From NCBI GenBank assembly GCA_017634975.1, contig JAGBMJ010000011.1:16367-80366 (forward strand): a stretch of DNA of 64,000 bases, read 5' to 3'. Every line of letters begins with the position of its first letter. The stretch's first letter is position 1. This document shows positions 1 through 64,000 of the stretch, piece after piece. A model generated the notes under the pieces. The model was not told the origin of the DNA, did no database searches, and saw only the letters and a list, made by a program, of their open reading frames with translations. The position numbers and the translations under genes are program-made. The DNA is from Lachnospiraceae bacterium. GTDB taxonomy: Bacteria > Bacillota > Clostridia > Lachnospirales > Lachnospiraceae.

Positions 1-111
1 CAGTTTAAGAGGCTGGATATGTACCGGACTGCGATCCGGGACAAAGTATCGCGTGCAATAAATACGGATGAGTTGGATCATATTTTCAATACGGATGGAG
101 TTGTCGAATAA
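1..111 (+). CDS. 3' end of an unidentified gene (partial)
   Basis: Frame 1 is open from the first base to a TAA at 109-111, giving 36 C-terminal residues. They are charged and probably helical (RLDMYRTAIRDKVSRAIN...), and include no motif I recognise. The next gene begins 18 bp downstream with its own ribosome binding site (AGAAGGAAAGG), so the two are probably co-transcribed. Identity cannot be decided from this fragment. Confidence 0.55.
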   Translation, partial: QFKRLDMYRTAIRDKVSRAINTDELDHIFNTDGVVE

Positions 112-129
112 GAAGGAAAGGTAACATAT

Positions 130-594
130 ATGGGGATTTCATTCAGACATTCTGCCGGATTCGGTAAAAGGATGGAATACAATCTGGTGGGTAAGATGCT
201 CATGGAAGGGCTCGATGTTTACCTTCCGCTTGTTGATGATCACGGTGTGGACTGTGTTATCAAAAAAGAAGACGGTACCTTTATCGAGGTACAGATTAAG
301 GCCAGATCCAATGAGGTAACAGACGGCGATGCAGCTTTGTTTTCAGCAATCACGCATGATCTGACTGAAAATTTCTATTTTGTGTTCTATTCTGAGCGCT
401 TGGAGATGATGTGGATCCTTTCATCGGAAGAGTTTCTTCAAGAATGTGTTACAAATAAGACCGGGAAGAATGCGGGAAAAAGAAGTATCTGGTTCAATGG
501 AAATCGAAAGGATAAGAAAACCGGAATCAAGAAAGAATACTGTAAGAAGCAGTTTGAGAAATATATAGCTAAAGACTTTTCGAGATTTCATTGA
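130..594 (+). CDS. PD-(D/E)XK nuclease-like protein, 154 aa
   Basis: The protein is short and soluble. It starts with a helix containing a conserved-looking Glu (GKRMEYNLVGKML). A strand-turn-strand follows with the order HGVDCVI...GTFIEVQIKAR (around residues 38-60). The D-x(n)-E/Q-x-K spacing matches the catalytic core of the PD-(D/E)XK nuclease fold seen in restriction-type and DUF4365-like proteins. The Asp of HGVD, the Glu of IEV and the Lys of QIK would be the metal and catalytic residues. The C-terminal third is basic (KNAGKRS, NRKDKKTGIKK) and could contact nucleic acid. It precedes an AlbA_2/ATPase gene by 24 bp, suggesting a two-gene unit. Fold assignment is inference from motif spacing; the target is unknown. 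Confidence 0.6.
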   Translation: MGISFRHSAGFGKRMEYNLVGKMLMEGLDVYLPLVDDHGVDCVIKKEDGTFIEVQIKARSNEVTDGDAALFSAITHDLTENFYFVFYSERLEMMWILSSEEFLQECVTNKTGKNAGKRSIWFNGNRKDKKTGIKKEYCKKQFEKYIAKDFSRFH

Positions 595-618
595 ATTATA
601 AGGTTGGAGGTATTGTTT

Positions 619-1968
619 ATGGCTGAAAGTCAAAACATTGAATATAAAGAGTCCTGGCGGGATGAATATCTGAAGTGGCTTTGCGGCTTTGCCAATGCTC
701 AGGGCGGCACTATTTATATCGGTATTGATGATGCCGGAAATGTTGTCGGCGTAAAGGATATCAAAAAGCTGATGGAAGATATCCCGAACAAGATTCAGTC
801 CGGGCTTGGCATTGTTGCCGATGTGAATAAACATACGAAGGATGGGAAAGACTATCTTGAAATAAAGGTTGATCCGAGTTCATATCCCATCAGCTATCAT
901 GGGGAGTTTCATTATCGGAGCGGTGCAACCAAGCAGCAACTGACCGGAATTGCATTGACGGAATTCATCACGAAAAAGACCGGAGTCAGGTGGGAAGATG
1001 TAACTGTCGATGGAATTACCGTTGATGATCTGGATGCGGAAAGCTTTAAGATTTTCAGAAGAGAGGCGCTTCGCAGCAAGCGGATGACTGAGGCTGAGCT
1101 TAATATTTCGAACGAGGAGCTTCTGTCCAAGCTGAAACTTATATCAAACGGAAAGCTGAAGCGTTCAGCAGTGCTGTTGTTCTACGGTGATCCGAGTATT
1201 GTGCAGGTCGGTAGTTTTGTTAAAGTCGGCAAATTTGCGAACGGAACCGTGGAGTATCATGATGACCTTGAAGGTTCGCTTATATCTACGGCAGATAAGA
1301 TTGTGGATCTGATTTATCTGAAATATTTGAAGGCAAAAATCACATATGAGCACGACCGGCGGGTAGAGACTTATCCTTTTGCACGTAACGCCATCCGCGA
1401 AGCAATCTACAACGCTATAGCTCATAACTGCTATATGTACGGTACTCCGATACAGATACGGATTGAGGAAGAGCAGATCATTATAAGCAACCGCTGCATC
1501 CTTCCTGAGGGATGGACTGCGGAAACCTTGATGCAGCCCCACGATTCCATACCGTACAATCCTGACATTGCCAATGTGTTTTACAGGGCGGGATATATAG
1601 AAACCTGGGGACAAGGGATTCAAAAGATCTGTGATGAGTGCAAAGCACTTGGAGCCGATCTTCCGAAATATGAAATAATCGGAACAGGGCTCAGAGTGTA
1701 CTTCCCGGCACTTAAGAGTGCTCTTATAGATCAGCCTAAAGTGCCAAAGGGCCAAAGTGCCAAAACGGATGGCACTTTGGATGACACTATGGCACTAAAG
1801 ATAATTGAGATAATACGCAGTAAGCCTGATATTACTCTTGATAAATTGTCAGAAGAGGCCGGAATCGCCAGAAGAACATTGGTGAGATATATGAGTAATC
1901 TTAAAGATGAAGGTCGTATAGAGCGCATCGGAGGAAAACGTTATGGGCACTGGCAAATAAATGGGTGA
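619..1968 (+). CDS. AlbA_2 domain / GHKL-type ATP-binding protein with C-terminal winged helix
   Basis: ATG at 619 is preferred over an upstream TTG because GGAGG (606-610) lies 8 bp before it; the product is 449 aa. Residues 1-120 (NIEYKESW..., FANAQGGTIYIGIDDAG, YRSGATKQQLTG) are the Schlafen-like AlbA_2 domain, a nucleic-acid-binding fold. Residues about 240-370 (REAIYNAIAHNCY, EDQ-like strands, GYIETWGQGIQKI) match the HATPase_c_4 domain found with it. The last 60 residues form a winged helix (LDKLSEEAGIARRTLVRYMSNL). Such proteins are usually annotated as putative transcriptional regulators or RecG-like proteins, and related architectures occur in defence islands. Between the ATPase and wHTH parts the DNA carries repeated GGCACTTT half-sites, listed separately. 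Exact role is unknown. Confidence 0.85.
   Translation: MAESQNIEYKESWRDEYLKWLCGFANAQGGTIYIGIDDAGNVVGVKDIKKLMEDIPNKIQSGLGIVADVNKHTKDGKDYLEIKVDPSSYPISYHGEFHYRSGATKQQLTGIALTEFITKKTGVRWEDVTVDGITVDDLDAESFKIFRREALRSKRMTEAELNISNEELLSKLKLISNGKLKRSAVLLFYGDPSIVQVGSFVKVGKFANGTVEYHDDLEGSLISTADKIVDLIYLKYLKAKITYEHDRRVETYPFARNAIREAIYNAIAHNCYMYGTPIQIRIEEEQIIISNRCILPEGWTAETLMQPHDSIPYNPDIANVFYRAGYIETWGQGIQKICDECKALGADLPKYEIIGTGLRVYFPALKSALIDQPKVPKGQSAKTDGTLDDTMALKIIEIIRSKPDITLDKLSEEAGIARRTLVRYMSNLKDEGRIERIGGKRYGHWQING
1707..1796. repeat. Cluster of GGCACTTT/AAAGTGCC half-sites inside the AlbA_2 gene
   Basis: Within 90 bp the octamer AAAGTGCC or its complement recurs: GGCACTT-A-AGAGTGCT at 1707-1721 (an imperfect palindrome), AAAGTGCC at 1738 and 1754, GGCACTTT at 1771 and GGCACT at 1791. 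The segment encodes the low-complexity linker between the ATPase and the winged helix. Similar linkers rich in Gly-Thr-Leu are common in this protein family, so this may be a hypervariable linker or an intragenic binding site. Confidence 0.6.
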
Positions 1969-2015
1969 GAAAAAAAGTCTTTGCAGTATAGGAACAGATA
2001 GGGAGGCGAAAGTGA

Positions 2016-2825
2016 ATGCGTATAGAAATCGGTCAATTTGAGTATACCGAATGCTGGGAAGGTGTTTTATACAAGAAGCTTTCGGACTATCCCAATATTA
2101 CAAAATGGGAAATTCAGAACATTCTGGATTTTACAAAATATGAAGCTGACAATGGGCGGAGCTGTGATATAGATGCAGAAGAGAGCATTATCTGTGCGAT
2201 AGAGGATTACAGGACGAACAAGCCTGCAGATCGTCTGCTTCCGCCTGACAAAATAACAGAGTGTACTGCATGTCCGAAGTATAAAGGCTGCATGACGGAT
2301 TTGGTTTGCCATACGTCGTCCCTTGAGGATGCAATAAGCATTTTGAATTGCGGCGCTCTCTTGTCCGCTGTATTGGCACGCAAGAAAAGTGCAAAAGAGC
2401 TTAAGGCTGAAAGTAGAAACGCTGCAAATGATCCGGAAGACTACTTCGATTATGTCATGTTTGCCTGGGGAAACTGTCAGGCAGGTGACAGATTGGTAAT
2501 GGAAAGAAAGCTTGGTAGATTTCCTGACGAAAATGATCTGAGCCGCGGATTTGAACCCGGAGTCCGGTTCTTTTTCAGATATAAGGACATAATAACTCAT
2601 CCGAATGCAGTTTTTGATGGAGTGTTACCGATCAAGGTTAAGAATGAAGTAATCTTACAGGATTGGGTTCATTTGATTGTTGTTCCGAGTGAGTACAGAT
2701 CAGAAATAGAACCGTATATTCCTGATGCATTATCGGAGAAAGTCCATTTTGTTGAACGAGGTGGTTCTGATATTTGGAAATGGTCTGAGATTGCATATGA
2801 AATTGCGATAAACAATAGAAGGTGA
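2016..2825 (+). CDS. Conserved protein, possible ADP-ribosyltransferase (DarT-like) fold, 269 aa
   Basis: The start is supported by GGGAGG at 2001-2006. No signal peptide or membrane segment is seen. The central segment reads CHTSSLEDAISILNCGALLS (around residue 97). It follows a Cys cluster (CTACPKYKGCMTD). The H-T/S-x(n)-I-x-I-L-x-x-G-x-L-x-S pattern is the NAD-binding signature region of DarT/KptA-like ADP-ribosyltransferases. A later strand pair (VFDGVLPIKV...EVILQDWVHLIVVP) could hold the catalytic Glu. Relatives I recall are misleadingly labelled 'phosphate ABC transporter ATPase', but there is no Walker motif here. It sits 47 bp after the AlbA_2 gene. The family call is inference; the gene itself is secure. 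Confidence 0.5.
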   Translation: MRIEIGQFEYTECWEGVLYKKLSDYPNITKWEIQNILDFTKYEADNGRSCDIDAEESIICAIEDYRTNKPADRLLPPDKITECTACPKYKGCMTDLVCHTSSLEDAISILNCGALLSAVLARKKSAKELKAESRNAANDPEDYFDYVMFAWGNCQAGDRLVMERKLGRFPDENDLSRGFEPGVRFFFRYKDIITHPNAVFDGVLPIKVKNEVILQDWVHLIVVPSEYRSEIEPYIPDALSEKVHFVERGGSDIWKWSEIAYEIAINNRR

Positions 2826-2845
2826 TGTCAAAGAGGAATTATTTT

Positions 2846-3355
2846 ATGATTGATATTTCAAAACTCAGTAGGCGTTACTTTGTTCGTACTTTGAAAGAAT
2901 CGGACGTAGAGATGCTTGTAGAGCTCTGTAGACTGAATACAGTATTTTATGAATATACCGAGGCACGTCCAACCAGAGAAAACATTCTTGACGATATGCA
3001 TGCGACACCACCGGGAATAACTATGGAAGATAAATACTACTTTGGCTTTTTTGATGACCAGGAGCTGGTTGCCATTATGGATTTGATCGATGGGTATCCT
3101 AAACTGGAGATTGCGTATATTGGCTTTTTTATGATGAATCCGCAGTATCAGGGGAAGCAGATAGGAACCGCTATTGTTGGAGAAGTTATTGACTATTTAC
3201 AAAGCATAGGAAAAACAGCGGTTCGCCTGGCAATAGATAAAGGTAATCCACAGTCTTCGCATTTCTGGAAGAAGAACGGCTTTGAGGTTATATCTGAGGC
3301 TGATGTGAATGGTTGGACAAAGCTGGTGGCGGAGAAGAGAATAAAGGATTTTTGA
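2846..3355 (+). CDS. GNAT family N-acetyltransferase
   Basis: The GNAT acetyl-CoA site is visible as FFMMNPQYQGKQIGTAIVGE (motif A, Q/R-x-x-G-x-G/A type; here QGKQIGTA). It is followed by the motif B region VRLAIDKGNPQSSHFWKKNGF, in which the Asn-Pro and Trp-Lys-Lys-Asn-Gly-Phe end is typical. Two starts are possible: ATG 2825, which overlaps the preceding stop codon, or ATG 2846 with AAGAGG (2831-2836) 9 bp upstream. The latter is preferred. The amino-group substrate cannot be told from sequence. It is the first of three unrelated GNAT genes in this cargo block. Confidence 0.9.
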   Translation: MIDISKLSRRYFVRTLKESDVEMLVELCRLNTVFYEYTEARPTRENILDDMHATPPGITMEDKYYFGFFDDQELVAIMDLIDGYPKLEIAYIGFFMMNPQYQGKQIGTAIVGEVIDYLQSIGKTAVRLAIDKGNPQSSHFWKKNGFEVISEADVNGWTKLVAEKRIKDF

Positions 3356-3360
3356 GATGA

Positions 3361-3456
3361 TACATTGCCGAACTGCTGGAACAGTATGGTGAGGGAAAGG
3401 AAATCTATATTTTCCGAACCAGAGAGGATGCAAATACATATTTGGAGAATATATAG
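3361..3456 (+). pseudogene. Remnant of a C-terminal coding segment (32 codons)
   Basis: Between the GNAT stop and the Nudix start a frame is open for 32 codons from an in-frame TGA (3358-3360) to TAG (3454-3456). It has no start codon. The translation (YIAELLEQYGEGKEIYIFRT...DANTYLENI) has normal protein composition and ends exactly at the next ATG. The best reading is the tail of a gene whose front was lost when cargo genes were joined. Confidence 0.45.
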
Positions 3457-3906
3457 ATGGCAAAAACGGAAAGCGTAGAATTGACAGTGCTTTGTCTCAT
3501 TCAAGATGGAGACAAAATTCTGCTGCAAAATAGAGTAAAAAAGGACTGGAAGGGATATACACTCCCGGGCGGTCACGTTGAATCCGGGGAATCTTTTGTC
3601 GATGCTGTGAAACGAGAGATGAAAGAAGAGACCGGTCTGGATATTATTAATCCGAGGTTGGCTGGAATAAAACAATTTCCGATAGAAAATGGGAGGTACA
3701 TTGTGCTTCTGTTTAAAACGGAGCAGTTCTCCGGAGAGGTGGTTTCTTCTGAAGAAGGGCAAATGGAATGGATTGGCTACAACAGCCTTTCGGAAATAGA
3801 TGTCGTAGATGATTTGGAAGAACTATTGAGAGTCATCAACGATCCGGAATTAACAGAATTTCAATATCTGGTGGATAATGATATCTGGACTGTTTCGGTG
3901 AAATAG
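3457..3906 (+). CDS. Nudix hydrolase (MutT-like, 8-oxo-dGTP diphosphatase type)
   Basis: The Nudix box is complete at about residues 37-59: GGHVESGESFVDAVKREMKE then ETG. This gives the G-x5-E-x7-R-E-x2-E-E-x-G pattern that binds the divalent metal and cleaves nucleoside-diphosphate-linked substrates. Length (149 aa) is normal for a single-domain Nudix protein. It begins with LTVLCLIQDGDKILLQNR, typical of MutT-related enzymes that clean oxidised nucleotides, but substrate range in this family is wide. It directly follows the gene remnant and precedes a second GNAT gene. Confidence 0.9.
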   Translation: MAKTESVELTVLCLIQDGDKILLQNRVKKDWKGYTLPGGHVESGESFVDAVKREMKEETGLDIINPRLAGIKQFPIENGRYIVLLFKTEQFSGEVVSSEEGQMEWIGYNSLSEIDVVDDLEELLRVINDPELTEFQYLVDNDIWTVSVK

Positions 3907-3932
3907 CATAGAAATGATGGAGGCTGAATTAA

Positions 3933-4487
3933 ATGATATTAACTGAAGAAAAATATGAACTGGATGGGAGAAAGATATTGCTTCGTAGCGCAAATGAAAG
4001 TGCTGATGATGCCAATATGCTGATCGATTATCTGAAAACCGTCACAGGGGAGACAAGATTTCTGATGTGCGAACCGGATGAGGTCAAATATACTACTGAG
4101 AGGGAACTTAGTTTTATCAAGGAACATAATGAATCAGAAAATGGTTTATTGATACTTGCATTTGTTGACGGAGAGTATGCAGGAAATTGTTCTTTTGAAG
4201 GAAAGACAAGCAGCCGCAGGGCAAAACACCGCGCTGGAATAGGAATTGCCTTGTTCCAGAAGTATACGGGCTTTGGCTTGGGGAGACTGCTTCTTGAAGT
4301 CCTTCTTCGCAAGATAAAAGAACAGGGATATGAACAGGCCGAGTTGACTGTGGTAGGCGGTAATGACAGAGCTTATCATCTTTATGAAAGCCTGGGATTT
4401 AAAGAGTGCGGTCGTATACCGAACGCAAACAAATATGATGATGGGACTTATAGCGATGATATATTGATGGTATGTGATTTAACATAA
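3933..4487 (+). CDS. GNAT family N-acetyltransferase
   Basis: This 184-aa protein carries the acetyl-CoA loop GIALFQKYTGFGLGRLLLEV (motif A; Q/K-x-x-G-x-G/L pattern) around residue 108. Motif B reads ELTVVGGNDRAYHLYESLGF, with Asn, Tyr and the Leu-Gly-Phe end expected for GNATs. The C-terminus (YSDDILMVCDL) resembles acetyltransferases close to RimI/RimL types that act on protein or small-molecule amines. GGAGG at 3919-3923 (ATGATGGAGG context) precedes the ATG. The substrate is unknown. Confidence 0.9.
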   Translation: MILTEEKYELDGRKILLRSANESADDANMLIDYLKTVTGETRFLMCEPDEVKYTTERELSFIKEHNESENGLLILAFVDGEYAGNCSFEGKTSSRRAKHRAGIGIALFQKYTGFGLGRLLLEVLLRKIKEQGYEQAELTVVGGNDRAYHLYESLGFKECGRIPNANKYDDGTYSDDILMVCDLT

Positions 4488-4505
4488 GATTACGGTGATA
4501 TACAG

Positions 4506-4988
4506 ATGGTCAGGATAGAAAAAGTTAACGGTAAAAATGTATGGGATCTGTTGAAACTGAAGGTTTCAGACGAACAGCGAAGTTTCGTTGCCAGTAACGA
4601 TACCAGCATCATAGAGGCATATACTGCGATTACTGGGAATGGATATGCTTTCCCATTTGGGATATATGAAGAGAATACACCAGTCGGGTTCCTTATGATT
4701 GGCTTTGATGTTGATGATTATTGGGATGATGCGCCTGAAATAGCAAAGGGAAATTACAATTTGTGGCGCCTGATGATAGATAAGGCATATCAGGGCAGAG
4801 GATATGGAAAAGAAGCCGTCAGTCTTGCACTGGATTTTATTAAATCATCTCCTTGCGGATTGGCTGAATACTGTTGGTTGTCATATGAACCGGAAAATGA
4901 GGTTGCCAAAAAGCTTTATAGTTCGTTCGGATTCAATGAAACGGGCGATATGGATGGCGAGGAATTGATAGCCGTCTTGAAATTATAA
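4506..4988 (+). CDS. GNAT family N-acetyltransferase (spermidine-acetyltransferase-like)
   Basis: This 160-aa protein shows LWRLMIDKAYQGRGYGKEAV (motif A with QGRGYG, the classic Q/R-G-x-G-x-G loop). It ends with the GNAT signature LSYEPENEVAKKLYSSFGF. The segment VGFLMIGFDVDD...NYNLWRLMID resembles diamine/spermidine N-acetyltransferases such as the BltD/PaiA relatives, but specificity is not proven. It follows the previous GNAT by 18 bp and probably shares its transcript. Confidence 0.88.
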   Translation: MVRIEKVNGKNVWDLLKLKVSDEQRSFVASNDTSIIEAYTAITGNGYAFPFGIYEENTPVGFLMIGFDVDDYWDDAPEIAKGNYNLWRLMIDKAYQGRGYGKEAVSLALDFIKSSPCGLAEYCWLSYEPENEVAKKLYSSFGFNETGDMDGEELIAVLKL

Positions 4989-5075
4989 ATGCCTGCCTAA
5001 GAGTGCACAGAATGTCGGGTGCCAAATCCATAAGCTGATATACTGATGGTACAGTGAGCGAAGGGAGTGAGTAAG

Positions 5076-5906
5076 ATGCAAGGCTGGATTGAAGGATTTC
5101 AGGAATCCATAGATTTCATAGAACAGAATCTGACGGAAGAATTGGACATTGAGAATATTGCAAGTAAGGCAGCTTTGTCTCCGTTCTATTATCAGCGTAT
5201 CTTCGGAGCTCTGTGCGGTATGACTGTCGGTGAATATACCCGTGCGCGCAGGATGTCGCTGGCAGCTCAGGAGCTTAACAGGAAAGATGTGAAGGTGATT
5301 GATATTGCCGTCAAATATGGCTATGATTCTCCAGACAGTTTTGCCAAGGCCTTTCATAAGTTTCATGGGATAACACCATCACAGGCTAAGGAACCGGGTG
5401 CATCGCTCAGATCTTTTGCTCCACTGCATATCAAAATCACGATGGAGGGTGGAACTATGTTAGATTATCGTATTGTTGAAAAGGCGCCATTTACTATTGT
5501 TGGAGTGAAAAGACCATTCAATTCGGATACCAGTTATCAGGAGATACCAATGTTTTGGGATGAATGGCTGGCTCAGGGTGAAAAGCGTCCTATAATGGGA
5601 ACCTTTGGCATTTGCCTTGATATGAAGGGAAAGGATTTCGACTACTGGATTGCTGACCTGTATTTCCCTTGGGAAGATATTCCGGAAGGTTGTGAGACCA
5701 GAGTAATACCCGGCAGCGCCTGGGCACAATTTCCGTGTACGATTAAAACGCTTCAGGATACGAACACCAAGATTTGGTCAGAGTGGTTGCCTGCACTTCA
5801 GGGATATTCTCTTGCAGGAGAATATGGCATCGAGGTATATCTTTCGCCGGAAGAGGGATCAGATGATATGAAGGTGTATATCTGGGTGCCGCTAAAAAAA
5901 GACTGA
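5076..5906 (+). CDS. AraC-family regulator with GyrI-like effector-binding domain
   Basis: ATG 5076 is chosen because AAGGGA (5061-5066) is 9 bp upstream; an in-frame GTG at 5067 is too close to it. Residues about 5-105 form the two helix-turn-helix AraC domain (IENIASKAALSPFYYQRIFG and VIDIAVKYGYDSPDSFAKAF). Residues 125-276 (MLDYRIVEKAPFTIVGVKRP ... VYIWVPLKK) form the AraC_E_bind/GyrI-like domain that binds hydrophobic small molecules in Rob/BmrR-type multidrug regulators. It ends the rightward cargo block at a shared terminator. Its target genes are not evident. Confidence 0.92.
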   Translation: MQGWIEGFQESIDFIEQNLTEELDIENIASKAALSPFYYQRIFGALCGMTVGEYTRARRMSLAAQELNRKDVKVIDIAVKYGYDSPDSFAKAFHKFHGITPSQAKEPGASLRSFAPLHIKITMEGGTMLDYRIVEKAPFTIVGVKRPFNSDTSYQEIPMFWDEWLAQGEKRPIMGTFGICLDMKGKDFDYWIADLYFPWEDIPEGCETRVIPGSAWAQFPCTIKTLQDTNTKIWSEWLPALQGYSLAGEYGIEVYLSPEEGSDDMKVYIWVPLKKD

Positions 5907-5921
5907 TCAACAGAAAAGACT

Positions 5922-5955
5922 GCCTCTCGTCCATAACCGGAAGAGAGGCTTTTTT
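5922..5955. terminator. Intrinsic terminator between convergent AraC and polymerase genes
   Basis: The inverted repeat GCCTCTC (5922-5928) / GAGAGGC (5943-5949) is followed by six T residues. It lies between the rightward AraC-type gene and the leftward DNA polymerase stop at 5955. It can end the rightward transcript. Confidence 0.8.
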
Positions 5956-7940
5956 CAGTCTTTTTTATAAAACTGTGTTTCATATCCGTCGGCGCGGAGC
6001 AGGATGTCCGGCATCCAGTCCGGGGATCTACCCATCTGTTCGCAGACAGCTTTGAGATTAACGCGGGGATCACATTCGATGATCAGTTCATCATGAACGT
6101 GACCGACGATGAAGCAGTGCCGGAGCGTTTTCATAGCATTGCAGAGGATGTCCCTGCTGACGGCCTGCACGATGTTCTCTACGAATTTTGGTCCGTAGGA
6201 TTCGATGCGTTCCCATTTCTTTGTAGAGCCCACGCCTTCATAAGTGACGGACTCTCCGCCGAACTGATTTTCACCAATGCGAGGTTTCACATAGGAGAGC
6301 AGGCGACCGGAGGGGAGTTTGATGAAGAGCATTGCGCTTTTGTAAAAGAACTTGATGCCACGTACTTCAGTCTGTATCCGCTGAGTTATTGTTGTTTTCA
6401 CGGCACGGTCGATATCCCACCAGAAGGCGGTGATCATGGGATTTGACTCACGCCAGGAATTGACCAGGGGCTGCAGTTCTTCTTCGGATAAGCCCATTTC
6501 GAGGGCTCCCATTGATTTCAAGGCACCAACGGATCCGCCATATCCGAGAGCGAGTTCTGCGATTTTTCCTTTCTGCCTGAGGTGGCTGTTTACTCCGTGC
6601 TTTTCCACGGGAACGCCGAACATCTGGCTGGCAGAGGCACAATAGATATCTTTACCTTCTGCAAATACTTTGGAGCGCCAGGTCTCACCTGCAAGGAATG
6701 CCAGGACACGGGCTTCGATAGCAGAGAAGTCGGATACTATGAACTTGTATCCGTCTCTTGCAATGAAAGCGGTACGGATCAGCTGGCTGAGTGTATCCGG
6801 GATATCATCGTACAGAAGCTGCAAGGTATCATAATCGCCGCTGCGAACTATCGCTCTGGCCTCAGCAAGGTCATTCATGTGATTCTGCGGAAGGTTCTGC
6901 AACTGTATCAGTCTGCCAGCCCAGCGACCGGAACGGTTTGCTCCATAGAACTGGAACATGCCGTGAGCCCTGCCGTCATTACAAACTGCATTCTGCATTG
7001 CCTGATATTTCTTCACGGAAGATTTGGCAAGTTGCAGGCGGAGCGTAAGGGCTTCTTTGATATCTCCGTTGGTCTCCGGGATCATATTCTTCACATCTTT
7101 TTTACCAAGCGATTCTGCTTCGATTCCGTTCTCAGAGAGCCATTCTTTCATCTGTACAACGCTGTTGGGATTATCGAGACCGGTAAGGTTCTGCATCTGC
7201 AGCATGAGTGCGGATTTGGATTTCTCATCAAATGCGATTGCATTCTGTACCACAGTCATATCCAGCATAATGCCTCTGTCATTGATCTCCTGATCGAGAT
7301 GGTATTCATTCCAGATTTGTTCCGGTACCGGAAATTTGGCAAGGCGTTTCTGTATCGCCATTTCGACTTCTACATCACGCTGATTATATTTCTTAAAGAG
7401 TTCCCATTTCTCAGGATCGTGCTCCGGAAGATTACGGGTACGACCGCCGTTTGCTTTGGTGGGTTTACAGGGGGTGCAGAAGTATCGTATCAGGTCTTTG
7501 CCTTCCTTCAGCTTCTGATCCTGAAGCTTTAATACGGCACCGACACCTTCCAGAGAGAGCGGCAGTCCCATGTAAGCTGACCAGATCATGGAGCATTTCC
7601 ATGATGCCGGATCGAGATAGTGACCGGCGGGATCCTCCGGGATGCTGTAGCCGGTGAAGTATTCCGGGCGATGTCTTTTAAGCCAATTGGAGAGACAGAT
7701 TCTCTCAAAAGCTGCATTGAAAGCCCATTTGGTTACATTCTCATCTGATATTGCTGCAAGGATCTCATCCGGTATGGTATCGCCACAGGCAAGGTCGTAG
7801 ACCGTGACCGGGGATCCATCGATCGAGACTCCGAAGAGCAGTATCTCAAAATTTTCAGACTCAGCGTACTTGTATGCTCCGCATTTGGAGATATCAATGT
7901 TGCTGTAAGTCTCTAAGTCGATTGACATTTCTCTCATCAT
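5955..7940 (-). CDS. Phage family A DNA polymerase with 3'-5' exonuclease
   Basis: Residues 5-190 hold a DnaQ-like proofreading exonuclease (SIDLETYSNID as Exo I, KWAFNAAFERI as Exo II, YNQRDVEVEMAI as Exo III). The polymerase part has motif A DFSAIEARVLAFLAGE, motif B RQKGKIAELALGYGG and motif C VGHVHDELIIE. All catalytic Asp residues and the motif B Arg/Lys are present, so it should be active. About 660 aa is the usual size of the phage PolA type that travels with DUF2815 and DUF2800. Several ATGs crowd the start; 7940 has AAAGG 6 bp upstream. It is the last gene of a leftward replication operon and should copy the phage genome. Confidence 0.95.
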   Translation of the reverse strand: MMREMSIDLETYSNIDISKCGAYKYAESENFEILLFGVSIDGSPVTVYDLACGDTIPDEILAAISDENVTKWAFNAAFERICLSNWLKRHRPEYFTGYSIPEDPAGHYLDPASWKCSMIWSAYMGLPLSLEGVGAVLKLQDQKLKEGKDLIRYFCTPCKPTKANGGRTRNLPEHDPEKWELFKKYNQRDVEVEMAIQKRLAKFPVPEQIWNEYHLDQEINDRGIMLDMTVVQNAIAFDEKSKSALMLQMQNLTGLDNPNSVVQMKEWLSENGIEAESLGKKDVKNMIPETNGDIKEALTLRLQLAKSSVKKYQAMQNAVCNDGRAHGMFQFYGANRSGRWAGRLIQLQNLPQNHMNDLAEARAIVRSGDYDTLQLLYDDIPDTLSQLIRTAFIARDGYKFIVSDFSAIEARVLAFLAGETWRSKVFAEGKDIYCASASQMFGVPVEKHGVNSHLRQKGKIAELALGYGGSVGALKSMGALEMGLSEEELQPLVNSWRESNPMITAFWWDIDRAVKTTITQRIQTEVRGIKFFYKSAMLFIKLPSGRLLSYVKPRIGENQFGGESVTYEGVGSTKKWERIESYGPKFVENIVQAVSRDILCNAMKTLRHCFIVGHVHDELIIECDPRVNLKAVCEQMGRSPDWMPDILLRADGYETQFYKKD

Positions 7941-7997
7941 TGTCATCCTTTCTATGAAAAGAGAAGCGGCAGTTTATGCCTGCCGCCTCCCGTGATC

Positions 7998-8213
7998 TTA
8001 TCGCTTGTCTTCAAAGAGCTTCTGATAACGCAGTTCAGATTCTTTGTAATCAAGCTCATCTTTCTTTTTCTTGCGTTCGTATTCTTCCTTATCCTGAGTC
8101 TTTGCCTGGATCATGAACTTGATACCGAAGATCAGTCCCACGAGGAAGGTCACAAGAAGACCTAAGCATATAATGTTACCGATTAAATTCACTACGTTGT
8201 TTGCAAATTCCAT
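7998..8213 (-). CDS. Small membrane protein with charged coiled tail, 71 aa
   Basis: One transmembrane helix is visible at residues 10-34 (LIGNIICLGLLVTFLVGLIF). It is followed by a highly charged helical tail (DKEEYERKKKKDELDYKESE). A GAGGTACG ribosome binding site precedes the ATG. It lies within the leftward replication operon between the polymerase and the DUF2815 gene. No family is recognised. A membrane anchor within a replication operon may tether replication proteins, but that is speculation. Confidence 0.75.
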   Translation of the reverse strand: MEFANNVVNLIGNIICLGLLVTFLVGLIFGIKFMIQAKTQDKEEYERKKKKDELDYKESELRYQKLFEDKR

Positions 8214-8285
8214 GATACGTACCTCATTCTTTCTTAGATTGTCACAGGCAGCGGCGGTTAAGCCGCCACCTGCTATGGTTGTCAG

Positions 8286-8855
8286 TTAATCGAGGAAATC
8301 ATCCTCATCGTCCGTTGTTGCGAAGTCATCCTCAGCTCTGGACTTGCCGCCGAGAGGTTCACCGTCACGGATCTTCTGAAGGTTGTTCAGACCGCAGGCG
8401 ATTCCCTTGTTACCGTTGCTGTTGAAAGCATAGAGGTTGATGCTGGCTCTTCCGTACACGCCGGAGTAAACTTCGGAACGTTCAAGGATCGGCTGTCTGT
8501 CTGCATCTACGATGCCGGGAGCTGTTGCACTGTTGGCGTTGATGAAGTAACTGTTCTTGTAAGCCTCATCATCAGGTCTTTCAAGATCGCCGTCGCGGAG
8601 AGGAGTCTTGATTGCAGTAAGGGGAGGAACGGACTTGCCGTTGCCCTTAAGCTTGCTCTGACCTTCCTCATAGGCTGCCTGGATAGCCGCATTGATTTTG
8701 TTTATCGTGACGGTATCGGACTTCGGGATGATAAGGGAGACACTGTACTTCGGTGCTCCGCCGTTGATTGACTTGGGATCCCACACATTTGCATAGGACC
8801 ATCTGGTGTTCACTCCTGTGATCACCTTTGTAGGAATAAGTACGTTCTTTGCCAT
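8286..8855 (-). CDS. DUF2815 family, phage ssDNA-binding-like protein
   Basis: This 189-aa protein begins VLIPTKVITGVNTRWSYANV and continues with beta-rich segments (KYSVSLIIPK, YFINANS, GRASINLYAF). It ends in a strongly acidic tail (EDDFATTDDEDDFLD). That layout, an OB-like body plus acidic C-terminus, fits DUF2815 proteins, which are thought to be phage single-stranded DNA-binding proteins of the T7 gp2.5 kind. The acidic tail would contact replication partners. It is encoded 12 bp from the DUF2800 gene and upstream of the polymerase. Confidence 0.88.
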   Translation of the reverse strand: MAKNVLIPTKVITGVNTRWSYANVWDPKSINGGAPKYSVSLIIPKSDTVTINKINAAIQAAYEEGQSKLKGNGKSVPPLTAIKTPLRDGDLERPDDEAYKNSYFINANSATAPGIVDADRQPILERSEVYSGVYGRASINLYAFNSNGNKGIACGLNNLQKIRDGEPLGGKSRAEDDFATTDDEDDFLD

Positions 8856-8867
8856 GATTTTTTCCTC

Positions 8868-9989
8868 CTATTCTTCACTAAAATCATCTTTGGCTGTGTT
8901 CATTGCCGGTCGTTTATCTGATTCCGGCACAAGTGCTGGTTTGCCCGGCGGCTTTGTGATGAAGCCCGCCAGGAGTTCATTGAACTTCTTCTTTCCGAGA
9001 AGAGAAGTCATTGCTGTGATTCCCAGAAGCTTCTTTTCGTAAGGCTCGAAGCCTGCTTCGGTCACGACGGTTGCAACTGCATTTTCATCCGTGAATTTGC
9101 GGTTCGATTTTCCTTCCACGACTTTGAAGCCGGGATACTCTGTACCGCTGAGTGCCTGCTGGAGTGCATATTCCTTGATATCGTTTGCCCAGGCTACCAG
9201 ATCATCGATCCGGGGAAGGATGGCTGCTATTTCTGCATCATCCAGGTTGGGCGGCATATCAAAGTCGTACTGTGCGAGTTCCAGATTATGTTCGGCACGC
9301 TTGCGGCAGGTTGCTTTTGCTTTGCAGAACTGGCAGTGGTCACCGGCGCTAAATTCGCCTTCGCCGTTGTAGGCGAGCTCTGCGGTAGGCTTCAGAATTT
9401 CTTCTGCCCACTTCATAAGGTCTGTCTTGCTGATCTCGTAGGTGCTGATGTTGTCTCTGCGGGGCTGGAAGATTGTAAGACGGATGGTCTGTATGTCATA
9501 GATTCCGTCAAAGGTATCCAATGCTCCCAAGGCGTAGCACATCATCTGAGGATTCTCTGTGGCATCCACCAGGACACCGAGACCGTATTTGAAATCGATG
9601 ATATGCAGTACATCATCTGCCACAATTACGCAGTCACCTGTTCCGAAGCCTTCCGGTACCCACTTTGAGAAGTCCAGCTTTTCCTCGATGAGGATCAGCG
9701 GATCGGAGCAATGCTGCTTTACTTCATTTACCTGTTCCATAACATAGGAAGCATATTCATCGGTGCAGTCAGCCATTTCCGTATCAAAGTAGGTTAGGTT
9801 CTCTGTTGGATCGTTCGGATCCCTGCCCAGCAGCTTCTCGACCTTGTATTCGCAGAGAGCGTGTGCATCGGTGCCTTGCTGGGCGTATGGACTGCCGCTG
9901 TCGTTGATACCGGCACAAAGCTTTGCGCTTGGCGGGCAGGCGAGCCATCTGTGGCTTGCGGAGGCGGAGAGGTATGCGTGCTTAGGCAT
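8868..9989 (-). CDS. DUF2800 family PD-(D/E)XK (RecB-like) nuclease protein
   Basis: The N-terminus (LSASASHRWLACPPSAKLC, then QQGTDAHALCEYKVE) is the DUF2800 signature. The nuclease core follows around residues 120-150: GTGDCVIVADDVLHIIDFKY, giving D-x(n)-D-x-K, a RecB/Cas4-type PD-(D/E)XK active site. Cysteines CQFCKAKATC near residue 220, with an earlier Cys, could hold an iron-sulfur cluster as in AddB/Cas4 relatives. Family members sit beside DUF2815 and phage PolA and probably process DNA ends in phage recombination or replication. It overlaps the next upstream gene's stop by 8 bp, implying translational coupling. Confidence 0.88.
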   Translation of the reverse strand: MPKHAYLSASASHRWLACPPSAKLCAGINDSGSPYAQQGTDAHALCEYKVEKLLGRDPNDPTENLTYFDTEMADCTDEYASYVMEQVNEVKQHCSDPLILIEEKLDFSKWVPEGFGTGDCVIVADDVLHIIDFKYGLGVLVDATENPQMMCYALGALDTFDGIYDIQTIRLTIFQPRRDNISTYEISKTDLMKWAEEILKPTAELAYNGEGEFSAGDHCQFCKAKATCRKRAEHNLELAQYDFDMPPNLDDAEIAAILPRIDDLVAWANDIKEYALQQALSGTEYPGFKVVEGKSNRKFTDENAVATVVTEAGFEPYEKKLLGITAMTSLLGKKKFNELLAGFITKPPGKPALVPESDKRPAMNTAKDDFSEE

Positions 9990-10341
9990 CTGTCAGACCT
10001 TCCACCTCTGCTACAAGAGCGGCATAGTCTTTTGCATCCACATCGGTAAGGCTGCCTCCGTTGCCGTACTTCTGAACGATTGCTTTGACATCTGCTTTAA
10101 ATCTGCCGTCTGCTTCATTTGCCTTCTTTGCCAGGATGCCTCTGACTTCTTCCTTGGAGTATTCCTTTGCAGGCTCTTCCTTAGGAGCGACATCTTCCTT
10201 TTTTGTCTTCTTCGCAGGCTTTGCTAGGGCTTCGTCTGTTCCAGAATAGAATTCCTTCAGAGCTCTGCCGGTCTCAGCCAATGTTTCTCCGCAGCAGATC
10301 AGGTTATCGATCATGGCGGAGAGATCACTCATTTTGCTCAT
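9982..10341 (-). CDS. Phage hypothetical protein, often labelled 'rRNA biogenesis protein rrp5', 119 aa
   Basis: GGAGG lies 8 bp before the ATG. The N-terminal half is helical. A Lys/Glu-rich linker (residues 42-60) leads to a C-terminal segment (EYSKEEVRGILAKKANE, DVKAIVQKYG, YAALVAEVEGL) found in many Firmicute phages next to DUF2800. The 'rrp5' database name has no functional basis that I can see. The compact helical C-terminus resembles small modules that bind nucleic acid or replication partners. Function unknown. Confidence 0.75.
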   Translation of the reverse strand: MSKMSDLSAMIDNLICCGETLAETGRALKEFYSGTDEALAKPAKKTKKEDVAPKEEPAKEYSKEEVRGILAKKANEADGRFKADVKAIVQKYGNGGSLTDVDAKDYAALVAEVEGLTDA

Positions 10342-10486
10342 TGTCTTTACCTCCGTTTTCTGTATTCTGTTTTCTCAGGTTGGCTGCCAGTCTCTTGGCT
10401 ACAACGCTTATGGCGATGAGAGTATCGATAAGCTCTTCGTCGATTGCGGTATCCTGCTGGCTGTTATCAGTGGATTCTTTCTGCAT
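10325..10486 (-). CDS. Small phage protein, 53 aa, first gene of leftward replication operon
   Basis: This gene is short but well supported. GGAAGG lies 8 bp before the ATG at 10,486, and the stop overlaps the following gene by 17 bp. The product is MQKESTDNSQQDTAIDEELI..., with a helix LIDTLIAISVVAKRLAANLR, a pattern I recognise from small proteins preceding DUF2800 in related phages. It is the first gene after the divergent promoter region. Its function is unknown. Confidence 0.7.
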   Translation of the reverse strand: MQKESTDNSQQDTAIDEELIDTLIAISVVAKRLAANLRKQNTENGGKDNEQNE

Positions 10487-10523
10487 CTGCAGCACCTTCC
10501 TTTCCGAATGGCTTTGTTGCCTT

Positions 10524-10562
10524 TCTATCTTCCTAAGCGGGTTTGGAAATGATTTTTCCGGT
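10524..10562 (-). promoter_or_regulatory. Conserved 39-bp phage control element, copy A (leftward)
   Basis: Read on the minus strand it is ACCGGAA, 11 variable bases, then AAACCCGCTTAGGAAG and ATAGA. It lies 37 bp upstream of the first gene of the leftward replication operon. Two other copies with the same internal spacing are at 10,663-10,701 and 40,938-40,976. It is probably a promoter or activator site specific to this phage. Confidence 0.65.
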
Positions 10563-10696
10563 CGCAGGGAAATAATTTTTGAAAAAGTGCCGGTCGTGAT
10601 TTCGCTTATAAAAGGAAGCGATTCAGACCGGCTGTATTTTTGTTTGCGAAATATGATGATTGACCGGAAAAAGTTCGGTGAAACCCGCTTAGGAAG
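10529..10696. repeat. Divergent control region bounded by 16-bp perfect inverted repeat
   Basis: CTTCCTAAGCGGGTTT (10,529-10,544) is exactly mirrored by AAACCCGCTTAGGAAG (10,681-10,696). Between them the two arms repeat CCGGTC (10,558 and 10,590) and GACCGG (10,626 and 10,662), and the centre has TCGCTT/AAGCGA. The two arms are therefore copies of one control module in opposite orientation, driving the leftward polymerase operon and the rightward primase operon. No gene lies in this 256-bp gap. Confidence 0.75.
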
Positions 10697-10701
10697 TTAG
10701 G
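10663..10701 (+). promoter_or_regulatory. Conserved 39-bp phage control element, copy B (rightward)
   Basis: ACCGGAA (10,663-10,669), 11 variable bases, AAACCCGCTTAGGAAG (10,681-10,696), then TTAGG. It is 41 bp upstream of the primase start. The fixed distance between the GGAA and CGCTTA blocks looks like a -35/-10 pair of ECF-sigma type, though no such sigma factor is encoded in the window. Confidence 0.65.
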
Positions 10702-10742
10702 AGGAAATTGTTCCTTACTTTTTAAGAAAAGAGGTTAAAGCT

Positions 10743-13031
10743 ATGAAGATTACCATGTTCACAGCAAATTGCGTTGGACAGGCCGGTAACTGTAGCTATC
10801 CAAGCCGTGCGGTAATAACCACGGCGGAGCAGCTGCAGAGCGCAGCCAGGTCAGACCACGTATGCGCAGAGTACAAGGGGAATTATCGAAGCATCGGGAA
10901 TTTCATAAGGTCAGATGTGATCGTGATGGATATCGATAATGACCATTCCGAGAATCCCGAAGACTGGATCACTCAGGAGAAGCTGGATGATATGTTTCCT
11001 GATTTCTCCTATGCTCTGGTACCAAGCCGCAATCATATGAAGGAAAAGGACGGCAAGCCGGCCAGACCGAAATACCACGTCTACTTCCAGATCGGTGAGG
11101 TCAAGGATGCGAAGGTTTATGCGGGATTGAAGAGAGCGCTTTATAAGAAGTGTCCGTTCTTTGACGGGAACGCGCTGGATGCAGCCAGGTTTTTATATGG
11201 TTCCGACAGTGGTGATGTGATTTGGCATGAAGGCTGGATGACCATTGATGAAGAGGTCAGTCCGGATTATTCAGATGAAGATTCGGATACTGCAGACGGA
11301 CAGGCAGGTAATAGTTCGGGGCCGATTCTGCAGGGAAGCCGTAACAACACCATGAGCCGTTTTGCCTCGAGGATCCTGAAAAGATACGGCAACACGGAGA
11401 AGGCTCATGTGGCTTTTATGGAGCATGCAGAGAAATGTGATCCGCCACTACCGGATGCGGAGCTGAATACGATCTGGAACAGTGCGGTGAAGTTTTTTGA
11501 AAAGAAGATCTCTTCATCAGACGGGTATGTGCCGCCCGAACAGTATAATTCCGATTTCAGCGATGCTTCCTTAAAGCCGGAAGATTATTCGGACATCGGT
11601 GAGGCGAAGGTATTGGTGCAGGAATACGGCAGCGAGCTCAGGTTCTCGGCCGCAACGGATTATCTCAGATATGACGGTGACCGCTGGGTGGAGGACATGC
11701 AGCTGGCAATCGGAGCGATTGAAGAGTTCCTTGATCTGCAGTTGGTAGACGCTCAGCAGGAGAAGGAAGTTGCAGAAAAGGCACTTATCGATGCCGGGAT
11801 TCCGGAGTCTGTCGTTAAGGGCGGTTCTAAAACAGTAGCGAAGGAGATAGCGGATGATCAGATGCCGCTTCTGTATGCGCTGATCTCGGCGGAGACCTAT
11901 TTGAAGTTCGTACTGAAACGCAGGGATTACAAATACATCGTTTCTACCGGGAATGCTGCAAAGCCGATGATCGGTATCGATGTGAATGACCTGGATAAGA
12001 ATGAGTTCCTCATCAATACACCGTATGCGACCTATGACCTGAGGCAGGGACTATCGGGGGAGCAGCCACATAATCCGGAAGATCTGATTACAAAGATTAC
12101 GACATGTGCACCGGGATCTGATGACGGACAGTTGTGGCTGGATGCCTTGGATCTGTTTTTCTGCGGTGATAAAGAGCTGATTGAGTATGTGCAGTTGGTG
12201 GTCGGAATGGCAGCGATCGGGAAGGTCTATCAGGAGCATATGATCATAGCCTATGGAGGCGGTGCAAACGGCAAGTCCACTTTCTGGAACACTATCTTCC
12301 GTGTTCTGGGTGATTATGCCGGGAAGCTTTCTGCAGAAGCCCTGACCATGAACTGCAAGAGAAATATCAAGCCTGAGATGGCGGAGCTCAAAGGCCGCAG
12401 GCTCATCATTTCATCGGAGATGGAAGAGGGAATGCGCCTTAACACGGCTACGGTAAAGCAGCTGTGTTCTACAGATGAGATCCAGGCAGAGAAGAAGTAC
12501 AAGGCCCCGTTCCATTTTGTGCCGTCACACACGCTGGTGCTGTACACGAACCACCTGCCGAAGGTCGGTGCAAATGATGACGGTATCTGGAGAAGATTGA
12601 TCGTGATTCCCTTCAATGCGAAGATCACCGGCGATAACGATATCAAGAATTATGCGGATTACCTGTATGAGCATGCCGGTTCCTTCATTATGAGCTGGAT
12701 TATCGAAGGCGCGAAGAAGGCTTATGACATGGATTTCAAGGTGCCACTTCCGAAGATTGTCGAGGATGCGATCGAAGCATACCGCGAGGATAACGACTGG
12801 CTGGGACACTTTCTGGCGGACTGCTGCGACATTGATAAGGCAGCATCTGAGAAGTCCGGAGAACTGTATCAAGCCTATAGGGCATACTGCCTGCAGAATG
12901 GAGAGTTTACCAGAAGTACGACAGATTTTTACAGTTCTATCGAGAAGTTGGGTTTCCCTAAGAAGAAGGTCAAGACGGGATCCTTTGTATATGGCTTGAA
13001 GTTAAAACAGGGGCAGGATTTTCTGGAGTGA
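10743..13031 (+). CDS. Phage P4-type primase/helicase (D5/VirE-like), 762 aa
   Basis: The N-terminal 200 residues resemble an archaeo-eukaryotic primase domain: VIVMDIDNDHSENPEDWI offers the metal-binding Asp pair, and ALVPSRNH then KYHVYFQIG the s-x-H and neighbouring strands. Residues about 300-700 are the D5_N/P4 superfamily 3 helicase, with Walker A AYGGGANGKSTFWN near residue 505, Walker B LIISSEMEEG, and sensor DDGIWRRLIVIPF. It should prime and unwind phage DNA for the family A polymerase. It is the first gene of the rightward early operon, behind control element B, and is followed by iteron-like repeats. Confidence 0.93.
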   Translation: MKITMFTANCVGQAGNCSYPSRAVITTAEQLQSAARSDHVCAEYKGNYRSIGNFIRSDVIVMDIDNDHSENPEDWITQEKLDDMFPDFSYALVPSRNHMKEKDGKPARPKYHVYFQIGEVKDAKVYAGLKRALYKKCPFFDGNALDAARFLYGSDSGDVIWHEGWMTIDEEVSPDYSDEDSDTADGQAGNSSGPILQGSRNNTMSRFASRILKRYGNTEKAHVAFMEHAEKCDPPLPDAELNTIWNSAVKFFEKKISSSDGYVPPEQYNSDFSDASLKPEDYSDIGEAKVLVQEYGSELRFSAATDYLRYDGDRWVEDMQLAIGAIEEFLDLQLVDAQQEKEVAEKALIDAGIPESVVKGGSKTVAKEIADDQMPLLYALISAETYLKFVLKRRDYKYIVSTGNAAKPMIGIDVNDLDKNEFLINTPYATYDLRQGLSGEQPHNPEDLITKITTCAPGSDDGQLWLDALDLFFCGDKELIEYVQLVVGMAAIGKVYQEHMIIAYGGGANGKSTFWNTIFRVLGDYAGKLSAEALTMNCKRNIKPEMAELKGRRLIISSEMEEGMRLNTATVKQLCSTDEIQAEKKYKAPFHFVPSHTLVLYTNHLPKVGANDDGIWRRLIVIPFNAKITGDNDIKNYADYLYEHAGSFIMSWIIEGAKKAYDMDFKVPLPKIVEDAIEAYREDNDWLGHFLADCCDIDKAASEKSGELYQAYRAYCLQNGEFTRSTTDFYSSIEKLGFPKKKVKTGSFVYGLKLKQGQDFLE

Positions 13032-13200
13032 CGGTCGATGACAGTCAAACAGTAAACTGTTTCAGATTTGCTGTTTCTCAGAAAGCCTTGATTTAAGCCG
13101 TGGTGACAGTCGGTGACACTCATACCAGAAAAGTCCCTATAGAGTGTTTTTCAAAACTGTTCTAAAGGGAGTTTTTGTGTAGACCATCACCGACCGTCAC
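13028..13200. repeat. Three 19-bp iteron-like repeats, candidate replication origin
   Basis: The consensus GTGACRGTCGRTGAYRSTC occurs at 13,028-13,046 (+, overlapping the primase stop), 13,103-13,121 (+) and 13,182-13,200 (-). Pairwise identity is about 15-16 of 19. The gap is otherwise gene-free. Repeats next to a P4-type primase gene are a typical setting for an origin recognised by that protein; that function is inference. Confidence 0.6.
13132..13177 (+). terminator. Imperfect hairpin with T-rich tail after primase
   Basis: TCCCTATAGA (13,134-13,143) pairs with TCTAAAGGGA (13,161-13,170) with one mismatch. It is followed by GTTTTT. It may partly terminate transcription leaving the primase gene, and it sits between repeats 2 and 3 of the iteron set. 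Confidence 0.5.
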
Positions 13201-13224
13201 CTTTGGCAGAATGCGGAGGTTGCG

Positions 13225-13506
13225 ATGCGAGAAAAGGTAATAGAGCAGAAGCTGGTTTCCGAGGTTAAGCGCCGTGGTGGGATCTGTCCGAAATGGGTGT
13301 CCCCAGGATTTGACGGGATGCCCGACCGATTAGTCTTTCTGCCGGGAAGGCATTTCGGGATGGTGGAAGTGAAGCGTCCCGGAGAAAGACCAAGACCACT
13401 TCAGGTATCGCGACACCAGCTTTTGATGAAATTAGGCTTCCGGGTCTATGTACTGGATGATCCGGAGCAGATTGGAGGAATACTGGATGAGATACAATCC
13501 ACATGA
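13225..13506 (+). CDS. VRR-NUC domain endonuclease, 93 aa
   Basis: This is the minimal stand-alone VRR-NUC form. REKVIEQKLVSEVKRRGG leads to GFDGMPDRLVFLPGR and FGMVEVKRPGE, giving the GxPD...EVK active site of the PD-(D/E)XK superfamily; the remaining catalytic residue is in SRHQ. In phages this nuclease lies next to an SNF2-like helicase and probably cuts branched DNA such as Holliday junctions or flaps. The downstream helicase gene begins inside its last seven codons, so the two are translationally coupled. Confidence 0.93.
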   Translation: MREKVIEQKLVSEVKRRGGICPKWVSPGFDGMPDRLVFLPGRHFGMVEVKRPGERPRPLQVSRHQLLMKLGFRVYVLDDPEQIGGILDEIQST

Positions 13507-14863
13507 TTATCAGATATATGCGATCAATTTCATAAAGGAACATCCCATTGCAGCAATCCTTTTGGATATGGGCATGGGTAAGACCAGCATCGTGCTGGCG
13601 GCGCTGAATGAGCTGATGTTTAATAGCTTTGAGGTGACAAAAGTTCTGATCATAGCGCCTTTGAGGGTAGCGAAGCATACGTGGTCAGCAGAAATACAAA
13701 AGTGGGACCAGCTCCGGGGTCTTCGATATTCTATTGCAGTCGGTACGGCAGCAGATAGGATGAAGGCACTTCAGGCAGATGCGGATATCTACATTATCAA
13801 CAGAGAAAACGTGCCCTGGCTGATTGAGAAGAGCGGGCTGCCGTTTGACTACGACATGGTGGTGATCGATGAGCTTTCATCTTTTAAGAACTGGCAGGCA
13901 AAGAGATTCAAGGCGCTTATGCAGGTAAGACCGAGGGTGAAAAGAATTGTCGGTTTGACCGGAACACCTTCGAGTAACGGTTTGATGGATCTCTTTGCAG
14001 AATACAAGGTTCTGGATAAAGGTGAGAGACTGGGAAGGTTCATCAGTCAGTACAGAGCAGAATATTTTGTGCCGGATCAGGTAAACGGTCCGATCGTGTA
14101 CAGTTATCGACTAAGGAAGGGTGCCGATAAGAGGATTTACGACAGAATTTCAGATATCACGATTTCCATGAAGGGGACAGACCATTTGAAGATGCCGGAG
14201 CTGGTGAATTCAGAATATCCTGTTTATCTGGATGATGATGAGCGTGAAAAATATGAGGCGATGGCCAGCGACCTTGTGATCAATCTTCCGGGAGGCGAAG
14301 TGACGGCTGCAAATGCTGCAACATTATCCGGAAAGCTGACACAGATGGCAAACGGTGCCGTTTACTCCGATGCCGGTGGTATCGAGCATATTCATGATAA
14401 GAAGCTTGATGCCTTGGAGGATATCATCGAGGCAGCGAATGGAAAAAGCATTCTTGTGGCGTATTGGTTCAAGCATGATCTGACAAGGATCACTGAAAGG
14501 CTTGATGCACTGGGCGTTCATTACGGAAAGCTTGATTCTGACAGCAGTATTGAAGATTGGAATGCAGGAAGACTGGAAGTAGGACTCATTCATCCGGCTT
14601 CTGCTGGACATGGGCTGAATCTTCAGAGCGGCGGCAATACCCTTGTGTGGTTCGGCATGATATGGAGCCTGGAGCTTTACCAGCAGACTGTGGCAAGACT
14701 TTGGAGACAGGGACAGGAATCTGGAACGGTCGTAGTTCAGCATATTATTACGGCGGATACGATTGATGAAAGAATATTGAAGGCACTGTCGCATAAAGGC
14801 GATACACAGTCCAGACTGATCGATGCCGTAAAAGCTGAGGTGAGTGCCTATGGCAGGAAGTAA
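13487..14863 (+). CDS. SNF2-family DEAD/DEAH helicase, 458 aa
   Basis: ATG 13,487 is chosen because GGAGG (13,474-13,478) is 8 bp upstream; an earlier in-frame ATG at 13,448 lacks one. Motif I is LLDMGMGKTS and motif II VVIDELSSFKN (DE-L-S variant of DEAH). Motif III is VGLTGTPSSNG. The C-terminal domain has LNLQSGGNTLVWFG and QTVARLWRQGQESG, the SNF2 motifs V and VI. It should translocate on duplex DNA using ATP, working with the VRR-NUC protein in branch processing or strand exchange during phage replication. Confidence 0.93.
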   Translation: MRYNPHDYQIYAINFIKEHPIAAILLDMGMGKTSIVLAALNELMFNSFEVTKVLIIAPLRVAKHTWSAEIQKWDQLRGLRYSIAVGTAADRMKALQADADIYIINRENVPWLIEKSGLPFDYDMVVIDELSSFKNWQAKRFKALMQVRPRVKRIVGLTGTPSSNGLMDLFAEYKVLDKGERLGRFISQYRAEYFVPDQVNGPIVYSYRLRKGADKRIYDRISDITISMKGTDHLKMPELVNSEYPVYLDDDEREKYEAMASDLVINLPGGEVTAANAATLSGKLTQMANGAVYSDAGGIEHIHDKKLDALEDIIEAANGKSILVAYWFKHDLTRITERLDALGVHYGKLDSDSSIEDWNAGRLEVGLIHPASAGHGLNLQSGGNTLVWFGMIWSLELYQQTVARLWRQGQESGTVVVQHIITADTIDERILKALSHKGDTQSRLIDAVKAEVSAYGRK

Positions 14864-15134
14864 GAATCTGGCTGAAGATCCATATGAGCGATTGGCAAAC
14901 GCTATTGTTCTGCAGGCGGTATCCGATTACAGGGTGGCGCTGAAGAAGATCAAGGCTCATCCGAAAAACAGAGAGGCAATCAGCGAAGCCTTGGAGATTG
15001 AGAAGTTCTTTCGCTCCGGCTGGTACAGCCAGCTGACTGATGTGGACGGGGAATATCTGATCCGGAGGCTTCAGGACGAAATAAGACAATCAGAGTCAAT
15101 CCAAGGGAAGAAAAATAAATCCAATCGGAGGTAG
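14850..15134 (+). CDS. Conserved phage protein, 94 aa, unknown function
   Basis: GAGG (14,837-14,840) supports ATG 14,850; it overlaps the helicase stop by 14 bp. The protein is helical and basic: NLAEDPYERLANAIVLQAVS, YRVALKKIKAHPKNREA, EIEKFFRSGWYSQLTDVDGE. Such small proteins regularly lie between the SNF2 helicase and the DUF1492 gene in related prophages. The FFRSGWY segment is a family marker, but I know no function. Confidence 0.8.
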   Translation: MAGSKNLAEDPYERLANAIVLQAVSDYRVALKKIKAHPKNREAISEALEIEKFFRSGWYSQLTDVDGEYLIRRLQDEIRQSESIQGKKNKSNRR

Positions 15135-15137
15135 CTT

Positions 15138-15569
15138 ATGAACAAGCATCAGATAGCAGCAAAGAAATATTTGTCGCAGGCCTTTGGACTGAATCAGCGT
15201 ATCGAGAGCAAGCTGGGTCAGATTGAGGAACTTCATGATCTGGCAACCAAAGCGACCGTGACATATTCGGATATGCCGAGGAATCCGAACAAAGGACATT
15301 CCCGTCTGGAGGATGCGGTGATAAAGATCATCGAACTTGAAACCGAGATCAATAAGGATATGGTGGAACTGGTTGAACTGAAGAAGGATATCATCCGCAG
15401 GATAAAAGCCGTGGAGAGTACAGAGCTTCAGACTGTATTGGAGCTTAGGTACCTGTCCTATATGAGATGGGAAGAGATCGCCATCGAGCTTGGATACGGT
15501 ATCGACAATGTATTCCGCCTTCACAGGAATGCACTGGATGAAATCAAGATTCCGAAAACAATACAGTAA
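15138..15569 (+). CDS. DUF1492-type late transcription regulator (sigma region 4-like)
   Basis: Residues 1-95 form a long helical coiled region. Residues 100-140 (LELRYLSYMRWEEIAIELGY, then VFRLHRNALDEI) are a helix-turn-helix like sigma-70 region 4. DUF1492/ArpU/RinA-like proteins in this position, just before HNH and terminase, switch on late genes in several Firmicute phages. It is the last gene of the early operon; a terminator-like hairpin follows at 15,634. The regulatory role is inferred from family and position. Confidence 0.85.
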   Translation: MNKHQIAAKKYLSQAFGLNQRIESKLGQIEELHDLATKATVTYSDMPRNPNKGHSRLEDAVIKIIELETEINKDMVELVELKKDIIRRIKAVESTELQTVLELRYLSYMRWEEIAIELGYGIDNVFRLHRNALDEIKIPKTIQ

Positions 15570-15633
15570 AATCAAGTACGATACAGTAAGCCTATGTGAT
15601 ATTGTTAAAATGGCAAAAGGCTAAGATTAAGGA

Positions 15634-15667
15634 GCCGTTACGGGAGCAGAATCCGTGGCGGCTTTTT
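15634..15667 (+). terminator. Intrinsic terminator between early and late operons
   Basis: GCCGTTACGG (15,634-15,643) pairs with CCGTGGCGGC (15,653-15,662), including two G-U pairs. Five T residues follow. It separates the early operon from the HNH/packaging genes, where the DUF1492 protein would act. Confidence 0.75.
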
Positions 15668-15689
15668 CTGTGGGAAAGAAGGTGGACAG

Positions 15690-16055
15690 ATGCCAAGCAA
15701 ACCTAAGAAGCCTTGTGCTTATCCGGGCTGTCCGAACCTTACAGACGGTCGTTACTGTCCGGAGCATCAGCAGAAGGTCAACAGTAATTATGAGAAGTAT
15801 GGCAGGGATAAAGGCACGAAGAAAAGATATGGTCGTGCATGGAAGCGGATCCGTGACAAGTATGCTGCGGAGCATCCGTTCTGTGAGCTGTGTTTTGATC
15901 GTGGAATCATCGTGCCTACAGAAGAGATACATCATAAGAAGCCGTTGAGTGAAGGTGGCACGCACGATCGTAGTAATCTGATCGCGCTGTGCAAGTCGTG
16001 TCACTCACACATACACGCGAAGAGAGGGGACTACTGGGGGAACCGTCGTGGGTAG
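15690..16055 (+). CDS. HNH endonuclease (packaging-associated)
   Basis: The protein has a Cys pair near the N-terminus (CAYPGCPN, RYCPEH) and a classic HNH core: CELCFDRG, EEIHHKKPLSEGG, and SNLIALCKSCHSHIH. The zinc cysteines, the His-His and the Asn are all present. HNH proteins located directly before the terminase in cos-type HK97 phages are needed with the large terminase to cut cos. It therefore acts on concatemeric phage DNA at packaging. Confidence 0.95.
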   Translation: MPSKPKKPCAYPGCPNLTDGRYCPEHQQKVNSNYEKYGRDKGTKKRYGRAWKRIRDKYAAEHPFCELCFDRGIIVPTEEIHHKKPLSEGGTHDRSNLIALCKSCHSHIHAKRGDYWGNRRG

Positions 16056-16128
16056 GGGGTGGTGAAATCTCTACACGTAAGGCTCCCAGGGAACGGCGCG
16101 GGGGTCACGCGTGCAAAATCGCGAAATG
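16045..16128 (+). other. Candidate cos (DNA packaging cleavage) region
   Basis: The 110-bp gap between HNH and terminase small subunit holds a G-rich segment, a GTGAAATCTCTAC motif and CGGCGCGGGGGTCACGCG, followed by CAAAATCGCGAAAT. This order recurs in my knowledge of HNH-containing HK97-like phages at their cohesive-end site. Cleavage position is not determined. Confidence 0.45.
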
Positions 16129-16165
16129 GAAAGTGAAAATCTGACAGGAAGGAGGGTGATGCCCT

Positions 16166-16636
16166 ATGGCAGGCAGAAAGCCGAAGCCTACAGCGGTAAA
16201 GAAGCTGGAAGGCAATCCGGGGAAGAGAAAATTGAATACAAAAGAGCCGATGCCGGGTAAGGGAATGCCCGACTGTCCGAAGTGGCTGCTTCCTGAGGCG
16301 AAGGAAGAATGGAAAAGACTCTGTGACAAGCTCAATCAGATGGGTGTGCTCACGGAGATCGACAGGGCGGCGTTCGCTTCCTACTGCCAGTCTTACGCCA
16401 GATGGAAAGAGGCTCAGGAACATATTGATTCTGAAGGCGCTACTTATGAAACGGAGAACGGAATGCAGAGACCGAATCCGTGGGTTGCTATCTGTAATAC
16501 AGAACAGCGGCTCATGATGCAGGCGGCATCCGAGTTCGGGCTTACGCCTTCAGCCAGATCGAGGATCATGGCAGCATCCGGCGTTGGCAAGGATGATGAA
16601 GATGAGATGGAGGCAATCCTTGGAGGTGAGGCTTAA
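16166..16636 (+). CDS. Terminase small subunit, P27 family
   Basis: The N-terminus MAGRKPKPTAVKKLEGNPGK is the P27-family signature: a basic arm then a helical DNA-binding body (PDCPKWLLPEAKEEWKRLCD). It should bind the packaging site and load the large subunit. A strong AAGGAGGG site precedes the ATG. The stop overlaps the large-subunit start (TAATG), as expected for proteins made in fixed ratio. Confidence 0.95.
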   Translation: MAGRKPKPTAVKKLEGNPGKRKLNTKEPMPGKGMPDCPKWLLPEAKEEWKRLCDKLNQMGVLTEIDRAAFASYCQSYARWKEAQEHIDSEGATYETENGMQRPNPWVAICNTEQRLMMQAASEFGLTPSARSRIMAASGVGKDDEDEMEAILGGEA

Positions 16637-18261
16637 TGGCTGAGAGAAGACCTGCGGGTTATCCGAAGCTGAAGAACTACAAGCCGTCCAGGTTTATGCT
16701 TCCTACATCTCATTATGATAAGGCGAAAGCTGACAGGGCGGTGAAGTTTATTGAAAACCTCTGTCACACAAAAGGCAAATGGGCAGGAAAACGGTTCTGG
16801 CTATTGCCATGGCAGGAACAGCTGATCCGGGATATCTTTGGGATCGTCAAACCTGACGGGAACAGGCAGTTCCGGACAGCATTTGTGGAAATATGCAAAA
16901 AGGTAGGTAAGAGCGAATTGGCAGCAGCTGTCGCTCTTTATCTTTTATATGCAGATAATGAGCCATCCGCAGAGGTCTATGGTGCTGCAGCGGACAGGCA
17001 GCAGGCCAGCATCGTTTTCGATGTGGCAAGGCAGATGGTTGAGATGTCACCGGCTTTGCTCAAACGGTCGAAACTGATGACGGCGACAAAAAGAATAGTG
17101 AACTATGGAAATTCGGGATATTACCAGGTGCTCAGTGCAGAGGTCGGGGGTAAGCATGGATTTTCAGTATCAGGGCTTGTATTTGATGAGATTCATACGC
17201 AGCCGAACAGGCAGTTATACGATGTGCTAACGAAGGGCAGCTCGGATGCTCGTCAAAATCCGTTGCATTTCATTATTACAACTGCCGGAACGGACAGACA
17301 TTCCATTGCTTTCGAGCTGCATACGAAGGCGCTGGATATTCTGGAAGGCAGGCGTGTGGATCCGACTTTTTATCCTGTAGTCTACGGACTGAAGGATGAT
17401 GAGGACTGGGAGGATGAAGCCAACTGGTACAAGGTCAATCCTTCTCTGGGATATACGGTTGATATCGAGAGACTTCGGGATGCATATCGTGAAGCAAAGC
17501 AGAATCCGGCTGATGAAGTTACCTTCAAATGGCTGAGACTGAATATGTGGGTTTCGAGTACCGTGGCATGGATACCGGATGCGATATTCATGAAGGGCAA
17601 TGAAGAAATCGACATGGAAGCTCTCAAAGGGCGTGATTGTTACGCTGGGCTGGATCTTTCCAGTACGGGTGATATCACGGCTCTGGTATTGATGTTTCCG
17701 CCAAGGGATACGGATGAGAAATATATCTTGCTTCCGTTTTTCTGGGTTCCTGAAGAGACAATACCGCAGAGAGTAAAAGCTGCATCTGTTCCTTATGACG
17801 TTTGGGAGCGACAGGGGTATCTGTTATCGACCGAAGGCAACGTGATCCACTACGATTTCATTGAGCATTTCATCAATGAACTGGCTGAAAAGTACCACAT
17901 TTTGGAGATTGCCGTGGACAGATGGAACGCAACACAGATGATCCAGAATCTTGAAGGGGACGGATTCACAATGGTTCCGTTCGGACAGGGCTTTGCAAGC
18001 ATGTCGGGCCCGACAAAGGATTTCTACAGGCTTCTTATGGAAGGACAGATCATTCACGGAGGGCATCCGGTGCTCAGATGGATGGCCGGTAATGTGGTGG
18101 TTGATACAGATCCAGCCGGAAACATTAAGGTAACGAAGGCAAGATCAAAAGAAAAGATTGACGGTATTGTAGCTGCAATCATGGCACTTGACCGGTGCAT
18201 CCGAAATCAGGGTGAACAGCAGGGAAGTGTTTACGATGAGCGTGGCTTGTTGGTTTTCTGA
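16636..18261 (+). CDS. terL: Terminase large subunit
   Basis: The ATPase has Walker A CKKVGKSELAAAVA near residue 86 (a K-K-x-G-K-S variant) and Walker B GLVFDEIH near residue 180. The nuclease domain starts at CYAGLDLSSTGDITAL near residue 337. Further Asp residues lie in IAVDRWN and KIDGIVAAIMALDR. It pumps DNA into the prohead and cuts it at cos together with the HNH protein. Length (541 aa) is normal for the Terminase_1/HK97 gp2 family. Confidence 0.96.
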   Translation: MAERRPAGYPKLKNYKPSRFMLPTSHYDKAKADRAVKFIENLCHTKGKWAGKRFWLLPWQEQLIRDIFGIVKPDGNRQFRTAFVEICKKVGKSELAAAVALYLLYADNEPSAEVYGAAADRQQASIVFDVARQMVEMSPALLKRSKLMTATKRIVNYGNSGYYQVLSAEVGGKHGFSVSGLVFDEIHTQPNRQLYDVLTKGSSDARQNPLHFIITTAGTDRHSIAFELHTKALDILEGRRVDPTFYPVVYGLKDDEDWEDEANWYKVNPSLGYTVDIERLRDAYREAKQNPADEVTFKWLRLNMWVSSTVAWIPDAIFMKGNEEIDMEALKGRDCYAGLDLSSTGDITALVLMFPPRDTDEKYILLPFFWVPEETIPQRVKAASVPYDVWERQGYLLSTEGNVIHYDFIEHFINELAEKYHILEIAVDRWNATQMIQNLEGDGFTMVPFGQGFASMSGPTKDFYRLLMEGQIIHGGHPVLRWMAGNVVVDTDPAGNIKVTKARSKEKIDGIVAAIMALDRCIRNQGEQQGSVYDERGLLVF

Positions 18262-18292
18262 GGAAAAAGAGATGTTGATTTTATCTGTGATT

Positions 18293-18316
18293 GGCTTCCT
18301 TGTGATTAGGGAAGCC
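18293..18316 (+). other. Stem-loop before portal gene
   Basis: GGCTTCC (18,293-18,299) pairs with GGAAGCC (18,310-18,316). There is no T tract after it. It lies 32 bp before the portal start and may shape mRNA processing or stability in the head operon. Confidence 0.5.
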
Positions 18317-18347
18317 TTGAATCAGGCATATGAAGGAGGGACTGGGT

Positions 18348-19688
18348 ATGGGAATACTAAGCGGGTTATTTCGGAGCAGGGATAAGCCCACGGACAGGAC
18401 AGCGGGAAGTGCTTATAGTTTCTTCGTTGGAGGTACGGCTTCCGGAAAGTATGTGACCGAGAGGTCTGCAATGCAGATGACGGCGGTGTACTGCTGTGTG
18501 AGGATCCTGTCAGAAGCGGTGGCAAGCCTGCCATTACAATTCTATAGATATACCGACGATGGCGGTAAGGAAAAAGCGGTGGAACACCCGCTTTATTTTT
18601 TGCTCCATGATGAGCCGAATCCAGAGATGACTTCCTTCATATTCCGGGAGACATTGATGACTCACCTGCTTCTGTGGGGAAATGCGTATTCGCAGATCAT
18701 CCGCAACGGCAAGGGTGAAGTCATAGCTTTGTATCCGCTGATGCCGGATCGGATGAAGGTGGACCGTGATGAGCATGGAAGGCTCTATTACGAATACACC
18801 GTTTACGATTCGGATGATGTGGACGGCAGGAAGGGTACGGATAAGGTTGGAAGGACGGTAAGGCTTCAGCCTCATGATGTATTGCATATTCCGGGGCTTG
18901 GGTTCGATGGGCTGGTTGGTTACAGTCCGATTGCGATGGCGAAGAATGCTATCGGTCTGGCGATTGCCACGGAAGAATACGGCAGCAAGTTCTTTGCGAA
19001 CGGAGCGGCTCCGAGTGGTGTTCTCGAACATCCGGGAACCATAAAGGATCCGAGCAAGGTACGGGAAAGCTGGCAGGCGACTTTCGGCGGTTCCGGCAAT
19101 TCCAATAAGATCGCGGTTCTGGAAGAAGGCATGAAGTACACGCCAATCAGTATCAGTCCGGAGCAGGCTCAGTTTTTGGAGACAAGGAAGTTCCAGATTG
19201 ATGAGATCGCAAGGATCTTCCGTGTGCCGCCTCATATGATCGGTGATCTGGAAAAGAGCAGCTTCAATAACATTGAGCAGCAGAGCTTGGAGTTCGTGAA
19301 GTACACGCTGGATCCCTGGGTGAGCAGATGGGAACAGGCGATGGTTCGTGCTTTGCTTACGCCGGATGAGAAGAAAAGATATTTCTTCAAGTTCAACGTG
19401 GATGGACTTCTGCGTGGTGATTACCAGAGCAGGATGAACGGTTATGCAACGGCAAGGCAGAACGGCTGGATGTCAGCCAATGATATCCGCGAACTGGAGA
19501 ATCTGGACAGAATCCCGGCGGAACAGGGCGGCGATCTGTACCTGATCAATGGAAATATGACGAAGCTGGAGGATGCCGGAATATTTGCGGCAGAGAATAA
19601 CGGAAAGGAGGATGAAGAGTCCGATGAAGAAGTTTTGGAACTGGAAAAGCAGGAAGATCAGAGACCAGGCAGGAGAAGAGGCCTTTGA
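18348..19688 (+). CDS. Phage portal protein, HK97 family
   Basis: ATG 18,348 follows AAGGAGGG (18,333-18,340) at a good distance, unlike the earlier in-frame ATG at 18,330. The protein has the portal features SAMQMTAVYCCVRILSEAVA, ETLMTHLLLWGNAYSQIIR and FRVPPHMIGDLEKSSFNNIE near residue 290, the last being the diagnostic phage_portal segment. It forms the 12-subunit DNA gate of the head. The protease start lies inside its last codons. Confidence 0.96.
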   Translation: MGILSGLFRSRDKPTDRTAGSAYSFFVGGTASGKYVTERSAMQMTAVYCCVRILSEAVASLPLQFYRYTDDGGKEKAVEHPLYFLLHDEPNPEMTSFIFRETLMTHLLLWGNAYSQIIRNGKGEVIALYPLMPDRMKVDRDEHGRLYYEYTVYDSDDVDGRKGTDKVGRTVRLQPHDVLHIPGLGFDGLVGYSPIAMAKNAIGLAIATEEYGSKFFANGAAPSGVLEHPGTIKDPSKVRESWQATFGGSGNSNKIAVLEEGMKYTPISISPEQAQFLETRKFQIDEIARIFRVPPHMIGDLEKSSFNNIEQQSLEFVKYTLDPWVSRWEQAMVRALLTPDEKKRYFFKFNVDGLLRGDYQSRMNGYATARQNGWMSANDIRELENLDRIPAEQGGDLYLINGNMTKLEDAGIFAAENNGKEDEESDEEVLELEKQEDQRPGRRRGL

Positions 19689-20406
19689 GAGAGTGCTTTT
19701 TCTGAATGGAACAATAGCTGAGGAAAGCTGGTTTGACGATGATGTCACACCGGCTCTTTTTAAGCAGGAACTGGATTCGGGTGAAGGCAACATCACAGTT
19801 TGGATCAACAGTCCGGGCGGTGACTGCGTGGCTGCAGCTCAGATCTATAACATGCTGATGGATTATAAGGGCGATGTCACAGTGAAGATCGATGGCATTG
19901 CAGCATCGGCGGCAAGCGTGATCGCAATGGCGGGGACGAGGGTTCTGATGAGCCCTGTTTCCATGATGATGATCCATAATCCGGCCACTATTGCTTTTGG
20001 CGATACGGCGGAGATGCAGAAGGCGATCAATATGCTGGCTGAGGTGAAGGAATCCATCATGAATGCGTATGAGATCAAGACCGGCATGAGCAGGACGAAG
20101 ATCTCACATCTGATGGATGCAGAGACCTGGATGGATGCGCATAAGGCGGTGGAGCTGGGATTCGCAGATGACATTCTGCAGAGGCAGGATGCGGCTGAAG
20201 CGGAAGACCTTGAAGCTCCGGAGGTGTCGATGCTCTATTCCAGGGCGGCGGTGACAAATTCGCTGATGGATAAGATCGCGGCGAAGTGTCATATCAAGGC
20301 GCCGGACGGTTGCACCGGTGCAACGGAAACTGAAAACGTAACGGATAACGGGCGTTCCTGTGATGAGATCAGGGAACGCTTGAATTTTATCAAGAGATTT
20401 ATCTAA
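19624..20406 (+). CDS. Prohead protease, ClpP-like (S14 family)
   Basis: ATG 19,624 is favoured; AAAGGAGG (19,604-19,611) touches an earlier ATG at 19,612. The ClpP fold shows INSPGGDCVAAAQIYNML, the catalytic Ser in GIAASAASVIAMAG, the catalytic His in MMMIHNPATIAFG, and the Asp in HLMDAETWMDAHKAVELG. It should remove the scaffold part of the capsid protein during head maturation. It overlaps the portal gene by 65 bp. The last 60 residues are a linker and helical tail without known role. Confidence 0.93.
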   Translation: MKKFWNWKSRKIRDQAGEEAFERVLFLNGTIAEESWFDDDVTPALFKQELDSGEGNITVWINSPGGDCVAAAQIYNMLMDYKGDVTVKIDGIAASAASVIAMAGTRVLMSPVSMMMIHNPATIAFGDTAEMQKAINMLAEVKESIMNAYEIKTGMSRTKISHLMDAETWMDAHKAVELGFADDILQRQDAAEAEDLEAPEVSMLYSRAAVTNSLMDKIAAKCHIKAPDGCTGATETENVTDNGRSCDEIRERLNFIKRFI

Positions 20407-20419
20407 GGAGGATAAAGCA

Positions 20420-21598
20420 ATGACTATCAATGAAATGATTCAGAAGAGAGCGAAGGTTTGGGAGACCGCGAAGAATTTTGTGGATACCCATGAGAATGAA
20501 AACGGCGTGCTCTCCGCCGAGGACAATGCGACTTACAGTCGTATGGAGCAGGAGATTGAGGATCTTACCAATGCAATCGACCGTCAGCAGAGGGCTGAGG
20601 CGAGAGAAGCTGAGTTTAATAAGCCTGTCAACATGCCTCTTACCGGCAGACCTGTTCAGAAGGAAGAGGATAAGCCGGGACGTGCTTCCAATGCGTACAA
20701 GGAAGACTTCGGTGCTCATCTTCGTGGAAAGAGACTCGTTCACAACGTTCTTTCCGAGGGCGTGCAGGCAGATGGCGGCTATCTTGTACCTACTGAGTTT
20801 GAGCGTCAGATCGTGATGGGACTTGATGAGGCAAACGTGGTCAGAGGACTTGCGAAGGTCATTACCACAAGCGCTGAGAGAAAGATCCCGGTTGCTGCCA
20901 CTCACTCTACTGCGGCGTGGACAGCTGAAAACGGAGCATACACTCCGAGTGATCCTTCGTTTGATCAGAAGACCATTGATGCGTTCAAGCTTACTGATCT
21001 TGTAAAGGTTTCCATCGAACTGCTTCAGGATTCCATGTTCGATCTGGAAAGCTACATTGCAGCTGAGTTTGCAAGGGCATTCGGTATCGCGGAAGAAGAG
21101 GCTTTCTGCGTAGGTACCGGAACCGGTCAGCCTACAGGTATCTTCACTGCGAATGGCGGTGAGGTCGGTGTTACGGCTGCAGGTTCAACTGCGGTTACAG
21201 CGGATGAACTTTTCAGCCTGATTTATACGCTTAAGAGTCCTTATCGCAGAAATGCAAAGTTCCTTATGAATGATGCGACTATCGCTGCAATCCGTAAGCT
21301 TAAGGACGGCAACGGTGTTTATCTCTGGCAGCCTTCTCTTCAGGCAGGTGAGCCGGATAAGCTCATGGGCTATGAACTTTACACCAGTCCTTATGCGCCT
21401 CAGATGGAGGCGGGGGCTTATTCCATCGCATTCGGTGATTTCAAGAATTATTGGATCGCTGATCGTTCCGGAAGAACTGTCCAGAGACTCAACGAGCTTT
21501 ACAGCACCAACGGCCAGGTCGGTTTCGTTGCTACCGAGCGTGTTGACGGCAAGGTCATTCTTCCTGAGGGCATCAAGCTCCTGAAGATGAAGGCGTAA
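20420..21598 (+). CDS. Major capsid protein, HK97 fold
   Basis: Residues 1-100 are a charged helical delta (scaffold) domain (NEMIQKRAKVWETAKNFVD...). The HK97 body follows: GYLVPTEFERQIVMGLDEAN, IPVAATHSTAAWTAENGAYT, LTDLVKVSIELLQDSMFDLE, AFCVGTGTGQPTGIF and the C-terminal FKNYWIADRSGRTVQRLNEL. Cleavage by the upstream protease would occur after the scaffold. A strong AAGGAGG site precedes the ATG, as befits the most abundant product. Confidence 0.96.
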   Translation: MTINEMIQKRAKVWETAKNFVDTHENENGVLSAEDNATYSRMEQEIEDLTNAIDRQQRAEAREAEFNKPVNMPLTGRPVQKEEDKPGRASNAYKEDFGAHLRGKRLVHNVLSEGVQADGGYLVPTEFERQIVMGLDEANVVRGLAKVITTSAERKIPVAATHSTAAWTAENGAYTPSDPSFDQKTIDAFKLTDLVKVSIELLQDSMFDLESYIAAEFARAFGIAEEEAFCVGTGTGQPTGIFTANGGEVGVTAAGSTAVTADELFSLIYTLKSPYRRNAKFLMNDATIAAIRKLKDGNGVYLWQPSLQAGEPDKLMGYELYTSPYAPQMEAGAYSIAFGDFKNYWIADRSGRTVQRLNELYSTNGQVGFVATERVDGKVILPEGIKLLKMKA

Positions 21599-21607
21599 GG
21601 ATAACGG

Positions 21608-21652
21608 ATAACAGGGCTGCTGTATTTTACGATACGGCAGTCCGGATTTTGG
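21608..21652 (+). terminator. Hairpin after capsid gene
   Basis: GGGCTGCTGTAT pairs with ATACGGCAGTCC across a TTTACG loop. A short T-rich stretch (GGATTTTGG) follows. It probably gives partial termination or protects the 3' end of the abundant capsid mRNA. Confidence 0.55.
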
Positions 21653-21661
21653 AGGTGGAAA

Positions 21662-22312
21662 ATGAGCGATTATAACGCAAAGAATTATACCGAGCAGGGC
21701 GGTGAGGTCACTCATATCGGCGGAAAGATCGTCTATGACAACGGCCTGATGCCGAATATGAGCACGGCTGATGTGACAAGTGATACTGTGGCAAAAGTCA
21801 GGACCAGTCTGAATGCACTGATCACGAATCTTAAGAATGCAGGCCTCATGATAGGTGACGCCTTTACGATGCAGTATGCAACGGTGACGGACAGCGTTGC
21901 CGGTCATGCAGACCGTTCCTATAACACCGGAAAGATTTCTGATGTCACGGTGGATAATGACGCGCATACCATTACGATCACTTTGTCTGAGAAGGTGAAA
22001 AACCTGAAGGATTTTGACGGTAAGAACGGCTGGGGCGTTCACAAGTGGCTTGGAGTAGGTCTTGGTGTCGGAATTTCTCCGATCACCGGTCTTTATTACA
22101 ACGGAGCTGCTTTGAGTGCTGAAGATGTTACGGAAGCGACTCAGTGCGGCCTGGATGCCGGGTATTTTGTCCGCTGGGTTGCGGCTGATCTGGTGCTTGC
22201 CGGTAATAACTCCGAGAAGTCGGTTGATAACTTCACATTGTGGGCTGACGGGTATGCTGAGACAACCTATAAGCTTGTGATCGTGGAGCCCGAGGATGAT
22301 TCCGAAGAGTAA
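21662..22312 (+). CDS. Head fibre / head decoration-like protein, 216 aa
   Basis: The N-terminus MSDYNAKNYTEQGGEVTHIG is the signature I know from proteins annotated as phage head fibre protein (PF11133 type), usually encoded right after the capsid gene. The central half is beta-rich (ISDVTVDNDAHTITITLSEK) and the C-terminus is acidic. It likely decorates the capsid surface. The position downstream of the capsid and upstream of the connector genes fits. Confidence 0.75.
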   Translation: MSDYNAKNYTEQGGEVTHIGGKIVYDNGLMPNMSTADVTSDTVAKVRTSLNALITNLKNAGLMIGDAFTMQYATVTDSVAGHADRSYNTGKISDVTVDNDAHTITITLSEKVKNLKDFDGKNGWGVHKWLGVGLGVGISPITGLYYNGAALSAEDVTEATQCGLDAGYFVRWVAADLVLAGNNSEKSVDNFTLWADGYAETTYKLVIVEPEDDSEE

Positions 22313-22321
22313 GAAGTAAGG

Positions 22322-22349
22322 GGCGGCGGAGAAATCTGCCGCCTTTATT
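22322..22349 (+). terminator. GAAA-loop hairpin with TTTATT tail
   Basis: GGCGGCGGA (22,322-22,330), loop GAAA, TCTGCCGCC (22,335-22,343), then TTTATT. It is a stable 9-bp stem closed by a GNRA tetraloop, placed just before the next ribosome binding site. The same design recurs at 24,745. Confidence 0.7.
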
Positions 22350-22364
22350 GTGAGGTGAATGCAG

Positions 22365-22640
22365 ATGACTGTAACTGTGGATGAAATGAAGAATTATCTG
22401 CGTATTGATTACGAGGATGATGATTCCCTGATCGAAAACTTCATAACGGCGGGCAAGAAGCAGTGCATGGATATCCTGCGGACGGATGATGAGGCTGACC
22501 TGGATGAATGTGCCAACGGTAAGATCGCTGTGATGTTCACTGTGGCTTATCTGTATGAGCACAGGGAAGAGGCTGACCATCACGCGATGGATCTGACGCT
22601 GAGGGCTTTGCTGTTCGGCAGCCGGAAGGAGGGATTCTGA
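22365..22640 (+). CDS. Head-tail connector protein (HK97 gp6-like), 91 aa
   Basis: VTVDEMKNYLRIDYEDDDSL is the diagnostic start of phage_gp6/DUF-type connectors; the rest is helical (IENFITAGKKQCMDIL, VMFTVAYLYEHREE). It attaches under the portal. The second of two ATGs (22,365) has better spacing to GAGGTG than 22,359. The stop overlaps the next start (TGATG). Confidence 0.92.
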   Translation: MTVTVDEMKNYLRIDYEDDDSLIENFITAGKKQCMDILRTDDEADLDECANGKIAVMFTVAYLYEHREEADHHAMDLTLRALLFGSRKEGF

Positions 22641-22981
22641 TGAATGTGGCGGCTTTGAGATCCAAGGTGACATTCCAGAAGAATGAGACCGTGACCGACA
22701 AGTACGGCAATCATAAAAATGCCTGGACGGATTATTATTCCTGCTTTGCCACGATCGGCGGAGAAGGGATGGCCAGTTCCAAGGAAGAACAGGTTGCCGG
22801 TACCACGGTTGAAGATTTTTCCATGACTGTTTCGGTTCGGTACTGCGCAAAGACTGCTGCGATCACTTCCACAGGATACAGGGTGATGTTCATGGGTGAG
22901 ATTTATAACATCGAAAACATTGACCATATGAATTTCAGGAAGAAGTCACTCAAATTCACCTGCAGGAAGGAGCGGCGCTGA
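22640..22981 (+). CDS. Phage head closure (head-tail adaptor) protein
   Basis: VAALRSKVTFQKNETVTDKY then KNAWTDYYSCFATIGGE is the standard head-tail adaptor (SPP1 gp16-like, PF05521) pattern. The protein is a small beta barrel of 113 aa that plugs the head after packaging. AAGGAGGGA precedes the start. The gene overlaps both neighbours by one or two bases. Confidence 0.92.
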   Translation: MNVAALRSKVTFQKNETVTDKYGNHKNAWTDYYSCFATIGGEGMASSKEEQVAGTTVEDFSMTVSVRYCAKTAAITSTGYRVMFMGEIYNIENIDHMNFRKKSLKFTCRKERR

Positions 22982-23364
22982 TGGCACAGACGATAAAGAT
23001 CGAGCAGCTGGCGGATACCGTTATGAAGGGCATGGAGGAATATGCAAAGCTTGCGGTGGATGACCTGAAGGCGGATGTCCAAAAGGCCGGTAAGACTGTG
23101 AAGCAGCAGATCGAAAGCACGGCTCCGAAGAAGACCGGGAAGTATTCCAAAAGCTGGGCGATCAAGAAGACCAGGGAGACTTCTGATTCCATCCAGGTCG
23201 TTGTTCATTCCAAGAGGTATCAGCTGACGCATCTTTTGGAGTTTGGCCATGCGAAACGCAGTGGTGGAAGGACAAGGGCTTTTCCACATATTGCCCCGGC
23301 AGAACAGGCTGGCATCGAGCAGCTGACAAGGGATATCGAGAGAGATTTGCAGAAGGGCGGTTAG
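22981..23364 (+). CDS. HK97 gp10-like tail completion protein
   Basis: The N-terminal helix (YAKLAVDDLKADVQKAGKTV) is followed by APKKTGKYSKSWAIKKT and LTHLLEFGHAKRSGGRTRAF. The LLEFGH...R pattern is diagnostic of the HK97 gp10 family. It joins the head to the tail tube. At 127 aa it is full length. Confidence 0.93.
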   Translation: MAQTIKIEQLADTVMKGMEEYAKLAVDDLKADVQKAGKTVKQQIESTAPKKTGKYSKSWAIKKTRETSDSIQVVVHSKRYQLTHLLEFGHAKRSGGRTRAFPHIAPAEQAGIEQLTRDIERDLQKGG

Positions 23365-23366
23365 TG

Positions 23367-23546
23367 ATGATGGAGGTTTTGCTTTTGGGATTCGTTATTG
23401 CTATAGGGATCACCGGGATAGGCGTGTTTATCTATCACGGTACGCGGCGCGGAGAAAAATGCCGTGGTTATCCCTATAACTGTCCGGTCTGCCGTCATGC
23501 TGCAGAGTGCATTATCGAGATCGGGAGGAAGAAGGATGACGCATGA
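23367..23546 (+). CDS. Small membrane protein with Cys-rich tail, 59 aa
   Basis: A hydrophobic helix (VLLLGFVIAIGITGIGVFIY) at residues 3-23 is followed by a cytosolic or lumenal tail with four Cys (CRGYPYNCPVCRHAAEC). That tail could bind zinc. It lies between the connector genes and overlaps the next gene by 11 bp. Its role is not known; it may be a non-structural passenger carried in the head-tail junction module. Confidence 0.65.
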   Translation: MMEVLLLGFVIAIGITGIGVFIYHGTRRGEKCRGYPYNCPVCRHAAECIIEIGRKKDDA

Positions 23547-23853
23547 AGAAGTGATGCAGATGCTGGCTGAGCTGGATATCCCTTTTGCTTATGACCATTT
23601 CGCAGAAGGGGAAAGTCCTGATCCGCCGTTCATCTGCTTTTTATTTCCAGGTTCGGAGAACTTTGCCGCTGACAATGTGGTCTATATGGAGTTTGCCAAC
23701 CTGAGCATTGAACTTTATACCGATGAGAAGAATCCGGAACTGGAAGACAGGGTTGAGGCTGTGCTGAATGCCCATGAGCTGTTCTGGAACAAATCGGAGG
23801 TATGGATCGAATCAGAGAAACTATACGAAGTGCTGTACCAGATGACGGTATAG
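23536..23853 (+). CDS. Tail terminator/minor tail-type protein, 105 aa
   Basis: ATG 23,536 has a purine-rich GGGAGGAAGAAGG site upstream and overlaps the preceding stop. The product (THEEVMQMLAELDIPFAYDH, PPFICFLFPGSENFAADN, ANLSIELYTDEKNPELEDRV) has the alpha-beta layout and length of tail terminator proteins (lambda gpU/HK97 gp-type). It occupies the usual position just before the major tail gene. Assignment rests mainly on position. Confidence 0.75.
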   Translation: MTHEEVMQMLAELDIPFAYDHFAEGESPDPPFICFLFPGSENFAADNVVYMEFANLSIELYTDEKNPELEDRVEAVLNAHELFWNKSEVWIESEKLYEVLYQMTV

Positions 23854-23871
23854 CGGAAAGAGAGGTTAATT

Positions 23872-24732
23872 ATGTCGAGTACAAATAACAAGGTGAAGTT
23901 CGGCCTTAAGAACTGCCATTATGCGAAGGCTACCCTTGATCCGGATACCAATGCCGTGACATTTGGTACGCCTGTCGCGATTCCGGGTGCGGTAAACCTG
24001 TCGCTGGATCCGGAAGGTGATACCGAGCCGTTTTATGCGGATGATATGGTGTATTACACCACAGTTGCCAATAACGGATATTCCGGTGATCTGGAAATGG
24101 CACTGATCCCGGATCACTTCAGGAAAGAAATCCTGAAAGAGACTGAGGATGCCAATGGTGTTATGGTGGAGGATTCCACGGTGGAGCCTGAGCATTTCGC
24201 TCTGCTCTTTGAGTTCTCCGGGGATAAGAAAAAGATCAGGCACTGCATGTATTACTGCACGGCGGCAAGACCGACCATTGAAGGAAAGACCAACGAGGAT
24301 AGTAAGGAAGTGCAGACAGAGACTCTGGAGATCACGGCGACTCCGCTTCCGAACGGGCTTGTGAAGGTTAAGACCGGAGCGAATACCACGGATGCCGTTT
24401 ACAACGGCTGGTATTCCGGCGTTTACCAGACGGAGAGCGCTCAGGTATCGGCGGTGCTTACCGGCATCACGATTGGAAGCCTGGAACTGACTCCGGAGTT
24501 TTCAGCGGATAATACATCTTATACGGCTGAGACTGTGAATGATGAGGATGCGGTATCTGCGACTGCGGCAAGCGGTACAACGGTGACGATTCTGGTAAAC
24601 GGAGCGGCTCATACCAGCGGTCAGGATGCGACCTGGGAGAGCGGAACCAATACCGTGACCGTGATCGCAAGCAAGACCGGGGCAACCAGTACGGCTTATA
24701 CCGTAACGGTGACGAAGAACGGACAGGGTTGA
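23872..24732 (+). CDS. Major tail protein with C-terminal cadherin-like/Ig domain
   Basis: Residues 1-195 form the tail tube protein of the phi13 type (NNKVKFGLKNCHYAKATLDP, NGYSGDLEMALIPDHF, HCMYYCTAARPTIEGKTNED). Residues 200-286 are an added beta-sandwich (LTPEFSADNTSYTAETVNDE, GTNTVTVIASKTGATSTAYT) that matches cadherin-like beta-sandwich/Big domains. Such domains stud the outside of siphovirus tails and may bind carbohydrate weakly. The last 90 codons are GC-richer and could be swapped between phages. Confidence 0.9.
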   Translation: MSSTNNKVKFGLKNCHYAKATLDPDTNAVTFGTPVAIPGAVNLSLDPEGDTEPFYADDMVYYTTVANNGYSGDLEMALIPDHFRKEILKETEDANGVMVEDSTVEPEHFALLFEFSGDKKKIRHCMYYCTAARPTIEGKTNEDSKEVQTETLEITATPLPNGLVKVKTGANTTDAVYNGWYSGVYQTESAQVSAVLTGITIGSLELTPEFSADNTSYTAETVNDEDAVSATAASGTTVTILVNGAAHTSGQDATWESGTNTVTVIASKTGATSTAYTVTVTKNGQG

Positions 24733-24744
24733 TCTTAAGTTCAG

Positions 24745-24770
24745 GGGCAGGGAGAAATCTCTGCCCTTTA
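24745..24770 (+). terminator. GAAA-loop hairpin after major tail gene
   Basis: GGGCAGGGA, loop GAAA, TCTCTGCCC (24,745-24,766), then TTTA. It has the same size and loop as the hairpin at 22,322. It probably lowers read-through or stabilises the abundant tail transcript. Confidence 0.7.
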
Positions 24771-24791
24771 TCGTGATTGGAGGAAAGTGAA

Positions 24792-25172
24792 ATGGCACTT
24801 ACAAAGACAGTAAATATTGATGGCAAGGATGTGACTTTCAGGGCATCGGCAGCCATTCCGAGGATATACAGGAACAGGTTTCACAGGGATATCTACAAAG
24901 ACCTGAGCGACCTGCAGAAAAGTGTGGGCGAAGGGGATCCGGAAGCTTCCACGCTGGACGGGTTATCGCTGGAACTGTTCGAGGATATCAGCTATATCAT
25001 GGCGAAGCACGCGGATCCGCAGAATGTTCCGGATACACCGGATGAATGGCTGGATCAGTTCGGGACTTTTTCTATTTATCAGGTGCTGCCGGAGATCATC
25101 GAGCTCTGGGGACTTAATGTGCAGACGCAGGTGGAGAGTAAAAAAAACTTCGACCGACTGACCGGGAAATGA
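24792..25172 (+). CDS. Tail assembly chaperone, short form (gpG-like)
   Basis: ATG 24,792 has GGAGGA upstream. The 126-aa product begins ALTKTVNIDGKDVTFRASAA, then IPRIYRNRFHRDIYKDL, the usual start of Firmicute phage tail chaperones (gp G, Phage_TAC family). It lies between the major tail and tape measure genes as in lambda. Its 3' part contains the slippery heptamer at 25,142, allowing a longer fusion with the next frame. It should coat the tape measure during tail tube assembly and be absent from the virion. Confidence 0.92.
   Translation: MALTKTVNIDGKDVTFRASAAIPRIYRNRFHRDIYKDLSDLQKSVGEGDPEASTLDGLSLELFEDISYIMAKHADPQNVPDTPDEWLDQFGTFSIYQVLPEIIELWGLNVQTQVESKKNFDRLTGK
25142..25148 (+). promoter_or_regulatory. 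Programmed -1 ribosomal frameshift site (A AAA AAC)
   Basis: In the zero frame the codons read AAA AAA AAC, so the last seven bases form the classical X-XXY-YYZ slippery heptamer A-AAA-AAC. A -1 slip joins the chaperone to the frame that contains 25,169-25,333, with no stop in between. The fused product would be 119 + 61 = 180 residues. This is the gpG-gpGT arrangement known from lambda. Confidence 0.85.
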
Positions 25173-25333
25173 CAACACCACTTCTTTTGCTAAGGGCGGT
25201 GCAGCTTGGCGTGCATATCAGTGAGATGGAGCTTCTGACGATTGGAACCTTACTGGATATGTACAGTGAGCTGAATGCTGATGATATGCCGCCGATTTAC
25301 ACAGCATCTCAGGATGATATGGATCGATTCTGA
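25169..25333 (+). CDS. Tail assembly chaperone, -1 frame extension (gpT-like), 54 codons from ATG
   Basis: The frame is -1 relative to the upstream chaperone and open from the slippery site to TGA 25,331-25,333. Its ATG overlaps the upstream TGA (ATGA) but has no separate ribosome binding site. Expression as a fusion is therefore likelier than independent start. The peptide (TTPLLLLRAVQLGVHISEME...LNADDMPPIYTASQDDMDRF) resembles the short T domains that bind the tape measure protein. Confidence 0.8.
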   Translation: MTTPLLLLRAVQLGVHISEMELLTIGTLLDMYSELNADDMPPIYTASQDDMDRF

Positions 25334-25370
25334 AGCAGATAATCTGTTCCGTGAAACATGATAATCATTG

Positions 25371-25423
25371 ACAAAATGGGGTAAAATCAACTAAAATACT
25401 TATACCCCTAACGGTATGGAGGT
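25371..25423 (+). promoter_or_regulatory. csoR promoter with CsoR-type operator
   Basis: TTGACA with TAAAAT 18 bp later forms a sigma-A promoter. It is followed by ATACCCCTAACGGTAT, a G/C-run dyad of the CsoR type. GGAGGTG precedes the GTG start at 25,430. The cassette thus has its own metal-responsive promoter inside the late phage operon. Confidence 0.75.
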
Positions 25424-25429
25424 GATTTC

Positions 25430-25702
25430 GTGAAAAGATGTATGGATTCAGATAATCTGCATCGCAGACTGGCAAAGATCATGGGTCAGATCAAGGCAAT
25501 TGACCGGATGATCGATGAAGATGTTCCCTGTGAGGATGTGTTATCACAGATCAGTGCAGCAAAGTCTGCGTTGAATAAGGCAGGACAGGTGGTTTTGGAA
25601 GGACACATCAATCACTGCATAAAGGATGCGGTCGCAGAAGGCGATGAATCGAAAATTGAGAACTTTACCAAGGCAATCGAGCGATTCGCAAATATGCAGT
25701 AA
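25430..25702 (+). CDS. csoR: CsoR/RcnR-family metal-sensing repressor
   Basis: This is a compact four-helix protein of 90 aa. The ligand set is visible: Cys in DEDVPCEDVLSQI, then His and Cys in VLEGHINHC, the Cys-His-Cys pattern of Cu(I)-sensing CsoR rather than the Ni/Co-type RcnR or the sulfur-sensing CstR. GTG start with a strong site. Three CsoR-like operators flank it (one before it, two before the P-type ATPase). It should repress both genes until metal binds. Copper is the likeliest signal, but this is inferred from ligand pattern only. Confidence 0.9.
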   Translation: MKRCMDSDNLHRRLAKIMGQIKAIDRMIDEDVPCEDVLSQISAAKSALNKAGQVVLEGHINHCIKDAVAEGDESKIENFTKAIERFANMQ

Positions 25703-25738
25703 CAGGCAATAAGATAATAATATTGGTGATGAGAATGG

Positions 25739-25763
25739 AAGGCAGTCTTTGGACTGTCTTTTA
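25739..25763 (+). terminator. Terminator between csoR and the ATPase
   Basis: AGGCAGTC, loop TTTG, GACTGTCTT, then TTTATT. It separates csoR from the next promoter so that the two cassette genes are transcribed independently. Confidence 0.75.
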
Positions 25764-25771
25764 TTATGGGC

Positions 25772-25823
25772 TTGACAACCTATACCCCCATAGGTATAAT
25801 ATAGGGCATACCCCCATGGGTAT
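25772..25823 (+). promoter_or_regulatory. Metal-efflux ATPase promoter with two CsoR operators
   Basis: TTGACA (25,772) and TATAAT (25,795) are 17 bp apart, a consensus promoter. The first operator TATACCCCCATAGGTATA (25,781-25,798) fills the spacer. The second, ATACCCCCATGGGTAT (25,808-25,823), covers the start of the transcript. Binding at either site would block RNA polymerase. Confidence 0.85.
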
Positions 25824-25838
25824 AGATTGGAGGTTCAT

Positions 25839-27716
25839 ATGAAGAAATTCATGTACCGATTAGAGGAATGGATGGAGATCGGCGGTACGAAGAAGGATAT
25901 CGTGCTGCTTGTGATTGGTGGCATTTCTCTTGTCTTAAGCTTGCTTGACAGCAGGCTGCATTTTATTCCGCTGCCGTTCGATATCGCATGGGTTGCGATC
26001 GTACTCTGTGGTATTCCAATCATACTGGAAGCTATCATCGGTCTTGTTACAAGGTTTGATATCAAGGCGGATGTGCTTGTTTCGCTGGCACTTATCGCTT
26101 CGGTGTGCATTCATGAAGATTTTGCCGCTGGTGAGGTTGCCTTCATCATGCAGCTTGGTGCACTATTGGAAGACCTGACGGTTGCAAAGGCAAGAGCTGG
26201 AATTGAGAAGCTGGTACATCTGACTCCACAGACAGCAAGGGTCATTAAAGACGGCAATGAGAAGACTATTCCTGCGGAACAAGTGATTGTCGATGACCTG
26301 ATCAGAGTTTTGCCTGGAGAGACAATCCCGGTTGATGGCGTGATCACATCCGGTCAGACAAGTATCAACCAGGCTGTTATGACAGGGGAATCCCTTCCGG
26401 TAGACAAGACCGTCGGTGATGAGGTTTCCAGTGGAACGGTCAATCAGTTTGGTGCTTTCGAGATGAGAGCGACCAAGGTCGGAGAGGACAGTTCCATTCA
26501 GCGGATGATCCGGCTTGTACAGTCTGCGGATGCGGATAAGGCGAAGATCGTAGGACTTGCTGACAGGTGGGCGACCTGGATAGTAGTTATTGCTTTATCT
26601 GCGGCGGCTCTTACATGGATCTTTACCGGAGAGATCATCCGTGCGGTGACGATACTGGTTGTGTTCTGTCCGTGTGCTTTGGTGCTCGCAACGCCTACTG
26701 CAATCATGGCTGCTATAGGAAATGCCACAAAACATGGTTTCCTTGTCCGTGAAGGTGATGCGCTTGAAAGATTAGCAAGAGTATCGCGGATTACTTTTGA
26801 TAAAACCGGAACGCTTACATATGGTGTGCCGAAGGTTACAGCGGTAAAGTCCGTATCTGACTATACGGAAGATGATGTATACAGGCTGGCTGCTTCTGCT
26901 GAGAAATTGTCAGAGCATCCGCTTGGCAAGGCAATCGTGAAGTCATACGGAAAAGAAGCACCCGTCCCGGAAGTTTTTCATATGGAGCCGGGAGAAGGTG
27001 TTACTGCGAAGGTTGACGGGATTACAGTTCGTGCCGGTAATGAGAAAATGATCAGAAATGCCGGACTGTATCTTCCCATATCAATGGAAATTAAAAATTA
27101 TCTGGATCAGGGGAGCACGGTCATTTATGTGGGAGCAGATCAGGAAACGGCTGGGTATATCGTATTGTCAGATACCCTGCGTGAAGAAGCAGGGGAGATG
27201 ATACAGAAGACAAAGGTGCTTGGGATTACGCCGGTTCTGCTTACCGGCGATAATGAACAAGCTGCGAACCATATCGCAGGAAAGCTTGGGATAGAGAGTG
27301 TTACAGCAAACTGTATGCCAGAAGATAAGCTGAAAGAGATTGGAGATCTCCAGAATAGCGGCAATGATGTCTGCATGATCGGTGATGGCATCAATGACGC
27401 ACCGGCGCTTAAGAAAGCGAATGTCGGTATTGCAATGGGCGGAGTCGGAAGCGATATTGCTGTAGATGCAGCGGATATCGCTCTTGTAGATGATGAGATC
27501 AAGGAACTGCCTCATCTTCTGGCATTATCAAAGAGGATGATGACAACGATAAAGATCAATCTTACTTTTTCGATGACGCTGAACTTCCTTGCAATCACGC
27601 TTGCAATAACGGGATTGCTTGGTCCGGTTATCGGAGCGCTTGTACATAACGCCGGAAGTGTGGCGGTAATTATAAATTCAGCTTTGCTGCTTAAATGGAG
27701 GAAAAAGTCATGGTAA
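25839..27716 (+). CDS. P1B-type heavy-metal-exporting ATPase
   Basis: The P-type signatures are complete: actuator loop MTGESLPVDK, the metal-transport CPC motif in VVFCPCALVLATPTA, phosphorylation site DKTGTLTYG, SEHPLGKA (the HP motif of metal pumps) and GDGINDAPALKKA. About eight membrane helices are predicted. The N-terminal metal-binding (HMA) domain is missing, giving 625 aa against the usual 700-800. The last helix carries HNAGSVAVIINSALLL. CPC plus a Cys-His-Cys CsoR suggests Cu(I) export, but Zn/Cd pumps share CPC. The usual ATG follows GGAGG; a TTG upstream is not needed. Confidence 0.92.
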   Translation: MKKFMYRLEEWMEIGGTKKDIVLLVIGGISLVLSLLDSRLHFIPLPFDIAWVAIVLCGIPIILEAIIGLVTRFDIKADVLVSLALIASVCIHEDFAAGEVAFIMQLGALLEDLTVAKARAGIEKLVHLTPQTARVIKDGNEKTIPAEQVIVDDLIRVLPGETIPVDGVITSGQTSINQAVMTGESLPVDKTVGDEVSSGTVNQFGAFEMRATKVGEDSSIQRMIRLVQSADADKAKIVGLADRWATWIVVIALSAAALTWIFTGEIIRAVTILVVFCPCALVLATPTAIMAAIGNATKHGFLVREGDALERLARVSRITFDKTGTLTYGVPKVTAVKSVSDYTEDDVYRLAASAEKLSEHPLGKAIVKSYGKEAPVPEVFHMEPGEGVTAKVDGITVRAGNEKMIRNAGLYLPISMEIKNYLDQGSTVIYVGADQETAGYIVLSDTLREEAGEMIQKTKVLGITPVLLTGDNEQAANHIAGKLGIESVTANCMPEDKLKEIGDLQNSGNDVCMIGDGINDAPALKKANVGIAMGGVGSDIAVDAADIALVDDEIKELPHLLALSKRMMTTIKINLTFSMTLNFLAITLAITGLLGPVIGALVHNAGSVAVIINSALLLKWRKKSW

Positions 27717-27883
27717 TTGGAATTATCGGAATCATCATCGGATTGCTGGTATTAGGAGCAGGTATCTATTATCTGATCAAGGAAAAGGACGATACGGAAT
27801 CGAAGAAGATATACGGAATCACATCAGGTGTAGGTGCGGCGGTTACTGTTGCGGCCGCAGTGATACTGATAATGCATCTGTAA
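27710..27883 (+). CDS. Small two-helix membrane protein, 57 aa
   Basis: The start overlaps the ATPase stop by 7 bp, with GGAGG (27,697-27,701) 8 bp upstream. Two hydrophobic helices (IIGIIIGLLVLGAGIYYLI and GVGAAVTVAAAVILIMHL) flank a charged loop (KEKDDTESKKIYG). It may be an accessory subunit of the metal pump. No family is recognised. Confidence 0.75.
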   Translation: MVIGIIGIIIGLLVLGAGIYYLIKEKDDTESKKIYGITSGVGAAVTVAAAVILIMHL

Positions 27884-27908
27884 AAACAGATTGTTAGAAA
27901 TGTTATGG

Positions 27909-27940
27909 AAGAGAATCGGGAGACCGGTTCTTTTCTTTTA
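27909..27940 (+). terminator. GAGA-loop hairpin, end of metal cassette
   Basis: GAATCGG, loop GAGA, CCGGTTC, then TTTTC and TTTT. Nearly the same hairpin with the same loop lies before the tail hub gene at 33,065. Both directly follow a cargo insert. Confidence 0.75.
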
Positions 27941-27966
27941 CCCAAAATCAGGAAGGAGGGAATCGG

Positions 27967-30792
27967 ATGGCTGGACGGATCCAGGGGATCACCGTTGAGA
28001 TTGGCGGCGATACCACCAAACTACAGACAGCCCTGAAGGGCGTAAATACAGAGATCAGGAATACCCAGAGCCAGTTGCGTGATGTCGATAAGCTCCTGAA
28101 ACTTGATCCGGGGAATACGGAACTGCTTGCTCAGAAGCGCAGGCTTCTGGGAGATGCCGTTAAGGAAACGAAGGAAAAGCTGGAGACCTTAAAGACGGCG
28201 GCGGAACAGGCTGATCAGGCACTTAAGGACGGCACGATCACACAGGAACAGTATGACGGCCTGCAGAGGGAGATCGTTGAGACAGAGCAGAAGCTGAAGG
28301 CTTTGGAGGAACAGGCGAAAGCTTCCGGCACGGCGCTTCAGGAGATCGCCGCTAAGGGTGAGAAGCTGAAGACGGTCGGTGATAATATCACCAATGTCGG
28401 AAAGAAATTCATGCCTGTGACTCTGGGCGTTGTGGGATTAGGTACGGCGGCGGTGAAAACTGCCGCTGATTTTGATTCCGCCATGAGCAAGGTTGCAGCG
28501 GTGTCCGGTGCTACAGGCTCTGATCTGGAAGCACTCAGGGATAAAGCCCGTGAGATGGGTGAAAAGACGAAGTTCTCCGCATCCGAAGCAGCAGAAGCCA
28601 TGAACTATATGGCGATGGCCGGCTGGAAGACGGAAGATATGCTTTCCGGTATCGAGGGCGTGATGAATCTTGCGGCTGCTTCCGGTGAAGATCTGGCAAC
28701 CACTTCGGATATCGTGACGGATGCGCTTACAGCTTTCGGATTATCGGCTTCTGATTCCGGGCACTTCGCGGATATCCTTGCGGCGGCAAGTAGCAATGCG
28801 AATACGAATGTCTCCATGATGGGTGAGACCTTTAAGTATTGCGCTCCTATTGCCGGTGCTTTGGGATTCTCTGCGGAAGATACAGCAGAAGCGATCGGTC
28901 TGATGGCGAATGCAGGTATCAAGGGTTCTCAGGCTGGTACAGCGCTCAGAACCATTATGAATAACCTGTCCGGGGATGTGACGATCTGCGGATCCGCTAT
29001 CGGAGAAGTTACGGTCGCTACGACAAATGCTGACGGTTCCATGAGGGATCTGTCGGATATACTGGCTGACTGCCGGACGGCTTTTTCCGGCTTGACGGAA
29101 TCGGAGAAGGCACAGGCGGCTGAATCGCTTGTGGGTAAGAATGCGATGTCCGGATTCCTGGCTCTTATGAATGCCGGGGAAGGCGATATCAATAAGCTTT
29201 CATCTGCAATCGATAACTGTGACGGCTGTGCTGCTGATATGGCTGAGACCATGAATGACAACCTTGCCGGTCAGCTTCAGATATTAAAGTCACAGCTGGA
29301 GGAACTGGCTATCTCTTTCGGGGAACTTCTGATGCCTGCGATCCGGACGATAGTGGGATGGATCCAGAAGTTCGTGGACTGGCTCAATTCGATGGATGAG
29401 GGAACCAGAAAGGTGATCGTGACGATTGCCCTGGTGGCGGCTGCAATCGGTCCGGTACTGATCATAGTAGGCAAGGTTATTTCTGCGGTCGGTACCATTA
29501 TGACTCTGGTGCCGAAGCTGGCGGGCGTGATTAATGCAGCGAAGGGGGTATTTGCAGCTTTCAATGCGGTATGTGCGGCGAATCCGTATGTGCTGATCAT
29601 AGCGGCGATCGTGGCTCTGGTGGCAGCATTTATCTATCTGTGGAACAACTGTGAAGAGTTCCGGCAGTTCTGGATTGACCTGTGGGAGAGTATCAAAGAG
29701 ATTGCCATTGCCGTATGGGAAGCACTGAAGACCTTCTTCAAAGCGGCATGGGAAGCAATCAAGTCCACAGCGGAAACGGTCTGGAATGCGATAAAGAATT
29801 TCTTATCAGGGCTGTGGGAAGGTATCAAGAATATCTTCACGACTGTGGTAAATGCGATCAGCACGTTCCTGACCAATGCCTGGAATGCGATAAAGAATAC
29901 CGTGACTACCGTGTGGAATGCGATCAAGACATTTTTCACAACGGTCTGGAATGGGATCAAGAATATCGTTACCACGGTGGTGACGGCGATTTCCACATTC
30001 CTGACTACGGCGTGGAACGCTATAAAGAACACGGTCACAACGGTGCTGAATGCGATAAAGACCGTGGTGACAACGGTCTGGAATGGCATTAAGTCTGTTA
30101 TCACGACTATCGTGAACGGGATCAAGAATACCGTCACGACGGCATGGAATAATATCAAGAACACGGTTGTTTCTGTCGGAAATGCGATCAAGTCCGCGGT
30201 GACAAATCTGTGGAACAATGTTACTTCTGCCGTGAAGAATGCGATGAGCAATGTGTTCAATGCAGTAAAGACGGGATTTTCCAATGTGAAGAACCATATC
30301 ACGGGACTTGCGTCCCAGGCGTTTAACTGGGGCAAGGATCTGATCATGGGTATCGTGAATGGTATCAAATCCTGTATCAGCGCGGTGGGCGATGCCGTGA
30401 AATCCGTGGCGGATAAGATCAAGAGCTTCCTGCATTTCTCCGTCCCGGATGAAGGACCGCTGACCGATTATGAGAAATGGATGCCGGACTTTATGAAGGG
30501 TCTGGCTGACGGCATTGAGAAGAGCCGAGGCATGATCGAACAGGCGATGCAGGGCGTGACCGGGGATATGACGATCACTCCGAGGGTGCTGGCTGCTTCC
30601 GGAGGTTATTCGGGGGCAAGTGTTTCTAATGGAGATCTGATCTCCGGTATCAATACGGCACTGAACACGGCTCTTGCCGGTGGCGGCGCTGCGGGGGATA
30701 TCGTGATCCCGGTTTATATCGGCGGTGACATGATCGATGAGATCGTGGTTACAGCTCAGCAAAGAATGAATCTGAGAAGTGGAGGCAGGTAA
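27967..30792 (+). CDS. Phage tail tape measure protein
   Basis: The 941-aa protein opens with GRIQGITVEIGGDTTKLQTA and a long coiled coil (residues 20-125). A TP901-type tape-measure core (residues 165-440; SKVAAVSGATGSDLEALRDK, FSASEAAEAMNYMAMAGW) follows. Hydrophobic helices are at 485-560. Residues 570-790 consist of about 11-residue repeats of the W-N-x-I-K-N/T type. Its length sets the tail length, and the hydrophobic part helps DNA entry. AAGGAGGG precedes the ATG. It is separated from its chaperones by the metal cassette. Confidence 0.96.
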   Translation: MAGRIQGITVEIGGDTTKLQTALKGVNTEIRNTQSQLRDVDKLLKLDPGNTELLAQKRRLLGDAVKETKEKLETLKTAAEQADQALKDGTITQEQYDGLQREIVETEQKLKALEEQAKASGTALQEIAAKGEKLKTVGDNITNVGKKFMPVTLGVVGLGTAAVKTAADFDSAMSKVAAVSGATGSDLEALRDKAREMGEKTKFSASEAAEAMNYMAMAGWKTEDMLSGIEGVMNLAAASGEDLATTSDIVTDALTAFGLSASDSGHFADILAAASSNANTNVSMMGETFKYCAPIAGALGFSAEDTAEAIGLMANAGIKGSQAGTALRTIMNNLSGDVTICGSAIGEVTVATTNADGSMRDLSDILADCRTAFSGLTESEKAQAAESLVGKNAMSGFLALMNAGEGDINKLSSAIDNCDGCAADMAETMNDNLAGQLQILKSQLEELAISFGELLMPAIRTIVGWIQKFVDWLNSMDEGTRKVIVTIALVAAAIGPVLIIVGKVISAVGTIMTLVPKLAGVINAAKGVFAAFNAVCAANPYVLIIAAIVALVAAFIYLWNNCEEFRQFWIDLWESIKEIAIAVWEALKTFFKAAWEAIKSTAETVWNAIKNFLSGLWEGIKNIFTTVVNAISTFLTNAWNAIKNTVTTVWNAIKTFFTTVWNGIKNIVTTVVTAISTFLTTAWNAIKNTVTTVLNAIKTVVTTVWNGIKSVITTIVNGIKNTVTTAWNNIKNTVVSVGNAIKSAVTNLWNNVTSAVKNAMSNVFNAVKTGFSNVKNHITGLASQAFNWGKDLIMGIVNGIKSCISAVGDAVKSVADKIKSFLHFSVPDEGPLTDYEKWMPDFMKGLADGIEKSRGMIEQAMQGVTGDMTITPRVLAASGGYSGASVSNGDLISGINTALNTALAGGGAAGDIVIPVYIGGDMIDEIVVTAQQRMNLRSGGR
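29770..30260 (+). repeat. In-frame tape-measure repeats
   Basis: Around ten degenerate 33-bp units encode W/L-N-A/G-I-K-N/T-x-V/F-T-T-V. They are internal coding repeats typical of tape measure proteins. They offer sites for tail-length change by recombination. Confidence 0.8.
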
Positions 30793-30793
30793 T

Positions 30794-31156
30794 ATGGCTC
30801 ATATGCAATATCTGGTTTTCAATAATGAAAATATACCGATGCCTGCCTCTTATTCCGTGAATCTGTCGGATGTGGAGGCAGACAGCGGCGGCGTGACGGA
30901 AGCAGGAACCACGCAGAGGGATGTAGTAAGGGAAGGCGTGGTTCAGATCGGCGTGACCTTCCGGGTATCGAAGAAGTGGCTGAATAAGTTTTCGGCATAT
31001 AAGAAGCTGGCGAGCATTACCGTGGGATACCTGGATACCGAGACTATGAATATCGTGAACACGCAGATGTATATTGACGGGTATCAGGTGAAGCTGGTGA
31101 GCGATACGAGCTACGGGAGCTTGTGGGAGGTGAACTTTACGCTGAAGGAGTTCTGA
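30794..31156 (+). CDS. Small tail protein following tape measure, 120 aa
   Basis: ATG 30,794 lies 8 bp after GGAGG and overlaps nothing. The product (QYLVFNNENIPMPASYSVNL, REGVVQIGVTFRVSKKWLNK, YGSLWEVNFTLKEF) is a beta-rich protein found after the tape measure in related prophages; its size and place suggest a distal tail or baseplate component. A terminator-like hairpin follows, and then the second cargo insert. Confidence 0.8.
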   Translation: MAHMQYLVFNNENIPMPASYSVNLSDVEADSGGVTEAGTTQRDVVREGVVQIGVTFRVSKKWLNKFSAYKKLASITVGYLDTETMNIVNTQMYIDGYQVKLVSDTSYGSLWEVNFTLKEF

Positions 31157-31197
31157 TAAATCGTGACTGTTGCGGACTTTTGTGGTATAAATAAAGA

Positions 31198-31236
31198 GCC
31201 GTGCTATGACGATATAGTTCGTAGCGCGGCATTTTG
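31198..31236 (+). terminator. Hairpin closing the tape-measure segment
   Basis: GCCGTGCTA pairs with TAGCGCGGC (ending at 31,230), followed by ATTTT. It separates the tail genes from the following cargo. The rest of the 193-bp gap shows no gene, and I see no clear -35/-10 pair. Confidence 0.55.
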
Positions 31237-31349
31237 GTATGTATATTTACAAATCAACACTTTTTCGCAAGCGTGTCGTTCAGTTCATAGAATACATTGA
31301 GTAGAATAGGATTGTAAATAAGATCAAATTCTCACAGGAGGGAACAAAC

Positions 31350-31706
31350 ATGAACACAGATAAGACATTTGCAGAGGCGATAGCAAGCGAATATGCACCA
31401 AAGGACACCAGTAAGGTGGTAGCGCTTAAGAAGCTAGACAAGAAAGCCAAGATGCCAGCAACGATTTTTACATACACATTCGGAATATGCTCTGCACTCA
31501 TTATGGGGCTTGGCATGTGCTTGTGCATGGGTGTAATAGGTAACGGAATGGTTATGACGGTGCTGGGAATCGTAATCGGCGTGATCGGACTCATAGCAAT
31601 GAGTGTTAATTATCCGGTATATAGAAAGATGCTTGAGAAGGGAAAGAGTCAGTATGCATATGAAATCACGCAGCTTGCCAAGGAGATAGCTGAAGCGGCT
31701 GAGTAA
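31350..31706 (+). CDS. Small membrane protein of tail-operon cargo, 118 aa
   Basis: A soluble charged N-terminus (TDKTFAEAIASEYAPKDTSK) is followed by two membrane helices (FTYTFGICSALIMGLGMCLC and MVMTVLGIVIGVIGLIAMSV). A cytosolic helical tail (KGKSQYAYEITQLAKEIAEA) ends the protein. CAGGAGGG precedes the ATG. It is encoded immediately before a TetR-type regulator and is probably controlled by it. I know relatives only as uncharacterised proteins beside TetR genes in Clostridia. Confidence 0.8.
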   Translation: MNTDKTFAEAIASEYAPKDTSKVVALKKLDKKAKMPATIFTYTFGICSALIMGLGMCLCMGVIGNGMVMTVLGIVIGVIGLIAMSVNYPVYRKMLEKGKSQYAYEITQLAKEIAEAAE

Positions 31707-31709
31707 TAT

Positions 31710-32315
31710 GTGACTCTGCAAAGAGGAATGAACAGATCCGAAAGTAAATATTTCAATACAGCTCTCAGGATGGATGATGCGCTTGTGTCGCTATTGGAAG
31801 AGAAAAGTTTGGAATATGTAACGGTAAAAGAGATATGCGAGAAAGCAGGTGTTAATCGTTCCACGTTCTATCTTCACTATGAAACGATTGAAGACCTGCT
31901 TTCAGAGTGCGTGGAAAATGTTAATAAGAAATTCCTTTCGTATTTTGGAGATAGGCACAAGGACTTCATTGAAAAGATTGATGCTGCTCCGCTGGAAGAC
32001 CTGATTCTTATAAAGGATGAATACCTCATACCGTATCTGCAATTTATAAATGAAAACCGTAATGTCTTTAATGCGGCGTACAATAGTCCTCACGGTATGC
32101 AGTCAACACAGAAGTTTGAGGGATTATATCAGTACATTTTTGAACCTATTCTGGAAAGGTTTGATTATCCGGAAGCAGAGCGTAAATATGCGATTACATA
32201 TTACATAAATGGCATTGCGGCGGTAGTTAGGGAATGGCTGAAGGGCGGATGCGGAGAAACGAAAGAGGATATTGCAGCAGTGATTTTCAGATGTATACGG
32301 CCACAAATGACATAA
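31710..32315 (+). CDS. TetR/AcrR-family transcriptional regulator
   Basis: The HTH at residues 20-65 reads LLEEKSLEYVTVKEICEKAG, then VNRSTFYLHYETIEDLL, the TetR DNA-binding signature. The ligand domain ends with the TetR_C_7-like segment YYINGIAAVVREWLKGGCGE. The start is uncertain: GTG 31,710 gives a few extra residues, while ATG 31,728 has AAGAGG almost touching it. It lies 3 bp after the small membrane gene, and the two may be one unit regulated by an unknown ligand. Confidence 0.9.
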   Translation: MTLQRGMNRSESKYFNTALRMDDALVSLLEEKSLEYVTVKEICEKAGVNRSTFYLHYETIEDLLSECVENVNKKFLSYFGDRHKDFIEKIDAAPLEDLILIKDEYLIPYLQFINENRNVFNAAYNSPHGMQSTQKFEGLYQYIFEPILERFDYPEAERKYAITYYINGIAAVVREWLKGGCGETKEDIAAVIFRCIRPQMT

Positions 32316-32332
32316 AAACAAGAGGTGCGATC

Positions 32333-32344
32333 ATGTACTTATGA
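32333..32344 (+). other. Three-codon upstream reading frame
   Basis: AAGAGGTG (32,320-32,327) is placed for an ATG at 32,333 that reads ATG TAC TTA TGA. Its stop overlaps the ATG of the next membrane-protein gene (32,341), which has no site of its own at normal distance. Termination followed by re-initiation could set its expression. Confidence 0.4.
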
Positions 32345-33009
32345 AGAGATTAGTCAGGGCAATAAGGAAAACTACTTTAGGGAAGAGGGTTCTTGATGAC
32401 CCTCTGTTTCGTGTGCTTATAACTTCAAGTGGGAGTATGGGCTGGAATCTGATCTATGCATTATTCAACGGAGTACTGGCAATCGCATACAGATCATTTT
32501 GGTTTTTGTCGATGTTTGTATATTATTTGATTCTTGGCGGCATGAGACTCCTGGTGGTATCTCCAAAGAAAGACAGGTCAGCGGAAAGGTGGAGTGACAA
32601 TGCAATTATGCGAACTTTAGGGATAGAAATGATTATCCTTGCAGTTGTTGTATCAGGCATTGTCTGTATGGCAATCGCAGAGAAGCATAATCCTTCATAT
32701 AATACTGTTGTTATGATCACGATAGCAACTTATACGTTTTATGCGGTCACGATGTCAATCATAAACATAGTCAAGGCTCATAAGAAGAAGGATGCTACAA
32801 TGATCATGTTGCGGGATATTTCACTCGCCGGGACGATAGTTGCCGTGCTGTCATTAGAAAGATCAATGTTAGGGACTTTTGGGAATGCTGAAGATGGCTT
32901 TTCTACGACTATGGAGATTATATCCGGTGCAGTGGCATTCGTATTGATAATTGTAATTGGAATATCTATGATCATGCAGGCAAAGAACAATATGAAACAG
33001 AAAAAATAG
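32341..33009 (+). CDS. Multi-pass membrane protein, 222 aa, unknown
   Basis: About five membrane helices are visible (MGWNLIYALFNGVLAIAYRS, FLSMFVYYLILGGMRLLVV, IEMIILAVVVSGIVCMAIA, VVMITIATYTFYAVTMSIIN, IISGAVAFVLIIVIGISMIM). No catalytic motif is present. It is the last gene of the second tail-operon insert after the TetR regulator. Relatives are uncharacterised. A transport or stress role controlled by the TetR protein is possible but not shown. Confidence 0.8.
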   Translation: MKRLVRAIRKTTLGKRVLDDPLFRVLITSSGSMGWNLIYALFNGVLAIAYRSFWFLSMFVYYLILGGMRLLVVSPKKDRSAERWSDNAIMRTLGIEMIILAVVVSGIVCMAIAEKHNPSYNTVVMITIATYTFYAVTMSIINIVKAHKKKDATMIMLRDISLAGTIVAVLSLERSMLGTFGNAEDGFSTTMEIISGAVAFVLIIVIGISMIMQAKNNMKQKK

Positions 33010-33064
33010 TAATTTCATTACTCCTCAAAAATCTTGAGGATGTATAAGGAATCTAATTTTGAAG

Positions 33065-33090
33065 GGATCGGGAGACCGGTCCTCTTTTCA
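33065..33090 (+). terminator. GAGA-loop hairpin, end of second cargo insert
   Basis: GGATCGG, loop GAGA, CCGGTCC, then TCTTTTC. It resembles the hairpin at 27,909 (GAATCGG/CCGGTTC with the same loop). Part of it would be translated if the tail hub gene were started upstream, which argues for the later start. Confidence 0.7.
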
Positions 33091-33111
33091 TGTCCGGAGG
33101 GAGGTGGTCAT

Positions 33112-34995
33112 TTGTATCCGGTAAGCTCAGCTTTCCTGAATGCAGTGAAGGCGAATACAAGAAAATATTACTGGACGGGCAGGATCACGACGACTGCCGG
33201 GACGGTTTACAACTTTGATCAGGAAGACATGGTCAAGGGGAGCGGATATATCACAAGCCAGTGCTGCGGAAGTACGGAGATTGAACTGGGAACCGTATAT
33301 GCTGCGGAGATGGGGATTTCGCTTTTCTCTGAGATCAACAGATACACTCTGGAAGATGCGATCGTGGAGTTGTTTTATCATCTGCAGATTGCGGGCGGCA
33401 CCTATGAAACGATCCCGATGGGGATCTTTGAAGTATCGGAGGCGAACCGGAAAGCAAAGTGCCTGGAGATCAAAGCCTATGATTATATGGTGAGATTTGA
33501 GAAGGCTTTTTCTGCTTTGGAATCCATCGGTAATGCTTATGACTTCATGGTGCTTTGCTCCAATGCCTGTGAGGTAACGCTGGCTCAGGATAGGGCAACG
33601 GTTGAAGCAATGCCGAACGGGACGGAAAATCTGTCCATCTATTCTGATAATGATATTGAGACTTATCGCGATGTGCTGTTCTATGTGGGACAGGTGCTTG
33701 GCGGTTTTTTCGTGATCAACAGGGCTGGGGAACTGGAGCTTCGGAAGTATGGCAATACGCCTGTGCTTCTGGTGGAAAGGAAGCACAGGTTCTCTTCCAG
33801 CTTTTCGGATTTCATCACAAGGTACACGGCAGTCAGCTCCACGAACCTGCGGACGCAGATCGCAGAGTATTATGCGCTGGATCCGGATGACGGGCTGACC
33901 ATGAATCTGGGTGTGAATCCGCTTCTGCAGTTCGGTCTGGAAGAGACAAGGCGGACGCTTTGCGAGAATATTCTGAATGACCTTGCTGTGATCAACTATG
34001 TGCCGTTTGATTCGGATACCATCGGGAATCCGGCGTTGGATGTGGGAGATATTCTTTCCTTTTCCGGCGGCCAGGCGGATGTGACGAAGTATGCCTGCAT
34101 CACATCAAACAGTATCAAGATCGGCGGCAGGCAGAGCATCAAGTGTGTGGGAAAGAATCCGAAGCTTTCTCAGGCAAAAAGTAAGAATGATAAGAATATT
34201 TCCGGCTTGCTGGCTCAGATCGAGGCGGGAAAGATTGGTATCCATACTTTCACGAATGCTTCCGCATTTACCGTGCAGAATGTGGATACGAAGATCATCT
34301 CCATAGAGTTTGCTACGACGGAAGCGAACCATGCTCAGTTCTTTGGACAGGTGATCATGGATGTGACGGCTCAGCCGGTGACAAGATCCGTGACGGCATC
34401 CGGGGATGTGGTGATTCCGTCTGTCCCGGTTGATGATCTGCCAGTAGATCCGGATGATCCTGAAGAAGAGCCGGTGGTGATCGGCAATACGGAGGAGCAG
34501 ACCATTACAGTATCTCTTCCGATGAGCTGGCAGGAGGATGGTCATGCGGATGTGATCTTTTCCTTTGAGTTCAATAACCAGATGATCCCGGTGCATTATC
34601 CGCAGGAGAACTGGCACTCCGGAAGGCATACGATCCTTCTGTACTATCCGATCGAGAACGTGGTGCCGAACTACACGAATATCTTCAATGTCTATATGCG
34701 GTGCGAAGGCGGTACTGCTGCGGTGGATACGGGATTTTGTATCGCATCGATTTCTGGTCAGAGCATGGGAGCGAGTGCGGCATGGGATGGCAGGATTGAT
34801 GTGGAAGAGTATATTGACTTGTTCCACTTTAATGACGGTACAAGGGATGGACGGATCGTGATGAAGGGTATTTCGGAGGATGTTGCTTACAGGCTCATCG
34901 AGAAGATGGAGAGGTCATATTCCGATGTGAAGTCCGGCAGGTCTGCGATCGGTGCTTTTGCGATGCCGATTGACCTGAACGCGAGCAATTCTTAA
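33112..34995 (+). CDS. Phage tail hub / baseplate protein, 627 aa
   Basis: TTG 33,112 with GGAGGGAGG (33,097-33,105) upstream is preferred; an upstream extension would translate through the hairpin. Residues 1-390 resemble the Dit/Tal-like hub module (ITTTAGTVYNFDQEDMVKGS, IPMGIFEVSEANRKAKCLEI, AYDYMVRFEKAFSALESIGN). They are followed by a coil and a beta-rich C-terminal part with a Pro/Asp/Glu linker (VDDLPVDPDDPEEEPVV) near residue 445. It should form the tail tip platform to which the following fibre attaches. Confidence 0.82.
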   Translation: MYPVSSAFLNAVKANTRKYYWTGRITTTAGTVYNFDQEDMVKGSGYITSQCCGSTEIELGTVYAAEMGISLFSEINRYTLEDAIVELFYHLQIAGGTYETIPMGIFEVSEANRKAKCLEIKAYDYMVRFEKAFSALESIGNAYDFMVLCSNACEVTLAQDRATVEAMPNGTENLSIYSDNDIETYRDVLFYVGQVLGGFFVINRAGELELRKYGNTPVLLVERKHRFSSSFSDFITRYTAVSSTNLRTQIAEYYALDPDDGLTMNLGVNPLLQFGLEETRRTLCENILNDLAVINYVPFDSDTIGNPALDVGDILSFSGGQADVTKYACITSNSIKIGGRQSIKCVGKNPKLSQAKSKNDKNISGLLAQIEAGKIGIHTFTNASAFTVQNVDTKIISIEFATTEANHAQFFGQVIMDVTAQPVTRSVTASGDVVIPSVPVDDLPVDPDDPEEEPVVIGNTEEQTITVSLPMSWQEDGHADVIFSFEFNNQMIPVHYPQENWHSGRHTILLYYPIENVVPNYTNIFNVYMRCEGGTAAVDTGFCIASISGQSMGASAAWDGRIDVEEYIDLFHFNDGTRDGRIVMKGISEDVAYRLIEKMERSYSDVKSGRSAIGAFAMPIDLNASNS

Positions 34996-35005
34996 GGAGG
35001 TAGCG

Positions 35006-36406
35006 ATGAAGAAACTTACAGGAAATATAGAGATAGAACTTACTGATGTGAATGACGGCACTGTGGAAACCTATTCGGAGACGAATATGGTGACCAATGC
35101 CGTCAATGATATCTTAGGAGTGAATCCAATGGGAGTCATGTATAAAGCGGCGGGTTCCTATGATGACCTGATCGTCTGGAATGATAACCTGCTTCCGATC
35201 TGTCCGAACATGATCGGGGGCATTCTTCTTTTTGGAAGTTCCATCAATGAGGCGGCGGATAATCTGTATCTGCCGTCATCAAATCCACCTATTGCTTATG
35301 CGAGCAATGATGTCAACGCCACGGCGAATACGAGGCGCGGAAGCCTGAACCTGACAGAAAGTATGGCTCTGACGAATGGCTATAAGTTCGTGTGGGAGTT
35401 TACGGCTTCTCAGGGAAATGGCACGATTGCTGCGATAGGTCTGATATCCAAGCAGGGCGGGGCGAATGCCTACGGCTCTGAGGTGGCAGTGGATACCACG
35501 CTTCTCCAGATCAGGAAGGTGAGTCTGGATGATGAGGATGGTTTTATCAATGACCTGTACCGCTGTGTGACGGTGGATTTTGCGAACGGGAAGCTGTATT
35601 CGCTTTCTTATGCGAGCAATACGGTGACGATCAAGAGGTATCGGATCCCGGTATTCGATATCGGGCTGAATGAGAAGCTGGATGATTCTACGTTGACGCT
35701 GGAAGATACTACGGTGCTGCAGTGTTCGACATTCCGGTTCTATGGCAGCTATACTCCGTATGGCATTTTCATGGATGGCGGTGATGGATACTGGTACGGT
35801 TTTTCCAACCAGGGAAATTCATCCGGCAGCGCAACGGTGCTTTGGATCAAGATAAAGCAGAGCGATTATTCCTTCACAGAAGGAAGCTGGACGCTTTCCA
35901 ACGCCACGCTGATGACGATGGGAAGTTTCAAGGAAGGATCCAGTTATCCTTCAGGGAACCGTAGTGCGGTTGTGAGAAACGGGTATCTGTATGTGCCGTC
36001 CTATGATAAGACCGGTGTGTATAAGATCAATATTTCCAACAGCACGGATGTGACGCTGATTTCTTTGGGATTTACGGCGGCGATGAGGTGTATCGGGGAG
36101 ACCGGCAGTACGGATTGCTGCCTGACGATTATTAATGACATTATCGTGGCGTATGATTTCCAGATCGATGTGAATGACAATGTGCTGGCGACCTATGCCG
36201 GGGAGCATTGCGGGAATATTTCCACGCCGTTTTTCCGGTATAAGGAATATGTCTTTGCGTGGGGCGGGGCGTATCTGAACCAGTACAGATATACTTTCCT
36301 GCTTACGCCGTATCTGGCGACGATAAGCAACTTAAGCCAGGCGGTGGTCAAGGATGCAAGTAAGACGATGAAGATAACGTATACTTTGACGGAGAATACG
36401 GTGTAA
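35006..36406 (+). CDS. Tail fibre / receptor-binding protein candidate, 466 aa
   Basis: A strong AAGGAGG precedes the ATG. The protein begins TGNIEIELTDVNDGTVETYS and is almost all beta. Recurring strands such as YRCVTVDFANGKLYSLSYAS, GDGYWYGFSNQGN and AVVRNGYLYVPSYDKTGVYK suggest a beta-propeller-like head. Its place between the tail hub and the holin is where receptor-binding proteins are encoded in Firmicute siphoviruses. The call is from position and composition. Confidence 0.75.
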   Translation: MKKLTGNIEIELTDVNDGTVETYSETNMVTNAVNDILGVNPMGVMYKAAGSYDDLIVWNDNLLPICPNMIGGILLFGSSINEAADNLYLPSSNPPIAYASNDVNATANTRRGSLNLTESMALTNGYKFVWEFTASQGNGTIAAIGLISKQGGANAYGSEVAVDTTLLQIRKVSLDDEDGFINDLYRCVTVDFANGKLYSLSYASNTVTIKRYRIPVFDIGLNEKLDDSTLTLEDTTVLQCSTFRFYGSYTPYGIFMDGGDGYWYGFSNQGNSSGSATVLWIKIKQSDYSFTEGSWTLSNATLMTMGSFKEGSSYPSGNRSAVVRNGYLYVPSYDKTGVYKINISNSTDVTLISLGFTAAMRCIGETGSTDCCLTIINDIIVAYDFQIDVNDNVLATYAGEHCGNISTPFFRYKEYVFAWGGAYLNQYRYTFLLTPYLATISNLSQAVVKDASKTMKITYTLTENTV

Positions 36407-36436
36407 ATCTCCAGGCAACTGAATAACTGTTCACAA

Positions 36437-36464
36437 GGGATGGCTTCGGCTGTCCCTATTATTT
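36437..36464 (+). terminator. UUCG-loop terminator before holin
   Basis: GGGATGGC, loop TTCG, GCTGTCCC (36,437-36,456), then TATTATTTT. A C(UUCG)G closed stem is very stable. It lies between the fibre gene and the lysis genes. Confidence 0.75.
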
Positions 36465-36488
36465 TGCAATGAAATGGAGGGATTTGCG

Positions 36489-36920
36489 ATGAAGGAATTT
36501 TGGAATGTGATACAGGCGATATTTGCGGCTGTGGGCGGATGGCTTGGGTATTTCCTTGGAGGATGTGACGGCCTGCTTTATGCGCTTCTGGCTTTTGTGG
36601 TGCTGGATTACATCACAGGGATTATGTGTGCAGTGGCGGACAAGAAGCTGTCGAGTGCTGTGGGATTTAAGGGAATCTGCAGAAAGGTTCTGATCTTTGC
36701 ACTGGTAGGTATCGGGCATCTGCTTGATACGCAGGTGATCGGGAGCGGGAGCGTTTTAAGGACAGCAATCATTTTCTTCTATATCTCCAATGAAGGGTTG
36801 TCGCTGGTGGAAAACGCGGCGTATCTGGGGCTTCCTATCCCAACGAAGCTGCACAAGGTATTGGAACAGCTCCATGACAGGGCTGAGAAGGAAGATGATA
36901 AGAAGGACGGTGAGAAGTAA
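36489..36920 (+). CDS. Holin, phi-LC3/toxin-secretion type
   Basis: ATG 36,489 is 8 bp after GGAGG (36,476-36,480). The product (KEFWNVIQAIFAAVGGWLGY, FLGGCDGLLYALLAFVVLDY, ITGIMCAVADKKLSSAVGFK) is the bacteriophage holin family known as TIGR01593/Holin_4. It has about three membrane helices and a charged C-terminus (EKEDDKKDGEK). It forms membrane holes that release the endolysin encoded directly downstream (1-bp overlap). Confidence 0.94.
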   Translation: MKEFWNVIQAIFAAVGGWLGYFLGGCDGLLYALLAFVVLDYITGIMCAVADKKLSSAVGFKGICRKVLIFALVGIGHLLDTQVIGSGSVLRTAIIFFYISNEGLSLVENAAYLGLPIPTKLHKVLEQLHDRAEKEDDKKDGEK

Positions 36921-38404
36921 TGGGGTACACGAATAGTTCTATGGTGGTTTACACGAAGCTTTCCCCGAATCATTCCGGGCAGAGGACGATGGCGATTGAC
37001 CGCATCACGCCGCACTGTGTGGTGGGTCAGTGCACGGCGGAAGGTCTGGGAGATTGGTTTTATAAGAGCAGCACACAGGCATCCAGCAATTACGGGATTG
37101 ATAAGGATGGGCGTGTCGGAATGTATGTGGAAGAGAAAAACCGCTCATGGTGCTCTTCCAGCAATGCCAATGACCAGAGGGCGATCACGATCGAGTGCGC
37201 TTCCGATACCACGGAGCCGTATGCTTTCCGGGATGTGGTTTATAAGAGGCTGATCGAGCTCTGCATTGATATCTGCAAGAGGAATGGCAAGAATAAGTTG
37301 ATCTGGTTCGGGGATAAGGATAAGACGCTGAATTATTCCCCGAAGAGCGGGGAGATGATCCTGACGGTTCACAGGTGGTTCGCGAATAAAAGCTGTCCGG
37401 GCAACTGGATGTATGCGAGAATGGGAGATCTGGCGGAGAAGGTGACGAAGGCTTTGCAGGGTTCCGGTGGTGGTTCTGCCTCTAAGGGTACGCAGGCATC
37501 TGTCCTAAAGGATCTGTCCGAGGCGGATGCGGTCAAGAAGGTCGGTGCGCTTTTCACGGCTGATCAGAAAAAGAGCGGCATCCTGGCATCGGTATCGCTG
37601 GCTCAGTTCATTCTGGAATCCGGATATGGGAAGAGTGAGCTGGCTCAGAATGCCAACAATATCTTCGGGATGAAGTGCAGCCTGTCCGGGAATACATGGA
37701 GCGGTTCTTCATGGGATGGAAAGAGCAGGTACACGAAGAAGACGCAGGAACAGAATGCGGACGGCAGCTATGAGACTATCACGGCAGATTTCAGGAAGTA
37801 TTCTTGCATTGAGGATTCCATTGCCGACCACTCCGCTTATCTGATTGGGGCGATGAACGGAAAGAAGCTGAGATATGACGGGCTGAAGGGATGCACGGAT
37901 TATAAGAAGGCTGTACAGATCATCAAGGATGGCGGGTACGCTACAAGCCTGACCTATGTGGAGAAGCTTTGTTCCATCATTGAGAAGTGGAAGCTGGCGG
38001 ATTATGACGCAAAGGATTCCGGCGGAGAAGTGATCCGGTGGTACCGTGTCAGGAAGTCCTGGGCGGATTCCAAGACGCAGAAGGGAGCCTATAAGATTCT
38101 GGATAATGCGAAGAAGTGTGCGGATCAGAATCCGGGATATAAGGTGTTCGATGCGGATGGCAAGGTGGTGTATGAGCCTAAGACGGCGGAGCCTGCGGTG
38201 AAGGTGCCGTTTTTAGTGAAGGTCAGTATCTCAGATCTGAATATCAGAAGCGGAGCTGGGACTAATTTCACCAGAGTTCAGTTTTGCCCGCCAGGCGTGT
38301 ATACGATTATGGAGGTGAAAGCCGGACAAGGCTCTAAGGCTGGATGGGGAAGGCTGAAGAGCGGGATAGGATGGCTGAGTTTGGACTTCTGCCAGAAACT
38401 ATAA
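36920..38404 (+). CDS. Bifunctional endolysin: amidase, glucosaminidase and SH3 domains
   Basis: Residues 1-165 are an N-acetylmuramoyl-L-alanine amidase (RITPHCVVGQCTAEGLGDWF, SSNYGIDKDGRVGMYVEEKN, LTVHRWFANKSCPGN, with zinc His and Cys). Residues 205-355 are a glucosaminidase-like (GH73) domain: FTADQKKSGILASVSLAQFI, LESGYGKSELAQNANNIFGM. Residues 430-494 are an SH3 cell-wall-binding domain (ISDLNIRSGAGTNFTRVQFC). Cutting both peptide and glycan bonds is less common in phage endolysins than a single activity. It lacks a signal peptide, as expected with a holin. Confidence 0.93.
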   Translation: MGYTNSSMVVYTKLSPNHSGQRTMAIDRITPHCVVGQCTAEGLGDWFYKSSTQASSNYGIDKDGRVGMYVEEKNRSWCSSSNANDQRAITIECASDTTEPYAFRDVVYKRLIELCIDICKRNGKNKLIWFGDKDKTLNYSPKSGEMILTVHRWFANKSCPGNWMYARMGDLAEKVTKALQGSGGGSASKGTQASVLKDLSEADAVKKVGALFTADQKKSGILASVSLAQFILESGYGKSELAQNANNIFGMKCSLSGNTWSGSSWDGKSRYTKKTQEQNADGSYETITADFRKYSCIEDSIADHSAYLIGAMNGKKLRYDGLKGCTDYKKAVQIIKDGGYATSLTYVEKLCSIIEKWKLADYDAKDSGGEVIRWYRVRKSWADSKTQKGAYKILDNAKKCADQNPGYKVFDADGKVVYEPKTAEPAVKVPFLVKVSISDLNIRSGAGTNFTRVQFCPPGVYTIMEVKAGQGSKAGWGRLKSGIGWLSLDFCQKL

Positions 38405-38407
38405 CTG

Positions 38408-38472
38408 AATAACGAATCGTTATTGAGCCTGCGGGCATTGGGAGAAATCCTGATGTTTCGCAGGCTTCTTTC
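38408..38472 (+). terminator. Terminator region after endolysin
   Basis: A perfect palindrome AATAACGA-A-TCGTTATT (38,408-38,424) precedes a longer hairpin. In the latter AGCCTGCG (38,426-38,433) pairs with CGCAGGCT (38,459-38,466), then TCTTTC follows. This closes the late operon. Confidence 0.7.
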
Positions 38473-38473
38473 A

Positions 38474-38527
38474 TTTACAGAAAAAAGTTTAACGGGTATA
38501 ATAAACATGACATACAGTTGTCATGTT
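38474..38527 (+). promoter_or_regulatory. WYL-operon promoter and perfect operator
   Basis: TTTACA (38,474) and TATAAT (38,497) are 17 bp apart. AACATGACA-TACAGT-TGTCATGTT (38,504-38,527) is a perfect 9-bp inverted repeat placed right after the -10 box, where a bound repressor would block transcription. The WYL-type regulator encoded next is the obvious candidate for autoregulation. Confidence 0.8.
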
Positions 38528-38562
38528 GAGTTTGCTATGATTTGTACGGAGTGTGAGAGATT

Positions 38563-39477
38563 ATGAAGATAGACAGACTTATCGGGATATTGTCGATCTT
38601 ACTGCAGGAAGAAAAGACAACGGCTCCTGAACTGGCTGAAAGGTTTGAAGTATCACGCAGGACAATAAACCGTGATATTGAAGACCTTTGCAAAGCGGGA
38701 ATTCCTATAAGGACTGCTCAGGGTACCGGAGGCGGTATCAGCATTATGGATGGATATCGTATGGATAGGACGATTCTGACTTCAAAAGATATGCAGATGA
38801 TCCTTGCGGGACTCAGGAGCCTTGATAGTGTGAGCGGAAGCCAGTACTACGGTCAGTTGATGGAAAAGATTCAGACCGGATCATCTGAGTTCATCAGTGG
38901 CAGGGACTCCATGCTGATAGACCTTTCCTCATGGTATAAGGGTTCTCTTGCACCGAAGATTGAGGTGATCCAGAGTTCAATAGAAAACAGGCACCTTATA
39001 GAGTTTAAGTATTATGCACCGTCCGGAGAGAGCAACAGAAGGATAGAGCCGTATTATCTGGTTTTCCAATGGTCGAGCTGGTATGTATGGGGATGGTGCT
39101 TAGACCGCAAAGATTACAGGCTGTTCAAGCTGAACCGTATGGATCGCGTTGCAGAAACGAATAAGGAATTTGTCTGCCGGAATGCACCTATGCCGGATTT
39201 GTCGAATGAGAAGATATTTCCGGGTGGAATTAAGGTGAAGGCTCTTTTTACACCGGATATGAAGTGGCGATTGGTTGAAGAATTCGGACCGCATTGCTTT
39301 ACAGAAGCTGATGATGGAAGGCTGCTCTTTTCGGCGGATTATACGGATATGGAAAACCTTGTGACCTGGCTTATGACATTTGGGGCAAAAGCAGAGGTGC
39401 TGGAACCTTCTGAGGCGCGGGACATTATACGCAGAAATGCGGAAGATACACTAAAAATCTATGGAGGATTAGCATAA
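38563..39477 (+). CDS. WYL-domain (YafY-type) transcriptional regulator
   Basis: Residues 1-60 are an HTH_11/DeoR-like winged helix (LIGILSILLQEEKTTAPELA, then VSRRTINRDIEDLCKAGIPI). Residues 135-230 are the WYL domain (HLIEFKYYAPSGESNRRIEP, YYLVFQWSSWYVWGWC). A WCX-like C-terminal part follows. WYL regulators respond to small ligands or nucleic acid and often control stress genes. It is first in a four-gene rightward cargo operon and overlaps the next gene by one base. Confidence 0.93.
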   Translation: MKIDRLIGILSILLQEEKTTAPELAERFEVSRRTINRDIEDLCKAGIPIRTAQGTGGGISIMDGYRMDRTILTSKDMQMILAGLRSLDSVSGSQYYGQLMEKIQTGSSEFISGRDSMLIDLSSWYKGSLAPKIEVIQSSIENRHLIEFKYYAPSGESNRRIEPYYLVFQWSSWYVWGWCLDRKDYRLFKLNRMDRVAETNKEFVCRNAPMPDLSNEKIFPGGIKVKALFTPDMKWRLVEEFGPHCFTEADDGRLLFSADYTDMENLVTWLMTFGAKAEVLEPSEARDIIRRNAEDTLKIYGGLA

Positions 39478-39896
39478 TGAGATTAGATGGATTTGGTTTA
39501 CTTGTTGATGATATGGGAAAGATGATCCGGTTTTACAGGGATGTACTCGGATTTGAAATTAAAGAAGATGAGAATACGTCTAATGTTTACCTTGTAAAGG
39601 ACGAAACACTCTTTCTTCTATATGGCAGGAAGGATTTTGAGAAGATGACTAGCCGGCGATATGAATACATTAAGGGTTTGAACGGTCATTTTGAAATAGC
39701 GCTGTATGTTGACACATTTGAAGAAGTGGATGGAGCATATAAGAAGGCCGTGGAAAATGGTGCGACATCCGTGCTGGAACCAGAGCTTGAACCTTGGGGA
39801 CAGAGAACCTGCTATATCGCTGATCCGGAAGGCAATCTGATCGAGATTGGTTCATGGAATAGGCCTTATGAAGAGAAAAATCTGACGGAGGGATAA
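39477..39896 (+). CDS. VOC-family (glyoxalase/bleomycin resistance-like) protein
   Basis: The 139-aa protein has the paired beta-alpha-beta-beta-beta units of the vicinal oxygen chelate fold: GFGLLVDDMGKMIRFYRDVL (first half) and HFEIALYVDTFEEVDGAYKK with CYIADPEGNLIEI (second half). The C-terminal Glu and the His may bind metal. Such proteins detoxify or bind small electrophiles or antibiotics. Substrate is unknown. The ATG overlaps the upstream stop. Confidence 0.92.
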   Translation: MRLDGFGLLVDDMGKMIRFYRDVLGFEIKEDENTSNVYLVKDETLFLLYGRKDFEKMTSRRYEYIKGLNGHFEIALYVDTFEEVDGAYKKAVENGATSVLEPELEPWGQRTCYIADPEGNLIEIGSWNRPYEEKNLTEG

Positions 39897-39902
39897 AAGG
39901 GT

Positions 39903-40535
39903 ATGGCGTTTGATTACAAGAAGGAATACAAAGAATTCTATATGCCGAAGGGTACGCCGTCTATCGTTACTGTTCCGAAGATGAATTATATCGCGGTCAG
40001 GGGCAGCGGAAATCCAAATGATGAAGACGGTGAGTATAAGCAGGCTATTGGTCTTCTGTATGGGATCGCGTTTACGATCAAGATGAGTAAAAAAGGTGAT
40101 CATCAGATTGACGGATACTTCGACTATGTGGTGCCGCCGTTGGAAGGATTCTGGTGGCAGGACGGCGTGGTAGGCGTAGATTATGCGAATAAGGGTTCCT
40201 TTCAGTGGATATCCGTCATCCGTCTGCCTGATTTTGTAACGAAAGAAGATTTCGACTGGGCTGTCAGAGAAGCAACGGTTAAGAAAAAACAGGATTTTTC
40301 AAAGGTAGAATTATTTACCTATGATGAAGGTTTGTGTGTGCAGTGCATGCATATTGGATCGTATGATGATGAGCCTGCCACTGTAGAAGCAATGCACAGG
40401 TTTATGGAAGGACAGGGATATGTTCTTGATATCACCAATCAGAGAATGCACCACGAGATTTATCTGAGCGATGCAAGGAAGGTTGCACCGGAGAAACTGA
40501 AAACTGTGGTCAGGCATCCGATAAAGAAAGTGTAG
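39903..40535 (+). CDS. GyrI-like small-molecule-binding protein, 210 aa
   Basis: The sequence (DYKKEYKEFYMPKGTPSIVT, VPKMNYIAVRGSGNPNDEDG, QAIGLLYGIAFTIKMSKKGD) is the GyrI-like/SOUL-associated family that often lies next to regulators. FFLAND-like segments FWWQDGVVGVDYANKG and VQCMHIGSYDDEPATVEAMH form the hydrophobic binding cleft. It has no DNA-binding part, unlike the AraC/GyrI protein at 5,076. It may bind or hydrolyse toxic cyclic compounds, as some GyrI-like proteins do. Confidence 0.88.
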   Translation: MAFDYKKEYKEFYMPKGTPSIVTVPKMNYIAVRGSGNPNDEDGEYKQAIGLLYGIAFTIKMSKKGDHQIDGYFDYVVPPLEGFWWQDGVVGVDYANKGSFQWISVIRLPDFVTKEDFDWAVREATVKKKQDFSKVELFTYDEGLCVQCMHIGSYDDEPATVEAMHRFMEGQGYVLDITNQRMHHEIYLSDARKVAPEKLKTVVRHPIKKV

Positions 40536-40543
40536 GTGAGCGT

Positions 40544-40858
40544 ATGGCATCAACAAAAGAGTATCTGGACTTTGTTCTGGAACAATTATCAGGGCTGGAT
40601 GAAATCAGCAGCCGGGCAATGATGGGAGAATATATCCTTTATTATCGAGGAAGAGTGTTTGGTGGAATATACGATGACAGGCTTTTGGTGAAGCCTGTTC
40701 TGGCTGCAATGAAACTTATGCCGGATGCGGAGATGGAACTGCCGTATGAAGGGGCGAAAGAGATGCTCCTGGTTGATGACGTGGATAATCGGGAGTTTCT
40801 GTGTAAGCTGGTTGAGAGTATGTGGGAAGAACTGCCGGATAAGAAAAAGAAGAAATAG
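40544..40858 (+). CDS. TfoX/Sxy N-terminal domain protein, 104 aa
   Basis: The domain is recognisable from KEYLDFVLEQLSGLDEISSR, then AMMGEYILYYRGRVFGGIYD, DRLLVKP and the PYEGAKEMLLVDDVDNREF end. Only the N-terminal TfoX domain is present. The C-terminal helix-hairpin part of the competence regulator Sxy is absent. Stand-alone forms are common in Clostridia and their role is unclear. It ends the WYL operon at a strong terminator. Confidence 0.9.
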   Translation: MASTKEYLDFVLEQLSGLDEISSRAMMGEYILYYRGRVFGGIYDDRLLVKPVLAAMKLMPDAEMELPYEGAKEMLLVDDVDNREFLCKLVESMWEELPDKKKKK

Positions 40859-40881
40859 TGCATAGAATTATTGAATTGATT

Positions 40882-40921
40882 ACGGTCAGTGGAGATTTCT
40901 CTGCTGGCCGTTATTTTTTTG
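40882..40921 (+). terminator. Strong terminator after WYL operon
   Basis: A stem of about 14 bp (40,882-40,911) pairs ACGGTCAG...GGAGA with TCTCTG-CTGGCCGT, including a few G-U pairs. It is followed by TATTTTTTT. It separates the cargo operon from xis-int. Confidence 0.85.
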
Positions 40922-40937
40922 TCTTTTTTCGGTTTTT

Positions 40938-40976
40938 ACCGGAATTATCTCGTCCAAAGGCGCTTAGGAAGATAGA
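40938..40976 (+). promoter_or_regulatory. Conserved 39-bp phage control element, copy C
   Basis: ACCGGAA (40,938-40,944), 11 variable bases, AAAGGCGCTTAGGAAG (40,956-40,971), then ATAGA. The layout is identical to the copies at 10,524-10,562 (minus) and 10,663-10,701. It ends 15 bp before the excisionase-like gene, so the two replication operons and the integration genes share a control sequence. Confidence 0.65.
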
Positions 40977-40991
40977 AGGGAGGTGCCTTGG

Positions 40992-41207
40992 ATGAGCACA
41001 GATTTGAAGAAAGAACTGCCTTGGTGGCAGAAGTACACACTCACATTAAATGAGGCTTCGGAGTATTTTGGTATTGGTTATAAGAAGCTGAAGCTCTTTG
41101 CCCAGGAACACTCTGATGAGGATTTTGTTCTCTGGAATGGCAACAGAGCCCTGATCAAGCGTGAACAGTTCGAGAAATACATGGACAGCCAGATGAATGT
41201 GATATGA
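40992..41207 (+). CDS. xis: Excisionase-like DNA-binding protein, 71 aa
   Basis: GGGAGGTG supports ATG 40,992. The product has KYTLTLNEASEYFGIGYKKL, a MerR-like winged helix of the Tn916 Xis kind, then LWNGNRALIKREQFEKYMDS as the wing. Position just before a Tn916-type integrase fits an excisionase that bends DNA and directs excision. It lies under control element C together with the integrase. Confidence 0.88.
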   Translation: MSTDLKKELPWWQKYTLTLNEASEYFGIGYKKLKLFAQEHSDEDFVLWNGNRALIKREQFEKYMDSQMNVI

Positions 41208-41240
41208 CCGGAGAAATTTTTTCAAATAAGGGTGGTAAAA

Positions 41241-41324
41241 GAGCCGTGTCTGTGATAGACTATTGATACATAGTCGGATACATACTATGTAGTCTACGAA
41301 AAAATAGTATCCAGAACATGGCTC
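41241..41324 (+). other. Structured leader before integrase
   Basis: GAGCCGTGT (41,241) pairs with ACATGGCTC (41,316-41,324). Inside, TAGACTA (41,256) pairs with TAGTCTA (41,290-41,296) and ACATAGT (41,268) with ACTATGT (41,284-41,290). ATACTAT (41,282) can instead pair with ATAGTAT (41,304-41,310). Two exclusive folds are therefore possible upstream of the integrase start. Confidence 0.55.
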
Positions 41325-41350
41325 TCCGAACAGAAAGGAGACGATGTTTA

Positions 41351-42619
41351 ATGAGCGAAAAGAGACGCGATAGTAAAAATCGCATTCTTCGCACAGGAGA
41401 GAGCCAGGAAGCGGATGGTCGCTATAAGTTCAGATACATCGACGCCAACGGAAAACGCAAAACAGTGTATAGTTGGAGATTGGTGGCAACGGATAGCATA
41501 CCAGCCGGAAAAAGAGACAATGCGCCTTTACGAGATCAGGAGAAGGCCATCAACCGAGATATCGATGATGACATTATCCCTGATGGCGGCGGAATGACGG
41601 TGCTTCAGCTGACAAAGAAATATATAGCAACAAAGACAGGTGTGAAGCATACGACAAGAGCAGGTTACGGTACAGTGATCAGACTGCTGGAAAGAGATCC
41701 ATTCGGAGCCAAGAGGATCGACAAAGTAAGACTTTCGGATGCCAAGGAATGGCTGATCAGATTGCAGCAGGAAGATAAGAAGAGTTTTTCGACGATCCAT
41801 ACCATCAGAGGTGTGGTGAGACCGGCTTTTCAGATGGCCGTAGATGATGATCTTTTAAGGAAGAACCCGTTTGAGTTTCAGATGGTGTCCGTTCTTATTA
41901 ATGATACCGCTACTCGTGAAGCCATTACAAGAAAACAGGAAAGAACGTTCCTTGATTTTATCAAAAACGATTCGCACTACTGCCGCTATTATGACGGAAT
42001 GTACATCCTGTTTAAGACAGGGATGCGTATATCGGAGTTCACAGGGCTGACGGTTCATGATCTGGATATGGAGAACAGAACCATTAACATTGACCATCAG
42101 CTGCAGAAGACCGGGACATTGGTTTACATTGACACAACAAAGACCTATGCCGGTACCAGGGTGATCCCGATGCAGGATGATGTGTATGAAGCATTCGAGC
42201 GTATTCTTGCCAGAAGACCGAAGATGAAGGTGGAACCCATGATCGATGGGTATTCCGGTTTCCTTTGCTTCGATAAGGATGGAAAGCCGATGGTGGCGAT
42301 GCACTGGGAGAAGTACTTCCAGCATGCGGTGGAGAAGTATAACAGCATCTATCGTGTGCAGCTTCCGAAGATCACGCCTCATGTGTGCCGTCACACTTAC
42401 TGCTCCAATATGGCGAAGTCCGGCATGAATCCGAAGGTGCTTCAGTACCTGATGGGACATTCGGATATCAGCGTTACCCTCAATACCTATACGCATCTGA
42501 AACTGGATGATGCGAAGGAAGAGATGGAGAAGCTGGCGCTTAAGGCAGCAGAGGCGGAAAGTGAGTTTCGGCAGTTGGGTATGAAGGAAGAAGACAGAAA
42601 AGTGATAAAAATGGCCTGA
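41351..42619 (+). CDS. int: Tyrosine integrase, Tn916 type
   Basis: ATG 41,351 follows AAAGGAGACG. The N-terminal 60 residues (KNRILRTGESQEADGRYKFR, YIDANGKRKTVYSWRLVATD) are the arm-DNA-binding domain found in Tn916 Int. A SAM-like core-binding domain follows (residues 85-170). The catalytic domain contains Arg in KTGMRISEFTGL, the His-x-x-Arg in TPHVCRHTYCSNMAKSG, the His of LMGHSDISVTLNTYTH and the nucleophile Tyr. The 422-aa protein is complete and should be active. It is the last phage gene; attachment sequences should lie just downstream. Confidence 0.95.
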   Translation: MSEKRRDSKNRILRTGESQEADGRYKFRYIDANGKRKTVYSWRLVATDSIPAGKRDNAPLRDQEKAINRDIDDDIIPDGGGMTVLQLTKKYIATKTGVKHTTRAGYGTVIRLLERDPFGAKRIDKVRLSDAKEWLIRLQQEDKKSFSTIHTIRGVVRPAFQMAVDDDLLRKNPFEFQMVSVLINDTATREAITRKQERTFLDFIKNDSHYCRYYDGMYILFKTGMRISEFTGLTVHDLDMENRTINIDHQLQKTGTLVYIDTTKTYAGTRVIPMQDDVYEAFERILARRPKMKVEPMIDGYSGFLCFDKDGKPMVAMHWEKYFQHAVEKYNSIYRVQLPKITPHVCRHTYCSNMAKSGMNPKVLQYLMGHSDISVTLNTYTHLKLDDAKEEMEKLALKAAEAESEFRQLGMKEEDRKVIKMA

Positions 42620-42621
42620 AC

Positions 42622-42829
42622 GGTCTAAATGGTCTAAATCATCGTGCCCGATGAAACGCAGCAGGAACAAGGCTTTGAAAGAGGTTGTGGTCTAAAGAAG
42701 GACGGTTTCGAATCAATCACATCTGGCGGTATAATAAAAAACTTAGCCATAGGTGATCGGCAGATATCAGTAAAAACCGCATTGGTCTAAATTGAAAATC
42801 TGAGACCGTTTTAGACCAGATTTTAGACC
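42622..42829. repeat. Six GGTCTAAA repeats at phage right end
   Basis: GGTCTAAAT is tandem at 42,622 and 42,631, recurs at 42,689 (GGTCTAAAG) and 42,784, and appears inverted (TTTTAGACC) at 42,809 and 42,821. They lie just past the integrase stop, where arm-type integrase binding sites are expected. No gene is seen in the 347-bp gap to the phosphatase. Confidence 0.65.
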
Positions 42830-42848
42830 ATTTGAAGGAAGAAACAGA

Positions 42849-42954
42849 CCGAGATAAGCCGAAATAAGCCGAGAAACGGAAAAAACGCCGAGAATCCAGA
42901 AAGCCTGTAAACAAGCCGAAAACCGAGATAAATCAAGGAAAAACCGAGATAAAT
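42849..42954 (+). repeat. CCGAGATAA-type short repeats near phage-host junction
   Basis: CCGAGATAAG, CCGAAATAAG and CCGAGAAACG follow each other as tandem 10-mers (42,849-42,878). CCGAGAATCC occurs at 42,888 and CCGAGATAAAT at 42,923 and 42,944. They end 16 bp before the first host gene, so attR is probably within or beside them. Confidence 0.55.
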
Positions 42955-42969
42955 TAGGAGCGAAAATTG

Positions 42970-43476
42970 ATGATAAAAGTGTTATTTGTCTGCCACGGCA
43001 ATATTTGTCGCTCTCCGATCTCGGAGTTTGTATTAAAGGATATGGTGGAAAAAAGAGGAATAAAGGATCAGTTTGAGATCGCGTCTGCGGCGACCAGCAC
43101 GGAGGAAATCTGGGCCGGCGTGGGCAACCCGGTGTACCCGCCGGCGCAGAAGGTGTTGCGGGAACACGGGATCGGGAAGACCGCTTATACGGATTTCAGC
43201 AGTAAGAGGGCGCGCCAGGTGACTAGGCAGGACTATGCCCATTATGATCTGCTCCTGTGTGCGGATGTGGCGAATATCCGGAATACAACGCGTATTACCG
43301 GAGCGGATACGGAGGGCAAGATCCGTTTGCTTTTGGATTATACGGACCGGCCGGGCAGGAGCATTGCAGATCCCTGGTATACGGGCCGTTTTGACGAGAC
43401 CTACCGGGATGTGGTGGAGGGCTGCACCGCTTTGTTAGAGAAACTGGGAGAGGACGGTCTTATATACAATGGATGA
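42970..43476 (+). CDS. Low molecular weight protein-tyrosine-phosphatase
   Basis: The active-site loop CHGNICRSP (C-x5-R-S, residues 8-16) is at the N-terminus. The general acid Asp is in DPWYTGRFDETYRDVVEGC. At 168 aa it is a full-length enzyme. It removes phosphate from tyrosine of cellular or capsule-related proteins. ATG 42,970 has AGGAG (42,956-42,960) 9 bp upstream; the preceding TTG is not needed. It is the first host gene beside the prophage, so its promoter region may have been altered by the integration. Confidence 0.95.
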   Translation: MIKVLFVCHGNICRSPISEFVLKDMVEKRGIKDQFEIASAATSTEEIWAGVGNPVYPPAQKVLREHGIGKTAYTDFSSKRARQVTRQDYAHYDLLLCADVANIRNTTRITGADTEGKIRLLLDYTDRPGRSIADPWYTGRFDETYRDVVEGCTALLEKLGEDGLIYNG

Positions 43477-43481
43477 TTCGA

Positions 43482-43507
43482 AATAACAGCGTAATGCTGT
43501 TATTTTT
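43482..43507 (+). terminator. Terminator after phosphatase gene
   Basis: AATAACAGC (43,482-43,490), loop GTAAT, GCTGTTATT (43,496-43,504), then TTTA. The stem is perfect. Confidence 0.85.
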
Positions 43508-43568
43508 ATGGAAAAAAGGGCGGATTTATGGTAAAATCATACATATTGTTTATGGAAAGGCGAAAAAC

Positions 43569-44804
43569 ATGGGGCAGGCCAGAAAAAAGCCGGTACAACA
43601 GCTATCGAAATACCAGAGATTGAGAAACCGCGTCTTTGATATCATTGAGGTGGGGTATGTTGAAGATTTTATCGGACGTGCCTACGATGTGATGAATCTT
43701 GGTTTTATCGTACTGAATCTGGTGGTAAGTGTAATGCTTACCTATGATAATGTGACGGCAAAGTACGGAAATCTGCTGTTGAGTCTGGAAGCGGTGACGG
43801 TCGGTTTTTTTGCGGTAGATCTGCTCCTGCGCATGTGGACATCGAAGTGCCTGTATCCGAATCTTAGTACACCGCTTGCGCTGCTGCGGTATGTTTTTTC
43901 ATTTAACGGTCTGGTAGATATCCTATCCTGTCTGCCGTATTATCTCCCGTTTTTCTTCCCGAGCGGTATGGCGGCATTCCGTATCTTCCGCGTGATGCGG
44001 ATCTTTCGTATCTTCCGGCTGAATGCCTATTTTGACTCGCTGAATGTCATCGGAGCGGTCATCAAGAGCAAGGCAAGGCTTTTGCTGTCTTCCGTATTTA
44101 TCATCCTGATGCTGATGCTCGCGGGCAGTCTGTGCATGTACAGTCTGGAACATTCCGTGCAGCCGGAGGCTTTTGACAATGCACTGTCCGGTCTGTGGTG
44201 GGCGGCAGCTACGATGTTTACTGTAGGTTACGGTGATATCTATCCGATCACGGCAGCGGGTAAGATGATGGGGATCCTCATTACTACATTAGGCGTAGGT
44301 CTGGTGGCCATCCCTACCGGTATCATTTCGGCAGGCTTTGTGGAGCAGTACGAGGTTTTCAAGAAGCAGAGTGAGATGGCAATGGAGTCGGATGTACATT
44401 TTATCCGTGTGCCGCTGCTGGAAAAAGATGAGTGGGTGAATCAGAAGATCCGGGATATGCAGCTTCCGAAGCAGATCATCGTGGCGGCGGTACAGCGGGG
44501 GCAGGAAGTGCTGCTTCCGAATGGTGATCTGGAATTGAAAGCCGGTGACGGTATCGTGCTGGGCGTGGAAGGCAGGCGGGACGGAATAAACCTGAAACTG
44601 AAAGAGATCGAGCTGAAGGAACAGCATGAATGGAACGGTCAGAAGATCAAGGATCTGGACATCAGCCGGCGTACCTACATCGTGAGTGTCCGCAGGAAGA
44701 ACAAGTCGATCGTGCCGGATGGCGAATTGCGATTGCAGGCAGGAGATGTGCTGCTGCTGTATACCAAAAAGCAGATGCCCGAGGCGAAAGAGATCAGTTT
44801 GTAG
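43569..44804 (+). CDS. Voltage-gated-type potassium channel with RCK_C domains
   Basis: ATG 43,569 is chosen (AAAGG 8 bp upstream) instead of an earlier start that would translate through the terminator. Residues 25-190 form S1-S4-like helices. The S4 segment is Arg-rich (FRIFRVMRIFRIFRLNAYFD). The pore has the selectivity filter TVGYGD near residue 218 in WWAAATMFTVGYGDIYPITA. Two C-terminal TrkA_C-like domains (about residues 275-335 and 345-408; LPNGDLELKAGDGIVLGVEG and VPDGELRLQAGDVLLLYTKK) would sense a ligand. It should conduct K+ across the cell membrane. Confidence 0.93.
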   Translation: MGQARKKPVQQLSKYQRLRNRVFDIIEVGYVEDFIGRAYDVMNLGFIVLNLVVSVMLTYDNVTAKYGNLLLSLEAVTVGFFAVDLLLRMWTSKCLYPNLSTPLALLRYVFSFNGLVDILSCLPYYLPFFFPSGMAAFRIFRVMRIFRIFRLNAYFDSLNVIGAVIKSKARLLLSSVFIILMLMLAGSLCMYSLEHSVQPEAFDNALSGLWWAAATMFTVGYGDIYPITAAGKMMGILITTLGVGLVAIPTGIISAGFVEQYEVFKKQSEMAMESDVHFIRVPLLEKDEWVNQKIRDMQLPKQIIVAAVQRGQEVLLPNGDLELKAGDGIVLGVEGRRDGINLKLKEIELKEQHEWNGQKIKDLDISRRTYIVSVRRKNKSIVPDGELRLQAGDVLLLYTKKQMPEAKEISL

Positions 44805-44895
44805 TGAAAGAAAAGGAGCACGGACTGTAAAGAATGACAGGCGCTTGCCGGAGGGGGCGGCAAGGGGCAAATAATAAAAGCAAAGGAGAAGAGAT

Positions 44896-46374
44896 ATGGG
44901 AAAAAAGGAATCGGAACGGATCAGGGACAATACGGTATTTCTCAGATTGCATCTGGTGTACCAGGGGGTGATCCTGCTGGCCTATCTGCTGGAGTCGATC
45001 AAGGGCGCCAGAACGTGGGGGTATCTGGCACCGCTGGCATTGATCCTCGTAGCAACGATGGTGGCAGAGATCCTGATCTACAGGGGAAGCCCGGCAAGCG
45101 GTAAACTGCGTATGGTAGGTCTGGTCGGTTTTTCGCTGATGTATGCCTATGTATTGTTTACGGCGGCTAATCCGCTGATCTTTACCTATGCGCTGCTGGT
45201 GATGGCACTGGTGCCGGTCTTTGATGATGCAAAGTTTACGGTTTTGTGCGGCAGTATCGTACTGATGCTGAATGTGATCTCCGTGGTGGTAAAATTCGCA
45301 ACTCAGGGTGTGCAGGGCCAGGCGATGGAAGAGGCGGAGATCCAGATCCTTTTGCTTCTTCTGTATACGATCTTTTCTTATGCGGTCAATAAGAATGCGG
45401 CGAAGAACAGCGAGGAGAAACTAAACGAGATCGAGAACAGGCAGGAAGAAGAAGAAAAGATGGTTGAGGCAATCGTGGAAACCGTCGATCATATGAACAG
45501 TTCCATCGGAGAGATGAACCGGGCGATGGACAGTCTTTCCGAATCTTCTGCGGAAACGATCGAAGCAATGAAAGAAGTGGCAGGCGGAACGACAGAGACT
45601 GCGAATGCCGTACAGAACCAGATGGAGATGACGCAGGAAATTCAAAGCCGGATCGATGAGGTACGTCATGTTTCCGATGTGATCACGGAAAGCATGAGCA
45701 CGGCGATGCAGGAGATCCGGAACGGGCGTGAGAGCATGGCACAGCTGGTGAAATATGTGGAAACCTCCGGCCGGGCGGGAAAACAGGTAGTCGATGAACT
45801 GACGGAGCTGAACCGGCATACGGCAAAGATGCATGACATCACGGATCTGATCAATGAAGTGGCCAGCCAGACGACACTTTTGGCATTGAATGCTTCCATT
45901 GAGGCGGCAAGAGCCGGAGACAGCGGGCGGGGATTCGCAGTAGTTGCAAGTGAGATCTCCAAGCTGGCGGAGCAGACGACCCAGGCGACCGACGATATCA
46001 CCAGCCTGATCGACAATTTAAGTACGAAACTCAAAGAAGTGATGGATTCCATCGGGGTATTGATGGAAAGCAATGAGGAACAGAGCAGTTGTGCCGGACA
46101 GGCGGCAGACAACTTTGTACATATCACAAAGAGCACGGAAGAAGCGAATGCGCAGACCGGAGCATTGGAACAGACCGTGGATCGACTGGCACAGGCGAAT
46201 GCTTCTATCGTAGAGAGTATTGAGACGGTATCGGCTATCTCTGAGGAAGTGTCCGCCCACGCAAGTGAAACACTGGATGTCAGCGGGCAAAATGCAGATA
46301 TTGTACAGAAGGTCTCCGGTCTGGTATACTCTTTGAATGAAGATGCAAAACGATTGGAGGATGTAAGGAAGTAA
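44896..46374 (+). CDS. Methyl-accepting chemotaxis protein with membrane-embedded sensor
   Basis: About six membrane helices occupy residues 15-167, with only short outside loops and no periplasm-type ligand domain. The rest is a cytosolic coiled coil with the conserved MCP tip ([20 protein letters not shown], then [13 protein letters not shown]) near residue 330. No HAMP segment is evident. Signals are presumably sensed within or through the membrane and passed to CheA/CheW. It lies between the potassium channel and tex without obvious chemotaxis neighbours. Confidence 0.92.
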
Positions 46375-46375
46375 C

Positions 46376-48535
46376 ATGAACATTGAACAGATCATAGCGG
46401 ATGAGCTGAAGATCAAATTATCGCAGGTGGAGGCTACGGTAAAACTGATCGATGAAGGAAATACGATCCCGTTTATCGCGCGGTATCGAAAGGAAATGAC
46501 CGGCTCCTTAAATGATGAGGTGCTGCGTAATCTGTCGGAGCGCCTGATCTATTTGAGAGGACTGGAGGAGCGCAAGGCAACGGTGCTGGCCAGTATTGAA
46601 GAGCAGGGCAAGCTGGATGACGAACTGAAAGCGAAGATCGAAGCGGCACAGACCATGGTAGTGCTGGAGGATCTGTATCGACCATACAAGCCCAAGCGTG
46701 TGACCAGAGCACAGATCGCGAAGAAACGCGGGCTGGAAGGGCTGGCGACCACGATCCTTTTGCAGATGGCAAAGGAGCCGCTGGAGAAAGAAGCACAGCG
46801 CTATGTATCGGAAGAAAACGAAGTGCCCGATGTGGCGGCAGCGCTGCAGGGGGCTGAAGATATCATTGCCGAGATGATCTCGGATAATGCCGATTACCGT
46901 GCAAAGATCCGTAAACTGACCTGGGAGGAAGGCACGGTGAAAAGTACGGCAAAGGATGCCGAAGCAGAGAGTGTCTATGAGATGTATTATGATTTCTCTG
47001 AGCCTGTGAAGAAGCTGGTAGGACACCGCGTGCTGGCACTGAACCGCGGGGAAGCGGAGAAGATCCTGCAGGTAAAGATCGTGGCTCCCGAAGAGCAGAT
47101 CATGCATTATCTGGAAAAGCAGGTGATTGTGCGGGACAATCCGTACACCACACCGCATCTGAAGCGAGCGTATGAAGATGCTTACGAGCGTCTGATCGAG
47201 CCTTCCGTGGAACGTGAGATACGCTCGGAACTGACGGAGACAGCAGAAGACGGTGCCATTTCCGTATTCGGACGCAACCTGGAGCAGCTGCTGATGCAGC
47301 AGCCTATCGCTGGCAAAGTGGTACTTGGCTGGGATCCGGCATTTCGTACCGGCTGCAAGCTGGCAGTTGTGGATCCGACCGGTAAGGTGCTCGATACCAA
47401 GGTGATCTATCCGACGGCTCCGCAGAATAAGGTGGCGGAAGCCAAGGCAGAACTGAAGAAACTGATCGAAAAATACAACGTGGATCTGATCTCGCTGGGG
47501 AATGGCACGGCATCGCGCGAATCGGAGCAGGTGATCGTGGGACTCATCAAGGAGCTGAAGCGGCCGGTTTCCTATGTGATCGTAAACGAGGCGGGAGCGA
47601 GCGTATATTCGGCGAGCAAGCTGGCTACGGAAGAATTCCCGCAGTTTGATGTGGGACAGCGCAGTGCGGCATCGATCGCACGCCGTCTGCAGGATCCACT
47701 GGCAGAGCTGGTCAAGATCGATCCCAAGTCGATCGGCGTGGGGCAGTACCAGCACGATATGAACCAGAAGAAACTGGATGCGGCACTGACCGGTGTGGTA
47801 GAGAGCAGCGTAAACCGCGTGGGCGTGGATCTGAATACAGCATCCGCATCGCTTCTTTCCTATATCTCCGGTATCACCAAGACGCTGGCAAAGAATATAG
47901 TGGAATACCGCGAAGCCAACGGCAGTTTTAAGAACCGTAAGGAATTGCTGAAGGTGCCGAAACTCGGGCCCAAGGCATTTGAACAGTGCGCCGGTTTCCT
48001 GCGCATCCGTGACGGCAAGCAGCCGCTGGATGCAACAGGCGTACATCCGGAGACCTATACGGCGACGGAAGAACTGCTGAAGAAGCTGCAGCTGGATGTG
48101 GAAGAGATCCGTGCAGGCTGGAAGAATGCACAGCCGGTACAGGTAGCGGCCAAAGTGAAGGATAAAAAAGCAATGGCAGCGGAACTGGGGATTGGCGAGA
48201 TCACGCTGAATGATATTCTGAAGGAACTGGAAAAACCGGGACGCGATCCCAGAGAGGATATGCCGGCACCGATCCTGAAGGAAGACGTGCTGGAGATGGA
48301 AGACTTAAAACCCGGAATGGTTCTGAAGGGTACGGTACGTAATGCAGTTGACTTTGGTGTATTTGTGGATATCGGTGTACACCAGGACGGCCTGGTACAC
48401 ATTTCCAGGATCTCGGACAAGTTTATCAAGCACCCGCTGGAAGTGGTGAAGGTAGGCGATATCGTGGACGTGAAAGTACTGGAAGTGGATCTGAAGAAGA
48501 AACGGATCTCGCTGACAATGAAGGTGAACGAATGA
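46376..48535 (+). CDS. tex: Tex family S1 RNA-binding protein
   Basis: The order of domains is complete: Tex N-terminal helical part (NIEQIIADELKIKLSQVEAT), YqgF-like RNase H fold (GWDPAFRTGCKLAVVDPTGK, near residue 318), helix-hairpin-helix pair (NRVGVDLNTASASLLSYISG; LKVPKLGPKAFEQCAGFLRI) and S1 domain (residues 640-715; GMVLKGTVRNAVDFGVFVDI). It acts as a transcription accessory factor binding nucleic acid. 719 aa is the normal length. It begins 2 bp after the chemotaxis receptor stop. Confidence 0.97.
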   Translation: MNIEQIIADELKIKLSQVEATVKLIDEGNTIPFIARYRKEMTGSLNDEVLRNLSERLIYLRGLEERKATVLASIEEQGKLDDELKAKIEAAQTMVVLEDLYRPYKPKRVTRAQIAKKRGLEGLATTILLQMAKEPLEKEAQRYVSEENEVPDVAAALQGAEDIIAEMISDNADYRAKIRKLTWEEGTVKSTAKDAEAESVYEMYYDFSEPVKKLVGHRVLALNRGEAEKILQVKIVAPEEQIMHYLEKQVIVRDNPYTTPHLKRAYEDAYERLIEPSVEREIRSELTETAEDGAISVFGRNLEQLLMQQPIAGKVVLGWDPAFRTGCKLAVVDPTGKVLDTKVIYPTAPQNKVAEAKAELKKLIEKYNVDLISLGNGTASRESEQVIVGLIKELKRPVSYVIVNEAGASVYSASKLATEEFPQFDVGQRSAASIARRLQDPLAELVKIDPKSIGVGQYQHDMNQKKLDAALTGVVESSVNRVGVDLNTASASLLSYISGITKTLAKNIVEYREANGSFKNRKELLKVPKLGPKAFEQCAGFLRIRDGKQPLDATGVHPETYTATEELLKKLQLDVEEIRAGWKNAQPVQVAAKVKDKKAMAAELGIGEITLNDILKELEKPGRDPREDMPAPILKEDVLEMEDLKPGMVLKGTVRNAVDFGVFVDIGVHQDGLVHISRISDKFIKHPLEVVKVGDIVDVKVLEVDLKKKRISLTMKVNE

Positions 48536-48545
48536 AAAAAAGGTG

Positions 48546-48576
48546 TTGACTCTGCCCTAAGGGAATGCTCTAAGGT
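48546..48576 (+). promoter_or_regulatory. MerR-type promoter upstream of galE
   Basis: TTGACT (48,546-48,551) and TAAGGT (48,571-48,576) are separated by 19 bp, the long spacer used by MerR-family activators. The spacer centre is CCCTAAGGG with a partial dyad around it (CTGCCCT left, AGGGAAT right). No MerR gene is present in the window. Confidence 0.55.
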
Positions 48577-48645
48577 GAAAAAAGGAAGGGGCGGAAGAGC
48601 GCACCGGATTTTGAAAGAATAAATCATGAAAGGTGGTAAAAGAGA

Positions 48646-49662
48646 ATGGCAGTATTGGTAACAGGCGGTGCCGGCTTCATCGGCAGCCACACAGTAGTGG
48701 AATTGCAGGAAGCAGGATATGACGTGGTAGTGATCGATAACCTGAGCAATTCGACGGACAAGTCCCTGCAGCGCGTGCAGGAGATCACCGGCAAACCGGT
48801 GAAGTTTTACAAGGTGGACATCCGTGACCGGGAAGGGCTGGAAAAGGTATTTGCGGCAGAGAATATCGACAGCTGCATCCACTTTGCGGGGTTGAAAGCC
48901 GTCGGGGAATCCGTAGCCAAGCCCTGGGAGTATTATGAGAATAATATCGGTGGCACTCTGGTGCTTTTGGATGTGATGAAGAAGCACGGCGTGAAGAACA
49001 TCATCTTTTCCTCTTCCTCAACGGTATACGGGGATCCGGACAGCGTGCCGGTAACAGAAGAGAGTCCGGTGAAGAAATGCACCAATCCGTACGGTTCTAC
49101 CAAGTCGATGCAGGAGACGATCTTTGCCGATATCTACAATGCGGATAAGGAATGGAACATCGTGCTGCTGCGTTACTTCAACCCGATCGGCGCACATCCG
49201 TCAGGAAAGATCGGAGAAAACCCGAATGGCATCCCTAACAACCTGATGCCGTACATTACCCAGGTGGCTGTGGGCAAGCGCCCGTTCCTGGGGGTGTTCG
49301 GAAATGATTATCCGACCGTGGATGGTACCGGCGTGCGTGACTACATTCATGTGGTGGATCTGGCCAAAGGCCACGTGAAGGCTCTGGATCGCCTCAAAGC
49401 AAACTGCGGTCTGGCAATCTACAACCTCGGTACGGGCAAGGGATACAGCGTGCTCGAGATCGTAAAGAACTTCGAAGAGGCAAGTGGTGTGAAGATCCCG
49501 TATGAGATCCAGGCACGGCGTCCGGGCGACATCGCGGAAAACTATGCCGATGCTTCCAAGGCTGAGCGGGAGATGGGCTGGAAGGCCGAAAAGGGCATTC
49601 GCGAGATGTGCGAAGACAGCTGGAGATGGCAGAAGAACAACCCGAACGGCTTCGAAGATTGA
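48646..49662 (+). CDS. galE: UDP-glucose 4-epimerase
   Basis: NAD binding is shown by [20 protein letters not shown] (residues 4-23). The catalytic Ser-Tyr-Lys are in [12 protein letters not shown] and [16 protein letters not shown]. The family markers [20 protein letters not shown] and [13 protein letters not shown] are also present. At 338 aa it is a standard GalE. It interconverts UDP-glucose and UDP-galactose, feeding galactose use and cell-surface polysaccharide. A clear terminator follows. Confidence 0.97.
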
Positions 49663-49696
49663 GAGATTGTCGATACAATATATTGTAAAATGGAGA

Positions 49697-49729
49697 AACC
49701 GGCAGACTTTCGGGCTGCCGGTTCTTTTC
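49697..49729 (+). terminator. Terminator after galE
   Basis: AACCGGCAG (49,697-49,705) pairs perfectly with CTGCCGGTT (49,715-49,723), followed by CTTTTC. Confidence 0.85.
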
Positions 49730-49860
49730 TGCTCCGGGGCCGACAAGAGAATGTAGAAGAAAAAAATAAAAATACAAAATATATGAAAAAAGACTACCAT
49801 TTTCCGAAAAATTGTGTATAATGAAACAGGTGGTGTTCTTTTGAGGGATGGCACAAGATA

Positions 49861-50484
49861 TTGTTTGATGCGTCAATGAGTGGGAGAGAATCTGTGAGAA
49901 ACCGCGGTTATCGATTTATCCTTCGGGATTTGGGATTTCAACAGGGGTATTGTGCATTGTGTATCAATGCTACATGGATCAACCAGTTGTTATATGAAGC
50001 CGGTGTAGATCCGAGAGAGTTTCGCAAATTGACATGGGAAGATCTGTATGCTGTACAGAATTCGGAACGGGCAAAGAGTGTTCTGGAAGAGCTCCGTCCG
50101 AAGAATTTCTGGCAGATGTGTGATGCGTTTACCGTGCTCAATGCTAAATATGAGACAAGAGGCCGGGTGTATAAGGAGCGCTGGTTCCGCCGCTATCCGG
50201 TAATGGTGATCGAAGATATCTACGAGCTGTTATTGGAGGAAGGTTTCTCTAATAAGGAAGCGTTGGAGATCGCTGAATTCTATGAGATGCAGCAGGGGGA
50301 TCCGGATCGTACGGAGCTGAGAGACTTTTTGGAACTGTATGATGTGCCGGACGGACTGAGTGAAGCAGTTATGACCTGCAGATCCATTCCGAAGCGTGAG
50401 CAGATGATCCGCGAGACATTGCGGCAGATTGCTAAGGCAGTCAGTCATTCCTCGGTACGGGCGAAGGAATCCATCGAAGAGTAA
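49861..50484 (+). CDS. Conserved hypothetical protein, 207 aa
   Basis: The start is uncertain (TTG 49,861 or ATG 49,876); neither has a good ribosome binding site. The protein has no signal peptide or membrane helix. It is rich in Glu, Arg and aromatic residues (RGYRFILRDLGFQQGYCALC, INATWINQLLYEAGVDPREF, ELRPKNFWQMCDAFTVLNAK). The all-helical character suggests a soluble alpha protein. I do not recognise a family. It stands alone between two terminators. Confidence 0.75.
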   Translation: MFDASMSGRESVRNRGYRFILRDLGFQQGYCALCINATWINQLLYEAGVDPREFRKLTWEDLYAVQNSERAKSVLEELRPKNFWQMCDAFTVLNAKYETRGRVYKERWFRRYPVMVIEDIYELLLEEGFSNKEALEIAEFYEMQQGDPDRTELRDFLELYDVPDGLSEAVMTCRSIPKREQMIRETLRQIAKAVSHSSVRAKESIEE

Positions 50485-50510
50485 AACAGAAAAGTATTGA
50501 TAAGGATAAT

Positions 50511-50538
50511 AAAAATCCCCGCAGAAGCGGGGTTTTTC
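50511..50538. terminator. Bidirectional terminator
   Basis: AAAAATCCCCGC, loop AGAA, GCGGGGTTTTT is symmetric, with A and T runs on both sides. It ends the rightward 207-aa gene and the leftward 129-aa gene. Confidence 0.88.
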
Positions 50539-50565
50539 ATTATCCGGATTTTGGAATAAAGGTTT

Positions 50566-50955
50566 TCAGACGCAGGCGGGTTCCGGGCTCCAGATCGGGC
50601 ATACAAGGCGGGAAGCCAAAGCGGCAGCATCTGCCAGATGATGCTCAAAATATGCAGCAGCTTCCTCCAGTGTGGCTCCGGCAGCGCGCAGACGGGAAAG
50701 CTTCAGGACCAGAACATCCAGTCCCGGGGTCTCGGCGCGGGCATCAACGCACAGGATACGATTGCCGTTTGTATTTTCGGGAACCGTACCGTCGGCGGAA
50801 CCGATGAAGAGGATATCCCGATGGTTCCGGCGGGCTTCTTCCGCTGCCTCGTCAAAGCCGGCGACACGGACATGATATGCATTTTGCAGATCGGTGGTCA
50901 GATCTTTTGCAAAATCCGTTATGATCTCGTAATCACACTTGTTGTTCTTTTCCAT
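50566..50955 (-). CDS. Hypothetical protein, 129 aa, behind an operator-containing promoter
   Basis: ATG 50,955 has GGAGA upstream; the earlier start at 50,994 is not supported. The protein (EKNNKCDYEIITDFAKDLTT, VAGFDEAAEEARRNHRDILF, ILCVDARAETPGLDVLVLKL) is alpha/beta without membrane segments. No family is recognised. Its promoter contains a perfect palindrome between -35 and -10, so it is likely controlled by an unlinked repressor. Confidence 0.7.
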   Translation of the reverse strand: MEKNNKCDYEIITDFAKDLTTDLQNAYHVRVAGFDEAAEEARRNHRDILFIGSADGTVPENTNGNRILCVDARAETPGLDVLVLKLSRLRAAGATLEEAAAYFEHHLADAAALASRLVCPIWSPEPACV

Positions 50956-51013
50956 GGTTTTGTCTCCTGCATTGAATAAAACATATATATGCACATGAAT
51001 TATTTACAAGGAC

Positions 51014-51043
51014 AATATAACATAGTATTGAATACTATGTCAA
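51014..51043 (-). promoter_or_regulatory. Leftward promoter with 21-bp perfect palindrome in the spacer
   Basis: On the minus strand TTGACA (51,043-51,038) and TATATT (51,019-51,014) are 18 bp apart. The palindrome ACATAGTATT-C-AATACTATGT (51,020-51,040) fills the spacer. It looks like a PadR/MarR-type operator. No regulator gene lies beside it. Confidence 0.7.
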
Positions 51044-51099
51044 GCAGAGCGGTGCACTTTTTTGCTCAAAAATAAAAAGAGAAAAGTATGTGAAATGGC

Positions 51100-51128
51100 T
51101 TGTTTATATTTTTGTTTTTCGGTATAGT
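51100..51128 (+). promoter_or_regulatory. Promoter of MBOAT operon
   Basis: TTGTTT (51,100) and TATAGT (51,123) are 17 bp apart. Transcription would start about 51,135, leaving a leader of about 80 bases before the gene at 51,215. Confidence 0.55.
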
Positions 51129-51155
51129 TATTAAATGTAAGAATTACGATTCCAT

Positions 51156-51186
51156 GTGCGCCGGAAATATACCGGCACGCATTTTT
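51156..51186 (+). terminator. Terminator-like hairpin in the MBOAT leader
   Basis: GTGCGCCGG (51,156-51,164) pairs with CCGGCACGC (51,172-51,180) with one mismatch, followed by ATTTTT. It lies between the predicted promoter and the gene, so it could act as an attenuator. Confidence 0.55.
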
Positions 51187-51214
51187 ATATAGATGTTTTG
51201 CTTAAGGAAATAAG

Positions 51215-52672
51215 ATGGTTTTTTCGAGTCTGGTGTTTATCATCGGCTTTATGCCGTTGTTTTTTTTGATATATTATCTGATCCCTGAAAAATGGCAGTA
51301 TGGTACAAATGCACGGAATGCATGGCTTTTTTTGGGGAGTCTTCTGTTCTATGCCTACGGTGAGCCGCGGTATGTCTTTTTGATGATGGCCAGTATAGTG
51401 GTCAATTATCTGCTGACCCTTCAGATCGCCGGAGAGCGCAACTTTAGTCTTGCGGGTAAACGGCGCAGGAAAGCATACTTTGCATTTGCGCTTCTGTTCA
51501 ATACCGGCATGCTGTTCTTTTTTAAGTATTCTTTTTTTCTGTCGCACAGCATTAACCGTGGTTTGTTTATGCTGACTACACAGACCGGGGTATCGTTTCC
51601 GTATCTTCCGGAATTGGAATTGAAGAATCCGATCGGGATCAGCTTTTATACATTTCAGATCCTGTCGTACGTGATCGATGTTTATTACCGGCGATATGCT
51701 CCGGAGCGGAGCATATTAACGCTGGGAACCTACATTTCCATGTTCCCGCAGCTGATCGCCGGACCGATTGTAACGTATCCGGAAGTGCATCGGAGACTGC
51801 ACGGCAGGCATATCTCGGCAAAAGGGTTTGATCTGGGGTGGAAGACTTTTATCCTGGGATTGGCGGCCAAGGTGCTGATCGCCAACCGGATCGGGATCCT
51901 GTGGACGGATATCGAGCGTATCGGCTATGAGAGCATTTCGACACCGCTGGCCTGGATGGGAGCCTTTGCCTATTCCTTTCAGATTTATTTTGACTTCTAC
52001 GGTTATTCCCTGATGGCCATCGGGCTGGGACGCATGCTGGGCTTCGGCCTGCCGGAGAATTTCAGGGATCCGTACCTGGCGCGCAGCGCGACGGATTTCT
52101 GGCGCAGGTGGCATATCACCCTCGGACGATGGTTCCGGACCTATCTGTATATCCCACTGGGCGGCAGTCGGGAAGGGACGTTTAAAACGATACGAAATAT
52201 CTTTTTGGTGTGGCTCTTTACGGGGATGTGGCATGGCGCGGATTGGAATTTTATCCTGTGGGGAATGCTGTTCTTCGGACTGTTACTGCTGGAACGGTCT
52301 TTTTTGGGAAGTGTACTGGAAAAAGTGCCGGTCTTATCCGTACCGTATATGCTGCTGGTGATCCCGGTTTCGTGGGTGATCTTTGCGATCAGTGATCTGC
52401 AGAAGCTGGGAGTGTATTTTACCAGACTGTTTCCGTTCGTGCCGGCAGAGTATGAGTCGAACGTCAATTCCGGGGATTTCATAAGATACGGACAGATCTA
52501 TGCTCTGAGCTTTGCGGTAGCAATTCTCTTCTGCATCCCGGCGGTGAAGAAGCTGTTCCGGCGGATCCTGCGGAAACCGGTGGGGACGGTTATGTGTACA
52601 GGGCTGTTTCTGCTCAGTTTATACTTTTTGGCACAGGGGCTGGATAATCCGTTCCTGTATTACAGATTTTGA
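51215..52672 (+). CDS. MBOAT-family O-acyltransferase (AlgI/PatA-like)
   Basis: This 485-aa integral membrane protein has about ten hydrophobic segments. The MBOAT signature is present: DFWRRWHITLGRWFRTYLYI, then PLGGSR, and the catalytic His in FTGMWHGADWNFILWGMLFF near residue 338. Such proteins pass acyl groups (often acetyl) from the cytosol to surface polysaccharides. It is followed by an SGNH-type gene and a lipoprotein, the usual set for O-acetylation of exopolysaccharide or cell-wall glycans. Confidence 0.95.
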   Translation: MVFSSLVFIIGFMPLFFLIYYLIPEKWQYGTNARNAWLFLGSLLFYAYGEPRYVFLMMASIVVNYLLTLQIAGERNFSLAGKRRRKAYFAFALLFNTGMLFFFKYSFFLSHSINRGLFMLTTQTGVSFPYLPELELKNPIGISFYTFQILSYVIDVYYRRYAPERSILTLGTYISMFPQLIAGPIVTYPEVHRRLHGRHISAKGFDLGWKTFILGLAAKVLIANRIGILWTDIERIGYESISTPLAWMGAFAYSFQIYFDFYGYSLMAIGLGRMLGFGLPENFRDPYLARSATDFWRRWHITLGRWFRTYLYIPLGGSREGTFKTIRNIFLVWLFTGMWHGADWNFILWGMLFFGLLLLERSFLGSVLEKVPVLSVPYMLLVIPVSWVIFAISDLQKLGVYFTRLFPFVPAEYESNVNSGDFIRYGQIYALSFAVAILFCIPAVKKLFRRILRKPVGTVMCTGLFLLSLYFLAQGLDNPFLYYRF

Positions 52673-52690
52673 GAATAGAGATATTTATAT

Positions 52691-53842
52691 ATGAAGAAAT
52701 TTTTGAAAAACAATATATGCCTGTTGAGCGTGGTACTCAGCTGCCTGTTGCTGGAAGGGTACGGTATGGTACTGATGCAGCACGGGTACGCGGTGCCGCA
52801 GGAGGGCTTCGGAGGAAGGATCGCCCTTGCGGCGCTGTCCCTGCGGGAGGGGATCTTCCCGTGGAATATGGAAACGGAAAATGAGATCATGCTGATGGCG
52901 GAGTCTGCGCCGGAGATCCTGCCGGTGCAGGCTGCGGAACCGGAAGCACTGCCGGTGCCGGAAACCGTGGAAGTACCCGGCGCAGAGCCGACAAAGGCGC
53001 AGTCCGAAACGGAGGAAATACAGACGGAAGTACCGCCGGAAGAGCAGCCGGAACTGCAGACCGATGCGCAGATCCCGGAGGTATCGGCGTCGGAACCGGA
53101 GATCCGGGCGGAAGAAGCGATACAGACGCCGGAAACTGTCATAGTGCCCGAGGAACCCTGGCCGGTATTTCAGAACGTGGAAGATGATTATTTTTCGGAT
53201 GCACTGTTTATCGGGGACTCCCGTATCGTGGGGGTATGTGAATATGCCGGGATACGGAATGCAACGTTTTATGCCAAGACATCAATGACGATCTATAAGA
53301 TGATGGACAGCCGCGTGGAGACGACGAAGGATGTGCGTACGGTACGCGAGGGACTGCAAACAAATCATTTTCGCAAGATCTATCTGATGGTCGGCTTAAA
53401 TGAGATCGGTGTGGGAAATACTGATTATTTCATCAATGCATACCGGGAGGTCGTACAGGAGATCCGGATTCTGCAGCCGGATGCCCTGATCTATATTCAG
53501 GGGATCATGCACGTGAGCGGACGACTGGACCGGAAAGGCGGCGTATTTAATAATGAAACGATCAACCGGCGGAATGAAGCACTGGCTGCGCTCGCGGAAG
53601 AGATGCGGGCGGTATATCTGGATGTAAATGAGGTCTATGATGACGAAGACGGAAATCTTCCGGCGTCGTTTACGGCAGATGATGTGCATCTGAAAGCGAA
53701 TCATTATGATCTGTGGCATGCTTTTTATCTGACGCATGCCGTGGCGGTACCGGAGCTGACGGAAGGTGACGGGGATGCGGCACTGACCGGGAATGTGGCG
53801 GTGAGTGAAAAGGAAACCGGGGAAGGAGAGCAGATGGAATGA
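52691..53842 (+). CDS. Membrane-anchored SGNH/GDSL-like hydrolase (acyltransferase partner)
   Basis: An N-terminal membrane helix (NNICLLSVVLSCLLLEGYGM) is followed by a long Pro/Glu/Ala-rich linker (residues 70-155). The extracytoplasmic domain starts near residue 165: LFIGDSRIVGVCEY (block I Ser), LMVGLNEIGVGN (block III) and DDVHLKANHYDLW (block V Asp-x-x-His). It should complete acetyl transfer begun by the MBOAT protein. The linker would let the domain reach into the cell wall. It overlaps the next gene by 4 bp (ATGA). Confidence 0.9.
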   Translation: MKKFLKNNICLLSVVLSCLLLEGYGMVLMQHGYAVPQEGFGGRIALAALSLREGIFPWNMETENEIMLMAESAPEILPVQAAEPEALPVPETVEVPGAEPTKAQSETEEIQTEVPPEEQPELQTDAQIPEVSASEPEIRAEEAIQTPETVIVPEEPWPVFQNVEDDYFSDALFIGDSRIVGVCEYAGIRNATFYAKTSMTIYKMMDSRVETTKDVRTVREGLQTNHFRKIYLMVGLNEIGVGNTDYFINAYREVVQEIRILQPDALIYIQGIMHVSGRLDRKGGVFNNETINRRNEALAALAEEMRAVYLDVNEVYDDEDGNLPASFTADDVHLKANHYDLWHAFYLTHAVAVPELTEGDGDAALTGNVAVSEKETGEGEQME

Positions 53843-54441
53843 GACGGGAATATAAGACGATGGCTTGTGGAGCGGCAGTGTTTGTCATACTGCTCTGCGG
53901 ATGTGAAAAAGAAGCGGAGACTCCAGTGGTCAGTGCCGATACGATCAGCGTCGCAGAGGAGATCGCGAACGGCGTGTCCACAAATGTGATTCCGGCAGAG
54001 GCACTGGAATATTATGCGCTGGATTATAAGATCCCGGAGGGCTTTTCACGTACACCGGAAAGTACGGATATACTGGATATCTATGCCAGCGATACGCCCA
54101 ATGACTATTCGTACATTGCGTATATGCGACAGGAAAACAACGGTGCAACCGACTATGCAAATCTGTCGGATGCGGATTATAAAGCTTCTCTGGACAAGGC
54201 GCTGTCAGTCAATACAGTGATCCAGAGCGTGGAGAAGACCCCCGGGGACGGACATATGCATGTAAAGGTGCTTTTTACCTATTTAAATGAACATGGCAAA
54301 ATGGAAGTGACCGAGCATATCTTCATTACGGATAAATACATCTTTGAAATGGTATATGCAAAAGGGCCGGAAGCCGACTGGAAAGAGGCTTTTGCAGAGA
54401 GTGAGGCAGAGCTTCGCCTGGTGAATGTGGCACAGCAGTAA
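53839..54441 (+). CDS. Lipoprotein of the MBOAT/SGNH operon, 200 aa
   Basis: The start shows a signal peptide with lipobox LCGC (Cys22), so it is probably lipid-anchored outside the membrane. The mature part (YYALDYKIPEGFSRTPESTD, MRQENNGATDYANLSDADYK, EHIFITDKYIFEMVYAKGPE) has a mixed alpha/beta character. It has no family I recognise. Position and overlap imply a role in the same surface-modification process. Confidence 0.85.
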   Translation: MRREYKTMACGAAVFVILLCGCEKEAETPVVSADTISVAEEIANGVSTNVIPAEALEYYALDYKIPEGFSRTPESTDILDIYASDTPNDYSYIAYMRQENNGATDYANLSDADYKASLDKALSVNTVIQSVEKTPGDGHMHVKVLFTYLNEHGKMEVTEHIFITDKYIFEMVYAKGPEADWKEAFAESEAELRLVNVAQQ

Positions 54442-54446
54442 CAGTG

Positions 54447-54513
54447 TTGCAAATCACGGCGGTCTTTGCTACAATACAATAATACTATACAGGATCGGAG
54501 CGGCGCTCCGATC
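54447..54513 (+). promoter_or_regulatory. Promoter and leader hairpin of nucleotidyltransferase gene
   Basis: TTGCAA (54,447) and TACAAT (54,470) are 17 bp apart. The leader then has GATCGGAGC (54,493-54,501) pairing perfectly with GCTCCGATC (54,505-54,513). There is no T run, so it is not a simple terminator. Confidence 0.6.
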
Positions 54514-54547
54514 GCCATACTAATAAGAGAGCGAGGGGAAGGACAAT

Positions 54548-55477
54548 ATGAGCACAAAACCGACACTGGTGATCCTGGCAGCGGGAATGGGAAGCCGTTA
54601 TGGTGGTTTGAAGCAGATCGACCCGATCGATGCGGCAGGACACAAGATCATTGATTTTTCCATCTACGATGCGTTACGTGCGGGCTTCGGAAAAGTGGTT
54701 TTTATCATCAAGAAAGAGCATGAAGCGGATTTCCGCAGTGTGATCGGAGATGCGGTAAGCAGGAAGACGGAAGTGGAATATGTATTCCAGGAGATGACGA
54801 AGATCCCGGCTGGTGTGACCATTCCGGCAGACCGTGTTAAACCGTGGGGAACCGCGCATGCGATCCTGTGCTGCAAGGATGTGGTGAAGGAGCCGTTTGC
54901 CGTGATCAATGCAGATGATTATTACGGTGTGAGCGCCTATAAGACGCTGGTGGATTTTCTGGCTGCGCCGCAGGCACAGAAGGAAGGACAGATGCCGTTC
55001 TGTATGGTAGGCTATCAGCTGAAGAATACATTGACCGAGAACGGAAGCGTGGCACGCGGATGCTGCCGTATGAACGATGCGGGGTATTTGACCGAGATCG
55101 AGGAACTGACCAAGATCGAAAAGACGGCGGACGGTGCGAGATACACACAGGATGACGGCGCCAGCTGGCAGGATATTCCGGTAGATTCTCTGGTTTCTAT
55201 GAATATGTGGGGCTTCCAGCCGGAGATCTTTGCAGAACTGGAGAAGAGCGTCCAGCGTTTCTTTGATGAGGAGCTGGCAAAGAATCCGTTAAAGGGTGAG
55301 TGCTTTATCCCGATCGAAGTGGGCCGTATGGTAAAGGAAGACAAGGCTTCCGTTAAGGTGCTGTCTTCTCAGGACAAGTGGTTTGGCGTTACCTACAAAG
55401 AAGATAAGCCTTTTGTAATGGAGTCCATTCAGAAACTGAAAGATCAGGGTGTATATCCCGAGAAACTCTGGGATTGA
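54548..55477 (+). CDS. Sugar-phosphate nucleotidyltransferase family protein
   Basis: The nucleotide loop LVILAAGMGSRYGGLKQIDP (residues 6-25) has G-x-G-x-R/S-x-G and the Lys of the NTP_transferase fold. The sugar-site segment ILCCKDVVKEPFAVINADDY (Asp for metal) follows. At 309 aa it is larger than simple RmlA-type enzymes at the C-terminus. It likely makes an NDP-sugar or NDP-polyol, but the exact substrate cannot be read. Confidence 0.88.
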   Translation: MSTKPTLVILAAGMGSRYGGLKQIDPIDAAGHKIIDFSIYDALRAGFGKVVFIIKKEHEADFRSVIGDAVSRKTEVEYVFQEMTKIPAGVTIPADRVKPWGTAHAILCCKDVVKEPFAVINADDYYGVSAYKTLVDFLAAPQAQKEGQMPFCMVGYQLKNTLTENGSVARGCCRMNDAGYLTEIEELTKIEKTADGARYTQDDGASWQDIPVDSLVSMNMWGFQPEIFAELEKSVQRFFDEELAKNPLKGECFIPIEVGRMVKEDKASVKVLSSQDKWFGVTYKEDKPFVMESIQKLKDQGVYPEKLWD

Positions 55478-55501
55478 AGCTCCGAATAAAAAAACAAAAG
55501 A

Positions 55502-55531
55502 AAAAGCGGACGGCGAACCCGTCCGCTTTTT
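55502..55531. terminator. Bidirectional terminator between nucleotidyltransferase and prs
   Basis: AAAAGCGGACGG pairs with CCGTCCGCTTTTT across a short loop. A and T runs flank it on both sides. It serves the convergent genes on each side. Confidence 0.88.
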
Positions 55532-55539
55532 GGATACTC

Positions 55540-56736
55540 TTATGCGTTTTCTTCCTGCTCCTTCTTGTATTTTGCGAGCAGTTTCTGGATACGCTCACTG
55601 GGATCCAAAAGATCACTGATGGAAGTATCGTGGTTCAGTGTATCGATGATGTATGCGATGTACTTGCTCAGGTCGCTGCTGATGTACCAGTCACGCTTCA
55701 GAAGCTCCGGTGTCTGATAGATCAGGTTGGTGGTGATCACCTTAGTGATGATGCCTTCTTCGCAGGCCTTATCAAATTTCTCCAGACCGCTGGAGAAGAG
55801 ACCGAAGGTGGAGAAGCAGAAGATACGGTTGGCTTTGCGCTTCTTCAGCTCGGTAGCGACTTCGATCATACTCTCGCCGGATGCGATCATATCATCGACG
55901 ATGATCATATCCTGTCCCTCTACGGAGGAACCTAAATATTCGTGTGCTACGATCGGGTTGCGGCCGTCCACGATGCGGGAGTAATCACGGCGTTTGTAGA
56001 ACATACCCACATCCAGACCGAGCACGTTTGCCATATAGATCGCACGGCCCATACCGCCTTCATCCGGGCTGATCACGGTCATATGTTTTGCATCGATCTT
56101 CAGATCTTTTACATTCTTGCACAGAGCCTTGATGAACTGGTAAGCCGGCTGTACAGTCTCGAAACCGTTCAGAGGGATCGCATTCTGTACACGCGGATCG
56201 TGTGCATCAAAGGTGATGATGTTGTCTACGCCCATATTTACCAGTTCCTGCAGAGCCAGAGCACAATCCAGGGACTCTCTTGCGCTGCGCTTGTGCTGAC
56301 GGCTTTCATATAAGAACGGCATGATCACGGTGATGCGGCGTGCCTTGCCTCCGACAGCAGCGATCACACGCTTCAGATCCTGATAATGATCGTCCGGAGA
56401 CATATGTCCGATCTGTCCGAAATGGGAATAGGTCAGACTGTAATTGCAGACATCTACCATAATATACAGGTCATGGCCACGTACGGAGTTTAAGATGATA
56501 CCTTTTGCTTCGCCGGAGCCGAAACGGGGAACCTTTGCATTCAGCAGATAGGAATCTCTTTTGTAGCCCAGGAACGCCGGGTTATCGGCATGCTCGTTCT
56601 CCCGGACCGTACGCCAGTTGACCAGATAGTGGTCGACCTTTTCACCGAGCTCTTTGCAGCTCTCCAGAGGGATGATGCCCAGGGAGCCGACAGGGATCGT
56701 GTCCAGGTTTCGGATGTCATCGGTTTGCGTTGCCAT
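55540..56736 (-). CDS. prs: Ribose-phosphate pyrophosphokinase, long clostridial form
   Basis: The PRPP-binding loop is DMIIVDDMIASGESMIEVAT. Other markers are VDVCNYSLTYSHFGQIGHMS (flag region), FDAHDPRVQNA and VISPDEGGMGRAIYMANVLG. It makes PRPP from ribose-5-phosphate and ATP for nucleotide synthesis. At 398 aa it is longer than the 315-aa classical enzyme, due mostly to N-terminal and C-terminal extensions (KKEQEENA). Such long forms are known in Clostridia. The gene is leftward. Confidence 0.93.
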   Translation of the reverse strand: MATQTDDIRNLDTIPVGSLGIIPLESCKELGEKVDHYLVNWRTVRENEHADNPAFLGYKRDSYLLNAKVPRFGSGEAKGIILNSVRGHDLYIMVDVCNYSLTYSHFGQIGHMSPDDHYQDLKRVIAAVGGKARRITVIMPFLYESRQHKRSARESLDCALALQELVNMGVDNIITFDAHDPRVQNAIPLNGFETVQPAYQFIKALCKNVKDLKIDAKHMTVISPDEGGMGRAIYMANVLGLDVGMFYKRRDYSRIVDGRNPIVAHEYLGSSVEGQDMIIVDDMIASGESMIEVATELKKRKANRIFCFSTFGLFSSGLEKFDKACEEGIITKVITTNLIYQTPELLKRDWYISSDLSKYIAYIIDTLNHDTSISDLLDPSERIQKLLAKYKKEQEENA

Positions 56737-56834
56737 GTGTAATACCTCACTTTCTCATAAAGAACTGTACAGAGTTTATGGTTGCCTGTATGGTTAGTTT
56801 AATAAAACAAATCACAAGCCTTTATACTATATAA

Positions 56835-57821
56835 CTATTTATGATCATTTTCAATCTTTTTTTTCATTCGGATATCCGGACCGGTCAGATGGCAGATATA
56901 ACTGTTATCGATCAGACGGGAGAAGATGCGCTCGGAATAGTTTTCCCGCAGCTGCTGCAGATCATAATTGGTCGAGAGCACGAAGGGCCTCTGACGCAGG
57001 GCCCGTTCGTTCAGGATCTGAAACAGCTGGGAACGTGTGTAGTCCGTGATGTGTTCCGATGCCAGATCGTCGATGATCAGCAGATCGCAGGAGAAGAGCG
57101 TATCGTAAAGATGGTTCAGTTCCGTCTTGTCCGTATTATAGGAAATGTTCAGCAGGGTCTGGAAGAGCTGCACTGCGCTGAAATAGAGGATCGAGGTGCC
57201 GCGGTCCAGAAGCTCTTTGGCGATGCATCCGCTCAAAAAGGATTTGCCGGTGCCGACATTGCCGTAAAAGATGATATTATGGAATTCCCTGCCGAATTCT
57301 TCGATAAATTTTTTGCAGTTGTCGACTGCATTGTTAAACTGACTCAGGGATTCTTCCGTAGTGTAGTAATGGGTGGAGAGAAGTGCAAAATTGTTGTGCT
57401 CGAGGATCTGATGCAGGTTAGAGACATCATAGAGATAGGAGATTTCATACTGTTTGAAACAGCTGCACTTTTCACCTTCGATAAACCCGGTATCCCGGCA
57501 CTTGCTGCATACAAAGATCGGCTCGAGATAATCTCTCGGATAGCCGTTTTCCTCTAACAGTTTTTTCTTTTCCAGACGAAGATCCAGAATACGGGAACGC
57601 AGGGAGGCCAGACGCTCGGCAGGAGTGATGTCGTCACGGCCTTCGATCAGCGCGCGGCTGCAGGCCATGGACAGGTCTGCGATCTGCATATCCAAAGCAC
57701 GATAGGAAGGGATCTTCTGATAGATCTCTTCCTTACGCTGCATCAGTCGGTAATCATTATTCAGCCGCCGTTCCTCATAGATACGGCGGATCTTTTGAAA
57801 CTGTTCGTTAGGGAGTGCCAT
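56835..57821 (-). CDS. DnaC/DnaI-like helicase loader ATPase
   Basis: A zinc cluster CSKCRDTGFIEGEKCSC lies near residue 105. The AAA+ core has Walker A FYGNVGTGKSFLSGC, Walker B LLIIDDLASEHIT and the Arg finger region SQLFQILNERALR. It loads the replicative helicase at oriC with the DnaD-type protein encoded just upstream on the same strand. An N-terminal coiled part (residues 1-95) would contact the helicase. A SPACER of 30 bp separates it from the DnaD gene. Confidence 0.93.
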   Translation of the reverse strand: MALPNEQFQKIRRIYEERRLNNDYRLMQRKEEIYQKIPSYRALDMQIADLSMACSRALIEGRDDITPAERLASLRSRILDLRLEKKKLLEENGYPRDYLEPIFVCSKCRDTGFIEGEKCSCFKQYEISYLYDVSNLHQILEHNNFALLSTHYYTTEESLSQFNNAVDNCKKFIEEFGREFHNIIFYGNVGTGKSFLSGCIAKELLDRGTSILYFSAVQLFQTLLNISYNTDKTELNHLYDTLFSCDLLIIDDLASEHITDYTRSQLFQILNERALRQRPFVLSTNYDLQQLRENYSERIFSRLIDNSYICHLTGPDIRMKKKIENDHK

Positions 57822-57851
57822 GGTCTTTCCTTTTTTCTTATTAAAATACGA

Positions 57852-59075
57852 TTAATTGTTGATCAGTTTTTTTTCGAGTTCGGCAAAATCATAGTCGCGC
57901 TGATCGATATCTGTATAGGAACTGCGTTTCTGGCCGGCAGGATTTGTGCGTCCTGCTCCGGGAGCGGACGAACGGGGAGCGGCAGAACTGCGGGAGGCCT
58001 GGTAGGCTTCGTCAGCGGCGGCAACATCGTCCGTGGTACGGATCCCTTTTTCATGCCAGCTCTTTAAGATCGATTCGGCATAGGGGAAGCGGTTGGTCGA
58101 TACCGCGAGCACGGTGCGTTTGCAGGCTTCCTCGATCAGTTTCGTTGAAAAGCCGTAGATCCGCAGCCACCGGTGGATCAGCCGTGCTTCTTCCGGCGCC
58201 GGAGTACCGGTGCGTCCGAGCCAGTTCATAATGGCGGTGCTTTCGCGGTCTTCCTTCGGATGCAGTTTTGCCTTGGCTTCTTCGACGGTGGAGATGCCCT
58301 GTTCTGCCCAGGCCAGAGCGGTTGCTTCGATATAATGAAAACTCTTCTGCCGGTTGCCGACGCAGTACTGTAACAGATAATCTGTCAGTTCTGCGGAAAA
58401 ACCGAGCTCCTCTGTGATAAAGAGGAGCGAACGGAACTGCGGTTCGCTCAGCGGTGCGCCCAGATATTGCTGGGCAGCAGTCAGCAGAAACATATGATCC
58501 GGAGATGATTTGAAACGCTTCAGATCATCCAGGGAATAAGACGCTTTGCAGGTATTCGGATCCGGAAGGGATACGACACCGGCCGCCGGAGCGGAAGGAT
58601 GTGCCTCGGATACGGATACCGACATCGGCATAGAAGTATCCTGCGGAACGGCCGGGTAGACCGACGTTGCAGGAACAGTGCTGTTTCCAGCGAAAGCAGC
58701 GTTAACCGCCGGCGCAGAGACGGAGATCATGGATGCGGCAGACATAGGCTGCTGCAGGTTCTGCAGGCAGATGCCGGACAGATGACCTTCGTAAAAATCC
58801 GTTCCGCTCACCATGCGAGCGCGGTCATAGCTTAAGGACAATACGCCCTTGTTTGCCCAATAGCGGAGAGCGCGGATAATGTCGCGTTCCGGGCAGTTCA
58901 GAAAATCTGCCAGAGTGTTCAGATCGGCTGCACGTCCGGACGAAACAGTCCGTAACAGGTACAGGTATACTTTGATCTGCACATCATTGGCATCCTTCAT
59001 ATAATGGTCGATAAAAATGTTGGACAGCAGTGTTACTCCGGCACTTCCGTCCAGTGTTAAGTCAATAGGCAACAT
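57852..59075 (-). CDS. DnaD/DnaB-like replication initiation protein, 407 aa
   Basis: The N-terminal winged helix (LSNIFIDHYMKDANDVQIKV, YLLRTVSSGRAADLNTLADF) is typical for DnaD. Residues 175-330 contain DnaB_2 (DnaD C-terminal) segments (LYEEAR-like YIEATALAWAEQGISTVEEA, and WLRIYGFSTKLIEEACKRTV with ILKSWHEKGIRTTDDV). The linker (residues 120-170) is rich in Ala, Ser and Pro. It works with the downstream helicase loader in restart or initiation. The promoter (TTGATT-16-TATACT) is at 59,159-59,132. Confidence 0.92.
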   Translation of the reverse strand: MLPIDLTLDGSAGVTLLSNIFIDHYMKDANDVQIKVYLYLLRTVSSGRAADLNTLADFLNCPERDIIRALRYWANKGVLSLSYDRARMVSGTDFYEGHLSGICLQNLQQPMSAASMISVSAPAVNAAFAGNSTVPATSVYPAVPQDTSMPMSVSVSEAHPSAPAAGVVSLPDPNTCKASYSLDDLKRFKSSPDHMFLLTAAQQYLGAPLSEPQFRSLLFITEELGFSAELTDYLLQYCVGNRQKSFHYIEATALAWAEQGISTVEEAKAKLHPKEDRESTAIMNWLGRTGTPAPEEARLIHRWLRIYGFSTKLIEEACKRTVLAVSTNRFPYAESILKSWHEKGIRTTDDVAAADEAYQASRSSAAPRSSAPGAGRTNPAGQKRSSYTDIDQRDYDFAELEKKLINN

Positions 59076-59131
59076 AGTTTATACTTCCGGTTGATTTTTT
59101 CTTTTTTTTCTTTTTGGGATTCGCATAGAAA

Positions 59132-59159
59132 AGTATAGCACGTAGAGAGTGAAAATCAA
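59132..59159 (-). promoter_or_regulatory. Promoter of dnaD-dnaI operon
   Basis: On the minus strand TTGATT (59,159-59,154) and TATACT (59,137-59,132) are 16 bp apart. They are about 60 bp before the DnaD-like start. Confidence 0.65.
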
Positions 59160-59166
59160 TACATCC

Positions 59167-59222
59167 GTATCCACAAGCCCATATACAATGGGCATTTGCG
59201 GGCATGTGGATGGTGTGGATAA
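59167..59222. promoter_or_regulatory. Cluster of three DnaA-box-like sites upstream of dnaD
   Basis: TGTGGATAA (59,214-59,222) is a perfect DnaA box on the minus strand (TTATCCACA). TGTGGATGG (59,205-59,213) is directly next to it, and GTATCCACA (59,167-59,175) lies in opposite orientation, each with one or two mismatches. They are just upstream of the dnaD promoter. The 319-bp gap holds no gene. Confidence 0.65.
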
Positions 59223-59303
59223 GTGGATCCGGGGGAGGAAAAACCGCGGATATTCAACAAAAAATAATCAACAATATTTGTTGAAAAGTTTTTATTTTCA
59301 TGG

Positions 59304-59342
59304 AAAATGCCCAAAGATCTGTACGACATCTTTGGGCATTTT
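59304..59342. terminator. Terminator after murC
   Basis: AAAATGCCCAAAGAT (59,304-59,318) pairs perfectly over 15 bp with ATCTTTGGGCATTTT (59,328-59,342). It ends the leftward murC transcript and can also act in the other direction. Confidence 0.88.
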
Positions 59343-59394
59343 AATAAATCCGGTAAATAACAGAGGGTTTATCCGGCTGTTTACTGCAAACAGT

Positions 59395-60771
59395 TTATTT
59401 GCCGAGCAGGTGTTCACCAATCTGAACCACATCGCCGGCGCCCATGGTCAATACCACATCACCGGGCTGTGCATTCAGCAGCAGGAAGTTTTCGATGTCA
59501 TCAAAATAGGAGAAGTAATGGGTTTCTCCGCCTTTGGCCTCCAGTCGGGCGAGCAGATCGCGGGAAGTAACGCCTACGGTATTCTGTTCCCTGGCGGCAT
59601 AGATATCCGTAAGGATCACGGCATCGGCCAGAGAGAGGGCATCGGCAAAGTCCTCCAGAAAAGCCTTGGTCCGGGTATAGGTATGGGGCTGGAATACGCA
59701 CCAGAGTTTTTTGTGCGGATAGTTCCTGGCGGCCGTCAGAGTGGCACGGATCTCCGTAGGGTGATGTGCATAGTCATCCAGGATGGTGACCCCGCCGATC
59801 TCACCTTTCTTTTCGAAACGGCGGTCGGTGCCGGTGAAAGCCTCCAGCGCTGCCAGAATGTGCTCGCGACCGATCCCGAGGTATTCCGCCAGGGCGATGG
59901 CTGCGAGAGAGTTATATACGTTGTGGATCCCGACCACGCCGAGTTTTACTTCATAGGAATCCTCTCCGTGGTGCAGCGTATAGCAGCCGCGGCCCATCGC
60001 ATCGAAACGGATGTCGGTGGGATAGTAGGTGTAAACAGGTGCGTCCCCGTAGGTGATCACCGGGCATGGCAGGTCCGCAGTCAGTTCGCTCACATTGTCG
60101 ATCATGCCGTTGATGATGAGTGCACCGTCTGCCGGCAGCAGTTCCATAAAGGTACGGAAGGAAGCGCGGATCTCGTTGATATCCCGGAAAAAGTCCAGAT
60201 GATCTTCTTCTATATTTAGGATCAGACTGATCCGCGGGAAGAAGGAATGGTAGCTGTTGGTATATTCGCAGGCTTCTGCGACAAAGTACTCCGAATGGCC
60301 GATGCGCATATTACCGCCGACACTCTTTAAGATACCGCCCAGAGACAGGGTGGGATCACAGCCGGCATGGATCAGGATCTCGGAGACCATAGAGGTGGTG
60401 GTCGTCTTTCCGTGGGTACCGGCGATGTTGATGGGGATCGTGTAGTTCTTCATCAGCTGACCGAGCAGCTGGGCTCTGGTGAGCATCGGGATACCGCGCT
60501 CCAGGGCGGCGTTCCACTCCGGGTTGTCCCTGGAGATCGCTGCAGTGTAGACCACCAGATCGATGTCGTCGCTTAAGTTGCCGGCGCTCTGGCCGATGTA
60601 TACGGTTGCGCCAAGAGCGCTCAGATGCTTCGTCAGCTCTCCGGCTTTGGAATCGGACCCGGATACCGTAAAGTGTTTCGAAAGCAGCAGCTCGGCCAGA
60701 CCGCTCATGCTGATCCCGCCAATGCCGATAAAGTGTACATGGATAGGTTTCTGAAAATCAATCTGATACAT
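59395..60771 (-). CDS. murC: UDP-N-acetylmuramate--L-alanine ligase
   Basis: VHFIGIGGISMSGLAELLLS is the N-terminal Rossmann loop and INIAGTHGKTTTTSMVSEIL the Mur-ligase ATP site. Further marks are EACEYTNSYHSFFPRISLIL, NIEEDHLDFF, DDYAHHPTEIRATL and VFQPHTYTRT. At 458 aa it is complete. It adds L-Ala to UDP-MurNAc in peptidoglycan synthesis, in the cytosol. It is monocistronic, with its own promoter at about 60,840-60,864. Confidence 0.97.
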   Translation of the reverse strand: MYQIDFQKPIHVHFIGIGGISMSGLAELLLSKHFTVSGSDSKAGELTKHLSALGATVYIGQSAGNLSDDIDLVVYTAAISRDNPEWNAALERGIPMLTRAQLLGQLMKNYTIPINIAGTHGKTTTTSMVSEILIHAGCDPTLSLGGILKSVGGNMRIGHSEYFVAEACEYTNSYHSFFPRISLILNIEEDHLDFFRDINEIRASFRTFMELLPADGALIINGMIDNVSELTADLPCPVITYGDAPVYTYYPTDIRFDAMGRGCYTLHHGEDSYEVKLGVVGIHNVYNSLAAIALAEYLGIGREHILAALEAFTGTDRRFEKKGEIGGVTILDDYAHHPTEIRATLTAARNYPHKKLWCVFQPHTYTRTKAFLEDFADALSLADAVILTDIYAAREQNTVGVTSRDLLARLEAKGGETHYFSYFDDIENFLLLNAQPGDVVLTMGAGDVVQIGEHLLGK

Positions 60772-60801
60772 AACGGATGACTCTCCTTTTTGCTGTAAAA
60801 A

Positions 60802-60864
60802 TTTACATAAATGTTATGTAAACGAAAACTACTAATATTATACTTTACAAAAGGAAAAATACAA
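60802..60864 (-). promoter_or_regulatory. murC promoter with perfect inverted repeat in the leader
   Basis: On the minus strand TTGTAT (60,864-60,859) and TATAAT (60,842-60,837) are 16 bp apart. Just downstream TTTACATAA-ATG-TTATGTAAA (60,802-60,822) is a perfect 9-bp inverted repeat, either an operator or an AU-rich stem in the mRNA leader. Confidence 0.65.
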
Positions 60865-61002
60865 TCTTTTCTTTCGGTTTTGGATTATAAAAATGCTTAT
60901 AAGGTAAGGAATTACACAAAAATTACTACTTGACAACTTGCGTATTTGGTAAAAAATACAACGACACGGAAGGGAATTTGTGCAATTATTTCCAAAAAAA
61001 CA

Positions 61003-61032
61003 TTCACGAATCTGTCAGAAATGTGCTATAAT
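61003..61032 (+). promoter_or_regulatory. glgC-glgD promoter (extended -10)
   Basis: TGC-TATAAT (61,027-61,032) is an extended -10 box; a weak TTCACG -35 lies 18 bp upstream. A leader of about 125 bases follows, with a TCCGGGC-GGA-GCCCGGA stem around 61,088-61,104. No gene lies in the 393-bp gap between murC and glgC. Confidence 0.65.
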
Positions 61033-61164
61033 ATACAAAACGCGTGCTGAATGAGTATTTTCAGAGAAGTTTGGGGTGCGGGGGTTTTCCGGGCGGAGCC
61101 CGGAGCAGAAAAACAGCTGTAAATGGCTGGGGGATACAAATAATACGAGCATAGAGGTGATTTC

Positions 61165-62439
61165 ATGGTAAAGAAAGAAATGATAGCCATGCTTCTGGCT
61201 GGGGGTCAGGGAAGCAGGCTTGGTGTTCTGACCCGCAAGGTTGCGAAACCGGCAGTTTCTTTCGGCGGCAAATATCGTATCATCGATTTTCCGCTCAGTA
61301 ACTGCATTGATTCCGGCGTGGATACGGTCGGTGTATTGACACAGTATCAGCCGCTTCGCCTGAACACACACATCGGCATCGGTATTCCCTGGGATCTGGA
61401 CCGTAATGTCGGTGGTGTGACCGTGTTGCCGCCGTATGAGAAGACATCCAATACGGAATGGTATACCGGCACAGCGAATGCGATCTATCAGAATCTGGAT
61501 TATATGGAGAGTTTCAATCCGGATTATGTGCTCATCCTTTCGGGCGATCACATTTATAAGATGGATTATGAGGTAATGCTGGATTTCCACAAAGCGAACG
61601 GGGCTGAGGTGACGCTGGCCGTTATGCCGGTTCCCCTGGAAGAGGCAAAGCGCTTTGGCATCGTGATCACAGATGAAAACCGCCGGATCGTGGATTTTGA
61701 GGAAAAACCGGAGCATCCGCGTTCCAATCTTGCTTCCATGGGTATTTATATTTTTAACTGGAAGACACTGAAGGAGGCACTGATCGCAAAGGCAGATCAG
61801 CCGGCACTGGATTTCGGTAAGCATGTCATCCCGTACTGCCACCAGAACCAGTCACCGATCTATGCATATGAATATAACGGGTACTGGAAGGATGTAGGAA
61901 CCCTGCATTCTTATTGGGAAGCCAATATGGAGCTGATCGACATCGTTCCGGAGTTCAATCTCTATGAAGAATACTGGAAGATCTACACCAAGTCGGATAC
62001 GCTCACCCCGCAGTATATCTCTGCGGACAGCAAGGTGGAACGCAGTCTGATCGGTGAAGGTGCTTCCGTTTACGGCGAGATCTATTCCTCCATCATCGGC
62101 TGCAATGTCGAGATCGGCAAGGGCAGTGTGATCCGGGATTCCATCATTATGAATGACACGGTGATCGGTGAGAACTGCGAGATCAACAAGACGATCATCG
62201 CAGAGAATACCGTGATCAAAAATAATGTAAAGACCGGTGTCGGAGATGAAGTGGATAATGAAACGGATCCGCATATCTATAACCATGGTCTTGTATGCAT
62301 CGGAGAGCATACCGTAGTCCCGGCCGATGTGACGATCGGAAAGAACGTCGTGATCTTTGGTAAGACGGAGACAGAAGATTATCCGAACAAGACTCTGGCG
62401 AGCGGAAAATCTCTGATCAAGGAGGGGGATAAAGCATGA
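61165..62439 (+). CDS. glgC: Glucose-1-phosphate adenylyltransferase, catalytic subunit
   Basis: [20 protein letters not shown] (G-G-x-G-x-R-L) is the ATP site, followed by [20 protein letters not shown]. The sugar site is [16 protein letters not shown], and the later [10 protein letters not shown] and FGKHVIPYC are typical of GlgC. The C-terminal left-handed beta helix carries hexapeptide repeats ([20 protein letters not shown]). It makes ADP-glucose for glycogen. It overlaps glgD by 4 bp, so the two subunits are made together. Confidence 0.97.
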
Positions 62440-63560
62440 GAGCAATGGGGATCATATTAGCCGGAGGCGGCATGAAAAACAGCAGAATGGGGGAGCTTGC
62501 TTCCCGGCGTGCTGTAGCAGCCATGCCCGTGGCAGGCAGTTACCGGAGCATCGACTTTGCCCTGAGCAATATGTCGAACTCCCATATTCAGAAAGTGGCG
62601 GTTCTGACACAGGACAATGCCAGAAGCTTAAATGAACACCTGAGTTCTTCCAAATGGTGGGACTTCGGACGTAAACAGGGTGGTATGTATGTCTTCACAC
62701 CGACCCGTACGCTGGACAATTCCGACTGGTACCGCGGTACGGCGGATTCCATCGCGCAGAATCTGGAATTCATCAAGGACAGCCACGAACCGTATGTGGT
62801 GATCGCATCCGGTGACTGCGTATACAAGATGGATTACAACAAGGTGCTGGAGTACCATATCGAGAAGAAAGCGGATATCACCGTAGTGTGCAAGGAGATG
62901 GGCGCCAATGTGAACGTAGAGCGCTTCGGCTGCGTGAAGACGGATATGGACGGGCGTATTACCGAGTTTGAGGAAAAGCCGGTGAAGGCTACTTCCAATA
63001 CGATCTCCTGCGGTATCTACATCATTCGCAGACGCCAGCTGGTAGAGATGATCGAAAAAGCGGCGCAGGAGAACCGTTATGATTTCGTAAACGATATCCT
63101 GATCCGCTACAAGGATATCAAACGGATCTATGCGTATAAGATGACGGACTACTGGAAGAATATATCGACGATCGAAGATTACTATGCAACGAATATGGAC
63201 TTCCTGAATCCGGCGATCCGGAACTTCTTCTTCAAGACCTATCCGGATATTTACTCCAAAGTAGATGATCTGCCGCCTGCCAAGTATAACGTGGGGGTTA
63301 GCGTGAAGAACAGCCTGATAGCCAGCGGAAGCATCATTAACGGAACCGTTGAGAACTCGGTCATTTTCAAGAAGGTATTTGTGGGGAACAACTGTACTAT
63401 AAAGAACTCCATCATATTGAATGATGTGTATATCGGGGATAACACTTACATCGAAAACTGTATCGTGGAGGCAAGGGGTACGATACGTGCAAATTCATCG
63501 CACAAGGGCGAGGATGGCATAAAAATAGTTGTTGAGAAAAACGAGCGTTATGTGATATAA
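62436..63560 (+). CDS. glgD: GlgD, regulatory subunit of glucose-1-phosphate adenylyltransferase
   Basis: It is homologous to GlgC, but the nucleotide loop is changed to [20 protein letters not shown], and key catalytic residues differ. This is characteristic of GlgD, the non-catalytic partner found in Firmicutes. [20 protein letters not shown] and [20 protein letters not shown] align with GlgC. The C-terminal beta-helix repeats are shorter. At 374 aa it is typical. It activates GlgC in a heterotetramer. Confidence 0.95.
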
Positions 63561-63561
63561 T
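63532..63561 (+). promoter_or_regulatory. Promoter upstream of spoVG, inside glgD end
   Basis: TTGAGA (63,532) and TATAAT (63,556) are 18 bp apart. The -10 overlaps the glgD stop codon. The 150-bp leader that follows contains AGTTGCTT/AAGCAACT as a long-range pair. Confidence 0.6.
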
Positions 63562-63717
63562 GTGTCGTGGCACGTGCTAAGTACGAAGTTGCTTAAATCG
63601 TGTTACAGAGAAGGTAACCCAAAAGCAACTGAATACATTGTATCTAAGACTCTTTGACGAATTGACAACCGGGCGGTACGGTAGCAGTTGTATTCAATGA
63701 GGAAAGGAGTTTACAGC

Positions 63718-63876
63718 ATGACCATCACAGACGTTCGGGTCCGTAAAGTGGACAAAGAAGGCAAGCTGAAGGCTGTTGTTTCCGTCACGATTGAAGACTG
63801 CTTTGTGATTCATGACATCAAGGTAATCGAAGGCGATCACGGTCTGTTCATTGCAATGCTGTTAGCACCCTCATAG
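63718..63876 (+). pseudogene. spoVG: spoVG, truncated after 47 codons
   Basis: ATG 63,718 has AAAGGAG 8 bp upstream. The product begins [20 protein letters not shown] and continues to [20 protein letters not shown], an excellent match to SpoVG up to its conserved G-L-F-x-A-M. The normal continuation (P-S-R/K-x-T-x-D-G...R-D-I-A-H-P-I) is absent. It reads LLAPS then TAG, giving 52 aa instead of about 85-97. SpoVG is an RNA/DNA-binding regulator of sporulation and surface genes. The break looks like an insertion after codon 47 and probably destroys function, unless the rest is rejoined beyond the window. Confidence 0.8.
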
Positions 63877-64000
63877 CATGACACTTTTTTATTCTGTTTG
63901 ATTGTCGCTGGAATGATTGATATACTGTCAATCAGTCTGTAGAAAGGAAGATTCCGAAGGGAGTCTCTTGGCGGCGACAATCCTTCGGAATCCATGGTAA
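63860..64000 (+). mobile_element. Left end of an insertion in spoVG (partial)
   Basis: From about 63,860 the sequence (TGTTAGCACCCTCATAGCAT...) no longer encodes SpoVG. It contains its own promoter, TTGATT (63,898) and TATACT (63,921) 17 bp apart. A stem GATTCCGAAGG (from about 63,950) pairs with CCTTCGGAATC (from about 63,980). An ATG at 63,995 starts near the window end. This layout fits the left end of an IS element with a transposase further right. The family cannot be named from this piece. Confidence 0.5.

Follow-up and report, generated by a model that had tools for sequence, protein, structure and literature searches.

Two-box elements shared by replication and recombinase operons of a Heliusviridae-like prophage, and a covarying candidate specificity factor

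We found that a prophage of a Lachnospiraceae bacterium carries an element of two short boxes ahead of its polymerase, primase and recombinase operons, and that related phages carry the element in many versions. From comparisons of sequence, we consider it somewhat probable (roughly 0.58) that each element is an early or excision promoter with a co-evolving phage-encoded specificity factor. The element, the regulon, its nearly fixed geometry, the versions, their covariation with the factor, the att sites and the terminator were obtained by computation; a promoter role, binding of the factor to the element and a positive action of the factor are what we infer. Positions refer to the window, the whole 64,000-nt stretch of DNA analysed, whose base 1 is C117:16367.

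A pattern scan of both strands returned three exact matches to ACCGGAA-N11-AAANNCGCTTAGGAAGWTAG in the window, and none in 100 dinucleotide shuffles of it even with up to three mismatches, in line with the three-copy spaced motif of an earlier note on this DNA. That note gave a length of 39 bp; the element is 38 bp, so its positions were right overall and some of its ends were off by one. The 11-bp spacer is variable and constant in length, as claimed, and relatives show partial conservation of its first bases. Box 1 reads [C/T]CG..AA across versions and CCGGAAAA in the source prophage, and box 2 has the consensus TGTCCTTAG and reads CGCTTAG in the source prophage. Copy 1 (-) ends 29 bp ahead of the conserved 56-aa ORF, copy 2 (+) ends 42 bp ahead of the primase ATG (10743), and copy 3 (+) ends 7 bp ahead of the longest xis start (GTG 40983), with 17 bp between its end and the likely xis ATG at 40993. 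No sigma-70-like site was found near the window copies. In the entire 4.36-Mb, 147-contig genome the core CGCTTAGGAAG occurs three times, always inside the prophage, and with up to three mismatches the scan gave 20 matches, including the three copies, against 14 for a reversed control, so a host regulon is not visible at that level.

Judged by its sequence, the prophage is Heliusviridae-like (Table 1). Ca. Heliusviridae, of the order Ca. Heliusvirales, is reported as a widespread gut phage family with nine shared genes, namely those for DUF2800, DUF2815, DNA polymerase I, VRR-NUC nuclease, SNF2 helicase, large terminase, portal, Clp protease and major capsid (PMC9226167). Pfam matches to this set were found in the prophage, with the VRR-NUC protein scoring 22.8 bits, just under the cut-off of 23.8, yet also matching endonuclease phrog_93. 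DUF2815 we take to be the Enc34 SSB family. PV036455.1, labelled Heliusvirales, is a relative.

Table 1. Features of the prophage, in window positions unless given on C117
Feature	Position	Strand	Remark
Element copy 1, class A	10525..10562	-	Precedes leftward polymerase/SSB/DUF2800 operon; exact match
Element copy 2, class A	10663..10700	+	Precedes rightward primase operon; exact match
Element copy 3, class A	40938..40975	+	Precedes xis-int; exact match
Intrinsic terminator	40882..40911	+	Directly upstream of copy 3
Conserved 56-aa ORF, heads left (polymerase) operon	10325..10495	-	Like small ORFs there in other-class phages
phrog_408 protein, function unknown	9982..10341	-	PHROGs family
DUF2800 nuclease-like protein	8868..9989	-	Profile match
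Enc34-type ssDNA-binding protein (SSB)	8286..8855	-	Profile matches
Family A DNA polymerase	5955..7946	-	Profile match
D5-type primase/helicase	10743..13031	+	Profile match
VRR-NUC-like nuclease, SNF2 helicase, phrog_7024 protein, ArpU-like (phrog_36) regulator	13225..15569	+	3' of primase
ArpU-like (phrog_36) regulator	15138-15569		Downstream of primase
Tn916-type excisionase	40983..41207	+	Profile matches
Tn916-type tyrosine integrase	41318..42619	+	Profile match
attR, 22-bp repeat	42983..43004	.	5' end of LMW tyrosine phosphatase-like gene
attL, partner of attR	C117:2998-3019		Same prophage, left of window
Candidate factor gene, 192 aa	C117:4998-5576	-	Same prophage, left of window

Relatives keep the motif at the same three operons, which strongly supports the earlier proposal of a regulon uniting replication with excision. 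The fetched sequence holds 52 distinct exact copies (one site, L024/L144, being counted twice), with 20 at the polymerase operon, 18 at the primase operon, 12 ahead of tyrosine or serine recombinase genes and 2 uninformative. A divergent pair lies at the equivalent spot in 39 of 80 related loci; its score exceeds the maximum of 195 dinucleotide shuffles in 36 of these and equals it in the other three. Among the 41 pair-less loci, L114 scored 27 and L134 scored 25, while L102 and L131 reached 26 in a separate scoring, and all four were discarded on visual inspection. In seven other phages or prophages a third site, in the version of that phage, lies at the recombinase operon or at a small ORF possibly heading one; scans of four further records found none. 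The three-operon placement persists in relatives where serine recombinases replace the tyrosine integrase, and a terminator, a stem followed by a T-run, stands directly upstream of the third site in all eight phages (the source prophage and, by eye, the other seven).

Relatives carry about 15-16 sequence versions of the element, assigned by hand as A to P, in a geometry that is nearly fixed. The two unlike boxes lie 24 nt apart (23 nt in L073) and vary separately. Between element copies of one phage, agreement is 0.90-1.00 at columns 1-7 and 21-29 and only 0.02-0.40 at columns 10-16. Likeness of copies inside a phage is what a recent, functionless duplication of one sequence would leave, an explanation that is hardly credible given that the boxes but not the spacer are kept in all these versions at three homologous places, and that the element outlasts replacement of the recombinase module. 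Element version can also differ where replication genes are similar: L074 has a class B element with an ArpU 99% and a primase 83% alike, and L021 and L086 have class A elements with ArpU proteins 33% and 32% alike.

The same versions make it improbable that the phage merely exploits a host alternative sigma factor reading the element. The two-box form is like that of alternative-sigma promoters, but versions differ among closely related phages and agree inside each phage, the sites show no excess elsewhere in the host genome, and the best covarying gene is phage-borne and turned up in just 2 of the 60 relatives searched, one of them G000 (E 1e-10). Very unlikely, too, is action at the RNA level, with the element serving the three transcripts as a leader or processing signal. 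The conserved purine-rich 3' part does adjoin the ribosome-binding region, and in some relatives copies 1 and 2 are followed by small hairpins (by eye); against this, 26 bp separate the terminator stem from copy 3 and xis starts directly after that copy, so that a separate promoter would have scant space, the two boxes show no mutual pairing (by eye), and no Rfam family reached threshold (only SQ2397 came up, at 20.3 bits against 100). A conserved hairpin between the divergent copies was also considered; its pattern occurs in only 2 of the 39 loci plus the window and PV036455, and the hairpin is therefore not general. The promoter role suggested in the earlier note gains indirect support from the terminator just upstream of the recombinase copy, the two boxes and the lack of a sigma-70-type site near the window copies.

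The candidate factor is a PHROG_2513/13787-type protein. In its family, a linker joins a variable N-terminal domain to a C-terminal helix-turn-helix domain that is sigma-region-4-like by family alignment. Phrog_2513 matches G000 (8e-17) as well as G409, PV036455, L206, L073 (class C) and G432 (J); phrog_13787 is the better or only match for G400 (H), L084 (G), L092 (H) and L107, and weakly matches L081 (F). The class K factor of L103 (L103:11005-11649), which has no profile support from these or others, was placed by position and by eye. Sigma-factor matches cover the C-terminal part in PHROGs for L107 (4e-11) and L084 (1e-8) and in NCBIfam for L092 (8e-8, below cut-off), and the family profile matched sigma chains at E 0.0009-0.15. 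Searches of Pfam, NCBIfam and PHROGs gave no sigma match for the class A factor; its structure model (mean pLDDT 75.7, pTM 0.40) has an alpha/beta N-terminus unlike sigma-2, and a Foldseek search with it returned nothing at E 0.001. Family alignment and this low-pTM model together suggest sigma-4 likeness of the class A factor. Neither Pfam nor NCBIfam finds a sigma-2 domain in the factor; with the class A factor also giving no sigma match there, the ECF-sigma label of the earlier note is not supported as an assignment to that family.

Of 11 genomes that encode close relatives of the factor, 6 have exact sites, against 4 of the 397 genomes of the family (Fisher p=1.5e-8; 5.9e-8 without shared genomes); the other five of the 11 lack an exact site, and in G078 a site occurs without a factor. 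In G000, G452, G453 and G462 a single contig holds both the factor and the pair, separated by 20-25 kb; for the last three the contig was matched indirectly. In a reduced set of 12 lineages picked by hand, box 1 correlates with the factor C-terminus at r=0.74 and with the entire factor at 0.60, values reached in none of 3000 permutations, which ignore kinship among phages; polA gave 0.52, SSB 0.33 and DUF2800 0.05. Box 2 gave 0.59 for the C-terminal part against 0.43 for the N-terminal part and 0.51 for the factor, with polA at 0.14, SSB at 0.02 and DUF2800 at 0.01; the correlations thus do not tie box 2 to the N-terminal part. These sets include the L103 factor, and the L073 box 2 was shifted by one column. 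The factor shows correlation with the variable spacer columns as well (0.57 in the full set of 22 phages, 0.40 in the 12), so that part of the covariation may reflect shared ancestry. With that limit, element version tracks the factor better than it tracks the replication genes tested.

Other candidates fared less well as cognate factor on the sets compared. The closest rival is polA, which matches the factor's performance for box 1 when all 22 phages are included (0.63 vs 0.64). Phrog_408 (r=0.21 and 0.20 against the two boxes), primase, helicase, VRR-NUC, SSB and DUF2800 track version less well, and ArpU does not track it (0.12 and 0.01 in 10 phages, on which the factor gives 0.82 and 0.84). 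No class-A-only gene was seen among the matches listed. The factor profile matched 15 of 48 viral records searched; it found nothing in the long pair-bearing records G402, G404, G405, G411 and G421 or in the class A record G408, all of which may be incomplete. Conversely, a factor-like gene lies upstream of DUF2800 in 32 of the 41 relatives that lack a pair, and the 30 of these examined yielded no convincing element, which indicates that the factor family also has another role. For G488, which has a distant factor, the 40 kb that were read contained no core genes, and neither a DUF2800 match nor a site like that of class C turned up.

A rather unlikely alternative is that the factor is a classical activator or repressor, an immunity regulator binding the boxes, with host sigma-A or another host sigma serving transcription. 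The HTH profile matched LuxR-type response regulators better than sigma chains, and version switching resembles that of phage immunity types. In G000, G292 and G369 the factor adjoins a phrog_4031 protein with an IrrE/M78-like domain, reminiscent of repressor/protease pairs, but no such gene was seen by eye beside the factor in L206, L207 and L216. A TATAAT box appears in no version (by eye), which, like the lack of a sigma-70-like site at the window copies, speaks against this alternative, and a dimeric repressor would not usually bind two unlike, separately varying boxes at a nearly fixed 24-nt distance. In temperate phages, CI-type immunity regions likewise switch version between close relatives, regulator and sites together; the phage element differs in being a non-palindromic two-box site, and the candidate factor in having its gene in a cargo region or next to polA. 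Within the subset of prophage genes scanned, none was recognised as CI-like.

If each element is a promoter with its own phage factor, the PHROG_2513-type factor here, or a PHROG_13787-type factor in some versions, would let host RNA polymerase use the elements. Box 1 would be -35-like, with the sigma-4-like domain as its most likely reader, and box 2 would be -10-like and read by the remainder of the factor or by a partner. Once the factor is produced, the recombinase operon and the two replication operons would be activated at the same time, so that the prophage would excise as replication begins, and lineages would exchange factor and element copies jointly, giving rise to the versions.

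Several known systems resemble parts of this scheme. For ECF sigma factors, -35 and -10 specificities mix, and factor and promoter co-evolve. Their promoters, like the phage element, are two short boxes at fixed spacing; the phage factor differs in its lack of a sigma-2 match and its modelled alpha/beta N-terminus, and within its family sigma matches occur only in non-class-A members, over the C-terminal part. ECF (group IV) promoters have GGAA-type -35 boxes and a central A-tract, and SigO-RsoA of Bacillus subtilis is a split sigma system (PMC8103513). Split systems, including T4 gp55-gp33, resemble our putatively sigma-4-like candidate in relying on a protein of that kind which lacks sigma-2 and acts at accessory or phage promoters. 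In T4 the late promoters lack a -35 box and gp33 does not recognise a sequence (PMC2988020), whereas box 1 of the phage element is strongly conserved and tracks the factor. ArpU/RinA-type late regulators (phrog_36) are small, sigma-4-like phage regulators, and this prophage encodes one, but it lies downstream of primase and does not follow element version.

We tentatively go further and propose, as a possibility we hold less likely than not, that PHROG_2513/13787-type proteins are a new kind of transcription specificity subunit, in which a sigma-4-like domain fused to a non-sigma-2 N-terminus suffices to guide host RNA polymerase to two-box promoters, and that they form the lytic/excision switch of a widespread group of gut phages. 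If so, the 15-16 or so versions would represent naturally occurring promoter specificities that are largely separate, and a lineage would switch immunity type by joint replacement of factor and sites. Our literature search on Ca. Heliusviridae found nothing on how lytic genes are switched on, and a three-operon regulon joining replication to excision, with a matching phage factor, is a concrete candidate for that switch. The many co-varying versions offer a natural data set for studying how such a DNA box and its sigma-4-like domain evolve, and might also supply separate promoter/factor pairs. If the proposal is true, it would assign a function to phage protein families currently listed as unknown.

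The spaced motif matched exactly at three places in the window and at none in shuffles, supporting the three copies described in the earlier note at a length of 38 bp rather than 39. The host-genome search which that note had proposed confined the core to these three places of the prophage. Each copy heads a phage operon, as claimed: copies 1 and 2, a divergent pair, separate the polymerase operon on the left (56-aa ORF, phrog_408, DUF2800, SSB, DNA polymerase) from the primase operon on the right (primase, VRR-NUC, SNF2 helicase, phrog_7024, ArpU-like regulator), and a Tn916-type xis-int directly follows copy 3. By Pfam matches, the gene set of the prophage fits the nine shared genes of Ca. 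Heliusviridae (PMC9226167), and PV036455.1, a record labelled Heliusvirales, is a relative. A 22-bp repeat in the 5' end of an LMW tyrosine phosphatase-like gene provides attL and attR and bounds a prophage of 56.4 kb, with the window beginning ~13 kb inside it.

Positions of the element, the factor and neighbouring features (C117, the whole contig; window base 1 is C117:16367)
Feature	Position	Strand	Description
Element copy 1	window 10525-10562	-	class A
Element copy 2	window 10663-10700	+	class A
Element copy 3	window 40938-40975	+	class A
22-bp repeat, attL	C117:2998-3019
22-bp repeat, attR	window 42983-43004
Factor gene	C117:4998-5576	-	inside prophage, left of window
Factor leader	L061:5577-5830	-	~250 nt; conserved CCTCC..GGAGG hairpin, further stem with covarying pairs, possible short upstream ORF; equivalents in L206-L211, L213-L216
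Cargo, factor to polymerase	C117:5999-16477 (L061); window 130-5906		phrog_4031 protein with IrrE-like domain, DNA methylase and ResIII helicase, Schlafen AlbA_2 protein, NUDIX, three GNAT acetyltransferases, AraC/GyrI regulator; content differs in relatives
Small ORF	window 10325-10495	-	56 aa, IDEELIDTLIAISVVAKRLA; phages of other versions have similar ORFs leading their left operon
Imperfect inverted repeat	window 10588-10633		TCGCTT..AAGCGA, between divergent elements; candidate origin or terminator; like repeats in PV036455, L086, L090; pattern missing from 37/39 pair loci
Tape-measure array	window 29751-30208		within the gene; 33-bp period, twelve overlapping 95-nt copies
Insert among tail genes	window 31350-33009		TetR-family gene, two ORFs without family match; no BLAST match in G292 stretches L052, L053
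Lysin to terminator	window 38563-40858		WYL regulator, glyoxalase, GyrI, TfoX genes; unmatched in G292, whose third site comes directly after the lysin
Lone class A site, genome G078	L057:10135-10167	-	near LMW phosphatase-like gene; no integrase seen adjoining (by eye)

The exact core recurred in 25 stretches of an IMG/VR scan. All fetched sequence held 52 distinct exact sites (L024 and L144, a single site, being counted twice), which precede the same three operon types: 20 the polymerase operon, 18 the primase operon and 12 a recombinase, with two uninformative (L008, truncated, and one in G078). Some of these phages carry a tyrosine recombinase there, and others, G292 among them, two large serine recombinases. 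Among 397 genomes sampled from the family, 12 match at no more than one mismatch and four exactly; in G232 the one-mismatch form CCCCTTAGGAAG stands as a divergent pair next to polymerase and primase genes that are broken, and in G313 it precedes xis-int. The lone site of G078 probably marks what is left of a prophage that used the same attachment gene.

Of 80 relatives collected via their DUF2800 protein, 39 carry, at this same position, two like elements facing apart (35 from the first scan, four more with a wider window). Pair scores exceeded the maximum of 195 dinucleotide shuffles in 36 and equalled it in three; one of the other 41 loci, L114 (score 27), also exceeded it and was set aside by eye. 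Hand sorting divides the pairs into about 15 sequence versions, to which PV036455 adds a 16th. Box 1 mostly starts with [CT]CG, the box 2 consensus is TGTCCTTAG, and the CTTA part lies 24 bases (23 in L073) from where box 1 begins. When the copies within a single phage are compared, columns 1-7 and 21-29 are nearly identical and columns 10-16 are not. Across versions the boxes vary separately: box 1 ACCGGAAAA is paired with CGCTTAG (version A) or GCTACATAG (I), CCGTTCAA with TGTCCATAG (G) or TGACCCAAG (O), and GGAACTTTA occurs with two box 1 types (C, D).

A third site was sought in twelve phages and prophages, each scanned over most or all of its length. Seven, in addition to the window, place a copy of their own version ahead of a recombinase operon or of a small ORF possibly heading one: G292 (A), G397, G399 and G400 (H), G404 (K), G405 (D) and PV036455. 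In the last two, the gene behind the site was not itself read out as a recombinase. The site was not found in G398, G402, G408 and G409, which may be incomplete records. All eight sites have a stem-loop and T-run immediately upstream, scored by a scanner in the window and judged by eye in the others. Because this terminator lies just upstream of copy 3 and no sigma-70-like site was found nearby, the predicted xis-int promoter most likely resides within the element.

As candidates for the cognate gene, ArpU, phrog_408 and primase were rejected, none of them following the version. Clustering of phage gene families yielded a protein common to class H phages at 80-84%, of which one class A phage encodes a distant relative; searching with this relative led to a gene in the window's own prophage, namely that of the factor. 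The same search found the factor in class A hosts G292 and G369, gave a weak match in G403, and did not find it in G004, G335, G232, G077, G313, G367 and G078, nor in viral records G402, G404, G405, G406 and G408, the last of class A. Only 2/60 relatives searched, including the window's own genome G000, have it, so it is not a core host gene. A nine-member profile matched 15/48 viral records. With a 20-member profile, whose members match by construction, the family lay downstream of polA on the opposite strand at 12/39 pair loci, and upstream of DUF2800 on the same strand at 32/41 pair-less loci, five of them weaker than 1e-5. A look for pairs at 30 of those 32 turned up no convincing one (top scores, 26 of 36); the factor-like gene of these loci (within L098-L141) often has a Cys4 motif. 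Where box 1 is of the CGGAA type (A, C, J, N), members match PHROG_2513, and PHROG_13787 is the better match for versions G, H and, weakly, F; both are annotated as unknown function. A literature search judged by titles and abstract openings returned no paper on element or factor.

Other members of the family match sigma-factor families in PHROGs over the linker and region 4 (L107, 4e-11; L084, 1e-8). Their NCBIfam sigma-factor matches were below cut-off, the family profile reached PDB sigma chains weakly and after LuxR-type HTH domains, and the class A factor alone gave no sigma-factor match. The predicted model of its close relative L206 (mean pLDDT 75.7, pTM 0.40) has an N-terminal alpha/beta domain and, beyond a linker of poor model quality, a C-terminal domain of four helices whose pLDDT is near 90; Foldseek found no significant match for it in the PDB. 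In the factor's leader, which looks like a translational switch, a hairpin could cover the ribosome-binding site, and the factor may therefore be controlled in its translation.

Where both factor and element were available (22 phages), similarity of box 1 correlated with that of the factor at r=0.64 (polA, 0.63), box 2 at 0.72 (polA, 0.52) and the spacer at 0.57. Across 12 lineages, hand-picked with near-duplicates removed, box 1 gave 0.74 with the factor C-terminus, 0.52 with polA, 0.33 with SSB and 0.05 with DUF2800; the box 2 values were 0.59, 0.14, 0.02 and 0.01, and that for spacer against factor 0.40. The spacer correlation points to shared ancestry. On these sets, ArpU, phrog_408, primase, helicase and VRR-NUC all scored lower than the factor. 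By eye, the recognition-helix region tracks box 1: QTTLH or QMTLH goes with CCGTTCAA, KST, seen in two divergent lineages, with CCGTCCAA, RRTLR with CCGCCCAA, and TQ/SQ/SRG, with Y closely after, with CGGAA.

Eleven genomes carry close relatives (70-92%) of the window's factor. Exact class A sites occur in six, G452, G453 (Butyrivibrio sp. M55), G459, G460 (Agathobacter ruminis JK623), G461 and G462, and were absent from G454 to G458. This compares with 4/397 family genomes (Fisher p=1.5e-8), or 5/10 against 2/395 without G000 and genomes in both sets (p=5.9e-8). Factor and pair lie 20-25 kb apart on one contig in G452, G453, G462 and G000, the contigs of the first three being identified as the same by their length. 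The spacer-factor correlation and the viral records without a factor match lower our confidence slightly, to just under 60%, in what we consider the most likely reading: that the factor, which may be sigma-like, an activator or a repressor, reads or helps to read both boxes of the element, a predicted early/excision promoter of the phage.
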